Source: Crambe crambe (Eukaryota; Porifera; Demospongiae; Poecilosclerida; Crambeidae). Taken from it: a stretch of DNA of 64,000 nt. The notes beneath the pieces were generated by a model. The model was not told where the DNA came from, made no database searches, and was given only the letters and a program-made list of their open reading frames with translations. A program made the position numbers and the translations under genes. This document shows, piece by piece, positions 1 through 64,000 of this stretch (position 1 is its first letter; every line of letters starts with the position of its first letter). The stretch is from NCBI GenBank assembly GCA_963924555.1, contig OZ004594.1:3255563-3319562 (forward strand), written 5' to 3'.

Positions 1-651
1 GTTTGTGACAGTGGAGAGGCGTCCATTTCCTCCAGTGATAAATGATATTGCAAGAGTGAATGGCCTGTTTGTATCGATTCTCTTTCCTGGACCATATCCA
101 CTGAAATCAGCATCCAGGACGTTTGTCCCGCAGCCTCCACGATCGCAAGAAGAGTAGTAATGAGGAGCGTGATAGTCACATGTGTGAGCAGTCGAGGCCA
201 TTGCGTACTTATTCGCCTCCATGGTGTCCATCTCAGGACACCAGACTCCACCCACATCATTAGCGTCACAGTAGTATTCATTATGCTCACCAGGCACTGG
301 TTGCTGGGCCGAATTGTAGCCAGGCATGGTGACAAAGTATAAAGCTCCATTGCAGTTGCAGCCAACTTGACTCATGTCGACATTGAAGGTGAGTCTCTTG
401 CCAAGGAGAGGCATGTTATAGAAGGAAGTTGTAGTAATCGTGCTGGAGCTAGAGTCACCCAGGTAGACACGCCCTCCTCCCTTGAGGGTGATGCTGTCTC
501 CACTCACTTGAGTGAAATTTGTGGACCAATCAGCAGAGAGAACGTACTTAACTTGAGTTTGGCCGTTAATCTTGATGGTAACACCGCCATTGTTGGCTGC
601 CGATGTCAAGACCACAAGTGAAGCGACAAGGAATAGAGCAAGATTATCCAT
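1..651 (-). CDS. GH7 cellulase-like secreted protein, N-terminal part (runs off window)
   Basis: An open frame of 217 codons runs on the minus strand from an ATG at 651-649 to the window edge with no stop or intron. It starts with a signal peptide (MDNLALFLVASLVVLTSA). Residues ~105-130 (CNCNGALYFVTMP) match the conserved GH7 core strand, and residues ~162-169 read EMDTMEAN, matching the GH7 active-site motif E-x-D-x-x-E (EMDIWEAN in fungal cellobiohydrolases) with nucleophile Glu, Asp and acid/base Glu all kept; the usual Trp is Met. A Cys-rich stretch (CDRGGCGT) and YGPG follow, as in the family. GH7 enzymes cut the beta-1,4 bonds of cellulose outside the cell. The C-terminal half, with the rest of the substrate tunnel, is missing from the window. 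GH7 is mainly fungal and protist and rare in animals; transfer or contamination is possible, though no break in context is visible. Confidence 0.82.
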   Translation of the reverse strand, partial: MDNLALFLVASLVVLTSAANNGGVTIKINGQTQVKYVLSADWSTNFTQVSGDSITLKGGGRVYLGDSSSSTITTTSFYNMPLLGKRLTFNVDMSQVGCNCNGALYFVTMPGYNSAQQPVPGEHNEYYCDANDVGGVWCPEMDTMEANKYAMASTAHTCDYHAPHYYSSCDRGGCGTNVLDADFSGYGPGKRIDTNRPFTLAISFITGGNGRLSTVTN

Positions 652-1304
652 TTTTTCTTCGATCAACTTGAAAAACTCGTGGAAGCTGTTTCTGCTCGTA
701 GTTTTGATGAGAGTTGGAGCACTTTTATGTGAAATCCTTGAATACAGCTAATACACTAAACACTCCAACACAAAAATGGATAGCATTCACACGCAGGATC
801 CTTATACGGGACCCTTAAATACATTGGCTGATATAACCATTATGCAAAGCACATTATGCACTATTGCCCTATTATAGCATAAGTCACCTAGAATGATTGC
901 AACCACACAAAGGCATTATTATAGTGCACTCCATGCACTGATCATAAGATTGTAGTATAGTATAGTATGGCTGCATTGCTTGCAAGTATTAGTCATGAGA
1001 TGAGGTTACTCTAATGCTTCAATGCAATGCGCAGTAATGCTTTTAAAGCCCTATTGCATTAATGCATGCATGCATGCATGCATCAGTCATGATCATAAAC
1101 CTTTATGGGATTGCTATCCTAGTTCTTTAAAGGACACACCCACAGACACGCCTGTATATTATGTAGGAGCCAGTCATTAAGGGAAAGGGGCAGGACAAGG
1201 AGGGGAGGGAGGGGAGCGGATAAGAAGGGACAGGAAAAGAGGGGAGGGGGACATGACTGGCAGTGAAAGGGGATCACAAAAGAATTATTAATTATAACAC
1301 ATAC
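652..1304. other. Non-coding, GH7 upstream region
   Basis: No coding signal seen on either strand. It contains the GH7 5' flank and a short (ATGC)n run at 1062-1083. The promoter should lie just above 651 on the minus strand, but I see no clear element. Confidence 0.5.
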
Positions 1305-1480
1305 ATTTTCGTCGGGCCTTGACGTAGAAGTTGATGTGAGTGGCAATGACTTGGAGGAACTTGTGGGTGACAAGGTACGGGAGGTCGAGCCTGCGAGCTC
1401 TCCGCAAGATGGTGGCAGCTGCATGCCGAATGGCCACTCTAATCTCATCCTCTATGGACTCTGATGCAGGGGCTAAGTTT
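1305..1480 (-). CDS. Single exon of an SNX13/SNX14-like sorting nexin (PXA domain)
   Basis: Minus-strand exon of 176 bp. The acceptor is CTTTAG at about 1486-1481, preceded by a very long pyrimidine tract. The donor is GTATGT at 1304-1299. The translation includes SIEDEIRVAIRHAAATILRR and then VTHKFLQVIATHINFYVKAR. This pattern (acidic-E-(I/L)-R, paired Arg, L(V/I)T-K-L, final H-I-x-x-Y-x-K-A-R) is that of the C-terminal part of the PXA domain of SNX13, SNX14 and SNX25, endosome/ER contact-site proteins. One nucleotide of a split codon precedes the exon and one follows it (phase 1). No other exon of the gene could be found between 1.5 and 5 kb or below 1.3 kb, so this may be an exon with large introns or an orphan copy. 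Confidence 0.6.
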
Positions 1481-1483
1481 CTA

Positions 1484-1836
1484 AAGGGAAGGGGAGGATG
1501 GGAGGGGAGGGGAGGAGGAAAGGGAGGAGAGGGGAGGAGGAGGGAAGGGGAGGATGGGAGGGGAGGGGAGGGGAGGAGGGGATGGGAGGGGAGGAGGAAG
1601 GAAGGGGAGGATGGGAGGGAAGGGGAGGGGAGGAGGGGAGGAGGAAAGGGAGGAGAGGGGAGGAGGGAAGGAGGGAAGGGGAGGAGGAAAGGGGAGGGGG
1701 GAGGGGAGGAGGAAAGGGAGGAGAGGGGAGGGGAGGGGAGGAGGGAAGGGGAGGATGGGAGGGAAGTGGAGGAGGATGGGAGGGAGAGGAGGAGGAAAGG
1801 GGAGGAGAGGAGGGCAAGGAGGAAAGGGGAGGGGAG
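1484..1836. repeat. Polypurine (GGGGA/GGAGG) tract, ~350 bp
   Basis: Almost pure G/A on the plus strand with irregular GGGGAGG, GGAAAGG and GGATGG units. It lies directly upstream of the PXA exon acceptor when read on the minus strand, so it acts as an extreme polypyrimidine tract there. Open frames in it on both strands are low-complexity artefacts. Confidence 0.9.
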
Positions 1837-2144
1837 CTATGGTTAATGAGGAACTATGGTACGTAGATAAGGCAAACACACTATTTGGCTTGTTCATGAA
1901 AAAGTGATAACTGTAGTTGGACTATCTCTCAGTATATCACCTCAAATAAAGCGTATGTAGATTTAATTGCTGCTTGATTAACTAGTAACTATGAGTTACG
2001 GATATCAAGAAGTGTGTTTAATCAATGTCCTGAGACTAAAGTCTATTTGGGTCCACTTGATCCTCTGACCACTCATTATAAATACTGTCAATTCTTGAAT
2101 TTGAGTGATCAGCTCTTGATCTGCTGGTTTGGTTCCTTAAAAAT

Positions 2145-2418
2145 CAGGGGTGGCTGAGGACCCCAAAAAGTGGGGGGGGGGGGTGTGCATCAATGACTAC
2201 TCCCGATGAGCTGTAATGAGGTTTTGATTCTATACATGTTGTGGCCAAACAACAATGCAGTCACTACTGTGACATCATTAGTGAGACTTTATTGCTGCAG
2301 TTAGTCAATTATATAATGGGTCAAAAAAGTGGGGGGAGGGGGGGGGGGGGGCTCAGCCCCCACCTGCTAAAAAGTGGGGGGCTCTAGCCCCTCGCGCCCC
2401 CACCCTCAGCCGCCACTG
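2145..2418. mobile_element. MITE-like element with inverted ends
   Basis: The left end CAGGGGTGGCTGAGG and the inverse of the right end (CAGTGGCGGCTGAGGG) are imperfect inverted repeats, each followed inward by a G-rich run and AAAAAGTGGGGGG. There is no coding capacity. No clear target duplication was seen. Confidence 0.55.
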
Positions 2419-4490
2419 TAATAGGAGAGGTAATTGTGTCCTGAACTTGCTTACAAAAACTGAGTCTTATAGTTTACTAACTCAGAGTTCTTAGTTTACT
2501 AACCTGTGCCAGGAGTATACAAATCTTTGCATTACAATTTCCAGAATCTAAACAAACAAGATAGGTGGTATGGATTAGCTTCAGAAATACATATCATATC
2601 AATGATTTGCTGCTTGCATGTTCTATTGTATCAACATAAAATAAAGATCATGTTTAGTTCACTCACCTCTGATACTGCACAGTCTATAGAATAAGGCACT
2701 GTGAGGTCATCCCAAGGCTGCAAGTAATTGGAAATGAAGGTGTAATTCACGTGATTAAACAAACTTTTCTCCTTTATTTAATTAACACAACACACTATTA
2801 TATCCGTCCCTATCTATTTACAAATTAGAACCTTAGGTTCTGATTAGATACTTAATACTCAGCCTTTATGTGTTTCACACTTAGATAAAGAATAGAAAAT
2901 AGAGCACAGTGGGTTAGAGCAAGCACTTTCCACTCCACTGGTGATCCGGAACACGTGTATGAAAACTATGAATAGTTGCATATATATCCTTACATTCTAC
3001 ATATGTAAGGCGTACCATTGGTATCTTGCAAACACATGTTTGAGAACACAATCACATCTGTCTCATGTTTGACTAGCAAGAAAAAGAATGCTTGTTATAT
3101 CAGCAGGAAAAGCAATGTCTGTGTCTGAGGACTAAACAATAGTGAAACACAATATCATATCCTCTAACACACTACACATTTATTGATGTCTTTCCTTATT
3201 TCAGTTACCACAAGTAACAGTTATTCATTACTATTATCGTATTCATGAGGAATAACACCACAACCCTTTATTATATGGAATGATGTTGCAGTTTGAGAAA
3301 TTTTTTCAGCGAACCCATCACATGTACTAAGAGTTCTCAGTGCAAAAATATTTGTGCACTCTCGAGATTATAGTCAGAATCTTTGACGATGCCCCTAGAA
3401 TAGCAACATGGTTGTTTTTTTTTTCTTCCTGAAACAGCTGTCTATCTCTGCATAAAATTCTAGGGCAGAGTTTATCTAGGTCCGTGAGAAAGCAAATGAA
3501 ACAGTTTGTCTTAGAGACATTATGTACTAATGCAAAAACAATAGCATCGGCATGATAGCTGCTGCTGGTACACAAGTCAGAGGTCGTCTTTATCAGTGGA
3601 ACCTATTATTGTGAAGTAGACATTGTCTGAACTTGAGGTTATGCGTCATTTATAAAGTTTAACAGAAAGACCGCAACCATTATAAGGAACTGAAGGATAT
3701 TCACAAGATACAGTTTGAATGAGTCAGGCATAGCAAACCACTAGAGTTCTTTCCCTATGCCTTATGTCTTGCCACTATGCCTTCAGTTCTTCCCCCTATG
3801 CCTTATATCTTACCACTATGTCTCTTCCCCCTATACCTATGTCTTCCCACTATGCCTGCCTATGTCTTCCCACTATGCCTCTTCCTCCCGGAGCCATCTC
3901 AACAACATAATCATTGGGCCTCTCTCCTTCATGGTGATCATGGTCATGCCCCTATGCATATTACTAAACTCAGACATTAATCAATCTCATTTCTAGCCTT
4001 GCTAGGCCTATGATGGCACTACAATGTATCCCTGCTCTCTGCCTGAGTCGTACAGCAAAGATGTATTAGACAGACTCACATTCATATATTCCTTTCTCCT
4101 TTTGCTTTCGTGTCTCTTGCAGTTCAGTTGGTTACACACCGCACAAGATGTGGGAATATGGAGGGGAATCGTGTCATGTGATGGTGCAGGGGAAGGGCGC
4201 TTCATGTGCAATAGGACGTTGGGAGTTGGAGAGAGGATTCTAAATGAAAAAAAAAAAGAGGATTGGATTACTCTGAGAATAAATGCTTAGAAATTGGAAG
4301 TTAAAGAGAGAAGCCATCATAAAGTGAGAGCTAGAATAGTAAGTTAAATGAGCTATTACTCATTTTGGCAAACTGTTCAGTTTCTCTCCCTGATTTTTTA
4401 AGTTTCTGTTTATAAAACAGAAGGCTGTCAATAATTGATAGGTGTGTGTCTAGAATTTACAATATCCAATTGGTGATCACTTTCCAGATA
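2419..4490. other. Long stretch without a recognisable gene
   Basis: Only short open frames with no recognisable motif and no convincing splice-linked exons on either strand. Contents seen: AT-rich sequence and the degenerate minisatellite at 3753-3890. Exons of the sorting nexin could hide here but I could not support any. Confidence 0.4.
3753..3890. repeat. Degenerate minisatellite (CTATGCCT.TGTCTTCCCA)
   Basis: About seven imperfect copies of a unit near CACTATGCCTTATGTCTTCC follow each other. It is pyrimidine-rich and non-coding. Confidence 0.65.
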
Positions 4491-4494
4491 GCAT

Positions 4495-4801
4495 TGAGAG
4501 GAGGGAGGGGAGGGGAGGGGAGGGAGGGGAGGGGAAGGGAGGGGAGGGGAAGGGAGGGGAGGGGAGGGGAGGGGAAGGGAGGTGAAGGGGAAGGGAGGGG
4601 AGGTGGAGGGGAAGGGAGGGGAAGGGAGGGGAGGGGAGGGGAGGGGAAGGGAGGGGAGGGGAGGGGAAGGGAGGGGAGGGGAGGGGAGGGGAGGTGGAGG
4701 GGAAGGGAGGGGAGGTGGAGGGGAAGGGAGGGGAGGTGGAGGGGAAGGGAGGGGAGGGGAGGGGAAGGGAGGGAGGGGAGGGGAATGGAGGGGAAGGGAA
4801 G
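4495..4801. repeat. Second polypurine tract (GGGGAGGGGAAGGGA)n, ~305 bp
   Basis: More regular than the first tract, with units GGGGA/GGGAA and a repeated GGTGGAGGGGAAGGGAGG block near 4600 and 4690-4745. It contains many runs of four G and is purine-only, so it could form triplex or G-quadruplex structures. Frames through it are not genes. Confidence 0.9.
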
Positions 4802-4936
4802 ATTGTGTTTTAGGCACTAGGTATAAACTTGTGTTATTAGTCTATAAGATAATAACCTGAATAAGAAGTAGGCGCATAACAGACCAGCTGAAGCGCACCA
4901 CAACAGCATGAGACACAGAGGGGAGCTATAGAAGGG

Positions 4937-4964
4937 AAAACAAAACAAAACAAAACAAAACAAA
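4937..4964. repeat. (AAAAC)n microsatellite
   Basis: About five consecutive AAAAC units. Confidence 0.8.
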
Positions 4965-5250
4965 GTATTTGAATGATGGCTCGCGATTTATTACGATCTC
5001 TATCGAACTTACTCGCTTATTTGGCTGGATAAAAGGACTACCAGAATAGCCCCGAAAAACAGCTTTCTTTCCGCTCTGGCCAACACTCTTTTCGGACTTT
5101 CTCCCTCCATAGGCTTAATACTTAGAGAGCTAAACTGGTAAATGATCGCCACCGCTACAAGCTCAAAACAAAAAGTGGGTGGGGCTGAATCGTGAAACGT
5201 CACACTTATTACGCATGCGTACGTAATTCATAATTCTTGCGCCATCCGCC

Positions 5251-8200
5251 ATGGGAACTCTCCATCTCATGCTGGTAGTAGTGATAGCTGTAAATTCATG
5301 GATACCAACAGCATATACTCAAGGTGAGGAGGGTCTGGTTCGTGAGAGATTTTAGTCCATGATCTAATGATTATTGGCGAGCGAGCGAAGCGAGCGAAGC
5401 CCCACACTAATTGGTCAAAATGGAAAATTGCGATATTTATATGTTACACGTACGTCACTCAAAATGCGCATGCGCTTACGCGTGCGCACGACATAGCTAC
5501 TAAGCAACGTCATAATAAGCAATCGTTTTCGTTAAGCTTGAAGTTGAAGCACTATTGTAGCGAGTATTATGGAACCCAGAGAACCAGAAAACAAGCGAAG
5601 GAGGGCCCCAGAACACCCTCTAGAAACTGACCAGCAAAGAAGAGCGAGACCGAGCTAGAAGGAGAACACAGTCAAAGGAACAGAGAAAAACAAGACTAGC
5701 AAAGAAATGCGACAGATAGAGCCAGGAGGAGAGAATGTACAGAGTCAGCAGAAGATAATGCTGCAAGAGCAGAGCAAATGAGAGCCAGAAGGAGAGCAGA
5801 GTCAGCAGAACACAGAGCTGCCAGATTAGAGCATATGAGGGCTCATTATTTGAGAGACTAGCTACTGAGTCTGAACAGGAGTGGTAGCCTGGGTTCAGAG
5901 AAGACACTCTAATACTAACTGGGAATGCACCAAGTCAGTTAACAACCTGAATAGCTAGATATCGAAAGTCACTGTTGGGGCTATATAATCATAAGTGAGG
6001 GAGGAGCACATTGAAATGACCACTGGCTGCTTGCTCGCCCAACTAATGCTATACGAGCATCTCTAGTTATTTGTGTGATCATCTTAAAGTTGAAAGTCAG
6101 TTCTTTCCTAAAATTTAATTTCTCATTATTCTCATAGTCCCAAGGCTCCTAGTATTATGAGTTGTAAGGCAGTGCAACTAGGCCGACTGGAACATCTGAC
6201 ACTATTATTTTTTTAGTGTTGGAATTGCCCCATCCTCGTAATTGCCCTGCCTTACCTTAAAGCAGCAATTCCAAACGGCCGCCGGGGTAATTCCGAACAG
6301 TTCAATATTTCTGAAACTATGTGTACTGAGACTTCTGAGCTCAAAGTTGGAGGATAGAATCTATTGTCATGGAATTGCCCCGCTTTACCTTTACTGTAAA
6401 AATGTACACTGCACACTTATAGTGTATGTATAGGGACAATTTAATGTACATTGCACACCTAGAGTGTGTGTAGTCTCGCGTAGCCAGACCCAAGAAAAAG
6501 GAAAGAATTGGGTCTGGCTACGCGAGACTAGAGTGTGTGTATTGGGAGATTTTAGTGTACATAATAATAACGCTTCTGTTTTTACAGTGTTATAATGCCA
6601 ATTGTAGCTAGTTAATTTTTTCTATGTACATAATGATTATTAGAAAAGACTCATTATACCTATAGGTAGCCTGTAGTAGCTAGCTAGCTAGCTAGGTACT
6701 GTAGTTAGTTGCTGCATGGTTGAGATATAATAATGTGTTTATAGCTAGCTATTAAACCACAGCTAGTGTATGGGAACAGGGTGTGATGTTCTCCAATAGT
6801 ATCACAATATTAATTAGCGATAACTTTATACAGTAACAATCAAACCATGCAGCCAGCGACTGGAAGTGATACATAGCTTAATAAGCTAGAGCTAAGAATG
6901 CGCTAGCTGGACAAAACACAATACTGAGCATGCTCATAAAATGTTCCAAAGTTACCACACAGGGGTTATACAGAGGTGAGCATAATAGGCTGCTTGTATA
7001 GCCGATGTGACTACGTGCAGGGGGGAGGGCAACTTCAGGAATTTCCAGGGCACTGCAGTGTACCATTTCAACTATTAACTACAGAGGACCAAAAAGGGGG
7101 GTTACAATTCCCTCAACCCCACCCCTGGATCCAGCCCTGAACTATTTTGTTTTTTTTTTTCTCTGTTAGTGAATAAGGTTAGTAGGGTGGGATGCCAGGA
7201 AACTTTTATGTGTTCTGGAAATGGTATGTCCTTGACATGGAGGAGATTTGGCTCGAGACTGCCACTTACATCTTCTGGGAATAGGATTATAAATGTGAGT
7301 GCATGTATTAACAGCTATAGGTGCTTGTAAATTCACTTGGTACAGTCTTGAACTCAGAACACCAAACCAAAATTTACATAGCTTCCTTTTTAAGTAGCCC
7401 AATTCTAAAGCCACAATTAAAGGAAGTTATGTAAATTTTGGTTTGGTGTTCTGAATTTCATGTTGCAAGATTATTGCAATCCACTGTATCTTACATAGCT
7501 AATGAAATGTACTTGTGGTTTGATGTCTATAAGTTAAGTGCTGCAGGGTTTATGGTAGACTGTAGGAAATGGAACAGTCTGATTGGTCAGTAGCAATTGC
7601 AAGTTTATTAAACCATAGACCCTACAGCACTTAGACATCTTGATAGAGTCTAGACAAGGATGATTCTAATCTATTTTCTTATACAGACCACTCAGACCAT
7701 GACAGATGAAGCAAATGTATTTTTCTTCAAAAGTCAGCTGATATTAAATCACTTGATGCTGCGAGATCAAGGGGTCTTCGTTTGTACCATAATAAACAGT
7801 GGAAATGTCATAACCATTGTTAAAAGGCTTACAATTAATAGAGGCAAGATAGCCATAGCTTAATTTTATCACTGTGGGAATTAAAGACATGACCTTTTTC
7901 TAAGATAAAATAATACAGATGAATATTATTACAAACCCAAACAAGGCCTAACGGCATGTCACATGGCCTTCTTCCAAAGCCCTTCCTTTCTCATTTCATG
8001 AAAAGTGGCTTGGAACGAGCTTGTCACAGTGACACATAGCGTGCATGCATATATGTTGCATTAATTAAAAACTTTATTTTAACCACTATTTCCAACTATA
8101 ATAACTTTTATATGATTTTGAATAGAGCCTGCAGCAGTCATGGTTTCTAACTATAACCTATCGAACTACAACACTGGTGAAAACCTACAAATCCTTTGCC

Positions 8201-8622
8201 TTGTGGACACCTGTATCTCCAATTCGAGTGCATGTGCAGCTATATAAACAAGGGCTGATTATAAACACAATAACCCTCATAGATGCTGATAGAGTTCAAT
8301 TTGACCATCAGGTCTCTGATGATCTTGTGGGCGAGTACACATGCAATGTATCTGGTAGATACATGGAGCAAGACTTTGACTATGGGGAGGCCTTCTACAT
8401 TACAGGTATTATTTCATAACAGTTTGCTATTAACTACAATACTGTATCTGTGGGGGAATAATCCATAGGGGAATTTGTATATGAAATTTCAAATATAGAC
8501 CTCTTTCTGTTATAGGAATCCCTGGGCCTGCACCTACAAATGGAGGTGGAAGTGATCGTTATTACACTACAACCTCACCTTTCATACTAGCTTCTCTCCT
8601 GGTGGGAGTTACTTTGTCATAA
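5251..8622 (+). CDS. Two-Ig-domain GPI-anchored surface protein, one frameshift in exon 4
   Basis: Five exons: 5251-5323 (signal peptide, MGTLHLMLVVVIAVNSW), 7170-7294, 7687-7843, 8126-8405 and 8516-8622. Exons 2-3 form one Ig domain: Cys in GCQETFMC, Trp in LTWRRF, and the closing L-x(3)-D-Q-G-V-F-V-C. Exon 4 forms a second Ig domain: LQILCLV, then DDLVGEYTCNVSG. Intron 3 appears to use a GC-AG donor (GAG|GCAAG at 7844), which joins the phases exactly. Exon 4 has one extra base between about 8205 and 8215, so the first third and the rest are in different frames; all other phases fit. The last exon ends in a Gly/Ser spacer and a hydrophobic tail (SPFILASLLVGVTLS) with no basic stop-transfer residues, as for a GPI anchor. 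About 246 aa without the extra base. It could be a surface adhesion or recognition protein. The frameshift may be real or a sequence error. Confidence 0.68.
5569..5862 (+). other. Arg/Ala/Glu-rich degenerate coding remnant inside intron 1
   Basis: In intron 1 of the Ig gene. It begins at an ATG (MEPREPENKRRRAPEHPLET) and continues through several frame changes into repeats of RARRRAESAEHRAARLEHM. Such A/R/E repeats resemble the N-terminal part of proteins carried by some Helitron-like elements, but no helicase or Rep motif is present. Most likely a transposon remnant. Confidence 0.3.
6394..6590. mobile_element. Mariner-type MITE (CTGTAAAAA ends) with a nested insertion
   Basis: The ends CTGTAAAAA and TTTTTACAG are inverted repeats next to TA dinucleotides. 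Internal arms (TACACTGCACAC; GTGTGTATTGGGA) match the 120-bp element at 46242-46361, so both are one family. A second element sits inside at 6472-6529. Confidence 0.7.
6472..6529. mobile_element. 58-bp hairpin element nested in the MITE
   Basis: Perfect 21-bp inverted arms (6472-6492 and 6509-6529, starting AGTCTCGCGTAGCCAGACC) around a 16-bp loop. It is flanked by an 11-bp direct repeat AGAGTGTGTGT (6461-6471 and 6530-6540), consistent with insertion. Confidence 0.8.
7354..7454. repeat. Foldback repeat in intron 2 of the Ig gene
   Basis: Arms of ~37 bp (CAGAACACCAAACCAAAATT and its inverse) separated by ~28 bp. No coding content. Confidence 0.75.
7522..7639. repeat. Second foldback repeat in the same intron
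   Basis: Imperfect inverted arms TTAAGTGCTGCAGGGTTTAT and its inverse ending CCTACAGCACTTAGACATC, about 55 bp apart, just upstream of exon 3. Confidence 0.65.
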
Positions 8623-8764
8623 AATGATGCGGATCATTGCTAGCATAGATAGCTATACAATTAAGATAAATTTAATTATTAGTTGCTGTTATGACAATGG
8701 TCAACATCTAAAATTGTTACGAATGACTGAAATGAAACAATAAATGTAATTATAGTCACTGCAA

Positions 8765-9782
8765 TCACTTGAGAATGTGATGGGAGGACTGAGTCATACT
8801 GGTGAAAGGTCGCAAATCTGGAGGGAAAAAAAATCAAATGCTCACAACTGTAGTCACGCAGCTAATAGCTACAGTGGAACCTCTGATATAGGACACTCCG
8901 AAAGAGAATAAAGTTCTCAACAAAGGACAATCTAGAGTACCTTCATACATGTGCTATATATGAGAACAACCTCTCTCTAAAGGACAAAAGGCTGGGTCTC
9001 AAGTGTGTGCCTGTATTATTTCCACTATAGCTATATCTGAACTGTCTATATGGTGGGTAATCAAAAGTATTATTTATAGTGCTAGTAGTCCTTATACCTT
9101 GATTGGGTGCAGATCTTTGTTTGCTGATAGCTTCAATCACCTGCTGATCATTAATAAACTGGACATCCCTATAGAAAAAACAAAATGACAACAACAACAA
9201 CCAAAAAACAACAAGGAGTGAACCAAAATAATTAAGGAGTGAACCAAAATAATTAAGAACTAGGGGTCTTACCCTTCTTGTGTTTCTTTGGTTGTAGCAA
9301 GTGAAGTAGTGGGATGACTGGAATGAGAAAAGGAAATGATGAAGGGATCTAGAGGCACTTGGACGGTAGGAAGAATCCCTCGGGCATATGTGGGTGTGGC
9401 AGGTATGGTTCCACTGAATACCAATAAATCATCAACCTTTAACTGGAAGAAAGAAACTCTGTAATAATAAGTTGACCATCTACCTAGCTAAATTAGATGC
9501 TTAAGTTAGCACCCCTTTATTCTACAAAATGTTCACTTACAGCAAGTTCTTTTACTCCTCTGTTCTGAGTCTTGCCATAATTCCACAGCTTGACCAGAGA
9601 TATTGTACGTGGTTCATCAAATATCACAAAAACGGAGTTGATTACTCTTGGGATTATAGGGGCTAACCACATGTGTCGCCCATCCAGTGTATCATTTGGA
9701 CCATGTACCAGCTTGTCAGGAGTGCGAATGTCGTCAGTGATGCCAGGAAGAGCATTGACACTATCAGGAAATGCTGCAATAT
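8765..9782 (-). CDS. KATNIP: Katanin-interacting protein (KATNIP/KIAA0556), C-terminal exons
   Basis: Four minus-strand exons with matching phases: 9782-9541, 9442-9273, 9168-9098 and 8817-8765 (stop TGA at 8767-8765). The first encodes the last DUF4457 block (DIRTPDKLVHGPNDTLDGRH, then HMWLAPIIPRVINSVFVIFD and LVKLWNYGKTQNRGVKELA), the second LKVDDLLVFSGT...RGILP, the last NQ-DLRPFTSM, all in the order seen in animal KATNIP. The protein binds katanin at the ciliary base and acts in ciliogenesis. Everything N-terminal of this block (over 1000 residues in animal orthologues) is absent: upstream on this strand lies the SRCR array. An ATG in frame just above the first exon (9792) could start a short product, but a 3' fragment left at a rearrangement boundary, or an exon set split by the array, fits better. 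Confidence 0.85.
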
Positions 9783-10176
9783 CTGCAAGCATAAGGTAAA
9801 GGGATTATGGAAGGATGAATATAAATCATGTGTCCTTGGGTAATAGCACGTACATAAGTTTCCATTATCCTGTTCATTTACTTGTTAGCAAGCATTGCTA
9901 GAACTATTCAACTCTATTCACCTAGCTACATTGTTGTCAATTCATCGATCATTGTATGCTTGTATAATGTACAGAATAGTTGAGCATGGCGTAGCTACTG
10001 CTCTACTATAGTCAACATATGATGCACACATAAAACTTCCTGTGAGTTAGCTGTATGTTACAAACACTTTTTACATAATCATCATAAAAATCAACCAATA
10101 ACACACGATCCATTCCCATCGTGACAAAACTGTCAGATTTTTTTTGTTGAATGTATATAGCTGCCTGTGGCTAGTT

Positions 10177-11698
10177 ATGACTAGCATCCTCAGGCTGGTT
10201 GCAGTGCTTTTTCTAGTTACCTTGGAGGGAGTGGTATCTCAGCAACATATAAGAGGTATGTTATATATTCCAAGGTTTAAATTGGACACATTCATAGACT
10301 TTATTTTCAAGTGTTTTAGCTCATTACTATTATGGTGGCTTTATAGTCTTTGGAAATAAAATACATGGTATGAAATTTAAACACACTACCTCTTCAAACT
10401 TAGCATGTAAAGAAGAAGGTGAGGTGAGGCTTGTGGAAGGAACCAAGTATGCAGGACGTGTGGAGATTTGTTTGCCTAATAGTGGTGGTGGTAGGAACAG
10501 AACACTGGTATGGGGAACAGTGTGTCACAAAGGTTGGGATAATAATGAAGCTACAGTGGTGTGTCGTCAGTTAGGATTCAACACCAGCACATCACCAGGT
10601 AAAATTAGATACAAAACTTTCAATGCTGGGTCACTCATGCTATTGAATTATTAAGGTCCCATCGCCTGCAGACTTGCCTGCTTTGGGGAAGGGACTGGTC
10701 CAGTACACTATAACAAGACAGATAGTGAATGTGACAGTACAGAAGCAGAGTTGATGGACTGCAAACGATCAACAAATGATGCCCCCTGTGATCATACGAG
10801 AGATGCTGGAGTGATATGTGGTAATCCATAATACTGCAGCTATAGCATGAAATTTTCATGCTGTACATTTAATTATACTGGTACAATCTTCTATATCAAT
10901 TTGTAGCATTACCATCTTCTGTTCAGCCTATGACAACATCTATGACAACATCATTGTCATGTGACTGTGGTGGAATAGCAGGAGGTCTGGGCACACTTGT
11001 AGCTCTTCTGATTTTGCTGCTAGTGGGAGTCATAATAGGATGGGTGTGGTCATCCCTGAGGAGGTCCAAGATGTGAGTTTTAAGTACAAGTATGTTATGT
11101 AGGTATTATACTGACTTCTTTCTTCAGAGAGTCACCTACAATGGCCAGTGATCCTGCCTATCCTCCCTCTGTGAAGAAAGAAAGTTCAACTGCTTCCCGA
11201 AAGACTAGTTCTCCTGGACCAGATCAAGCATATGATGATGTTACATACAACTTAAATGTGAGGATGCATCAGGAGTCTGGACCAGATCAAGCATACGATG
11301 ATGTTACATATAACTTAAATACGAGGATGCATCAGGAGTCTGGACCAGATCAAGCATACGATGATGTTACATATAACAGGATGCATCAGGAGACTCATGA
11401 AAAACAAGAGAACGAAGTTTCAGGAAATATCAAGGAAGAAGGGATCTATCATGAGCCCAAGGAAGGGGAATGTCGGTACGTTTCAAATGAGGCAGGGAAA
11501 GAAAGGATCTATCATGTGTTAGAGAAGCCTCAAACGAGGGAAGGGGATGATCAAGTTTCAAAAGAGAGGATCTATCACGTGTTAGAAGGGCCTCTAACAA
11601 GTACAGAGGAGGAAGAGGGCTATCAAGCTTTAAAAGAAGCAGCACCTACATATGCCATCCCAGACTCTAAAATAGTACGAAATATACATAATAGTTAA
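10177..11698 (+). CDS. SR1: SRCR single-pass receptor with repeated Tyr-motif tail
   Basis: Exons 10177-10255, 10404-10598, 10656-10820, 10907-11072, 11128-11698; phases 1-1-1-2; 391 aa. The ATG at 10177 starts a signal peptide ([18 protein letters not shown]). Exons 2-3 make the SRCR domain ([47 protein letters not shown]). Exon 4 is a short stalk and helix ([20 protein letters not shown]). The tail has three copies of a Tyr block (AYDDVTYNL; units 11216-11278, 11279-11341, 11342-11395), then GIYHEP, two [12 protein letters not shown] and TYAIP. It is first in the array, its signal peptide differs from most others, and its tail shares the [12 protein letters not shown] block with SR5. Intact. 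Confidence 0.88.
11216..11395 (+). repeat. In-frame 63-bp exonic tandem repeat in the SR1 tail
   Basis: Two full 63-bp units and one of 54 bp (a 9-bp deletion, still in frame). Each encodes [12 protein letters not shown], so each adds two tyrosines. Confidence 0.95.
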
Positions 11699-11744
11699 GT
11701 GTTTTTATACTTTCCCATGATGATTAATTCAGTTCAAGTTGATG

Positions 11745-12130
11745 TCACACAGCCATGAACTTCATGTATGCAGCGCAGAGAGGTGATGGAAATTCAGCCT
11801 ACACCAGTTCTGCTGGCCCATGTAGCCCCTAGTGGTGCTCCAAAGCAGGCCACTCTGAGGATTAATGATACCTCACAAGAGGGAGATGGACAATGACACT
11901 CATAACTCTCACTCCCCACTCGGACTCCTGTGCCAAAACTAATCCAAAAGATGCATCTTGCATGTATCAATAAATATCTCATGAAGATATCAGTAGAATA
12001 ACAAAAGTGAGAGAAATTCATATCACCTTATCTTGATATACCGTAATAATAATTGGTACTGGCCACACCCCTGGACAGAGAACAAACCTCATGCAAGAAT
12101 ATTGTCATGGGGATATCCCACAAGCCCAAC
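11745..12130 (+). pseudogene. Fossil tail exon of SR2 type
   Basis: Aligns by eye with the SR2 tail (CACAGCCATGAACTTCATG..., CCTAGTGGTGCTCCAAAGCAG, GATAATACCTCACAAGAGGG) but has frameshifts and stops. No SRCR or membrane exon is attached. The rest of 11.7-12.3 kb is AT-rich spacer. Confidence 0.8.
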
Positions 12131-12306
12131 AAAGTAAAGCAATATAATAAATCACTATAAACAAATTTAACTTGTTTTCATAATTATTATAGAAACTTGT
12201 TTCCGAGATGAGTATCCTCCATTCAATATTGTATTGCATAAGTGATTATTGTTACCTGACACTCCATCCATATACATGATGTTGAAAAATGCTTCAGTGC
12301 AGTGCC

Positions 12307-13580
12307 ATGGCTACTAAGACTTGTAATTCCCTGAACCAGGTGCTGGTCTACATTATGCTGTTCCAGCTCCAACTAAAAGGTACAATGAGCATTTTGATTC
12401 ACAAAAGGGATGAAAGTGTTTCTTTATGTAGCTGTAAAGACATGCCAGCGAGGTGAAGTAAGACTGGTGAATGGAACTGAATCAGGTTCTGCAGGACGTG
12501 TGGAGATATGCCTACCTCAGAGTGATGCTAACGAAACATTGGTATGGGGAACAGTGTGTCACAAAGGTTGGGATAATAATGAAGCTAGAGTGGTGTGTTA
12601 TCAGCTAGGATTCAACGCAAGCACACTACCAGGTACTCTTTTACACATTATAGTTAAGTGTATCGTATGAAGGGCAGCAGTTTATAATGATTCTGTTATA
12701 TTGAAGGTCCCGTTGCCTGCAGACGTGCCTGCTTTGGGGAAGGGACAGGTCCAATACACTATGCAAATAATGGTTCTGCCTGTAATGGCACTGAAACTAA
12801 ACTGATTGACTGTGCAAGATCAGTAAATAATGCCTTCTGCGATCACAGTAAAGATGCTGGAGTGATATGTGGTAATACAAAATAATTTTTATAGATGTTT
12901 AATATGATCATTACATTTCTATAGACTTCCCACCCCCTACACCCTTTGTTCAGTGGCCACTCACTACTACAGGAGGCATGCAGAGTGTGGCAGCAACACT
13001 AGCTGGAAGTCTTGTTTCTTTAACAACCATCATGATCATAGCACTGGTTATTGGATTGGCGTGGATATGTCATAGGAGAAAAAAAGAAAGATCCATGCAT
13101 TCTAATGTTCCACACAGCTATCAACTCCATACATGCAAAGAGATGATGAAAAATCCAGCCTACAGTTCTACTGGCTCACAAGATAAGGTCCCTAGTGGTG
13201 TTCCAAAGCAGACCACCCTTACATCCGTGGGGACTGATAATACCTCACAAGAGGGAGAAGATAGCAGAAAGACACACTCACAATCCCCATCACCACTCCT
13301 ATGCCAAACTAATCCAAAAGATGTGCCTTGTATCATTTCCCCTGACCAAATGTCTTCCACATGTCATGAAGACATCACTGGAATAAACAACCATCCTCAA
13401 AAGTTGGAGAAATTCACATCACATTATGATGATATTGTAATCATTGGCCACTCACAACCCCAACGTCCACCACTGCCCCCCAAGGGTGGGGGAAAATCAC
13501 TACAGATACAACACAAACCTCATACAAGAAAAGTGGAATATTGTAGTATAATCGTGGGGGGTGGAAGTCTTAACAAATGA
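12307..13580 (+). CDS. SR2: SRCR receptor with fused TM+tail exon and SH3-type proline motif
   Basis: Exons 12307-12379, 12432-12632, 12707-12871, 12925-13580; 364 aa. It has only four exons: helix and tail share one exon, so the last intron of the family is missing. Signal peptide [20 protein letters not shown]. The SRCR starts [20 protein letters not shown] and carries CYQLGF where the others have CRQLGF. The membrane segment (SLVSLTTIMIIALVIGLAWI) differs from the rest and ends in CHRRKK. The tail has NPAYSS, HYDDIVII and EYCSII plus RPPLPPKGG, a class II (PxxPxK) SH3 ligand pattern. It may be the founder of a lineage whose tail also occurs as fossils at 11.75-12.13 and 21.3-21.8 kb. Intact. 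Confidence 0.86.
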
Positions 13581-14104
13581 TGCCCCACAAACTGAGCAAA
13601 AGTATTGGCTCAATTCCTAATTTGGCTTTGGCTTTAAGATTTGTTTAATCAACAACAAAACTATTAGCTAATAACTTTTTTAGAAACAAAAAATTATTCA
13701 TAATTTTTATTGTCCAAGATGCATTGTGCCTCTATTTATGTATTACATTGTTATCTGACAGTTCTGCACACATAGATAGTAAAATTACTTCAGTGCAATG
13801 CTATTTCAGCCACTATGACCCTGAAGCACAGGGAAGCAGAAGGAGTATACATTATAGTCATGGGGGATATTATAGTCATGGGGAATATTATAGTCATTAA
13901 GCCACTAAGTAAACAATTATTGCAAATTGAAACTCAATTCCTAGAAATATTTTGTGTATATGCTTAAGAACTTTTAAAAATATTTTTTCTCATTATAATT
14001 GGTATAAACAGATATATGCATTGTGTAACCATCTGTCAAGCAGATATTATGTATTGTGTATCTGCCAAGAAAATGATATACGTAGCCTCATATTGTAGTT
14101 GCCT

Positions 14105-16947
14105 ATGAATCATAACTCACTGAAGCAGGTGCACATGCTACCAGAACTGCTAGTCTACATAACTATATTGCTCCAGCTCCAACTAAGAGGTAAAGTGAGA
14201 AATTTTTTTTGGGGGGGAAAGTGTTTCTAAAGTGTTTCTTCAATTGTAGCTGTAGAGGCATGTCAGCGAGGTGAAGTAAGACTGGTGAATGGAACTGATT
14301 ATGCTGGACGTGTGGAGATATGCTTACCTCATAGTGATAGTAACGGAACACTGGTATGGGGAACAGTGTGTCACAAAAATTGGGACAATAATGAAGCTAT
14401 AGTGGTGTGTCGTCAGTTAGGATTCAACACCAACACACTACCAGGTACTGTGTGCACATATAATTAACTGTATGGTATGAAGGGCAGAAATGTATAGTAA
14501 TTCTATGTTATATAAGGGAAAAAGCATTTCGTGAAATGAAAAAGGATGTAGGGATGACCACTGCTCAAAAAAGTAAGGAAACAAGAAGGATGGAATCTTT
14601 GTTCTGTATATCCAGCCAACAATCCCTATATATACGTCGGGTAGCTTCAGATTATAGTGTAGTAATGTACGTATATGTAGGGATTGTTGGCTGGATATAC
14701 AGAACAAAGATTCCATCCTTCTTGTTTCCTTACTTTTTTGAGCAGTGGTCATCCCTACATCCTTTTTCATTTCACGAAATGCTTTTTCCCTTACTTGTTC
14801 CTGGTCTTTTTTCCTCTCTTTTATGGTTTTAGCTATGTATAGAGTTCATTCTTCTATGTGTATGCAGGGACAGATGAAAGAAGAATAGTTCTCCAATAGC
14901 ATACCAGCCCAATCATTATCAACGAGTCAAGGTGGAGGTAGAAGATGCTGAAATAGAGTCTACCTTGTTGAATCTAAATCCCCGAGTCGATACAGTAGTC
15001 TATCATCATCATCATTATTCTAGCTACATATACCTATACCTAGGACCTAGCTAGAGGCAGCTGAGTAATATTATAATTTCGAATTATTGGATATCAAATA
15101 CATGCGCATGCGTATTATAGAAAAGATGGCTTCCTAATTGAATTAGTCGAGTGCTGTGCTCCTTAGTGTCTCCTTTTTCATCGACTCTTTCGAGGATCAA
15201 CGAGTAGAAAAGATCGTAGTTCGTAGAATTTGGAGTGGATTTGTCCAGAAATCATAGCTGTAGCTTGAGTGGTTCGAGAGATATGGTTGTCTAAGAAGAA
15301 TAAGAAGAATAATAATAATAGAGAAGAAGAAGAATATAGCGGTTTACCTGCTTGCCGTATTTCTGAAACGGTAAGCTCCCTGGTCCTGAAACTTGGTCTG
15401 CACATTGTAGTAGGCTCTAGTAGGCTGGATAATCATTCACAGTAGCTTTTGTTAGGTCTAAGTGGGGGAACTGGAATTTCACTTTTGTATTAGTCTATAG
15501 GCGGCGCGCGCGGCCGTCCAAGTCATCCCTACATAGAGAGTGCTACCGCACTCTCTGATTGAAGGTCCTGTTGCATGCAGACGTGCCTGTTTTGGGGAAG
15601 GGACTGATCCAATACACTATGCAAATAATGGTTCTGCCTGTAATGACACTGAAACTAAACTGATTGACTGTGCAAGATCAGTAAATGGTGGTCTCTGTGA
15701 TCACAGTAAAGATGCTGGAGTGATATGTGGTAATTCACAGTAGAATTTGATATACAGACTCATCTTAGTAGAAGTCTATATTATTTTTGTAGTAATACCA
15801 TCTTCTGTCCAGCCAACAGTAATGTGTGATTGCAGTGGACAAGCAGGAGGTCTGGGTACACTGATAGTTCTTCTGATTTTGTTGCTAGTGGGGGTCATTT
15901 TAGGGTGGGTGTGGTCATCGCAGAGGAGGAATTACAATGTTAAAACCAAAAAGTAAGACTTAGGTATCTATCAGAAAGAACGCTAGCTCTCTCAAAGTAG
16001 GGATGGCAGTTTAAAAAACTCTTTTCTCTCATCTGGCATACTACTCTACAGGTTCTCAAACCTTTACTAGCTACTTCTATACAGGATAGGGAAGAAATAT
16101 TTGCAATATATGATCACTGTATCATAAGTGCCAACTGTCCCCAAACTTTGGGAACAGCCCCAAAATTGCAGCTTGTCCTCAGGTCCCCAAAGGGGTACTA
16201 TTTTTCCCCCAAAGCTCTTGACAAGGGGCCTGACTGTATGATTTCATGCTCCACAGGCTGAAATTAGCAGCTCTTTATTGAGTGGTAGGTATCATAGCTA
16301 CATAGCTTGAGTTTATGAACATGGCTGAGGCTTTGATAATAAAATTTAGTTCTATGAGTCAACCTTTACTGTGGAATTACTCACAGAGTGCAAGCAAGCT
16401 AATGCTAGCTATTATACTAATTTTTGTTGGCATTATTGATGTTTTATTCTAAGCAGAGTGAAGTATGATTCAAGTCCAATTGAATTTTTTTCATGATTCA
16501 TGGTCATGGCATACTCTGTGTGGCTTGGTTTGATAGCTATGACATAATCCATCTAGATTTTGGGGCCATCCCTACTTATTTTTTCAGAAGAATTTTTTTG
16601 CAATCATAATAATAATGACTCCTTTCAGAGTGACAGTCCAGATGACCAATGATCTTGCCTATGGCACTTCTCCAGAAGACTCATCTTGCATTGATCCCCC
16701 TGACCCTAAATCTTCCACAGTATATGAAGACATCACTGGGATAGACAACCATCCTCAAAAGCTGGAGGAAGATTATAATGTGCTGCAACATCCTCAAGTG
16801 GGAGAGAGGAAGCATCGAGTCCAATATGAACAGCCTGATTATTCAAATGCTTTCCCCTCCGAGTTGTACCAAACGATCGAGTGTGGTCAGCAAGATACAT
16901 TGGCTACCGATTCCCACAGGCCCAGCAGTTTACCTACCACTAACTAA
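14105..16947 (+). CDS. SR3: SRCR receptor with short alpha-class tail, transposons in two introns
   Basis: Exons 14105-14189, 14250-14444, 15565-15729, 15793-15952, 16629-16947; 307 aa; phases 1-1-1-2. The SRCR begins [20 protein letters not shown]. The stalk is only ~15 residues before the helix ([20 protein letters not shown]) and the basic SSQRRNY. Tail motifs: [12 protein letters not shown] (fits ITSM TxYxx(V/I)), EDYNVL, DYSNAF, LYQTI; it then ends early, before the YDDI/YNVL/YQVL block of longer alpha tails. Intron 2 carries a ~1-kb insertion and intron 4 a ~580-bp element, yet all splice sites remain. The signal peptide lacks the Phe-Gln ending ([10 protein letters not shown]). Confidence 0.86.
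14516..15557. mobile_element. Composite insertion in intron 2 of SR3
   Basis: Comparison with the same intron in SR5 shows that ~1.04 kb has been inserted between TTCTATGTTATAT and TTGAAGG. Its right end is a hairpin (AGAGAGTGCTACCGCACTCTCT, 15535-15556) beside CATCCCTACAT, the same terminal signature as the elements at 15994 and 62228. Its left part is a long foldback. No transposase was found. Confidence 0.7.
14517..14793. repeat. Near-perfect long foldback (~117-bp arms)
   Basis: The left arm from GGGAAAAAGCATTTCGTG is mirrored by the right arm ending CACGAAATGCTTTTTCCC-type sequence. A loop of ~40 bp (GTCGGGTAGCTTCAG...) lies between. Only a single mismatch was noted. Matching open frames on both strands are a result of the symmetry. 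Confidence 0.88.
15994..16577. mobile_element. MITE with AAGTAGGGATGGC ends in intron 4 of SR3
   Basis: Inverted ends AAGTAGGGATGGC and GGCCATCCCTACTT. The interior is AT-rich and non-coding. The same element sits at the same place in SR4, so insertion came before the SR3/SR4 duplication. Confidence 0.75.
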
Positions 16948-17097
16948 TATAATACAACTTTGTTGTCATAAATAGTTATCACAATAATTGTGTCATTGTA
17001 TAAGACATTGTACTGACTACCTGTCTCTCTCTCTCTCTCTCTCTCTGTATATGTATGTGCATGTGTGTACATGTGTAGAAATATAGCTAGCTAGCTA

Positions 17098-18330
17098 CTA
17101 TGAATTCTAACTCCCTGAACTGCTAGTCTACATTATGCTATTCCAATTCCAAAGCTAGAGTGATGTGTCATCAGCTTCAACACCAGGGTTTCATTTAGGA
17201 TTATACCCAAGGGGGGGCAAAATGAAGGTTGAGCAAAATAAGAAGGGGCAAGCATATCTGTGTGCTTGTGCGTGGAAATTTTTTTGGCCTAACCACGCCC
17301 ACTTTTGGCATTCACTTGATGATATTAACAATGACTTATGTATTATCAATGGACATTACCTACACATCATATTACCTATCAATATGTGTGCAGAGGAAGC
17401 TATACCAGCTCTAAGGACCTTTAGAGCTGGTACCAATTCTTTCTTTGATCTATTCTTTGTAATGGCTCTTAGCCTCGGGAGACTCATGCTTATCTAACTG
17501 AGAATAGTACTATAAGGAATAGTAGGCTATGTCATTTAGTTAATATTACTGAAATCCCAAGGGGGGGGGGGGGGGGGCGAACCATTGCCAAGGGGGGGGG
17601 GGGGGCAAATGGCCCCCTTCACCCCCCCCCCCCCCCCCCCCCCCCCCAAATGAACCCCTGAACACCAATATATAGCTCATGAAGGGCAGCAGTTTATAAT
17701 GATTCCCATTGAAGGTGCCATTCCTTGCAGATGTTCTGCTTTGTGAAAGGGACTGATCCAATAATAGTTATGCCTGTATACCAGGTACTGCATACACATA
17801 ACTGTTATTGTATGAAGGGAAGTTTATAATATTTCGCCTGGAGACTTGCATGCTTTGAGGAAGGGACTGGTCCAATACACTATGCAAATGATGGAGCTGC
17901 CTGTAATGGCACAAAAATGAAACTGATGTGTGAGATCATTAAATTACTTATATGCTCCTTGTGATCACAGTAGAGATGCTGGAGTGATATGTGGTACTAT
18001 CTAATGTTATAGCTGATAACAAAGTTATCACCAGTGGTGAATACCTTCACTTTTAGTGCAAAAACTTGGAATCCTGCCTATCCAAGTGTCAAGCCATGCC
18101 AAACAGTAGAATAGCTGCTATAGTGCAAATATCTCACACATCTTGTGCCAGATAGTTGAACGGGTCCACGTCAGTCAGAAGATCCTTCACATCATACAAT
18201 AATTAGTACTGGCCACTCACAACCTCAACCTCCACTCCTGCTCCCCAAAGATGGACTACATAATTATATGACACAAACCTCATTCAAGGGAAGTGGAAAG
18301 AGTATAGTCATGGATGGAACCCAGAGGCCC
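17098..18330 (+). pseudogene. Decayed SRCR receptor gene between SR3 and SR4
   Basis: In order: a signal-peptide exon fused to the end of SRCR exon 2 (ATGAATTCTAACTCCC... GTGTGTCATCAGC), a MITE, two damaged exon-3 copies (near 17710 and 17840-18000, DAGVICG region readable), and an exon-5 relic (CCTGCCTATCCAAGTGTCAAG, 18070-18260). Many deletions and stops. Confidence 0.82.
17184..17660. mobile_element. 477-bp MITE with 5-bp target duplication
   Basis: Inverted ends CAGGGTTTCATTT and AAATGAACCCCTG. Flanked by AACAC on both sides (17179-17183, 17661-17665), where other family members read one uninterrupted TTCAACACCAGCAC. It contains long G and C homopolymers (17562-17647), which may be unreliable in assembly. 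Confidence 0.8.
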
Positions 18331-18516
18331 ACTAAGTAAACAATGATTGCAAATTGAAACTTGGTTCCTAGGAATGTTTTGTGTATATGCATAAAGATAA
18401 TTAAAATTGTTTTCAATTGTTCTAATATATTTCTCATTGCATTCATCATAATATATCGTAAGGTATAAACAGATACGTATTGTGTATCTGTCAAGAAAAA
18501 GATATTGTAGTTGCCT

Positions 18517-20395
<1,879 letters not shown>

Positions 20396-20486
20396 TATAA
20401 TACACTTTATTGTCATACATAAATATTTGTTATCATAATAATTGTAAGATATTGTACTAACTACCTGTCTAGAAAGAGATATTTCA

Positions 20487-20488
<2 letters not shown>

Positions 20489-20550
<62 letters not shown>
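20489..20550. repeat. (GT)n microsatellite
   Basis: About 30 GT units downstream of SR4. The Cys/Val open frame across it is not a gene. Confidence 0.95.
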
Positions 20551-20551
<1 letters not shown>

Positions 20552-20559
20552 ATGTATGT

Positions 20560-20915
20560 GCGTGTGTGGAGTCACTAGCAGTGAGTGGTTTGCACTCTGG
20601 GCAAACCACTTGCTGTAAATATCCACCTAACATCATGCCACCAGTCCACCCAGCTGAAAATGGGTATTTCCAGGGTGCAAATCAAACTGGATATCTCTCC
20701 AATATTGGTGGTCCAGGTGGGACTTCGGGTGCCCACACCACTTGCCGAGAAGAGGTAGTCAGTCCTCCTGCGAGTTCCTAACCTGGGCTCTAGGAGGTTG
20801 CCAGCACTGGCTCTTAGTGCCTGCTTAGTGCACAGGCATCCTGGCTTGACCAGGTGCGTGTGACCGCTCAGCAGCAGCTGCATTTTGCATTTTTGCATTT
20901 TTTGCATGTGTGTAC
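20560..20915. other. GC-richer non-coding island, possibly a retroposed repeat
   Basis: Base composition differs from the AT-rich surroundings, and it ends in a T-rich repeat TTTTGCATTTTTTGCATG. No RNA gene structure or protein family recognised. Confidence 0.3.
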
Positions 20916-20944
20916 ATGTGTAGAAAAATAGCTACATGTAGCTA

Positions 20945-22460
20945 GCTACTATGAATTCGAACTCTCTGAACTGCTAGTCTACATTATGCTGTTCCAATTC
21001 CAATTAAACAGTGTATAAAGCTAGAGTGGTGTGTCATCAGCTAGGATTCAACACCAGCATTACCATACATATATATAGCTAGCTGTATTGTATGAAGGGA
21101 AGCAGTTTATTATGATTCCCATTGAAGGTCCCATTGCTTGCAGACATCCTGCTTTGTGAAAGGGACTGATCCAATAATAGTTCTGCCTGTATAATGCATG
21201 GCAATGAAACTAACTGTGCAAGATCAAGATCAGTGGATTCTGGCAATCACAATACAATGTTGGAGTGATATGTGTTAAACAAAAACTTATGGTAACTACA
21301 TTTCTGTAGACTTCCCACAGGCACACAGCCATCAACTCCATACATGCAGAGAGATGACGAAAAATCCAGCCTACAGTTTTACTGGCCCACAAGATGAGGT
21401 CCCTAGTGGTGCTCCTAAGCTGACCACCCTTATATCCGTGGGGACTGATAATACCTCACAAGAGGGAGAAGATAACAGAAAGACACACTCACAATCCTCA
21501 CTCACTCCTATGCCAAACGATATGTCGTGTATCAATTCCCCTGACCAAATATCTTCCACATGTCATGAAGACATCACTGGAATAAACAACCGTTGCATCA
21601 CATTATGATGATGTTGTAATCATTGGCCATTCACAACCCCAACATCCACCACTGCCCCCCAAGGACGGGGGAAAATCACTACAGATACAACACAAACCTC
21701 ATGCAAGACAAGTGGAATATTGTAGTATAATCATGGAGGGTGGAAGTCTTAACGAATGATGCACCACAGACTGAGCAAAACTATTGAAAATCAAGGCTCA
21801 ATTCCTAATTTGGCTTTGGCTTATTTGTTTAATCAACAACAAAATTATTTTTAGAAAAAACAAATACAATTTTCCAAAGATTGGGACTGTACTGCATAGC
21901 TACACATAACTGTTATTGTATGAAGGGAATCACCAGTGGTGAATACCTTCACACAGATAGATCAGTGTACAGAAACAGTGACCAGTAAGCAGGAAAAGTA
22001 GGTAGCTAGAACTACGATTTAGTGTTGGAATAGTTTTACCAAACTTTTAGCACCAGTGCAAAACTCGGAATCCTGCCTATCCAAGCGTCAAGCCATGCCA
22101 AACAGTAGAATAGCTGCTATAGTGCAAATATCTCACACATCTTCCACACCATCTTATGATGGAATTGACCATCATATGGAGGTAGATTGCAACATGTCGC
22201 AACATAAACCTTAAAATGGGAAGGAGAAAGCATCAAGTCCAATATGAATCACCTGTCTATATGTTTTCTCCTCTGAGTCATGCCAGATAGTTGAACGTGG
22301 TCCACAAGATACATCGTCAGTCAGAAGATTCTTCACAATAATTAGTACTGACCACTCATAACCTCAACCTCCACTCCTGCTCCCCAAAGATGGACTACAT
22401 AATTATATGACACAAACCTCATTCAAGGAAAGTGGAAAGAGTATAGTCATGGATGGAACC
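20945..22460 (+). pseudogene. Decayed SRCR gene(s) with SR2-type and epsilon-type tail relics
   Basis: Signal-exon relic (20950-20998), exon-2 end (GTGTGTCATCAGCTAGG, 21030), exon-3 fragment (21127-21265, truncated), an SR2-type tail (21315-21760; readable NPAYSFTGPQDEVPSGAP, then a frame break near 21600), then an epsilon-type tail relic (22060-22400). At least two ancestors are merged here. Confidence 0.8.
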
Positions 22461-22656
22461 CACAGGCCCACTAAAGTAAACAATGATTGCAAATTGAAAC
22501 TTGGTTCCTAGGAATGTTTTGTGTATATGCTTAAAGATAATCAAAATTGTTTCCAATTGTTCTAATATATTTCTCATTGCATTCATCATAATGTATCGTA
22601 AGGTATAAACAGATACGTATTGTGTATCTGTCAAGAAAAAGATATTGTAGTTGCCT

Positions 22657-23944
<1,288 letters not shown>

Positions 23945-24149
23945 CCATACTGAATCATGAAGTCAATGTACAGATAGCTTTGGTCAAATGTGTTACACTA
24001 TGCACCAGTATTGGATTCCTGTGTGTTATTGTATGCATATAATGTTTTCAATTCTTTATATTTTCCCAAAATAACGATTACAGTTGTTCTGATTTAAACA
24101 CAAAAATAGCAATTAAAGTTGATATAGGTGAATTGTTAAACTCATAGCA

Positions 24150-25470
24150 ATGATTCAGATACCTAAACAGCTACTACAAGTGCTTCTTGCCATGTTGGTT
24201 GTCTGCAACATGGAAGCAGTGTCCCAGACTCTACCAGGTATGTAATAATGCATTAACACAATGATTAGACTCATGTAACTGTAGAAGTGTGCCAACATGA
24301 AGGTGATGTGAGGCTAGCAGGAGGAACTAACTCCACAGGACGTGTGGAAGTGTGCTTGTATCTTAATAATAAGAAGAATTTAAGACTAGTATGGGGGACA
24401 ATATGCAACAATGGCTGGGATGACAATGAAGCTAGAGTGGTGTGTCGTCAGCTAGGATTCAACACCAGCACACTACCAGGTGAAAGGACAGTATTATAAA
24501 TTCAAGTTATATATCTATGGTAATCTGCAGGTCCCATTGCTTGCATATCTCCCTGCTTTGAGAGAGGAGAGAGTGTAATACATTTAGTACAGAGTGAGTG
24601 TAATGGTACAGAGAGAGCTCTGATCAACTGCACAAGATCAACAACAACAACTGGCAACAACTGCAATCATATAGAGATGTTGGAGTGATGTGTGGTAATT
24701 AAATATACATATGACACTAATACTAGCATGATTATACAATCCAATAGAGGTACCATCATCTATACTCCAGACAGTGGTGAGCACCATCACACAGATAGAC
24801 CAGAGTACAGTGACAGCGATCGGTTCTCCAGACCAGTGTACAACCACAGTGACCAGTTCTCCAATGATAATAACTAAAGAGTACACAGTAAAGACATGTG
24901 AAGGACTAGCAGGATTCTTTGGATTTTTAGCAGCTATAATGACTTCAATATTAGTGGGTGTGATTCTTGGATGGGTGTGGTCATGCCATCAGAGAAAGTG
25001 GAAAGAAAAATCAACTACCCCGGAAATGTAAGGAGATATCTATTTCCAATTCAACCAGCAGAACTATTATATTGTGCTGCTATAACTATATGCACAGAAT
25101 CAATTCCTCTGGTGCTACTGAGATGCTGTTTGATAATTCCACCTATGTAAGTACTGCCTTCTCTGAGCCAAGCAGCTCTGCTCAATACAACTACTCCAGC
25201 ATCCAGCATAGTTCATATGATGCACAGTCCACTGGCACCACTGGTCAAGCCACCTCCCATCATGGCAACACATCAAACATCCAGGCTGATCAAACTGTTT
25301 CCACATACGACGTAATCTGCAGGTCTGATGACCTTTCTGACCTCTCTACAGGAGAGGAAATGTACCATCAAGTATTGGAGCAGAAATCTCAAGGAGAAGA
25401 AGAGACGTATCATGTTTTGGGGGAAGTAGAGGTATCTGTACACAAGATTCCAAGCCAGACAGACGCATGA
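24150..25470 (+). pseudogene. SR6: gamma-class SRCR receptor with 1-bp deletion in SRCR exon 3
   Basis: Exons 24150-24237, 24285-24479, 24531-~24696, 24748-25027, 25098-25470. Divergent [42 protein letters not shown]. In exon 3 the copy reads CATATAGAGATG where the tandem duplicate SR11 reads CATGACAGAGATG: one base is missing (about 24670), so the frame hits TGA before the last Cys. Exons 4-5 are still open: a stalk with [10 protein letters not shown], helix GFFGFLAAIMTSILVGVILG, tail with [32 protein letters not shown]. Either a fresh pseudogene or a sequencing error; SR11 is intact. Confidence 0.8.
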
Positions 25471-25619
25471 CTAACTAGCTATATGCACACACACAATTAT
25501 AATCAGTTCTTGGGGTATATATATAATGTGATCTGAACATAAACAAACAATAGATTTGGGAATCTTGCTAGCAGTCATGCTCTGACTTGAACACAACATT
25601 CCTGCTATAGGATGTTAAA

Positions 25620-26010
25620 GCAGGTACGTACACATGCTACCTGAACTGCTAGTACAGTCTACATTACACTCTTCCAGCTCCAAGCAATTTTGATCTGTAA
25701 GATTACAACCTCAAGTGGGAGAAAAGAAGCATCAAGTCCAATATGAACACCCTGCCTATTCAAATGTTTTCCACTCTGAGTTGTGCCAAACAGTTGAATG
25801 CATGTGGTCAGCAAGATACATTGGCTACCGATTCTGCAGATGGAAGATCCTGCACATTACCTTATGATGACATCATTGGTGTTAGCCACCCACAACCCAC
25901 AAAGCCGGAAGATTATAATGTATTGCAACACTAACCTCAAACATTAAGAAGAGTGGAAGAGAAAGAGTATCAAGTTCTGGGGGAATGGGAGTCTCAATAA
26001 AATACATAAT
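25620..26010 (+). pseudogene. Fossil: signal exon joined directly to an alpha-class tail
   Basis: A signal-exon relic (CACATGCTACCTGAACTGC) is followed within ~60 bp by an alpha tail (CAAGTGGGAGAAAAGAAGC..., YDDI and YNVL still readable, then in-frame TAA after TTGCAACAC). The SRCR and membrane exons were deleted. Duplicated at 35340-35720. Confidence 0.82.
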
Positions 26011-26202
26011 TGCCCCACAGGCCAAGCAGTTGACCTACCATGAAACTCATTCCCCAATAACAAAATTGTTGTCATAAATAAGTCTTATAAAAAATTTATT
26101 ATCATAAACTATATAATCGCATATATTTTATGTACTATCTAGAAAGAGATATTTATCTCCCAGTCTGTGTGTGTGCGTGTATACATTAGCTAGCTAGTTA
26201 CT

Positions 26203-27879
26203 ATGGCTCTACCTGAGCTGCTAGTCTACATTATGCTGCTTCAACTCCAACTAAAAGGTATAAGCTTAGCTAGTACTACCAGTGAGCAATTTTGATTCAC
26301 GATCAATGAGATGTGTTCCTTAGATGTAGAGACATGTCAGCGAGGTGATGTAAGACTGGTGAATGGAACTGATTCTGCAGGACGTGTGGAGATATGCTTA
26401 CCTCGTAGTGATAGTAACGGAACACTGGTATGGGGAACAGTGTGTCACAAAAATTGGGACAATAATGAAGCTAGAGTGGTGTGTCATCAGCTAGGATTCA
26501 ACACCAGTACACTACCAGGTACTGTATTACACACACAATTATAACTGTGTTGCATGAAGAACAGCAGTTAATAATTCTATGCTTATATTGAAGGTCCCAT
26601 TGCCTGCAGACTCGCCTGCTTTGGGGAAGGCACTGGTCCAGTACATTATGCAAATAATGGTTCTAACTGTAGTGGCACAGAAATGAAACTGATTGACTGT
26701 GCGAGATCAATAAATTTTGCTCCCTGCAATCATGATAGAGATGCTGGAGTGATATGTGGTACAATCTAATGTTAGACAGCTACAATAAAATCCTATAGTT
26801 ATCGACATTGGTGAATACCTTCACATAAATCAAAGTATACAGAAACAGTGACTATATAGAAATACAATGTTAGAGACAACAATAATAGCTAACTAAAAAC
26901 TCCTATATATTGAATACAGAGTTATCAACAGTGGTGAATACCTTCACGCAAATAAATCAGCAGTGTATGGAAACAGTGACCAGTAAGCATTGCATTGCAT
27001 GCCATTAGAAAAGATTGTATAGAGATATTACCTATGATACAGGAATCTCAGTCAGCACCGAAACAGGTGACATGAGTGGGATGGTAGCAGGACTAAGTGG
27101 TGGACTGGGATCCTTAGCAGCTGTCATGGCATTGGTACTTATGGGTGTGGTTCTAGGATGGGTGTGTTCATGCCATAAGAAAAAAAGGAGTTTCTAAATT
27201 CAAAATAAGTAGGTATATAACAAGTTAGATACTGAGACTGAGGGATCTATATTTAGAAACTGGTGCTGCTACAGGCCTGAATACCATAGATCCTAATGCC
27301 TCTATGCTCTGAGAGTATAAGGGCTAGCTACTAAGCTTAGTGCCTGTAACTGACCTATCAGATTGCTCTATTCAGCACAGCTATATTAGCTATAGCTAAC
27401 TACAGTACAAAACAATTTATTTATCTCCAGTACAAAAGCTCAGATGACGGAAAATCCTGCCTATCCAAGTGTCAAGCCTTGCCAAACAGTAGAATATTAT
27501 AGTACACAAGACATATCTCGCATATCTTCCACATCATCTGATGAAGACATCGCTGAAATTGACTGCTGTCCTCCAAAGGTGGAGGAAGATTGCAATAATC
27601 CTCAAATAAGAAAAATGGAAGAGAGAAAATATCAAGTCCAGGAACCACCTGTCTATTCATAGGTTTTCTCCTCTGAGTCATGCCAGACAGTTAAACATGC
27701 ATGGTCCACAAGATATATCATCTATCCATCCTCCAGTCAGAAGATCCTTCACATCACCTTATGATGATATAATAATTATGGGCCACTCACAACCTCAACC
27801 CCCACCCCTGCCCCCAAGGACGGAGGGAAGTCACCACATACATTTCATGCAAGCTAGGGAAGATAATCATGGAGGGTGA
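26203..27879 (+). pseudogene. SR7: epsilon-class SRCR receptor with two stop codons; broken twin of SR12
   Basis: Exons 26203-26257, 26324-26518, 26594-26758, 26920-26982, 27025-27208, 27431-27879. Short signal peptide [14 protein letters not shown]. Ectodomain and helix ([20 protein letters not shown]) are open. A TAA at 27195-27197, right after CHKKKRSF, ends the protein just inside the membrane, and a TAG at 27660-27662 breaks the tail exon; SR12 has sense codons at both places. It could still make a tailless membrane SRCR protein, i.e. a possible decoy, but simple decay is as likely. The stalk is split into two exons (4a, 4b). Confidence 0.82.
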
Positions 27880-28069
27880 AAGTCTGCTGCCCCACAGGCC
27901 AAACAGATTATCAATAAATAGCTACTGTAGCTAAGACTTAATTCCTAGAGTTTTGTGTGTATAATCATAGCTTAATGTCATGGATAATTTTTCAAAAATC
28001 AGCATATTTATCATAGGTACAAACACTGTTATTGATATGATATTATTGTGTTGATAATAATAAACACAG

Positions 28070-28440
28070 AATCAATTCCTCTGGTGCTACTGAGATGCTG
28101 TTTGACAATTCCACTTATGTAAGTACTGCCCTCTTTGAGCAAAGCAGCTCTGCTCAATACTGTCAGCATCCAGCATGTACTTGACATGATGTACAGTCCA
28201 CTGGTATCACTGGATAAGACGCCTCCCATCACGGCAACACACCAAACATCCAGGCTGATCTAACTGCTTCCACATGCAACATAATCTGCAGGTTTGATGA
28301 CCTTTCTAACCTCTCCACAGGAGAGGAAATTATTGGAGCAGAAATCTCAAGGAGAAGAAGGAAAGTATCATGTTTTTGGGAAGTAGAAATGCTCATTTCC
28401 AAGCCGAACAGACATTGATGAATAGCTATTTACAATAATA
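28070..28440 (+). pseudogene. Fossil gamma-class tail exon
   Basis: Starts at a kept acceptor (AACACAGAATCAATTCCTCTGG) and follows the SR6 tail (GAGATGCTGTTTGACAATTC) with indels and stops. Duplicated at 37747-38105. Confidence 0.85.
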
Positions 28441-28601
28441 TGTATAGTAATTAAATTATATATATCACACATAAACAGTTTTGTATGTATTATATGATTT
28501 TGAATGGAGATTTACAAAATAAACGGTTCTGGGAATAAAATAGCTCTTAGAAAAAAAAAGTAACAGTAATGCATTGACTTCAGCACAGATAGCCACTAGC
28601 T

Positions 28602-29881
28602 ATGAATTTCAACTTACTAAAGAAGGTACACATGCTACCTGAACTGCTAGTCTACATTATACTGCTCCAGCTCCAACTTAAAGGTACAATATGTACTTTA
28701 GTGAGCAACTTTTGTTGAGATAAAAGATGTGCTTCTGAATCTTAGCTATAGAGACATGTCAGCGAGGTGATGTAAGACTGGTGAATGGAACTGATTCTGC
28801 AGGACGTGTGGAGATATGCTTACCTCATAGTAACAGAACACTGGTATGGGGAACAGTGTGTCACAAAGGTTGGGATAATAATGAAGCTAGAGTGGTGTGT
28901 CGTCAGTTAGGATTCAACACCAGCACACTACCAGGTACTGCATATCAGTTAACTGTGTTATATGAAGAGCATGCAGAGTTAATAATTCTATGCTATATTG
29001 AAGGTCCTATTGCCTGCAGACTTGCCTGCTTTGGGGAAGGGACTGGTCCAGTACACTATGCAAATGATGGTGGTGCTATCTGTAATGGCACTGAAACTAA
29101 ACTAATCGACTGTGCAAGATCAATAAATGATGCTCCCTGCAATCATGATAGAGATGCTGGAGTGATATGTGGTACAATCTAATGTTTAATATACCATAAT
29201 TATTATAATAGCAAATCCTACTGAATTGTACAGAGTTATCAACAGTGGTGAATACAAGTGGCACAGGACTAAGTGGTGGATTGGGATCCTTAGCAGCTGT
29301 CATGATGTTGGTACTTATGGGTGTGGTTCTAGGATGGGTGTGTTCATATCATAAGAGAAAAAGAAGTTCCTCTGTTCAAAAAAAGTACAGTGGCTACATA
29401 ACTTATAGTGTTGGAATAGTTATTAAATTTATTTTTTACCTCCAGTGCAAAAACTGAGATAATGCAGAATCCTTCTTATTCAAGCATCAACCCATGCCAA
29501 ACAGGAGAGTACTGTGATATACAAGACATATCTCGCACATCTTCCACATCATCCTATGAAGATATCACTGAAATTGACCACTGTCCTCCAAAGATGGAGA
29601 AAGATTACAACAAACCCCAAACAAGAAAATTAGAAGAGGGGAAATATCAAGTCCAATGTGAACCCCCTGTCTATTTAAATGTCTTTCCCTCCAAGTCGTG
29701 CCAGACAGTTGAACATGGTCCAGAAGATACATCGTCTATCCATTCACCAGTCAAATCCTTCACATCACCTTATGATGATGTAGTACTGGCCACTCACAGC
29801 CACCCATCCCCCACAAGAACGAAAAATTATTATGCACACAACACAAATCTCATGCAAGGGAAGAAGAAGATTATACATTAG
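28602..29881 (+). CDS. SR8: SRCR receptor with short stalk and epsilon-class tail
   Basis: Exons 28602-28683, 28746-28934, 29004-29171, 29234-29384, 29446-29881; 341 aa. Exon 2 is the short form (189 bp, [11 protein letters not shown]), as in SR13 and SR14. The stalk is only [12 protein letters not shown], the shortest in the array. Helix [20 protein letters not shown]. Tail: [33 protein letters not shown], then NYYAHN near the C-terminus. Unlike SR7 and SR9, stalk and helix are in one exon. Its 5' half was the source of hybrid SR13. Intact. Confidence 0.88.
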
Positions 29882-30309
29882 TATTGTCATGAGGGAAGGA
29901 AGTCTTTATAACATTATGATCCCCCACAGGCCCAGGAAACTAACCACTAAGTAAATCAATTCCTAGTTTGGTTTTGTGTAATCATCACTTAATGCTATAA
30001 CGAAAATTGTTTTCAATTATTCACATTTTTCTCGTCATGTTATGTAAAGTTATTATATCAGAGGGTATAAACATAAATTGTGAAAGGGAGAGGGAGAGGG
30101 CCTGGTACAAATTGCATGCACATACACTTGATTAACTATGTGAAATTGCGTGTATGATGAATGATGTAATCATTAAAATGTATATGTAGCACGTGCGTTC
30201 TATCAATAGCGTAGCTACTAGCTAGCTAGCTAGCTATAGAGCTGGCTCCAGACCTGATTCACATCAGCGAAATAAACTGAGAACAGCACTATAATACTAT
30301 TTCCAATTC

Positions 30310-30660
30310 AGCCAGCAGAACTGCTGCTATAACAATATGCAATTCCTCTGGTGCTACTGAGATGTTGCTTGACAAATGTAAGTACCGCATTCTTAAAGCT
30401 AAGCAGCTCTACTCAATACAACCAGCATCCAGCATACGTATAGTTCACATGATCCACAGTTCCATTGACATCACCGGTCAAACCACCTCCCATCAGCAAC
30501 ATGCATATCAAACATCTAGGCTGACTGCTTCAGTCTGATGACCTTTCTGATCTTTTCATAAGAGAGGACTATCAAGTATTGGAGCAGAAATCTCAAGGAG
30601 AAGAAGTAGAGGAACTGGTACACCAAGATTCCAAGTCAGACACTGATGACTAGCTATTTA
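30310..30660 (+). pseudogene. Fossil gamma-class tail exon, strongly decayed
   Basis: CAATTCCTCTGGTGCTACTGAG and later GAGCAGAAATCTCAAGGAG match the SR6 tail, with several deletions. This stretch is absent from the second copy of the duplication because of the SR8/SR9 fusion. Confidence 0.8.
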
Positions 30661-30866
30661 CAGCTATTTACTATAGTCAGTTAACACGGACATACACCCA
30701 CGCAAGTTACTCAAGAGTATCATGTGATTGGAGTGCACATTTACAAAATAAACAAACAATATATCCAATTCAGTATTACATGCACAGCTATGAAGTTTAA
30801 CTTGTTATATACATGCTACATGAACTGCTAGTCTCTGACTTCATTCCAAACTAGTACTACATGTAT

Positions 30867-32203
30867 ATGAAGTTAAACTTGTTAAAGCAGGTACACATGC
30901 TACCTGAACTGCTAGTCTGCATTACACTGCTCCAACTCCAACTAAAAGGTAAATACTTAAGTGAGCAATTTCAATTCACAATCAATGAGATAAAAGACCA
31001 TGTGTTCCTTAGATGTAGAGACATGTCAGCGAGGTGATATAAGACTGGTGAATGGAACTGATTCTGCTGGACGTGTGGAGATATGCTTACTTCAGAGTAA
31101 TGGTAACAGAACACTGGTATGGGGAACAGTGTGTCACAAAGGTTGGGACAATAATGAAGCTATAGTGGTGTGTCGACAGTTAGGATTCAACACCAACACA
31201 CTACCAGGTACTGTGTATAGCTACACACGTTGACTGTATTGTATGAAGATATACTATGAAATCGAAGGTCCCATCGCCTGCAGACTTGCCTGCTTTGGGG
31301 AAGGAACTGGTCCAGTACACTATGCAAATGATGGAGCTGCCTGTAATGGCACAGAAATGAAACTGATCGACTGTGCAAGATCAATAAATAATGCTCCCTG
31401 TAATCACAGCAGAGATGCTGGAGTGATATGTGGTACCATTTAATGTTATACAATATTATAGCTAATAATTATCCTATTGAATACAGAGTTATCACCAGTG
31501 GTGAATACCTTCACACAGATAAATCAGTGTACAGAAACAGTGACCAGTAAGCAATTTAGAAACTTAATAACACAAATTGGATGGTAGCTGAATGTACAGG
31601 ACTATGTGGTGGACTGGGATCCTTAGCAGCTGTCATGATATTGGTACTTATGGGTGTGATTCTAGGATGGGTGTGTTCATGTCATAAGAGAAAAAGAAGT
31701 TTCTCCATTCAGAAAAAGTAGGTAAAATTATAGTACCTACATAACTTAGCTAACTGATATTTTTTTATCCCTATAGTACAAAAACTGAAATAACGCAGAA
31801 TCCTTCTTATCCAAGTGTCAAGTCGTCCCAAACAGTAGAGTACTATAGTGCACAAGACATATCACGCACATTTTCCACATCGTCCTATGAAGACATCACT
31901 GAAATTGACCACCGTCCTCCAAAGGTGGGGAAAGATTGCAACAAACCCCAAACAAGAAAATTGGAAAAGAGAAAATTTCAAGTCCAATGTGAACCTCCTG
32001 TCTACTTAAATGTCTTTCCCTCCAAGTTGTGCCAGACAGTTGAACGTAGTCCACAAGATACATCGTCTATCCATCCTCCAGCCAGAAGATCCTTCACATC
32101 ACCTTATAATGACTCACAACCCCAACCTCCACCCATTTCCCAAGGACAGAGGAAAATTACTACGCATACAACACATGCAAGAGAAGCTGAAGATCATACA
32201 TAG
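30867..32203 (+). CDS. SR9: SRCR receptor, epsilon-class tail, split stalk
   Basis: Exons 30867-30948, 31013-31207, 31268-31432, 31487-31546, 31600-31717, 31777-32203; 348 aa. The SRCR has [12 protein letters not shown], a variant of the usual CLPHS. Exon 4a (60 bp, phase 1 at both ends) codes most of the stalk ([18 protein letters not shown]); exon 4b codes the helix ([20 protein letters not shown]). Tail: [40 protein letters not shown]. Splicing 4a to 4b is inferred from phase and consensus sites; reading through instead meets a TAG. Intact. Confidence 0.84.
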
Positions 32204-32450
32204 CAAAAATATAGTTATGGAGAAGATTTTTAACGTTACAATGCTCCACAGGCACAGCAAATGATCCAATTAAGGATGTTTGTGAATATATCTTAATGCA
32301 ATAACAAGATAACCAAAATTATTTTAATAATAAAAATTTTTTTCTAAGATAATATTTCCCCAAAAAATCATATATGTATGATACATCGTGTATATCGTGA
32401 AGAAAAAGACGCATGATTATTTGGAGAATATAGTTTTAACTAGCTATTAT

Positions 32451-33548
32451 GAATTCTTGCTCATTGAAGCAGGTACACATGTGCTAATATACACAATGGA
32501 GCACTGGTATGGGGAACAGTGTGTCACAAAAGTTGGGAGACTAATGAAGCTAGAGTGGTGTGTCGTCAGTTAGGATTCAACACCAACACACTACCAGGTA
32601 CTGTATGCACATAATTATACGTAGTTAAGTGTATTGTATGAAGGGCAGCAGTTTATAGTGATTCTATGTTATATTGAAGGTCCCGTTGCATGCAGACGTG
32701 CCTGCTTTGGGGAAGGGACTGATCCAGTACACTATACAAAAGATGGTTCTGCATGTAATGGCACTGAAACTAGATTGGTAAACTGTGCAAGATCAACGAA
32801 TCCTGCTTCTGACTGCGATCACAGTAAAGATGCTGGAGTGATATGTGGTAATTCATAGTGGAACTAGTTAGTATAAGTCTATATTATTATCCATTTGTAG
32901 AATTACCATCCTCTGTCCAGCCAACAGTAATGTGTGATTGCAATGGACAAGCAGGAGGTCTGGGCACATTGATAGTTCTTCTGATTTTGTTGCTAGTGGG
33001 GGTCATTTTAGGGTGGGTGTGGTCATCTCATAGGAGGAACTACAATGTTAATACCAAGATGTAAGATTTAGCATTCATGCAGTAAGAGATATTGTTATAA
33101 TACAATGACTCCTTTCAGAGTGACAGCCCAGAATCATGCCTACACCACCTCTGTGAAAAATAAAACAGCAAAAAATCAGACAGTGCAAAAAAGTTGGCCT
33201 GGATCCAAAAAGATAGGTACTCCAGATCAACAATCCACACACAATGTCACATATAACCCAAAGGAGAACCACCCACCTGATATGAGGCCTTACCAGGAGC
33301 ATCAAGAAAAGAGAAAGAAGAGCATCAAGAAAGAGGAGATTTATCATGAGCCTGAAAGAAAGAGAGAGGAAGGGGAAGGTCATCAAGTTTCAAATGAGGC
33401 AGGGGAAGACAGAATCTATCATGTATTGGAGGGGCCTCTAACAAGTATAGATGAAGAAGAGGATTATCCAGCTATGGAGGAAGAAAAAGTAGTGCCTACA
33501 TATGCCATCCCAGCCCCCAAAACAGGACGAATAAGAAAAAATATATAG
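32451..33548 (+). pseudogene. SR10: 5'-truncated chimera at the duplication junction
   Basis: Exons 3-5 (32680-32847, 32901-33060, 33119-33548) are near-identical to SR5 and open, with the beta-class tail. The 5' part is not SR5: 32451-32590 matches the decayed copy at 39850-39985 (a signal-exon start, internal deletion, stop, then the last third of SRCR exon 2). The switch lies in exon 2 near GGATTCAACACCAACAC. No signal peptide or first half of the SRCR domain remains, so no normal receptor can be made from it. Confidence 0.85.
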
Positions 33549-33753
33549 CCATACTGAATCATGAAGTCAATGTACAGATAGCTTTGGTCAAATGTGTTAC
33601 ACTATGCACCAGTATTGGATTCCTGTGTGTTATTGTATGCATATAATTTTTTAAATTCTTTATATTTTCCCAAAATAACGATTACAGTTGTTCTGATTTA
33701 AACACAAAAATAGCAATTAAAGTTGATATAGGTGAATTGTTAAACTCATAGCA

Positions 33754-35210
33754 ATGATTCAGATACCTAAACAACTACTACAAGTGTTCCTTGCCATGAT
33801 GGCTGTCTACATCATGGAAGCGTCCCGGACTCCACCATCAGGTATATATGTAGCCCAATCTACTTTGATTAAACTCATACATCTGTAGAGATGTGCCCAC
33901 ATGAAGGTGATGTGAGGTTAACAGGAGGAACTAACTCCACAGGACGTGTGGAAGTGTGCTGGTATCTTAATAATAATAAGAATTCAGGACTACTATGGGG
34001 GAAAATATGCAACAAAGGCTGGGGCAATAATGAAGCTAGAGTGGTGTGTCGTCAGCTAGGATTCAACACCAGCACACTACCAGGTACAAGGACACTATCA
34101 TAACTTTAGTGGTAGAATAATTTATCATCTCATAATAATCTGCAGGTCCCATTGCTTGCACATCTCCCTGCTTTGAGCAGCAGGACGTGATACCTTCAGG
34201 ATTACAGAGTGAGTGTAATGGTACAGAGAGAGCTTTGATCAACTGTACAAGATTAACAGCAACTGACAACAACTGCAATCATGACAGAGATGCTGGAGTG
34301 ATGTGTGGTACAGTCTAATGTTAGACAATATTATCATACGTGCTTAATAAAACGAATCCTATTGAATGCAGAGTTATCAACAATGGTGATGACACAGACA
34401 GAAACAGTGACCAGTAAGCAGTACATTGCATGATACCACTTGAAATCATTACATAGTGATATTACTTTTACATGAATTATCACTGCATATATAAATATAA
34501 TGTATGTAATTACTCCTATAGAGGTACCATTACCTACAGTCATCACACAGAGAGACCAGTGTACAACCACAGTGACCAGTTCTCCAATGATAATAACTAA
34601 AGAGTGCACAGTAAAGACATGTGAAGGACTAGCAGGATTCTTTGGACTTTTAGCAGCTATAATGACTTTGATATTAGTTGGTGTGATTTTTGGATGGGTG
34701 TGGTCGTGCCATCAGAGAAAGTGGAAAGAAAAATCAACAACCCCAGAAATGTAAGGAATAAGTAAACCATCAGAGCTACATTCATAATATTATAACAATA
34801 AACACAGGATCAATTCCTCTGGTGCCACTGAGATGCTGTTTGACAACTCTACATATGTAAGTACTGCCTTCTCTGAGCCAAGCAGCTCTGCTCGATGCAA
34901 CTACTCCAGCATCCAGCATACTTCACATTATCCACAGTCTACTGGGACAACTGGTCACGCCGCATCTCACTATGGCAACACATCAAACATCCAGGCTGAT
35001 CTAACTGTTTCCACATACGACATAATCCGCAGGTCTGATGACCTTTCTGACCTCTCTACAGGAGAGGAAATGTACCATCAAGTATTGGAGCAGAAATTTC
35101 AAGGAGAAGAAGGGACGTATCATGTTTTGGGGGAAGTAGAGGTATCTGTACACAAGATTCCAAGCCAGACGGACACTAATGACCAGCTATATGCACACAC
35201 ACAATTATAA
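33754..35210 (+). CDS. SR11: gamma-class SRCR receptor, intact twin of SR6
   Basis: Exons 33754-33841, 33889-34083, 34146-34307, (34372-34413 optional), 34522-34750, 34808-35210; 358 aa without the optional exon, 372 with it. Divergent SRCR ([46 protein letters not shown]). The 42-bp exon is bounded by AG and GTAAGC, is phase 1 at both ends, and codes stalk residues ([13 protein letters not shown]), so it can be skipped without a frame change. Tail: [34 protein letters not shown]. The stalk is shorter than in SR6. The protein differs from SR6 at many more places than neighbouring duplicate pairs do, suggesting selection or conversion. Confidence 0.86.
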
Positions 35211-35339
35211 TCAGTTCTTGGGGTATACATATAATGTGATCTGAACATAAACAAACAATAGATTTGGGAATCTTGTTAGTAAAATAAGCAGTCATGCTCT
35301 GACTTGAACACAATATTCCTGCTATAGCATGTTAAAGCA

Positions 35340-35720
35340 GGTAGCTACGTACACATGCTACATGAACTGCTAGTCTACATTACACTCTTCCAGCTCCAAG
35401 TAATTTTGATCCAGAAGATTATAACAACCTCAAGTGAGAGAAAAGAAGCATCAAGTCCAATATGAAGACCCTGCCTATTCGAATGTTTTCCACTCTGAGT
35501 TGTGCCAAACAGTTGAGTGCATGTGGTCAGCAAGATACATTGGCTACTGATTCTGCAGATGGAAGATCCGCACATTACCTTATGATGATATCATTGGTGT
35601 TAGCCATCCACAAAGCCGGAAGATTATAATGTATTGCAACACTAACCTCAAACATTAAGAAGAGTGGAAGAGAAAGAGTATCAAGTTCTGGGGGAATGGG
35701 AGTCTCAATAAAATACATAA
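35340..35720 (+). pseudogene. Second copy of the signal-exon/alpha-tail fossil
   Basis: Duplicate of 25620-26010 with the same TAA after TTGCAACAC and additional small deletions. Confidence 0.82.
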
Positions 35721-35913
35721 TTGCCCCACAGGCCAAGCAGTTGACCTACCATGAAACTCATTCCCCAATAACAAAATTGTTGTCATAAATAAGTCTTATA
35801 AAAAATTTATTATCATAAACTATATAATCGCATATATTTTATGTACTATCTAGAAAGAGATATTTATCTCCCAGTCTGTGTGTGTGCGTGCATACATTAG
35901 CTAGCTAGTTACT

Positions 35914-37604
35914 ATGGCTCTACCTGAACTGCTAGTCTACATTATGCTGCTTCAACTCCAACTAAAAGGTATAAGCCAGTGAGCAATTTTGATTCACGAT
36001 CAATAAGATGTGTTCCTTAGATGTAGAGACATGTCAGCGAGGTGATGTAAGACTGGTGAATGGAACTGATTCTGCAGGACGTGTGGAGATATGCTTACCT
36101 CGTAGTGATAGTAACGGAACACTGGTATGGGGAACAGTGTGTCACAAAAATTGGGACAATAATGAAGCTAGAGTGGTGTGTCGTCAGCTAGGATTCAACA
36201 CCAGTACACTACCAGGTACTGTATTACACACACAATTATAACTGTGTTGCATGAAGAACAGCAGTTAATAATTCTATGCTTATATTGAAGGTCCCATTGC
36301 CTGCAGACTCGCCTGCTTTGGGGAAGGCACTGGTCCAGTACATTATGCAAATAATGGTTCTAACTGTAGTGGCACAGAAATGAAACTGATTGACTGTGCG
36401 AGATCAATAAATTTTGCTCCCTGCAATCATGATAGAGATGCTGGAGTGATATGTGGTACAATCTAATGTTAGACAGCTACAATAAAATCCTATAGTTATC
36501 GACATTGGTGAATACCTTCACATAAATCAAAGTATACAGAAACAGGAAATACAATGTTAGAGACAACAATAATAGCTAACTAAAAACTCCTATATATTGA
36601 ATACAGAGTTATCAACAGTGGTGAATACCTTCACGCAAATAAATCAGCAGTGTATGGAAACAGTGACCAGTAAGCATTGCATTGCATGCCATTAGAAAAG
36701 ATTGTATAGAGATATTACCTATGATACAGGAATCTCAGTCAGCACCGAAACAGGTGACATGAGTGGGATGGTAGCAGGACTAAGTGGTGGACTGGGATCC
36801 TTAGCAGCTGTCATGGCATTGGTACTTATGGGTGTGGTTCTAGGATGGGTGTGTTCATGCCATAAGAAAAAAAGGAGTTTCTCCATTCAAAATAAGTAGG
36901 TATATAACAAGTTAGATACTGAGACTGAGGGATCTATATTTAGAAACTGGTGCTGCTACAGGCCTGAATACCATAGATCCTAATGCCTCTATGCTCTGAG
37001 AGTATAAGGGCTAGCTACTAAGCTTAGTGCCTGTAACTGACCAATCAGATTGCTCTATTCAGCACAGCTATATTAGCTATAGCTAACTACAGTACAAAAC
37101 AATTTATTTATCTCCAGTACAAAAGCTCAGATGACGGAAAATCCTGCCTATCCAAGTGTCAAGCCTTGCCAAACAGTAGAATATTATAGTACACAAGACA
37201 TATCTCGCATATCTTCCACATCATCTGATGAAGACATCGCTGAAATTGACTGCTGTCCTCCAAAGGTGGAGGAAGATTGCAATAATCCTCAAATAAGAAA
37301 AATGGAAGAGAGAAAATATCAAGTCCAGGAACCACCTGTCTTTTCAAAGGTTTTCTCCTCTGAGTCATGCCAGACAGTTAAACATGGTCCACAAGATATA
37401 TCATCTATCCATCCTCCAGTCAGAAGATCCTTCACATCACCTTATGATGATATAATAATTATGGGCCACTCACAACCTCAACCCCCACCCCTGCCCCCAA
37501 GGACGGAGGGAAGTCACCACATACATTTCATGCAAGCTAGGGAAGATAATCATGGAGGGTGGAAGTCTGCTGCCCCACAGGCCAAACAGATTATCAATAA
37601 ATAG
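35914..37604 (+). CDS. SR12: epsilon-class SRCR receptor, intact twin of SR7
   Basis: Exons 35914-35968, 36021-36215, 36291-36455, 36607-36669, 36712-36895, 37118-37604; 382 aa. Short signal peptide as in SR7. [24 protein letters not shown] with [12 protein letters not shown]. Exon 4b starts at an inferred acceptor TATAGAG. Tail: [22 protein letters not shown] (Tyr of the usual SSYEDI replaced by Asp), [15 protein letters not shown] and [10 protein letters not shown], a class II SH3 ligand pattern (PxxPxR). It has fewer tyrosine motifs than SR8 or SR18. All phases close. Confidence 0.85.
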
Positions 37605-37746
37605 CTACTGTAGCTAAGACTTAATTCCTAGAGTTTTGTGTGTATAATCATAGCTTAATGTCATGGATAATTTTTCAAAACTCAGCATATTTATCATAGG
37701 TACAAACACTGTTATTGATATGATATTATTGTGTCGATAATAATAA

Positions 37747-38105
37747 ACACAGAATCAATTCCTCTAGTGCTACTGAGATGCTGTTTGACAATTCCACTTA
37801 TGTAAGTACTGCCCTCTTTGAGCAAAGCAGCTCTGCTCAATACTGTCAGCATCCAGCATGTACTTGACATGATGTACAGTCCACTGGTATCACTGGACAA
37901 GACGCCTCCCATCACGGCAACACACCAAACATCCAGGCTGATCTAACTGCTTCCACATGCAACATAATCTGCAGGTTTGATGACCTTTCTAACCTCTCCA
38001 CAGGAGAGGAAATTATTGGAGCAGAAATCTCAAGGAGAAGAAGGAAAGTATCATGTTTTTGGGAAGTAGAAATGCTCATTTCCAAGCCGAACAGACATTG
38101 ATGAA
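37747..38105 (+). pseudogene. Second copy of the fossil gamma-class tail exon
   Basis: Duplicate of 28070-28440 with the same stops and very few changes. Confidence 0.85.
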
Positions 38106-38272
38106 TAGCTATTTACAATAATATGTATAGTAATTAAATTATATATATCACACATAAACAGTTTTGTATGTATTATATGATTTTGAATGGAGATTTACAA
38201 AATAAACGGTTCTGGGAATAAAATAGCTCTTAGAAAAAAAAGTAACAGTAATGCATTGACTAGCCACTAGCT

Positions 38273-39606
38273 ATGAATTTCAACTTACTAAAGAAGGTAC
38301 ACATGCTACCTGAACTGCTAGTCTACATTATACTGCTCCAGCTCCGACTTAAAGGTACAATATGTACTTTAGTGAGCAACTTTTGTTGAGATAAAAGATC
38401 ATGTGCTTCTGAATCTTCTAGCTATAGAGACATGTCAGCGAGGTGATGTAAGACTAGTGAATGGAACAGATTCTGCAGGACGTGTGGAGATATGCTTACC
38501 TCATAGTAACAGAACACTGGTATGGGGAACAGTGTGTCACAAAGGTTGGGACAATAATGAAGCTAGAGTGGTGTGTCGTCAGTTAGGATTCAACACCAGC
38601 ACACTACCAGGTACTGTATATAGCTACACACGTTGACTGTATTGTATGAAGATATACTATGAAATTGAAGGTCCCATCGCCTGCAGACTTGCCTGCTTTG
38701 GGGAAGGAACTGGTCCAATACACTATACAAATGATGGAGCTGCCTGTAATGGCACAGAAATGAAACTGATCGACTGTGCAAGATCAATAAATAATGCTCC
38801 CTGTAATCACAGTAGAGATGCTGGAGTGATATGTGGTACCATTTAATGTTATACAATATTATAGCTAATAATTATCCTATTGAATACAGAGTTATCACCA
38901 GTGGTGAATACCTTCACACAGATAAATCAGTGTACAGAAACAGTGACCAGTAAGCAATTTAGAAACTTAATAACACAAATTGGATGGTAGCTGAATGTAC
39001 AGGACTAAGTGGTGGACTGGGATCCTTAGCAGCTGTCATGATATTGGTACTTATGGGTGTGATTCTAGGATGGGTGTGTTCACGTCATAAGAGAAAAAGA
39101 AGTTTCTCCATTCAGAAAAAGTAGGTAGAATTATAGTACCTACATAACTTAGCTAACTGATATTTTTTTATCCCTATAGTACAAAAACTGAAATAACGCA
39201 GAATCCTTCTTATCCAAGTGTCAAGTCGTCCCAAACAGTAGAGTACTATAGTGCACAAGACATATCACGCACATTTTCCACATCGTCCTATGAAGACATC
39301 ACTGAAATTGACCACCGTCCTCCAAAGGTGGGGAAAGATTGCAACAAACCCCAAACAAGAAAATTGGAAAAGAGAAAATTTCAAGTCCAATGTGAACCTC
39401 CTGTCTACTTAAATGTCTTTCCCTCCAAGTCGTGCCAGACAGTTGAACGTAGTCCACAAGATACATCGTCTATCCATCCTCCAGCCAGAAGATCCTTCAC
39501 ATCACCTTATAATGACTCACAACCCCAACCTCCACCCATTTCCCAAGGACAGAGGAAAATTACTACGCATACAACACATGCAAGAGAAGCTGAAGATCAT
39601 ACATAG
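38273..39606 (+). CDS. SR13: hybrid SRCR receptor (SR8 5' half, SR9 3' half)
   Basis: Exons 38273-38354, 38422-38610, 38671-38835, 38890-38949, 39003-39120, 39180-39606; 346 aa. Signal exon, intron 1 and exon 2 ([24 protein letters not shown]) match SR8; from intron 2 (TATAGCTACACACGTTGACTG) onward it matches SR9, including exons 4a/4b and the tail ([21 protein letters not shown]). Within exon 2, GGGACAATAATG is SR9-like while GAAGCTAGAG is SR8-like, so the switch is a short mosaic. About 2.2 kb present between SR8 and SR9 is absent here. Intact. Confidence 0.87.
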
Positions 39607-39849
39607 CAAAAATATAGTTATGGAGAAGATTTTTAACATTACAATGCTCCACAGGTGCAGCAAATGATCCAATTAAGGATGTTTGTGAATATATCTCAAT
39701 GCAATAACAAGATAACCAAAATTGTTTTAATAATAAAAAAATTTTTCTAAGATAATATTTCCCCAAAAAATCATATATGTATGATACATCGTGTATATCG
39801 TGAAGAAAAAGACGCATGATTATTTGGAGAATATAGTTTTAACTAGCTA

Positions 39850-40780
39850 TTATGAATTCTTGCTCATTGAAGCAGGTACACATGTGCTAATATACGCAAT
39901 GGAGCACTGGTATGGGGAACAGTGTGTCACAAAAGTTGGGAGACTAATGAAGCTAGAGTGGTGTGTCGTCAGTTAGGATTCAATACCAGTACACTAGCAG
40001 GCATTGTATACATGGTTAACTGTATTGTATGAGAGCAGCAGTTTATTGAAGGTCCCATTGGTTGCATACTTGCCTGCTTTGGGGAAGGGACTGGTCCAAT
40101 ACTATACAAGAAATGGTTCTGCCTGTAATGGCACTGAAACTAGATTGGATTGCTAAATGTGATCATAGTAGAGATGCTGGAGTAATATGTTGTAATCTAA
40201 CACTATACTATAGTTAGCTCAATACATAGCTATCATGAATGCATATACTATACCACATGCAGAGTTATCCACAGTGGTAAATACCATCACACAGTGTACT
40301 GCAACAGTGACCAGTGAACAGTAGCAAATGAATTGCATACCTGCAATGCCGACTTCAGTCCAGGGGTCACTGAAAAGGTGGCAACAGAATATGCAGGACT
40401 AGCCTGGTTGTCTGGAATCCTTAACTGCTGTCATGACCTTGGTGACTGCATGGTCATGTCACAACAGGATAAGAATTTCTCCATCCAGAACAAAGTGTAA
40501 GTATAAATTATAATTCTAAAGTAACACTTTATTTATATCCAGCACAAAAACTCAGATGACGCAAAATCCTGCCTATCCGAATGTAGAGTTAAATATCAAT
40601 CCCCTGACCCTATATCTTCCTTCCACAAAGACATCACTGTTGGTGTTGGTAGCCATCCACAATCCCAAGAAGTGGAAGATTATGCAACACAAACCTCAAA
40701 CAGTGGAAGAGGAAGAGTATCAATCAAGTCCTGGGGGGATGGGAGTCTCAACATAATTATATGATGCCCCACAGGCCAAG
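39850..40780 (+). pseudogene. Decayed complete SRCR gene
   Basis: Signal exon (39851) fused into the last part of exon 2, exon 3 with deletions (40050-40190), damaged stalk/helix exon (40265-40495) and tail exon (40544-40756) with in-frame breaks. The upstream part supplied the 5' end of SR10. Confidence 0.82.
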
Positions 40781-40966
40781 CAGTTGACCTACCACTAAAA
40801 ATTGAAACTCATTCCTAACAACAAAACTGTTGTCATAACCAAAAAATTTATTATATAATCACATATAATAATTTGCATCATTGTAGCTACCTGTCTAGAA
40901 AGAGATACTTCATCTCTCAGTCTGTAGCTACATGTAGAAAAATAATTACTTTGTTAACTAGCTACA

Positions 40967-42312
40967 ATGAATTCTAACTCCCTGAAGCAGGGACACATGC
41001 TACCTGAACTGCTAGTCTACATTATGCTCTTCCAACTCCAACTAAAAGGTATGAGCAATTTTGATTCACAAAAGAGGTGAAAGTGTCTCTTCTATATACT
41101 GCAGCTGTACAGACATGTCAGCGAGGTGAAGTAAGACTGGTGAATGGAACTGATTCTGCAGGACGTGTGGAGATATGCTTACCTCATAGTAACAGAACAC
41201 TGGTATGGGGAACAGTGTGTCACAAAGGTTGGGACAATAATGAAGCTAGAGTGGTGTGTCATCAGCTAGGATTCAACACTAGCACACTACCAGGTACTGT
41301 ATTATACACACATTGACTGTACTGTAAGAAGATACACTATGAAATTGAAGGTCCCATCGCCTGCAGACTTGCCTGCTTTGGGGAAGGGACTGGTCCAATA
41401 CAATATGCATATGATAGTTCTGCCTGTAATGGCACTGAAACTAAACTGATCAACTGTGCAAGATCAGTAAATTATGGTCTCTGCGATCACAGTAAAGATG
41501 CTGGAGTGATATGTGGTAATCTAACACTATACTGTAGTTATATAGCATATTACTATGAGTTATCAGTGATACTACCACATGTAGAGTTATCCACAGTGGT
41601 GAACACCATCACACAGTGTACTGCAACAGTGACCAGTGAACAACAGCAAATGAATAGCAATACTGGTCCAGGGGTCACAGGAAAGATGGCAACCAAATTT
41701 GCAGGACTAGCTGGTGGTCTGGGATTCTTAACTGCTGTCTTGACCTTGGTGACTGTGGGTGTGGTTCTAGGATGGGTGTGGTCATGTCACAACAGGATAA
41801 GAAATTTCTCCATCCAGAAGTATAAATTATACCTAAAAAGTAACACCTTATATACCATACAATATATCTAGCACAAAAACTCTGATGATGCAAAACCCTG
41901 CCTATCCGAATGTAGAGTTTAATCAATCTTGTGATCCCCTGACCCTATATCTTCCACATTATATGAAGACATAGACAGCCATCCTCAAAAGCTGGATAAC
42001 ATACTGCAACAACCTCAAGTGGGAGAAAAGAAGGATCAAGTCCAATATGAACAGCCTGACTATACAAATATTTCCCCCTCTGAGTTGTGCCAAACAGTTG
42101 AGTGTGGTCAGCAAGATACATTGGCTACTGATTCTGCAGATGGAAGATCCTGCACATCACCTCATGATGACATCATTGGTGTTAGCCAGCCACAACCCCC
42201 AAAGGTGGAAGATTATAATGTACTGCAACACAAACCTCAAACATTAATAAGAAGAGTGGAAGAGGAAGAGTATCAAGTTCTGGGGGGATGGGAGTCTCAA
42301 CATAATATATGA
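40967..42312 (+). pseudogene. SR14: SRCR receptor with frameshift early in the alpha tail
   Basis: Exons 40967-41048, 41105-41293, 41351-41515, 41585-41819, 41872-42312. Ectodomain and helix ([20 protein letters not shown]) are intact; the donor of exon 4 is shifted to AA|GTATAA by a small deletion but keeps phase 2. In the tail, TGTGATCCCCTGACC lacks one base relative to SR15 (TGTGATCCTCCTGACC, ~41936), giving a stop at 41972-41974. The downstream frame (YTNIS, HDDII, EDYNVL, EEYQVL, 42019-42312) remains open. As it stands the product keeps one Tyr motif (NPAYPNV). The Tyr of PYDDI is already His here, so decay may predate the shift. Confidence 0.82.
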
Positions 42313-42552
42313 TGTCCCACAGGCCAAGCAGTTGACCTACCACTAACTTAACAAATAGCAAATTGAAACTCATTCCAATAACAAAATTGTAGTCATAAAT
42401 AAGTTTTATCAAAATATTTGTTATCATAAACTATATAATCACATGTATCAATTTATGTCATTGTAGCTATATTACCTACCTGTCTAGAAAAAAGATACTT
42501 CATCTCTCGGTCTGCATATGTAGAAAAATAATTACTTTGTTAACCAGCTACT

Positions 42553-43983
42553 ATGAATTCTAACTCCCTGAAGCAAGGACACATGCTACCTGAACTGCTA
42601 GTCTACATTATGCTCTTCCAACTCCAACTAAAAGGTATGATGAGCAATTTTTGATTTACAAAAGGGATGAAAGTGTCTCTTCCATATGTAGCTACTGTAG
42701 CTGTAGAGACATGTGAGGAGACATGTGAGGAGCAAGGTGATGTAAGACTGGTGAATGGAACTGAATCAGGTTCTGCAGGACGTGTGGAGATATGCTTACC
42801 TCATAGTGATAGTAATGGAACACTGGTATGGGGAACAGTGTGTCACAAAGGTTGGGACAATAATGAAGCTAGAGTGGTGTGTCGTCAGTTAGGATTCAAC
42901 ACTAACACACTACCAGGTACCTCTAGTTAACTGTATTGTATGAAGGGCAGCAGTTTATAGTGATTCTATGCTATATTGAAGGTCCCATTGCCTGCAGGCT
43001 TGCCTGCTTTGAGGAAGGGACTGGTCCAATACACTACATGAATTATACTGATTGTAGTGGCACTGAAACTAGATTGGTAAACTGTGCAAGATCAGCAAAA
43101 GAAGGCCTCTGTGATCACAGTAGAGATGCTGGAGTGATATGTGGTAATCTAACACTATATTGTAGTTAGCTCAATGCATACATGTATCATGAATGCATGA
43201 GTCATTAGTGATACTACCACATGCAGAGTTATCCACAGTGGTGAACACCATCACACAGTGTACTGCAACAGTGACCAGTGAACAGCAGCAAATGAATTGC
43301 ACACCTGCAGTGACCTCAGTCCAACAATCCTTTAGTACTAGTCCAGGAGTCACAGAAATCAAAGTTGCAGGACTAGCTGGTGGTCTGGGATCCTTAATTG
43401 CTGTCTTGACCATGGTGACTGTGGGTATGGTTCTAGGATGGGTATGGTCATGTCACAATAGGATAAGAAATTTCTCCACCCAGAACAAATCGTAAGTATA
43501 AATTATAACTAAAAAATAACACCTTATATATCATACAATATATCCAGCACAAAAACTCAGATGACACAAAACTCTGCCTATCCGAATGTAGAGTTTAATC
43601 AATCTTGTGATCCTCCTGACCCTATATCTTCCACATTATATGAAGACATAGACAGCCATCCTCAAAAGCTGGATAACATACTGCAACAACCTCAAGTGGG
43701 AGAAAAGAAGCATCAACTCCAATATGAACAGCCTGACTATTCAAATGTTTTCCCCTCTGAGTTGTACCAAACAGTTGAGTGTGGTCAGCAAAATACATTG
43801 GCTACCGATTCTCTATCCTTCAAGTCACAAGCTTATGATGACATTATTGGTGTTAGTAGCCACCCACAACCTCCAATGGTGGAAGATTATAATGTATTGC
43901 AACACAAACCTCAAACATTAAGAAGAGTGGAAGAGGAAGAGTATCAAGTTCTGGGGGAATGGGAGTCTCATCATAATATATGA
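42553..43983 (+). CDS. SR15: SRCR receptor with alpha-2 tail
   Basis: Exons 42553-42634, 42701-42916, 42982-43143, 43227-43491, 43548-43983; 386 aa. First gene of the closely packed ~1.7-kb units. SRCR exon 2 begins with a duplicated [12 protein letters not shown], adding a Cys before the domain. The stalk is long and Thr/Ser-rich ([19 protein letters not shown]). Helix [20 protein letters not shown], then WVWSCHNR. Alpha-2 tail: NSAYPNV, TLYEDI, then DNILQQ (the Tyr of EDYNVL is lost), DYSNVF, LYQTV, AYDDIIG, EDYNVL, EEYQVL. This tail is the same as that of SR20, 14.7 kb away. Intact. Confidence 0.9.
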
Positions 43984-44230
43984 TCCCCCACTGGCCAAGC
44001 AGTTGACCTACCACTACCTTAGCAAATAGCAAATTGAAACACATTCCAATAACAAAATTGTTGTCATAAATATTTTATCAAAAAAATTTGTTATCATAAA
44101 CTACGTATATAATCGCATAACTATATCAATTTGTGTCATTGTAGCTATATTACCTACCTGTCTAGAAAAAAGATACTTCATCTCTCGGTCTGCATATGTA
44201 GAAAAATAATTACTTTGTTAACCAGCTACT

Positions 44231-45645
44231 ATGAATTCTAACTCCCTGAAGCAAGGACACATGCTACCTGAACTGCTAGTCTACATTATGCTCTTCCAAC
44301 TAAAACTAAAAGGTATGGATTCACAAAAGGGATGAAAATGTTTCTTATATATATATTCTGCAGCTGTAGAGACATGTCAGCGAGGTGAAGTAAGACTGGA
44401 GAATGGAACTGATTTTGCAGGACGTGTGGAGATATGCTTACCTCATAGTGATAGTAATGGAACACTGGTATGGGGAACAGTGTGTCACAAAGGTTGGGAC
44501 AATAATGAAGCTAGAGTGGTATGTCGTCAGCTAGGATTCAACACCAGTACACTACCAGGTATCTCTAGTTAATTGTATTGTATGAAGGGCAGCAGTTTAA
44601 GTGATTCTATGCTATATTGAAGGTCCCATCGCCTGCAGACTTGCCTGCTTTGGGGAAGGGACTGGTCCAACACACGACATGAATAATACTGATTGTAGTG
44701 GCAATAAAACCAGATTGGTAAACTGTGGAAGATCAATAAATGATGGTTCCTGCGATCACAGTAAAGATGCTGGAGTGATATGTGGTAATCTAACACTATA
44801 CTGTAGTTACATGTATCATGGATGCACAAGTTATCAGTGATACTACCACATGCAGAGTTATCCACAGTGGTGAACACCATCACACAGCGTACTGCAACAG
44901 TGACCAGTGAACAGGAGCAAATGAATTGCACACCTGCAGTGACCTTAGTCCAACAATCCTTTAGTACTAGTCCAGGAGTCACGGAAATCAAAGTTGCAGG
45001 ACTAGCTGGTGGTCTGGGATCCTTAACAGCTGTCCTGACTTCAGTGCTAGTGGGTGTGGCTCTAGGATGGTTGTGTTCATGTTATAAGAGAAGAGGAAAA
45101 TCAAGCACTTGGGAAAGGTGAGAGCAACAGCTAATGATAATATTGATGACATAATATTCCATGCACACAGAGGTCATACATCCAGTACTATTACAAGTCA
45201 AAAAATGGGACTGGAGAATCTCACCTACTCTGCACCAATGCAGTATAGTTCCACCGACCCTCATGGTACACATCCCTCTGTTGGTCCAACACAAAACAAA
45301 CTCTTCTCTACTTATGATGTCATAAGGAATGAAAACATCTCTCCAAATATGGAGAGAATCTACCATGTGATTGAGAACGATTCTGCTCAAATAAAAAAGA
45401 AAAAGAAACAGAAAGAGTCTACCACATTCTGTCAGAAACAGAACATGGATGGAAGGTCACAGGTCAAAAAAAATGATCCCAGTTATCGAAAGGATGAGGA
45501 GAGGGTCTATCATATTTTATCGGAAGTGGAGGCATCAAGAAGCAAGGTCCCTAGCCAAAAGAAAGATGCAGCACCTCAAGTGGTCGAAAAGGAGGAGGAG
45601 AGAGTTTATCATGTCTTGGAGACACCTGACCATACATGTAGCTAA
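44231..45645 (+). CDS. SR16: SRCR receptor with delta-class tail
   Basis: Exons 44231-44312, 44364-44558, 44623-44784, 44856-45117, 45171-45645; 391 aa; last intron only 53 bp (GTGAGA...CACACAG). [22 protein letters not shown]; second half has [18 protein letters not shown]. The helix changes part-way: [20 protein letters not shown] followed by [11 protein letters not shown], unlike WVWSCHNR of its neighbours. The delta tail is very charged: LTYSAP, STYDVI (ITIM pattern S-x-Y-x-x-I), [29 protein letters not shown], with KKKKK. It resembles the beta and gamma tails more than the alpha tails beside it. Intact. Confidence 0.88.
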
Positions 45646-45894
45646 CATGCATGTGAAGTAAGATTAAACTGCAACATAAGGATGTATACATAACACCAAG
45701 AAATACATGTAGACATGCACGCACACACAAAGCTTATTGTTAATCAAATGTAGCTATATAGCTATGTACAGTAATGTTTATTGTACTATTTTTTGTGGCT
45801 AAGTCTAAAATTAACATTGTCTATTTATGCATAAACATTATATAACTATACATCTACCATATCCCCCCCAAAATTACATCTACCAATACAGCAC

Positions 45895-46400
45895 ATACTA
45901 AAGGGCTCTGGAGAGAATATACCATGTCATTCAAAACATCAAGAGAAAGAAATCATAGCATAGAAACATACAACTGTTTGACAATTCCACCTTGTAAGTG
46001 CTCAATGCAACTACTCCAGTATCCAGCATAGTTCACATGATGCACAGTCCACTGGTACCACTGGTCGGTCCCAAACGTGGCAACACATCAAACATCCAGG
46101 CTGATCTAACTACTTCCACATACGACATAATCCGGAAGTATGATGACCTTTCTAACCTCTCCACAGGGGAGGAAATGTACCATAAGTATCGGAGCAGAAA
46201 TCTCAAGGAGGAAAAGGAAAGTACCATGTTTTGGGGAAGTACACTGTAAAAACAAAAGTGTTTACTGCACACCATTTTGTCTCAATACACACACTGTTTT
46301 TGTTTTTAGTGTGTGTATTGGGACAATTTAGTGTGCAGTACGCACTTTCGTTTTTACAGTGTAGAAGTACTTCTTTCCAAGCCAAACAGACACTGATGAC
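45895..46400 (+). pseudogene. Fossil gamma/delta tail exon split by a MITE
   Basis: GAGAATATACCATGTCATTC (delta-like) is followed by gamma-like CTGTTTGACAATTCCACC... and GAGGAAATGTACCATAAG; the end continues after the MITE (CCAAGCCAAACAGACACTGATG). Frames are broken. Confidence 0.8.
46242..46361. mobile_element. 120-bp mariner-type MITE with TA target duplication
   Basis: Nearly one long inverted repeat. Ends CACTGTAAAAAC and GTTTTTACAGTG with TA on both sides (46240-46241, 46362-46363). Same family as 6394-6590. Confidence 0.85.
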
Positions 46401-46429
46401 CAGCTATTTACAATAAATGTATAGTAAAT

Positions 46430-46430
<1 letters not shown>

Positions 46431-46480
<50 letters not shown>
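46431..46480. repeat. (CA)n microsatellite
   Basis: About 24 CA units. Confidence 0.95.
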
Positions 46481-46482
<2 letters not shown>

Positions 46483-47773
46483 TATGAACAGTTTTCATAC
46501 GTATCATATGATTTTGAGTACACATTTACAAAATAAACGGTTCTGGGAATAGAATAGCTCTTAGCAAAAAAAAACAACAAAAACTGGAATGCTCTGGATT
46601 CCAACTTAGCTAGCCACTATGAATTTTAACTTACTAAAGCAAATTGAAAACTCATTCCCAACAATAAATTATCATTAAAAAATGTTATTATAAATTATAT
46701 AATCGTGTAATAATTTGTGTCACTGTAGCTACCTGTCTAGAAAGAGATACTTCATCTCTCAGTCTGCACATGTGTGTAGGAAATAGTTACTTTGTTAGCT
46801 ATAGCTACTATGAATTCTAACTCCCTGAAGCAGGTACATGAACTGCTAGTCTACATTATGCTCTTCCAACTCCAACTAAATGGTATGAGCAATTTTTGAT
46901 TCACAAAAGATACTGCAGCTGTAGAGACATGTGAGCAAGGTGATGTAAGACTGATGAATGGAACTGAATCAGATTCTGCAGGACGTGTGGAGATATGCTT
47001 ACCTCATAGGAACACTGGTATGGGGAACAGTGTGTCACAAAGGTTGGGACAATAATGACGCTAGAGTGGTATGTCATCAGTTAGGATTCAACACCAGTAC
47101 ACTACCAGGTACCTCTAGTTAACTGTATTGTATGAAGGGCAGCAGTTTATAGTGATTCTATGCTATATTGAAGGTCCCATTGCCTGCAGGCTTGCCTGCT
47201 TTGGGGAAGGGACTGGTCCAACACACTACATGAATAATACTGATTGTAGTAGCACTGAAACTAGATTGGTAAACTGTGCAAGATCAGTAAAAGAAGGCCT
47301 CTGTGATCACAGTAGAGATGCTGGAGTGATATGTGGTAATCTAACACTATACTGTAGTTTGCTCAATGCATACATGTATCATGAATGCATATTACTATGA
47401 GTTATCTACCACATGCAGAGTTATCCACAGCAAATGAATTGCACACTTGCAGTGACCTCAGTCCAACATTTCTTTAGTACCAGTCCAGGGGTCACGGCAA
47501 TCAAAGTTGCAGGACTAGCTGGTGGTCTGGGATCCTTAACTGCTGTCATGACCTTGATAATTACTGTGGGTGAGGTTCTAGGATGGGTATGGTCATGTCA
47601 CAATAGGATAAAAAATATCTCCATCCAGAACAAAGTGTAAGTAGCTATAAATTATACTAAAAGTAACACCTTATATACAATGCAATATATCCAGCACAAA
47701 AACTCAGATGACACAAAACCCTGCCTAGCTGTGCCGAATTATCAAATCTAATCCAAAAGATCCCCCTGACCCT

Positions 47774-48051
47774 TGTTGGACAAGAGCCGGCCTTATCCAA
47801 CATAACTATAGGTATTGGCATGCAAGAACCTGCACAGACCACAAACTCACTGATTTTACCTTTTATGGACTTTTGCTGATTGGAGCAGCTCTGAAGCTAG
47901 CTCAGCAACAGCGGACAGACTGATTGATTTTGAGAACTGAGACTAGCTATCATCATATACATGTCTCATTTTCTCACTGTTGTGATTCATACAAATTATT
48001 CTATCAAAAGCTAGCAGCTGCTTAGCCCTACGTTAGAATAGAATCCCAACA
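47774..48051 (+). repeat. 5' LTR
   Basis: 278 bp, starts TGTTGGACAAGAGCC and ends GAATCCCAACA; same sequence as 52969-53246. Confidence 0.95.
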
Positions 48052-48152
48052 TTTGGTGGCAGCGGTTACGAGGATTGAACTTGTGCCTACGGGAGTGACA
48101 TTCGGAAGAAAGAAGTTGGACTTGTCTGCCAGAGGAAGGCGAAGATTCGGTA

Positions 48153-50645
48153 ATGTCAAACACCCATCGGGCGTCACGGAGCAAGAGCAGACGACGCAGA
48201 AGCCTAAGTACCGCAGATTCAAGTGACGAACAACCCCGGGACCCCAGGAATACAGCAGAAAAATCCAAACAGCTAGTACCAGAGAAGGCAATGGCTACAC
48301 CAACGTCACAGGACTCTGGTCAAGCAGAGACACTTACCCAACTGTTACTCAAGATGGAGGAGCAGAGACTACTGGATGTGCAGCGCCGTGAAGAGCAGAG
48401 ACGCTTGGATGACGAGCAGCGGCGCAAGGACGACATGGCTCGAGAAGAACGGATGACACAGATGATGCTGCAGTTTGCCCAGACCCTTACCAGCCAGACA
48501 AACCAAAGGGAGATTGAACGTGAGGAAGCAAGACGGCTCCAGGAACAGAACCAGGAGAATGCTCGAAAGGCTGATGCAGAGAAACAGGCAGCCCTAGCCC
48601 AGGAAAGGGAAAGACAACAGATAGCTCTAGAGGAGGAGAGGATCCGACTTGAGCGAGAGAGACTGGTTCTTGACCAGGAAAGGAGACGACAGGAGCAAGA
48701 GGAACAGCGTAAAAGGGACAAGATCCGAGCTACAGCCCCAATGACCAAGATGAGCGAAAAAGAGGATGTCGAGACATACCTTGAGCTCTTTGAGAAACAT
48801 GAACAGTTTCTAGAGATACCAAAAAATCTTTGGATTGCTCACCTGAGGCCATTGCTGAATAGCAGAGCAAAGGATGTTCTGGTTGGAGCGCAGGCCCTGG
48901 ATGAAGCTGACTTCGATGCACTTCGTACTCACCTAGTGAAAGCACTTGGCTGCAGGACAGAATCTTTGGGCAGTCAATGCACCAAGCTTAGAGGCAATGA
49001 GGTAGAGACATTTGCCGAGTTGGAACACAGAACAAGAAAGCTCTACTCAAGGTGGTTGAAGGACATGGATGGACCACAGTGCTTACAAGCAGTAGTGCTG
49101 GAGAAGCTCTACTCATTGCTCCCATTACAGTGTATGCATCACTGTAGAGATAAGAAACCCAAGACTTCACTGGAGTTAGCTGGTGTTGTATCTGACTACT
49201 TGGCAGACCACAACCTCACATGGCAGGAGGCCAGGAGAGGAATGCGAAGGCAGACGACATATCACCAGACCCACTGGAAGAACTACCAAGGGAGACATGA
49301 CACAGAAAGGAAGTCTTCACCGACCGGTGGACCATTGGAATCTACCCAGCAGAAAGGTGACCAAACTAACAATAAAAACAACCCACAGCTCAATTCACAA
49401 TCTAAACAGTTTAAGCCCAAAAAGCCTAGGGATGCCAACTGGGAAAAAAACATTGAATGTTTTAACTGTAAAGAGAAGGGTCACATTGCTGCCCGTTGTC
49501 CAAAGAAGCAAGAACTTACCTATGCAGTTTCAACCCAGAATAGACTCATGGTTCAGGGTTCAGTGAATGGAAAACAGACAGATCAGCTGATGCTTGATTC
49601 AGGAGCAGACAGAACAACCATTTTTTCAACTTTCGTAAAAGAAGAGGATTACCTGGATGAGACGGTAATGCTAACTGGAGCCAATGGTTATTCCACACCA
49701 AGGAAACTGGCCAAGGTTCTAATTGAGATCGAAGGAAACCAGGGATACGTCAATGCTGTGGTGGCAGACTCCCCAAAAATGATGCTACTTGGAAGAGACT
49801 GGAAACCTTTCCTAGGCACACTGATCACTGCAGCAAAGAGACAGCAGATTGTAGAAGAAACTACCACCACTCAGGAGAAACTGGACCAGACAATGGTCAA
49901 GGAATCAGCTGTACAAGAAAACCAGAAGGTTGAAGACACTGCAGAGGTCAATCCAGTCCAAACGAGGAAAAGTAAAGCAGCAGAGAAGAGTCAACAAATC
50001 CAAGACAACAAGGAGACCGAAGATTCAGGAGCTGGTGCTACAGATCTCTTCTTACCAACTTTTGACCCTGTGCTAGATGTGGAGACTCGAGAGACTGGAT
50101 CACGACTGACAAGAGCACAGAAGCGAGAGCAGGCCAGAGATATGTGGAGGAAGGCCCAGCTGGAAGAGGATGCAGAAACACCACCTCTCTTCAAACTCAC
50201 CCCAACCACACTAGCAGAAGCTCAGAGGGAGGATGACAGCCTCCTGGAGGCTAGAGAGAAAGCCTCACAACATTTAGACAATTTCTGGTGGAATAACAGT
50301 TTGCTTTTCCATTCCCATGCAGATCCCCAAGGCCAGATGCAGGAGCAAGTGGTGGTACCTAAACCATACAGGAAGGATCTACTGGATCTCGCTCACAAAT
50401 CAGCCACTTCCGCTCACCTAGGAACGAAGAAGACCACCGCCAAGCTGTACAGACAGTTCTACTGGCCAGGACTTTCATCAGATGTGAAGACAGTCTGCAA
50501 GGAGTGCAGTGAATGCCAGAAAGCGGGGAAAGCAAACCGGCAGAAGGCACCATTGATTCCACTGCCAGTGATAGAGGAGCCATTCCAACGACTGGCAGTT
50601 GACATAGTGGGACCCCTCAAACGGACTAAAAGAGGCCACAAATGA
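48153..50645 (+). CDS. Retrotransposon gag-protease-integrase N-part (830 aa)
   Basis: Single frame from ATG 48153. Residues ~70-195 form a highly charged E/R/Q coiled coil; a gag-like helical region follows (~200-350). The zinc knuckle CFNCKEKGHIAARC is at ~435-448 and the aspartic protease site LMLDSGADRTT at ~478. Near residues 745-800 comes the integrase zinc-binding domain (YWPGL; final CKECSEC) and then LAVDIVGPL with the first catalytic Asp. The frame ends in TGA at 50643-50645, inside the integrase core, and continues in the same frame beyond it. Gag packages the RNA, protease matures the polyprotein and integrase inserts the DNA copy. No frameshift separates gag and pol. Confidence 0.93.
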   Translation: MSNTHRASRSKSRRRRSLSTADSSDEQPRDPRNTAEKSKQLVPEKAMATPTSQDSGQAETLTQLLLKMEEQRLLDVQRREEQRRLDDEQRRKDDMAREERMTQMMLQFAQTLTSQTNQREIEREEARRLQEQNQENARKADAEKQAALAQERERQQIALEEERIRLERERLVLDQERRRQEQEEQRKRDKIRATAPMTKMSEKEDVETYLELFEKHEQFLEIPKNLWIAHLRPLLNSRAKDVLVGAQALDEADFDALRTHLVKALGCRTESLGSQCTKLRGNEVETFAELEHRTRKLYSRWLKDMDGPQCLQAVVLEKLYSLLPLQCMHHCRDKKPKTSLELAGVVSDYLADHNLTWQEARRGMRRQTTYHQTHWKNYQGRHDTERKSSPTGGPLESTQQKGDQTNNKNNPQLNSQSKQFKPKKPRDANWEKNIECFNCKEKGHIAARCPKKQELTYAVSTQNRLMVQGSVNGKQTDQLMLDSGADRTTIFSTFVKEEDYLDETVMLTGANGYSTPRKLAKVLIEIEGNQGYVNAVVADSPKMMLLGRDWKPFLGTLITAAKRQQIVEETTTTQEKLDQTMVKESAVQENQKVEDTAEVNPVQTRKSKAAEKSQQIQDNKETEDSGAGATDLFLPTFDPVLDVETRETGSRLTRAQKREQARDMWRKAQLEEDAETPPLFKLTPTTLAEAQREDDSLLEAREKASQHLDNFWWNNSLLFHSHADPQGQMQEQVVVPKPYRKDLLDLAHKSATSAHLGTKKTTAKLYRQFYWPGLSSDVKTVCKECSECQKAGKANRQKAPLIPLPVIEEPFQRLAVDIVGPLKRTKRGHK

Positions 50646-53000
50646 ATTCTGACCGTGATGGATTTTTCAACGCGGTACCCAGAAGCGATCCCTCTACGGA
50701 AAACTGACGCCACTTCAGTTGCCAAGGCCCTGTGTGAATTCTTCACAAAGATGGGAATCCCACGAGAGATACTCTCGGATCGAGGGAGTAACTTTTTATC
50801 GAAAGTGATGAAAGAGATGTCAAGGATCTTCGGCATCAAGCAGATTGCAACTTCACCCTACCATCCCCAATGTGACGGGATGCTTGAAAGGTTCCACGGA
50901 ACGCTCAAGTCCATGGTCACGAAAATTGGAAAAGGAGCACAAGATTGGGACGAATGGCTACCTTTTGCATGCTTTGCTGCTCGAGATGCAGTGCACTCAG
51001 CTACTGGTTTTACTCCATTCCAGCTTCTATTTGGACGTGAAGTAAGAGGACCCTTGAAGTTGCTAAAGGAGCAATGGACTGGAGAAATTCAAGGAGGAAG
51101 AACAGTTGTGGACTTTGTGTCAAGCCTCCAAAAGAAACTGACGATCTCCCACCATCTGGCAAAAGAATCCGAGAAGGAAGCCAAGAAACAGTCCAAGCTC
51201 TACTATGACAGGACAGCGAAGCAGAGAACCATGGAAGTCGGACAGAAGGTGCTGTTGCTTCTCCCAGACGAACTTGACAAGTTCACAGCAAAATGGACAG
51301 GTCCATACGTCATTGAGAAGAAACTGTCGGCGGTGAACTACCAAGTTGCCACACCAGACAGAGGAAAGAAAAAGAGAGTTGTACATATCAACATGCTCAA
51401 ACCTTGGATAGAAGAAACGTCTGTCATGGCAGTAACATGTGCTGATGAAGACACAGACAGTATGGAGTTACCAATCCACACATGGGAGGTTGAGACTGGA
51501 GAACTACCACACATCAATCACTCCCTGACAGTTGAACAGCAGAAGGAATTACAGGAACTACTCAGAGATATTGGAGACAATCTCAGCAATGAACCTGGTA
51601 TCACAGAGACCGGACTCCATCACATCAGGACAGGGGACAGCCAACCAGTCTACCAGCAACCCCACCGAATACCACATGCGTGGAAGGATCAAGTGAGAAA
51701 AGAAATTCAGGCGATGCTAGATGCAGGGATAGTAGTGCCTTCTGATAGTCCCTGGACGTCTCCCATTGTACCTGTAAAAAAGAAAGATGGTAGCATACGT
51801 TTATGCATTGACTATAGAAAGTTGAACGAAGTTACAGAGGAGGACAGGTATCAGATGCCACGGGTGGATGATCTAATTGAACGCATCGGAAGTGCCCTCT
51901 TCATCACTACCATAGACCTCACCAAAGGCTATTATCAAGTGCCACTAGCAAAGCCTGACCAGAAGAAGACAGCATTCATTTCTCCACAAGGGAAATTTGA
52001 ATTTACAAGGATGCCCTTTGGCCTGAAAGGGGCTCCTACCACCTTTCAGAGGATCATGGACTCAATGTTATCAAAGCATTTTAAGTATGCATCCGCATAC
52101 CTTGATGACATTGTCATCTTTAGCCATTCTTGGACTCAGCACCTGGACCACATACGCAAAGTGTTCAAGACTCTGGAAGAAGCAGGACTGAAGGCTAAAC
52201 CAAGCAAGTGTCACTTTGCCATGCACGAGTGCAGCTATCTGGGACATACAGTCGGAAGAGGTGCCATCAGACCTGAACAAGTGAAGATAGATGCGGTGAA
52301 AAATTTCCAAAAACCAAGGACAAAAAAGAACATTCAAGCATTTCTTGGCCTCATAGGGTACTATAGGAAGTTTATCAAGAATTTTTCTACTTTGGCAGCC
52401 AGACTGACAGATCTGACACGCAAGGATTGTCCCAACAAAGTAACCTGGACTCAAGAGTTGGAGGAAGACTTCATTGCACTACGAGATGAGTTGTTGAAGA
52501 AACCGGTGTTGAAGTGCCCGGACTATCAGCAGATGTTTATTCTTCAGACCGATGCCTCAGATCGGGGAATTGGGGCAGTATTATCTCAGACTGACCTGAC
52601 AGGGAAGGAACACCCTATCGCATATTACTCGAGAAAACTGCTTCCAAGAGAGCAGAGGTATGCTACAATTGAAAAAGAGTGCCTGGGAATTGTATGTGCT
52701 CTCAAGCATTTTGAAGTGTATTTACTAGGCCAAGAATTTACCATTTGTACTGACCACAAGGCACTCAAGTTTCTTCAGAGAATGAAGAACAACAACAGCA
52801 GGTTGACCAGATGGGCTCTGGCCATCCAACCGTTCCAGTATGTCATCATTCATAAGCCTGGCTTGGACAATACTAACGCTGATGGTTTGAGTCGCCAAGC
52901 TTGGGATGAAGAAGACAATGAGTTGGAAGAACAATGGACAACTTCTCGCCAGAAGAAGGGGAGGGGAGTGTTGGACAAGAGCCGGCCTTATCCAACATAA
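50646..53000 (+). CDS. Retrotransposon integrase C-part, reverse transcriptase and RNase H
   Basis: Same frame as the previous ORF after the TGA. It holds the rest of the integrase core (VMDFSTRYPEA; SDRGSNF; the E in CDGMLERFHGTL), a GPY-type C-terminal module (WTGPYVIEKKL; HINMLKPW), then reverse transcriptase (SPIVPVKKKDGSIRLCIDYR; the active site YLDDIV) and RNase H (LQTDASDRGIG; IEKECLGIV; CTDHKAL). The frame ends inside the 3' LTR. No env-like frame. Without readthrough of the stop, RT would not be made as part of the polyprotein, so this copy may be non-autonomous. Confidence 0.93.
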   Translation: MLTVMDFSTRYPEAIPLRKTDATSVAKALCEFFTKMGIPREILSDRGSNFLSKVMKEMSRIFGIKQIATSPYHPQCDGMLERFHGTLKSMVTKIGKGAQDWDEWLPFACFAARDAVHSATGFTPFQLLFGREVRGPLKLLKEQWTGEIQGGRTVVDFVSSLQKKLTISHHLAKESEKEAKKQSKLYYDRTAKQRTMEVGQKVLLLLPDELDKFTAKWTGPYVIEKKLSAVNYQVATPDRGKKKRVVHINMLKPWIEETSVMAVTCADEDTDSMELPIHTWEVETGELPHINHSLTVEQQKELQELLRDIGDNLSNEPGITETGLHHIRTGDSQPVYQQPHRIPHAWKDQVRKEIQAMLDAGIVVPSDSPWTSPIVPVKKKDGSIRLCIDYRKLNEVTEEDRYQMPRVDDLIERIGSALFITTIDLTKGYYQVPLAKPDQKKTAFISPQGKFEFTRMPFGLKGAPTTFQRIMDSMLSKHFKYASAYLDDIVIFSHSWTQHLDHIRKVFKTLEEAGLKAKPSKCHFAMHECSYLGHTVGRGAIRPEQVKIDAVKNFQKPRTKKNIQAFLGLIGYYRKFIKNFSTLAARLTDLTRKDCPNKVTWTQELEEDFIALRDELLKKPVLKCPDYQQMFILQTDASDRGIGAVLSQTDLTGKEHPIAYYSRKLLPREQRYATIEKECLGIVCALKHFEVYLLGQEFTICTDHKALKFLQRMKNNNSRLTRWALAIQPFQYVIIHKPGLDNTNADGLSRQAWDEEDNELEEQWTTSRQKKGRGVLDKSRPYPT

Positions 53001-53246
53001 CTATAGGTATTGGCATGCAAGAACCTGCACAGACCACAAACTCACTGATTTTACCTTTTATGGACTTTTGCTGATTGGAGCAGCTCTGAAGCTAGCTCAG
53101 CAACAGCGGACAGACTGATTGATTTTGAGAACTGAGACTAGCTATCATCATATACATGTCTCATTTTCTCACTGTTGTGATTCATACAAATTATTCTATC
53201 AAAAGCTAGCAGCTGCTTAGCCCTACGTTAGAATAGAATCCCAACA
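52969..53246 (+). repeat. 3' LTR
   Basis: 278 bp, read as identical to the 5' LTR. Confidence 0.95.
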
Positions 53247-53778
53247 CCCTATATCTTCCACATTATATGAAGACATCACTGGGATAGACAGTCATCCTCA
53301 AAAGCTGGAGGAAGATTATAATGTACTGCAACAACATCAAGTGGGAGAAAAGAAGCATCAAGTCCAATATGAACAGCCTGACTATTCAAATGTTTTCCCC
53401 TCTGAGTTGTGCCAAACAGTTGAGTGTGGTCAGCAAAATACATTGGCGACCAATTCTCTATCCTTCATGTCACAAGCTTATGATGACATCATTGGTGTTG
53501 GTAGCCACCCACAACCCCCAAAGGTGGAAGATTATAATGTATTGCAACACAAACCTCAAACATTAAGAAGAGTGGAAGAGGAAGAGTATCAAGTTCTGGG
53601 GGAATGGGAGTCTCAATAAAATACATAATTGTCCAACAGGCCAAGTAGTTGACCTACCACTAACTTAACTAATAAAACTCATTCCCAACAAAACTGTTGT
53701 TATAAATAAGTATTATCAAAAAAATTAGTTATCATAAACTATATAATCGCATATAATAATTCTTGCTACTACCTATAC

Positions 53779-53815
53779 CTGTCTAGAGAGAGATTCTTTC
53801 ATCTCTCAGTCTGCA
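53779..53815 (+). promoter_or_regulatory. Conserved upstream block with short dyad, shared by the downstream half of the array
   Basis: CTGTCTAGAGAGAGAT then ATCTCTCAGTCTGC, with an AGAGAT...ATCTCT dyad, ~40-75 bp before the start codon of SR18. The same block precedes SR14 (~40890), SR15 (~42480), SR16 (~44158), SR17 (~46734), SR19 (~55471), SR20 (~57161), SR21 (~58815), SR22 (~60501), and in altered form SR7 (~26136) and SR12 (~35846). A TATATAATCGCATATA stretch lies ~40-60 bp further up in most. TATATAA as TATA box and the dyad as part of the 5' leader is a plausible reading. Function is inferred from conservation only. Confidence 0.5.
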
Positions 53816-53851
53816 CATGTAGAAAAATAATTACTTTGTTAGCTAGCTACT

Positions 53852-55309
53852 ATGAATTCTAACTCCCTGAAGCAGGGACACATGCTACCTGAACTGCTAG
53901 TCTACATTATGCTCTTCCAACTCCAACTAAAAGGTATGAACAATTTTTATTTACAAAAGGGATGAAAGTGTCTCTTCCATATGTAGTTACTGTAGCTGTA
54001 GAGACATGTGAGGAGACATGTGAGGAGCAAGGTGATGTAAGACTGGTGAATGGAACTGAATCAGGTTCTGCAGGACGTGTGGAGATATGCTTACCTCATA
54101 GTGATAGTAATGGAACACTGGTATGGGGAACAGTGTGTCACAAAGGTTGGGACAATAATGAAGCTAGAGTGGTGTGTCGTCAGTTAGGATTCAACACTAA
54201 CACACTACCAGGTACCTCTAGTTAACTGTATTGTATGAAGGGCAGCAGTTTATAGTGATTCTATGCTATATTGAAGGTCCCATTGCCTGCAGGCTTGCCT
54301 GCTTTGAGGAAGGGACTGGTCCAATACACTACATGAATAATACTGATTGTAGTGGCACTGAAACTAGATTGGTAAACTGTGCAAGATCAGCAAAAGAAGG
54401 CCTCTGTGATCACAGTAGAGATGCTGGAGTGATATGTGGTAATCTAACACTATACTGTAGTTAGCTCAATGCATACATGTATCATGAATGCATGAGTCAT
54501 CAGTGATACTACCACATGCAGAGTTATCCACAGTGGTGAACACCATCACACAGTGTACTGCAACAGTGACCAGTGAACAGCAGCAAATGAATTGCACACT
54601 TGCAGTGACCTCAGTCCAACATCTCTTTAGTACCAGTCCAAGGGTCACGGCAATCAAAGTTGAAGGACTAGCTGGTGGTCTGGGATCCTTAACTGCTGTC
54701 ATGACCTTGGTGACTGTGGGTGTGATTCTAGGATGGGTATGGTCATGTCACAACAAGATAAGAAATTTCTCCACCCAGAACAAATCGTAAGTATAAATTA
54801 TACTTAAAAGTAACACCTTATATGTACCATGCAATATATCCAGCACAAAAACTCAGATGACACAAAACCCTGCCTATCCAAATGTAGAGCTGTGCCGAAT
54901 TATCAAATCTAATCCAAAAGATCTCCCTGACCCTATATCTTCCACATTATATGAAGACATCGCTGGGATAGAAGACAGCCATCCTCAAAAGCTGAAGGAA
55001 GATTATAATGTACTGCAACAACCTCAATTGGGAGAAAAGAAGCATCAAGTCCAATATGAACAGCCTGACTATTCAAATGTTTTCCCCTCTGAGTTGTACC
55101 AAACAGTTGAGTGTGGTCAGCAAAGTACATTGGCTACTGATTCTGTAGATGGAAGATCCTTCACATCATCTTATGATGACATCATTGGTGTTAGCCACCC
55201 ACAACCCTCAAAGGTGGAAGATTATAATGTATTGCAACACGAACCTCAAAAATTAAGAAGAGTGGAAGAGGAAGAGTATCAAGTTCTGGGGGAATGGGAG
55301 TCTCAATAA
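53852..55309 (+). CDS. SR18: SRCR receptor with full eight-tyrosine alpha tail
   Basis: Exons 53852-53933, 53996-54211, 54277-54438, 54522-54786, 54844-55309; 396 aa. This is the clearest full-length model. Signal [24 protein letters not shown] with [53 protein letters not shown] and DAGVICG; stalk with NCT sequon; helix [28 protein letters not shown]. Tail motifs in order: NPAYPNV, STLYEDI, KEDYNVL, DYSNVF (Y-x-N), [27 protein letters not shown]. The stop TAA overlaps AATAAA. The tail is the same as that of SR21. Intact. Confidence 0.92.
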
Positions 55310-55541
55310 AATACATAATTGTCCAACAGGCCAAGTAGTTGACCTACCACTAACTTAACTAATAAAATTCATTCCCAACAAAAACTGCTGTCATAAATAA
55401 AAAAATTAGTTATCATAAACTATATAATCGCATATAATAATTCTTGTAGCTATAGCTACTACCTATACCTGTTTAGAGAGAGATTCTTTCATCTCTCAGT
55501 CTGCACATGTAGAAAAATAATTACTTTATTAGCTAGCTACT

Positions 55542-57001
55542 ATGAATTCTAACTCCCTGAAGCAGGGACACATGCTACCTGAACTGCTAGTCTACATTAT
55601 GCTCTTCCAACTCCAACTAAAAGGTATGATGAGCAATTTTTGATTGATAAAAGGGATGAAAGTGTCTCTTCCATATGTAGCTACTGTAGCTGTAGAGACA
55701 TGTGAGGAGACATGTGAGGAGCAAGGTGATGTAAGACTGGTGAATGGAACTGAATCAGGTTCTGCAGGACGTGTGGAGATATGCTTACCTCATAGTGATA
55801 GTAATGGAACACTGGTATGGGGAACAGTGTGTCACAAAGGTTGGGACAATAATGAAGCTAGAGTGGTGTGTCGTCAGTTAGGATTCAACACTAACACACT
55901 ACCAGGTACCTCTAGTTAACTGTATTGTATGAAGGGCAGCAGTTTATAGTGATTCTATGCTATATTGAAGGTCCCATTGCCTGCAGGCTTGCCTGCTTTG
56001 AGGAAGGGACTGGTCCAATACACTACATGAATAATACTGATTGTAGTGGCACTGAAACTAGATTGGTAAACTGTGCAAGATCAGCAAAAGAAGGCCTCTG
56101 TGATCACAGTAGAGATGCTGGAGTGATATGTGGTAATCTAACACTACTGTAGTTAGCTCAATGCATACATGTATCATGAATGCATGAGTTATCAGTGATA
56201 CTACCACATGCAGAATTATCCACAGTGGTGAACACCATCACACAGTGTACTGCAACAATGACCAGTGAACAGCAGCAAATGAATTGCACACCTGCAGTGA
56301 CCTCAGTCCAACATCTCTTTAGTACCAGTCCAAGGGTCACGGCAATCAAAGTTGCAGGACTAGCTGGTGGTCTGGGATCCTTAACTGCTGTCTTGACCTT
56401 GGTGACTGTGGGTGTGATTCTAGGATGGGTATGGTCATGTCACAACAAGATAAGAAATTTCTCCACCCAGAACAAATCGTAAGTATAAATTATACTTAAA
56501 AGTAACACCTTATATGTACCATGCAATATATCCAGCACAAAAACTCAGATGACGCAAAACCCTGCCTATCCAAATGTAGAGCTGTGCCGAATTATCAAAT
56601 CTAATCCAAAAGATCTCCCTGACCCTATATCTTCCACATTATATGAAGACATCGCTGGGATAGAAGACAGCCATCCTCAAAAGCTGAAGGAAGATTATAA
56701 TGTACTGCAACAACATCAAGTGGGAGAAAAGAAGCATCAAGTCCAATATGAACAGCCTGACTATTCAAATGTTTTCCCCTCTGAGTTGTACCAAACAGTT
56801 GAGTGTGGTCAGCAAAGTACATTGGCTACTGATTCTGTAGATGGAAGATCCTTCACATCACCTTATGATGACATCATTGGTGTTAGCCACCCACAACCCT
56901 CAAAGGTGGAAGATTATAATGTATTGCAACACGAACCTCAAGAATTAAGAAGAGTGGAAGAGGAAGAGTATCAAGTTCTGGGGGAATGGGAGTCTCAATA
57001 A
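55542..57001 (+). CDS. SR19: SRCR receptor, alpha tail
   Basis: Exons 55542-55623, 55690-55905, 55971-56132, 56214-56478, 56536-57001; 396 aa. The SRCR is the same as that of SR18. Differences from SR18 are few: stalk [12 protein letters not shown], helix AVLTLVTV for [17 protein letters not shown] for [14 protein letters not shown] for [13 protein letters not shown] for EPQKLRRV. All eight tail tyrosines kept. Most change is in the stalk and tail, not the ectodomain. Confidence 0.92.
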
Positions 57002-57233
57002 AATACATAATTGTCCGACAGGCCAAGTAGTTGACCTACCACTAACTTAACTAATAAAATTCATTCCCAACAAAAAATGTTGTCATAAATAAAAAAATTA
57101 GTCATCATAAACTATATAATCGCATATAATAATTCTTGTAGCTATAGCTACTACCTATACCTGTCTAGAGAGAGATTCTTTCATCTCTCAGTCTGCACAT
57201 GTAGAAAAATAATTACTTTATTAGCTAGCTACT

Positions 57234-58652
57234 ATGAATTCTAACTCCCTGAAGCAGGGACACATGCTACCAGAACTGCTAGTCTACATTATGCTCTTCC
57301 AACTCCAACTAAAAGGTATGATGAGCAATTTTTGATTGATAAAAGGGATGAAAGTGTCTCTTCCATATGTAGCTACTGTAGCTGTAGAGACATGTGAGGA
57401 GACATGTGAGGAGCAAGGTGATGTAAGACTGGTGAATGGAACTGAATCAGGTTCTGCAGGACGTGTGGAGATATGCTTACCTCATAGTGATAGTAATGGA
57501 ACACTGGTATGGGGAACAGTGTGTCACAAAGGTTGGGACAATAATGAAGCTAGAGTGGTGTGTCGTCAGTTAGGATTCAACACTAACACACTACCAGGTA
57601 CCTCTAGTTAACTGTATTGTATGAAGGGCAGCAGTTTATAGTGATTCTATGCTATATTGAAGGTCCCATTGCCTGCAGGCTTGCCTGCTTTGAGGAAGGG
57701 ACTGGTCCAATACACTACATGAATAATACTGATTGTAGTGGCACTGAAACTAGATTGGTAAACTGTGCAAGATCAGCAAGAGAAGGCTTCTGTGATCACA
57801 GTAGAGATGCTGGAGTGATATGTGGTAATCTAACACTATACTGTAGTTACATGTATCATGGATGCACAAGTTATCAGTGATACTACCACATGCAGAGTTA
57901 TCCACAGTGGTGAACACCATCACACAGTGTACTGCAACAGTGACCAGTGAACAGCAGCAAATGAATTGCACACCTGCAGTGACCTCAGTCCAACAATCCT
58001 TTAGTACTAGTCCAGGAGTCACAGAAATCAAAGTTGCAGGACTAGCTGGTGGTCTGGGATCCTTAATTGCTGTCTTGACCATGGTGACTGTGGGTATGGT
58101 TCTAGGATGGGTATGGTCATGTCACAATAGGATAAGAAATTTCTCCACCCAGAACAAATCGTAAGTATAAATTATAACTAAAAAATAACACCTTATATAT
58201 CATACAATATATCCAGCACAAAAACTCAGATGACACAAAACTCTGCCTATCCGAATGTAGAGTTTAATCAATCTTGTGATCCTCCTGACCCTATATCTTC
58301 CACATTATATGAAGACATAGACAGCCATCCTCAAAAGCTGGATAACATACTGCAACAACCTCAAGTGGGAGAAAAGAAGCATCAACTCCAATATGAACAG
58401 CCTGACTATTCAAATGTTTTCCCCTCTGAGTTGTACCAAACAGTTGAGTGTGGTCAGCAAAATACATTGGCTACCGATTCTCTATCCTTCAAGTCACAAG
58501 CTTATGATGACATTATTGGTGTTAGTAGCCACCCACAACCTCCAATGGTGGAAGATTATAATGTATTGCAACACAAACCTCAAACATTAAGAAGAGTGGA
58601 AGAGGAAGAGTATCAAGTTCTGGGGGAATGGGAGTCTCATCATAATATATGA
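57234..58652 (+). CDS. SR20: SRCR receptor with the SR15 stalk and tail
   Basis: Exons 57234-57315, 57382-57597, 57663-57824, 57896-58160, 58217-58652; 386 aa. Exons 1-3 follow SR19 (signal [14 protein letters not shown] with [12 protein letters not shown]), but exons 4-5 and 3' flank are those of SR15: [15 protein letters not shown], helix [13 protein letters not shown], alpha-2 tail with DNILQQ in place of EDYNVL. The segment just before exon 4 (TACATGTATCATGGATGCAC) matches SR16 instead, so the intron is a mosaic. Intact. Confidence 0.91.
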
Positions 58653-58886
58653 TCCCCCACTGGCCAAGCAGTTGACCTACCACTACCTTAGCAAATAGCA
58701 AATTGAAACACATTCCAATAACAAAATTGTTGTCATAAATGTTTTATCAAAAAAATTTGTTATCATAATCGCATAACTATATCAATTTGTGTCATTGTAG
58801 CTATATTACCTACCTGTCTAGAAAAAAGATACTTCATCTCTCGGTCTGCATATGTAGAAAAATAATTACTTTGTTAACCAGCTACT

Positions 58887-60344
58887 ATGAATTCTAACTC
58901 CCTGAAGCAAGGACACATGCTACCTGAACTGCTAGTCTACATTATGCTCTTCCAACTCCAACTAAAAGGTATGAACAATTTTTATTTACAAAAGGGATGA
59001 AAGTGTCTCTTCCATATGTAGCTACTGTAGCTGTACAGACATGTGAGGAGACATGTGAGGAGCAAGGTGATGTAAGACTGGTGAATGGAACTGAATCAGG
59101 TTCTGCAGGACGTGTGGAGATATGCTTACCTCATAGTGATAGTAATGGAACACTGGTATGGGGAACAGTGTGTCACAAAGGTTGGGACAATAATGAAGCT
59201 AGAGTGGTGTGTCGTCAGTTAGGATTCAACACTAACACACTACCAGGTACCTCTAGTTAACTGTATTGTATGAAGGGCAGCAGTTTATAGTGATTCTATG
59301 CTATATTGAAGGTCCCATTGCCTGCAGGCTTGCCTGCTTTGAGGAAGGGACTGGTCCAATACACTACATGAATAATACTGATTGTAGTGGCACTGAAACT
59401 AGATTGGTAAACTGTGCAAGATCAGCAAAAGAAGGCCTCTGTGATCACAGTAGAGATGCTGGAGTGATATGTGGTAATCTAACACTATACTGTAGTTAGC
59501 TCAATGCATACATGTATCATGAATGCATGAGTCATCAGTGATACTACCACATGCAGAGTTATCCACAGTGGTGAACACCATCACACAGTGTACTGCAACA
59601 GTGACCAGTGAACAGCAGCAAATGAATTGCACACTTGCAGTGACCTCAGTCCAACATCTCTTTAGTACCAGTCCAAGGGTCACGGCAATCAAAGTTGAAG
59701 GACTAGCTGGTGGTCTGGGATCCTTAACTGCTGTCATGACCTTGGTGACTGTGGGTGTGATTCTAGGATGGGTATGGTCATGTCACAACAAGATAAGAAA
59801 TTTCTCCACCCAGAACAAATCGTAAGTATAAATTATACTTAAAAGTAACACCTTATATGTACCATGCAATATATCCAGCACAAAAACTCAGATGACGCAA
59901 AACCCTGCCTATCCAAATGTAGAGCTGTGCCGAATTATCAAATCTAATCCAAAAGATCTCCCTGACCCTATATCTTCCACATTATATGAAGACATCGCTG
60001 GGATAGAAGACAGCCATCCTCAAAAGCTGAAGGAAGATTATAATGTACTGCAACAACCTCAATTGGGAGAAAAGAAGCATCAAGTCCAATATGAACAGCC
60101 TGACTATTCAAATGTTTTCCCCTCTGAGTTGTACCAAACAGTTGAGTGTGGTCAGCAAAGTACATTGGCTACTGATTCTGTAGATGGAAGATCCTTCACA
60201 TCATCTTATGATGACATCATTGGTGTTAGCCACCCACAACCCTCAAAGGTGGAAGATTATAATGTATTGCAACACGAACCTCAAAAATTAAGAAGAGTGG
60301 AAGAGGAAGAGTATCAAGTTCTGGGGGAATGGGAGTCTCAATAA
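58887..60344 (+). CDS. SR21: SRCR receptor, near-copy of SR18
   Basis: Exons 58887-58968, 59031-59246, 59312-59473, 59557-59821, 59879-60344; 396 aa. The stalk, helix and tail read the same as in SR18. The mature ectodomain differs mainly at the start (AVQTCEET for AVETCEET). The upstream flank follows SR15/SR16 rather than SR18 (AAAAAAGATACTTCATCTCTCG). Intact. Confidence 0.92.
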
Positions 60345-60576
60345 AATACATAATTGTCCAACAGGCCAAGTAGTTGACCTACCACTAACTTAACTAATAA
60401 AATTCATTCCCAACAAAAAATGTTGTCATAAATAAAAAAATTAGTCATCATAAACTATATAATCGCATATAATAATTCTTGTAGCTATAGCTACTACCTA
60501 TACCTGTCTAGAGAGAGATTCTTTCATCTCTCAGTCTGCACATGTAGAAAAATAATTACTTTATTAGCTAGCTACT

Positions 60577-62031
60577 ATGAATTCTAACTCCCTGAAGCAG
60601 GGACACATGCTACCAGAACTGCTAGTCTACATTATGCTCTTCCAACTCCAACTAAAAGGTATGATGAGCAATTTTTGATTTACAAAAGGGATGAAAGTGT
60701 CTCTTCCATATGTAGCTACTGTAGCTGTAGAGACATGTGAGGAGACATGTGAGGAGCAAGGTGATGTAAGACTGGTGAATGGAACTGAATCAGGTTCTGC
60801 AGGACGTGTGGAGATATGCTTACCTCATAGTGATAGTAATGGAACACTGGTATGGGGAACAGTGTGTCACAAAGGTTGGGACAATAATGAAGCTAGAGTG
60901 GTGTGTCGTCAGTTAGGATTCAACACTAACACACTACCAGGTACCTCTAGTTAACTGTATTGTATGAAGGGCAGCAGTTTATAGTGATTCTATGCTATAT
61001 TGAAGGTCCCATTGCCTGCAGGCTTGCCTGCTTTGAGGAAGGGACTGGTCCAATACACTACATGAATAATACTGATTGTAGTGGCACTGAAACTAGATTG
61101 GTAAACTGTGCAAGATCAGCAAGAGAAGGCCTCTGTAATCACAGTAGAGATGCTGGAGTGATATGTGGTAATCTAACACTATATTGTAGTTAGCTCAATG
61201 CATACATGTATCATGAATGCATGAGTCATCAGTGATACTACCACATGCAGAGTTATCCACAGTGGTGAACACCATCACACAGTGTACTGCAACAGTGACC
61301 AGTGAACAGCAGCAAATGAATTGCACACCTGCAGTGACCTCAGTCCAACATTTCTTTAGTACCAGTCCAGGGGTCACGGCAATCAAAGTTGCAGGTGGTC
61401 TGGGATCCTTAACAGCTGTCCTGACTTCAGTGCTAGTGGGTGTGGCTCTAGGATGGTTGTGTTCATGTTATAAGAGAAGAGGGAAATCAAGCACTCAGGA
61501 GAGGTGAGAGCAACAGCCAATGATAACATTGATGACATAATATTCCATGCACACAGAGCTCATACATCCAGTACTATTACAAGTCAAGAAATGGTACTGG
61601 AGAATCTCACCTACTCTGAACCAATGCAGTATAGTTCCATTGACCCTCATGGTACACATCCCTCTGTCGGTCCAACACAAAACAAACTCTTCTCTACTTA
61701 TGATGTCATAAGGAATGAAAACATCTCTCCAAATATGGAGAGAATCTACCATGTGATTGAGAACGATTCTGCTCAAATAAAAAAGAAAAATAAACAGAAA
61801 GAGTCTACCACATTCTGTCAGAAACAGAACATGGATGGAAGGTCACAGGTCAAAAAAAATGATCCCAGTTATCGAAAGGATGAGGAGAGGGTCTATCATA
61901 TTTTATCGGAAGTGGAGGCATCAAGAAGCAAGGTCCCTAGCCAAAAGAAAGATGCAGCACCTCAAGTGGTCGAAAAGGAGGAGGAGAGAGTTTATCATGT
62001 CTTGGAGACACCTGACCATACATGTAGCTAA
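60577..62031 (+). CDS. SR22: SRCR receptor with delta tail (last gene of the array)
   Basis: Exons 60577-60658, 60725-60940, 61006-61167, 61251-61503, 61557-62031; 395 aa; last intron 53 bp. Ectodomain and first part of the stalk are SR19-like (one sequon-changing variant, LCNHSRD for LCDHSRD); the helix then switches to the SR16 form ([20 protein letters not shown]) and the tail is the SR16 delta tail with few changes (STYDVI, RIYHVI, VYHIL, VYHVL). 12 bp coding for GLA are lost before the helix. Homology to the SR16 3' flank runs to 62226 and then stops at a transposon end. Confidence 0.91.
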
Positions 62032-62227
62032 CATGCATGTGAAGTAAGATTGAACTGCAACATAAGGATGTATACATAACACCAAGAAATACATGTAGAC
62101 ATGCACGCACACACAAAGCTTATTGTTAATCAAATGTAGCTATATAGCTATGTACAGTAATGTTTATTGTACTATTTTTTGTGGCTAAGTCTAAAATTAA
62201 CATTGTCTATTTATGCATAAACATTAT

Positions 62228-62420
62228 CAGAGAGTGCGGTAGCACTCTCTAAGTAGGGATGGCAGGTCAAAGTCCATAGGACAGTATAAACTAAAAACTC
62301 TTCTTTCTCTTCTACCCTTACTCTACAGGTTCTCAGAAGGCTACAGTGAATTATTATATCTACAAAGATGAGAGGAGAATGTTCAAAAGCCAAAAATTCA
62401 TTCGCCAACATAAGAAAAAA
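62228..62420. mobile_element. End of an AAGTAGGGATGGC-family element
   Basis: Begins with the hairpin AGAGAGTGCGGTAGCACTCTCT, then AAGTAGGGATGGCAG and a CTACTCTACAGGTTCTCA-type stretch shared with 16000-16070. The right end was not found, so the extent is a minimum. It marks where homology to the SR16 downstream flank stops. Confidence 0.65.
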
Positions 62421-62454
62421 ACGAGTTCTAAAATTGACTTTTCGTTCTTTTTCT

Positions 62455-62480
62455 TTATAATAATAATAATAATAATAATG
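62455..62480. repeat. (TAA)n microsatellite
   Basis: About eight TAA/ATA units. Confidence 0.85.
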
Positions 62481-62735
62481 TATAAGATCGACGTACCGAC
62501 TTACTGGCTATAGTCATCAAAATTCTGCTTTGGCCATCTCTTAGAGCGGCACCTAGAGGCTGATCTTTTGCTATTAGTTTTGACTAAGGCTCTACTTCAC
62601 TATTCGATAGCACTCGGAACACAGCTGCTAATCTTTCTACGCCATTTTAAAGGGGGCGGGGCTTATGGGCGGAGCCACGTAAGCTTAAGTTTAGCTATAG
62701 CCAAGGTCTTCATTCATTATCTGATGATGTTCCAG

Positions 62736-63449
62736 CATAGACTATAGAGGTTCCAGAATGGACTGGAAATGATTAATTACATCCGCCTTGCGGTGTTCCG
62801 TATATTTATGGTAATACTTACCGGATATTGTATTCTGGGCCGGCTGTTTCCATCAATTAATTAACTGTCTAGTGAATTTCTACAACCAAATATGTACCCC
62901 AAATGGATAAAAACAATACCATGCAACACTGCAAACTTTATATGAACTGCTTATATTACAGTATGAGCTGGATAGGTTAAACTTGGTCCTAGAAAATTAC
63001 GCAAAGCAGGTATACTATTTGACAAAGAAAGGTGTAGTAGTTAGTAACAATGTAGTAGAAAGTTGATATGTATCTTTTAAAACAATTTACTAACATGTAC
63101 TTCAAGTCCTCAACCACATTAACTATGGATGATAGAACTACTTCAGGAGATAAAATTACACAAAGTATTTATATGCAATTTTAACTGCTAGAGCACACTT
63201 TAACTCGAGTTTTGCTCTGACAATAATCCCAGGGTCTTGGCATCTTGTAGTATAGTCTCCCTGGCAGAGTTCAGCCTCTTCATAGCCACTTACAAGCTTG
63301 TACAGTTAACCACTAAAGTGATCTTTCCTGTTCATGGAGATACAGCTGCAGCGCAATAGGCGCAACACGGATATCACACGACCGGAAGTGCTTGTTAATA
63401 TTAATTTAATAGGCGTTTCCAGTCCATGTAGGAACCTATATAGTCTATG
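62736..63449. mobile_element. 714-bp MITE with 7-bp target duplication
   Basis: Imperfect inverted ends of ~33 bp (CATAGACTATAGAGGTTCC and, inverted, CATAGACTATATAGGTTCC, each followed by ATGGACTGGAAA). Flanked by GTTCCAG on both sides (62729-62735 and 63450-63456). No transposase frame. The rest of 62.5-64 kb shows no gene. Confidence 0.82.
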
Positions 63450-63665
63450 GTTCCAGTCACTCCTTGCTGAATTACAGTACAGATGCTCATCCTATAGTAG
63501 CATTATAGCCAGTACTTGGCTGTAGTGTAGTCAGCTCACTTCACCATGCCGTGTACATGTCATTTACATTGCTGTTGCTGTAAAGTTTTATATCAACAAA
63601 ACTTAAATAGCTAAACAAATTCTTCAACCAGAGACACTGTATGTACCTACAAAAGAGGTTTATGT

Positions 63666-63843
63666 AGAGCTGGCTTTGTATAGTACTGTACTGTTGCCTC
63701 CCTCATTCAACTTCAAGCACTAAGAAAAAAGGATAGAAACAAGTGAGCGTAAAAAGAGCTGGCTTTGTATAGTACTGTACTGTTGCCTCCCTCATTCAAC
63801 TTCAAGCACTAAGAAAAAAGGATAGAAACAAGTGAGCGTAAAA
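63666..63843. repeat. 89-bp tandem duplication (two copies)
   Basis: Unit starting AGAGCTGGCTTTGTATAG and ending GTGAGCGTAAAA, present twice with no difference seen. Confidence 0.93.
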
Positions 63844-63865
63844 AATTTCTTCAAATAAAAAGGTT

Positions 63866-64000
63866 AAGTAGGGATAGCCTAAAATCTAGCTGGGCTATCT
63901 ATAATGTGCTGCAGCCTCGTATGAAAAAAATCTTCGTGATATTACCTCATAAAAGGGGTGGGGCAATTAATAGCAGTTCTCCTCATATAACACCTGCACA
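63866..64000. mobile_element. Start of another AAGTAGGGAT-family element (inverse orientation)
   Basis: TTAAGTAGGGATAGCC followed by AAAATCTAGCTGGG matches the inverse of the right end of the element at 15994-16577 (GGGGCCATCCCTACTTA preceded by CATCTAGATTTT). Runs off the window. Confidence 0.5.

Follow-up and report, generated by a model that had tools for sequence, protein, structure and literature searches.

CD5 and CD6 possess three SRCR domains of the group B type, the ectodomains of the Siglec and CEACAM receptors have the Ig fold and those of Hydractinia Alr are Ig-like. In the excerpts available of PMC6305463, the tail of CD5 has four tyrosines and that of CD6 nine, and a multi-tyrosine tail of this kind is described as a docking site for SH2 proteins. 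Excerpts of PMC10855680 report 296 SRCR genes in Amphimedon queenslandica, of which 158 lie in tandem and share their exon structure within arrays; the most SRCR-rich scaffold carries nine genes, the sea urchin example is given as 16, and the words "tyrosine" and "ITIM" do not occur in the main text. Among vertebrate paired receptors, Siglec-11/16 and CEACAM1/3 have very similar ectodomains, different tails and opposing functions, with gene conversion in the Siglec pair (PMC5701461, PMC5112662, both in excerpt). Clustered invertebrate receptors with tails of the ITIM, hemITAM or YxxΦ type are described in Botryllus (FcoR, with Ig/sushi ectodomains) and Hydractinia (Alr), according to excerpts of PMC12065747, and for these an allorecognition role and polymorphism have been shown or proposed.

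The window analysed here, a whole stretch of 64,000 nucleotides from the sponge Crambe crambe, contains a tandem array of SRCR receptor genes. We counted 25 head-to-tail units, comprising 17 complete models and eight that are defective (g04, g06b, g07, g08, g11, g15, g16 and g19); g06b is counted as one unit and may contain more than one remnant. Table 1 presents their positions. The interval from the first ATG of g01 to the stop of g24 is exactly 10177-62031, and in tblastn searches with exon peptides the matches to SRCR exons 1 and 2 extend all along the array, 100% of them on the plus strand. About 12 further units were counted downstream, so that the whole array extends over about 85 kb. 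In the 80 kb upstream, eleven exon queries found nothing at E 0.001. The introns are GT-AG throughout the 17 complete models and their phases are 1,1,1,2 in 16 of these, the exception being g02, which is without the last intron. In each complete product a signal peptide is followed by one SRCR domain spread over two exons, a TM helix and a tail whose length ranges from 114 to 196 residues. The initial annotation had proposed 22 head-to-tail genes for single-SRCR transmembrane receptors, built on the same exon plan, with 17 closing in frame over all exons. The orientation, the plan, the architecture and the 17 complete models were all recovered, but the number of units was three short. Recent duplication and pseudogenes, with 8 of 25 units defective, mark a dynamic locus of single-SRCR type I receptors.

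Table 1. Units of the receptor array and an inserted element, in window coordinates.
Feature	Position	Strand	Description
g01	10177..11698	+	complete, 5 exons; tail with AYDDVTYN repeats x3, YHVL x2, EEEEGYQAL x1
g01 exons	10177-10255, 10404-10598, 10656-10820, 10907-11072, 11128-11698	+	
g02	12307..13580	+	complete, 4 exons; TM and tail share one exon; tail Tyr-poor, with PPLPPK stretch
g03	14105..16947	+	complete, 5 exons; class A tail, short
g04	17100..18250 (limits approximate)	+	degraded; reading frame of SRCR exon 2 interrupted at about 17836-17995
g05	18517..20395	+	complete, 5 exons; class A tail, short
g06b	20473..22600 (limits approximate)	+	degraded remnant(s) of at least one unit; part of SRCR exon 1 at 21017 and a frame resembling a tail at 21279-21608
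g06	22657..23944	+	complete, 5 exons; g05-like 5' part, YHVL-type tail of another class
g07	24150..25470	+	defective; SRCR exon 2 loses frame near 24640
g08	26203..27662	+	defective; one stop right after TM helix, second in tail
g09	28602..29881	+	complete, 5 exons
g10	30867..32203	+	complete, 5 exons; stalk short
g11	32400..33548 (start approximate)	+	defective; SRCR exon 1 truncated, tail frame open; search for a signal exon found none
g12	33754..35210	+	complete, 5 exons; ectodomain divergent
g13	35914..37604	+	complete, 5 exons
g14	38273..39606	+	complete, 5 exons
g15	39800..40700 (limits approximate)	+	degraded
g16	40967..42312	+	SRCR exons intact; tail frame-shifted
g17	42553..43983	+	complete, 5 exons; class A tail
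g18	44231..45645	+	complete, 5 exons; class B tail (ERIYHVI / EERVYHVL)
g19	46810..53619	+	defective; SRCR exon 1 frameshift near 47012; retrotransposon in tail exon
g20	53852..55309	+	complete, 5 exons; class A tail
g21	55542..57001	+	complete, 5 exons; class A tail
g22	57234..58652	+	complete, 5 exons; class A tail
g23	58887..60344	+	complete, 5 exons; class A tail
g24	60577..62031	+	complete, 5 exons; g23-like 5' region and ectodomain, g18-like tail
LTR retrotransposon	47774..53246	+	splits g19 tail exon; outside the receptor system

The array resembles CD5 and CD6 in its SRCR ectodomain, single TM helix and multi-tyrosine cytoplasmic tail. It differs from these single genes in that each complete gene encodes one SRCR domain rather than three, with a two-exon split and a tandem arrangement, and in its four extra cysteines and other tail sequences. 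Large expansion, tandem arrays and a common exon structure are shared with the Amphimedon and sea urchin SRCR superfamilies; the examples excerpted there have nine and 16 genes, whereas the present array counts 25 units inside the window plus about 12 past its end, and each complete unit joins one SRCR domain to a tyrosine tail. With the vertebrate paired receptors the array has in common very similar ectodomains and different tails, but it has many more copies, and inspection of the 17 models by eye found no charged residue in the TM helix able to recruit an ITAM adaptor. A regular expression for the TM helix recovered it in only 2 of 17 genes. The Ig/sushi ectodomains excerpted for Botryllus FcoR are unlike the SRCR domain found here. 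The initial annotation knew of no described single-SRCR family with such tails in a cluster of this kind. Among the matches listed in our literature searches, none describes sponge SRCR proteins whose tails carry an ITIM or ITAM, although parts of the logic are known from CD5/CD6, FcoR and Alr.

The assignment of the ectodomain to the SRCR family was confirmed with the Pfam model PF00530, which scored 67.1 bits against a cut-off of 26.1 in the single receptor frame of the window to which it was applied (28739-29179, a read-through of g09 across one intron). The spliced ectodomain of g21, our reference protein for similarity searches, matches 26 distinct PDB sequences, with CD163 first and CD6 and CD5L among them (E 9.5e-21 for CD6 in 5a2e). 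Group A of the superfamily is defined by six canonical cysteines and a domain split over two exons. In an alignment examined by eye the six cysteines are present in all 17 ectodomains, and a phase-1 intron lies inside the SRCR domain in every case, features that agree with the group A type of the SRCR superfamily. The ectodomains contain 10 or 11 cysteines, including four more that are conserved beyond the canonical six; by eye, Amphimedon P0058 shares with the array the extra cysteines ahead of GDVRL and within VE[ILV]C. Two further observations are in keeping with a sponge: mitochondrial COX1 reads TGA as Trp and has several tRNA genes next to it, and Amphimedon, at 40%, is the only animal with a name among the full-length matches listed for a neighbouring gene (120 of 280 matches listed, most of them without a name).

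For 11 divergent genes the ectodomain pN/pS is 0.55. Values above 1 are confined to the first 12 codons (1.56) and to two short loops encoded by SRCR exon 2 that were picked post hoc (1.30). The ectodomains of g17 and g20-g24 are 97.6-100% identical, with dS = 0. The locus had been described as a fast-evolving recognition locus, but fast evolution of the recognition part is not supported by these values. Within the array, pN/pS and pairwise identity do not support a hypervariable ectodomain. If this were an allorecognition locus, its receptors would differ between individuals and would signal compatibility through ITIM- or hemITAM-like tails, as is proposed for Botryllus FcoR and Hydractinia Alr. 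The locus is indeed tandem, rich in turnover and equipped with tyrosine-motif tails, and the FcoRs have ITIM and hemITAM motifs that can be swapped between alleles or by splicing (PMC12065747, in excerpt). However, such receptors are expected to be variable outside rather than inside, and with a pN/pS of 0.55 and six almost identical genes in this array we consider an allorecognition locus unlikely.

In 11 non-redundant tails, 86 of 1762 residues are tyrosine (4.9%), compared with 23 of 2153 (1.1%) in the parts that precede them, which comprise the signal peptide, the ectodomain and the greater part of the TM helix. With related tails treated as independent, these 11 tails contain 47 YxxΦ motifs where shuffling predicts 13.25 (p = 0.0005), and one representative of each tail class yields 29 where 8.8 are expected (p = 0.0002, on the same treatment). 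The density of YxxΦ motifs is 3.00 per 100 residues in the 17 tails; it is 0.41 in the preceding parts and ranges from 0 to 1.62 across four control proteins from the same genome. The maximum is 8 in a window tail; among nine downstream tails scanned, L017_T1b and L017_T1c have 8 motifs each and another has 12, spaced in exact 16-residue steps. These data uphold the multi-tyrosine tails of the initial annotation. Its term "immunoreceptor-like" is justified in part. A strict ITIM ([SIVL]xYxx[LIV]) is present in 13 of 17 tails and absent from g01, g03, g05 and g06, and an acidic, hemITAM-like YxxL is found in 8 of 17 if the Gly is optional, the Gly itself being present only in g01 (EEEEGYQAL). 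A strict ITAM (YxxL/I-x6-8-YxxL/I), on the other hand, occurs in one tail of 17 (g09), so that a canonical ITAM array is not supported and a clean division into activating and inhibitory members cannot be read from the motifs. Widening the spacing to 6-12 gives 4 of 17 tails, which is above the shuffle level. Many tails mix motif types, and in class A the tyrosine positions are not significantly better conserved than the rest (0.72 vs 0.57, p = 0.08).

YxxΦ also serves in plain endocytosis, and YE[DE]I, found in 10 of 17 tails, is a typical target of the Src SH2 domain. These motifs bear on a role in scavenging or feeding, in which the SRCR domain would bind bacteria or debris, YxxΦ and NPxY would be endocytic signals without immunoreceptor signalling, and duplication would raise the dose. 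A single YxxΦ would be enough for endocytosis, and neither the 8 motifs of some window tails and the 12 of a downstream tail nor the Src-type sites are explained in this way. In favour of scavenging, there is NPxY in 8 of 17 tails and Amphimedon SRCR genes are expressed in digestion-linked tissues (PMC10855680, in excerpt). We regard this role as possible but somewhat unlikely.

Comparison of individual genes shows that the history of the ectodomain is not that of the tail, a split that the earlier reading missed. Scored per 60 columns, the DNA identity of g24 to g23 is 92-100% over 60540-61379, then 88%, and thereafter 31-66%. This near-identity begins upstream of the ATG and ends past the ectodomain, and the two tails are unrelated. 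Throughout the tail g24 instead resembles g18 (DNA identity 91-100%; tails 97% identical), and its tail is only 15-17% identical to those of g17 and g20-g23. The switch point is located within the TM exon, near 61380-61490. Similarly, g06 and g05 are 84-100% identical up to and including the TM exon, and 30-53% identical beyond it. A near-identical ectodomain joined to differing tails in neighbours, the layout of paired receptors, is thus displayed by g24/g23 and partly by g06/g05. The tails tested are restricted to the array in this genome save for two weak matches: the array holds 24 of 24 matches to a class A tail, 4 of 5 and, with a second query, 9 of 10 to class B, and 3 of 3 to the g01 tail. 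A protein database search with the TM helix and tail of g21 (residues 200-394 of the spliced 394) returned 412 candidates, none at E 1. The extracellular part is either conserved or homogenised. Variation is greatest in the tails, which have been exchanged between ectodomains.

Near-identical blocks (98.3% over 4.9 kb) probably indicate recent unequal exchange, and in part they could represent misassembled haplotypes. Such exchange, together with 8 defective units of 25, would also be produced by neutral tandem duplication, in which the array is churned by unequal crossing-over and the tail mixtures have no separate functions. We consider this very unlikely, given that 17 of 25 units are intact across 4-5 exons, that the ectodomain pN/pS is 0.55 and that motifs are enriched in tails of different classes.

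A conserved ectodomain with variable, exchanged tails favours one ligand class and several outputs over a hypervariable receptor for self and non-self, and the paired-receptor layout fits the array better than does a hypervariable allorecognition receptor. In our preferred reading, to which we assign a probability of about 0.5, these single-SRCR type I receptors recognise one class of ligand with a nearly constant ectodomain and deliver varied signals through exchangeable tails. Clustering by ligand would allow a Src-family kinase to phosphorylate tail tyrosines, the putative sites being T-x-YEDI and one beginning Sx (16 protein letters not shown), with a further stretch (22 protein letters not shown) given for class B. 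SH2 proteins, such as a SHP2-like phosphatase, PLC-gamma or other tandem-SH2 proteins, would then dock, and the NPxY of many class A tails would lead to internalisation. Tandem duplication with unequal crossing-over or gene conversion may keep the 5' half alike (upstream region, signal peptide and SRCR domain), and the same exchange may redistribute the TM-tail halves, yielding a paired set in which recognition is shared and output differs. We infer surface expression, phosphorylation, a ligand, opposing outputs and a role in recognising microbes or self. Combining one ectodomain with interchangeable tyrosine tails is a principle known from leukocyte receptors of vertebrates and, more recently, from allorecognition loci of ascidians and cnidarians; if this reading is true, the principle would extend to a sponge and to an unrelated domain. 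The locus would then be a compact and testable system for finding out if sponges direct ITIM-like signalling at microbes, at self or at both. A bolder version, which we consider rather doubtful, is a full paired-receptor system with shared recognition that is built on SRCR rather than Ig domains. Recombination within the TM exon would exchange several tyrosine-coded outputs among its members, some of which would set their signal gain by amplifying a 16-residue YxxL cassette up to 12 times, and SH2-SH2-Kelch proteins, encoded in a tandem array that expanded along with the receptors, would perform the readout.

Candidate readout partners are encoded in the genome. There are at least 135 matches to the SH2 domain (150 of 166 candidates scored), and a PLC-gamma-like gene was recognised by eye. 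Two of the SH2 matches lie close together on C18, adjoining a PTP domain.

Receptor units were called by tblastn with exon peptides, splice-site enumeration and inspection, and the gene models are based on splice-site logic. In the genome that holds the window (143.1 Mb, 119 contigs; window at C17:3255563-3319562), 25 units were found, arranged head-to-tail on one strand. The initial annotation had described 22 such genes with the same exon plan; the tandem layout and the plan stand, and the count becomes 25. Its statement that 17 genes are in frame over all exons is borne out by 17 complete models, with GT-AG introns throughout. These open with a signal-peptide exon; next come two exons that jointly encode a single SRCR domain, and then one exon each for TM and tail, with intron phases 1,1,1,2 in 16 of the 17; g02 is exceptional in that a single exon holds both TM and tail. 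The complete products have 307-396 residues. Downstream of the window the array continues into stretch L017, which holds 4 units with SRCR exons near those of g19-g24 (exon 1 of the first is broken; an orphan tail remnant, L017:918-1166, was left out of the unit count), and then into L018-L020, with 8 additional units that possess TM and tail. In a subset of the latter the SRCR exons are degraded or unrecognisable and the stalks are Thr-rich and repeated. In the upstream 80 kb, 11 exon queries gave no matches at E 0.001.

Features of the receptor array and its surroundings (bare coordinates are numbered from the window start)
Feature	Location	Strand	Remarks
Receptor units in window	10177-62031	+	25 units
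Whole array	C17:3,265,739 to ~3,350,420
Defective units (n=8): g04, g06b, g07, g08, g11, g15, g16, g19		+	tblastn, splice-site enumeration, inspection
LTR retrotransposon	47774-53246		in g19 tail exon; LTRs 278 bp; 4-bp target duplication by eye
Duplicated block	53246-58130 and 66580-71478		98.3% identity
Thr-rich stalks of repeated HIPVVTTIIQREQCTPS units	L018:2-355, 1284-1751, 3536-4159		adjoin degraded SRCR remnants
Tails of tandem 16-residue cassettes, up to 12	L018:8542-9447, L019:2282-2845, L019:8024-8713		first: 12 YxxΦ at exact 16-residue spacing
Perfect 89-bp tandem duplication, 2 copies	63666-63844		past last receptor gene of window
Paired SH2 domains in tandem array	C5:1.418-1.522 Mb (C5:1417754-1522217; L025, L026)
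Partial glycosyl hydrolase family 7 gene (cellobiohydrolase-like)	1-747	-	runs beyond window; E 1.1e-20

The SRCR assignment was confirmed by Pfam PF00530, which matched the g09 read-through frame at 67.1 bits. The spliced ectodomain of g21 matched 26 PDB sequences, with CD163 at the top and CD5L, CD6, DMBT1 and MARCO among them. All 17 ectodomains contain 10 or 11 cysteines, six of which, placed by eye, we take to be the group A SRCR set. Four extra conserved cysteines lie ahead of GDVRL and within VEIC, IAC and LAC in the alignment (g12 has SPCF in place of LACF), and by eye Amphimedon P0058 also has the first two. By eye, charged residues are absent from the TM helices of the 17 complete models. 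SRCR domains are common across the genome (at least 175 matches; best 150 of 2833 candidates scored). Matches outside the array to one array SRCR share 36-50% identity with it, apart from a single partial match that reaches 59% (best 150 of 2280 candidates scored).

The chief new result is the mosaicism of ectodomain versus tail. Among g17 and g20-g24 the ectodomains share 97.6-100% identity and dS is 0, whereas the g24 tail shows 15-17% identity in alignment to the tails of g17 and g20-g23 and a 97% match to that of g18. DNA identity profiles, computed per 60-column step, locate the switch. Against g23, g24 is 92-100% identical over 60540-61379, 88% in the next step and 31-66% beyond; against g18 it is 91-100% identical all through the tail. 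Similarly, g06 matches g05 at 98-100% over 22660-22959, 84-96% in the second SRCR exon and 90-100% in the TM exon, dropping to 30-53% in the tail. The switch point thus falls inside the TM exon for g24 and immediately past it for g06. Self-comparison revealed 109 direct matches with a minimum length of 700 bases; among those listed, the longest 45, identity ranges from 68 to 98%. The duplicated block in the table may reflect a recent duplication or, in part, a haplotype artefact. Insertion of the g19 retrotransposon was recent, since its two LTRs are identical, and the 98% identical copy of the region in L017 shows the empty site. Its integrase domains lie upstream of the reverse transcriptase, the arrangement of Gmr1-like elements.

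Pooled pN/pS is 0.55 for the ectodomain (exon 1 0.56, exon 2 0.53; 11 divergent genes), the tails of three sets of related genes have values of 0.58-0.75, and therefore within the array there is no clear positive selection on either half. In sliding windows pN/pS exceeds 1 only at the first 12 codons (1.56). Two exon 2 loops, picked post hoc from the alignment, gave 1.30 versus 0.34 for the remainder of that exon. The initial annotation had inferred a fast-evolving recognition locus; within the array, the ectodomain changes little and tails are exchanged between genes.

Tyrosine makes up 86 of 1762 residues in 11 non-redundant tails versus 23 of 2153 in the preceding parts (signal peptide, ectodomain and most of the TM helix). 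Compared with shuffled tails, enrichment (each P = 0.0005) was found for YxxΦ (47 observed, 13.25 shuffled), NPxY (5, 0.34), ITIM-type motifs with T permitted (13, 3.86), acidic YxxΦ (13, 0.53) and ITAM with a spacing of 6-12 (4, 0.17), and less strongly for ITSM (3, 0.66; P = 0.04); YxN (P = 0.07) and PxxP (P = 0.14) were not enriched in these tails. The shuffles treat homologous tails as independent, just as the E-values leave gene relatedness in, and a class-level test is a partial remedy only: with one representative per tail class YxxΦ numbered 29 versus 8.76 (P = 0.0002), and in the three most distinct tails 16 versus 4.20 (P = 0.0002). YxxΦ density per 100 residues is 3.00 in the 17 tails, 0.41 in the preceding parts and 0-1.62 in four control proteins of this genome. 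The proposal of immunoreceptor-like tails holds in that a strict ITIM occurs in 13 of 17 and YxxΦ is enriched, but fails for the strict ITAM, present in 1 of 17. Acidic YxxL occurs in 8 of the 17 and YE[DE]I in 10. In class A tails, conservation of Tyr columns (0.72) was not significantly higher than that of other columns (0.57; P = 0.08).

Genome searches covered the class A, class B, 12-repeat and g01 tail types. All 24 class A matches and all three g01 matches fall inside the array, as do 4 of 5 for class B and 9 of 10 for the 12-repeat tail, the remaining ones being weak and on C11 and C16, respectively. Residues 200-394 of spliced g21 had no relatives at E 1 (412 candidates out of 5.8 billion proteins).

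To judge from the sequence, the locus design is a single recognition module with multiple tails. We propose that the array forms a set of paired receptors whose signals would be read by Src-type kinases together with SH2 proteins, by analogy with Siglec-11/16, in which gene conversion keeps ectodomains alike (PMC5701461), and the paired receptors CEACAM1/3 (PMC5112662). Because the tail motifs are mixed, a better functional model may be CD6, an example of an SRCR receptor acting as a docking hub with multiple tyrosines that cannot be classed as exclusively activating or exclusively inhibitory (PMC6305463). Exchange of motif-bearing tails likens the array to the Botryllus FcoRs, where ITIM and hemITAM are exchanged between alleles as well as through splicing (PMC12065747). 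Amphimedon has 296 SRCR genes, 158 of them tandem and nine on the richest scaffold, and the words "tyrosine" and "ITIM" are absent from the main text that describes them (PMC10855680). The literature listed, in which subscription papers are sparsely covered, contains no description of tyrosine-motif tails on sponge SRCR receptors.

SH2 domains gave at least 135 matches in the genome (best 150 of 166 candidates scored). Two lie near each other on C18, where in L027 an SH2 domain adjoins a PTP domain, identifying by sequence an SHP2-like gene. L028, on C21, has three matches and by eye reads like a PLC-gamma gene. The paired-SH2 array on C5 possibly provides phosphotyrosine readers; one SH2-SH2 protein has 66 matches in the genome, and in L025 two SH2 frames are followed by a Kelch frame, an architecture for which no paper was among those listed. 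Gene content marks the host as an animal. In COX1, which is surrounded by several tRNA genes, TGA encodes Trp. The best match of DNAJC11, a gene neighbouring the receptor array, is 100% identical, and Amphimedon, at 40%, is the sole named animal among the full-length matches listed (best 120 of 280). Taken with the SRCR cysteines in common with Amphimedon P0058, these features point to a sponge as the likely host. Glycosyl hydrolase family 7, represented at the window's start, is unusual in animals.
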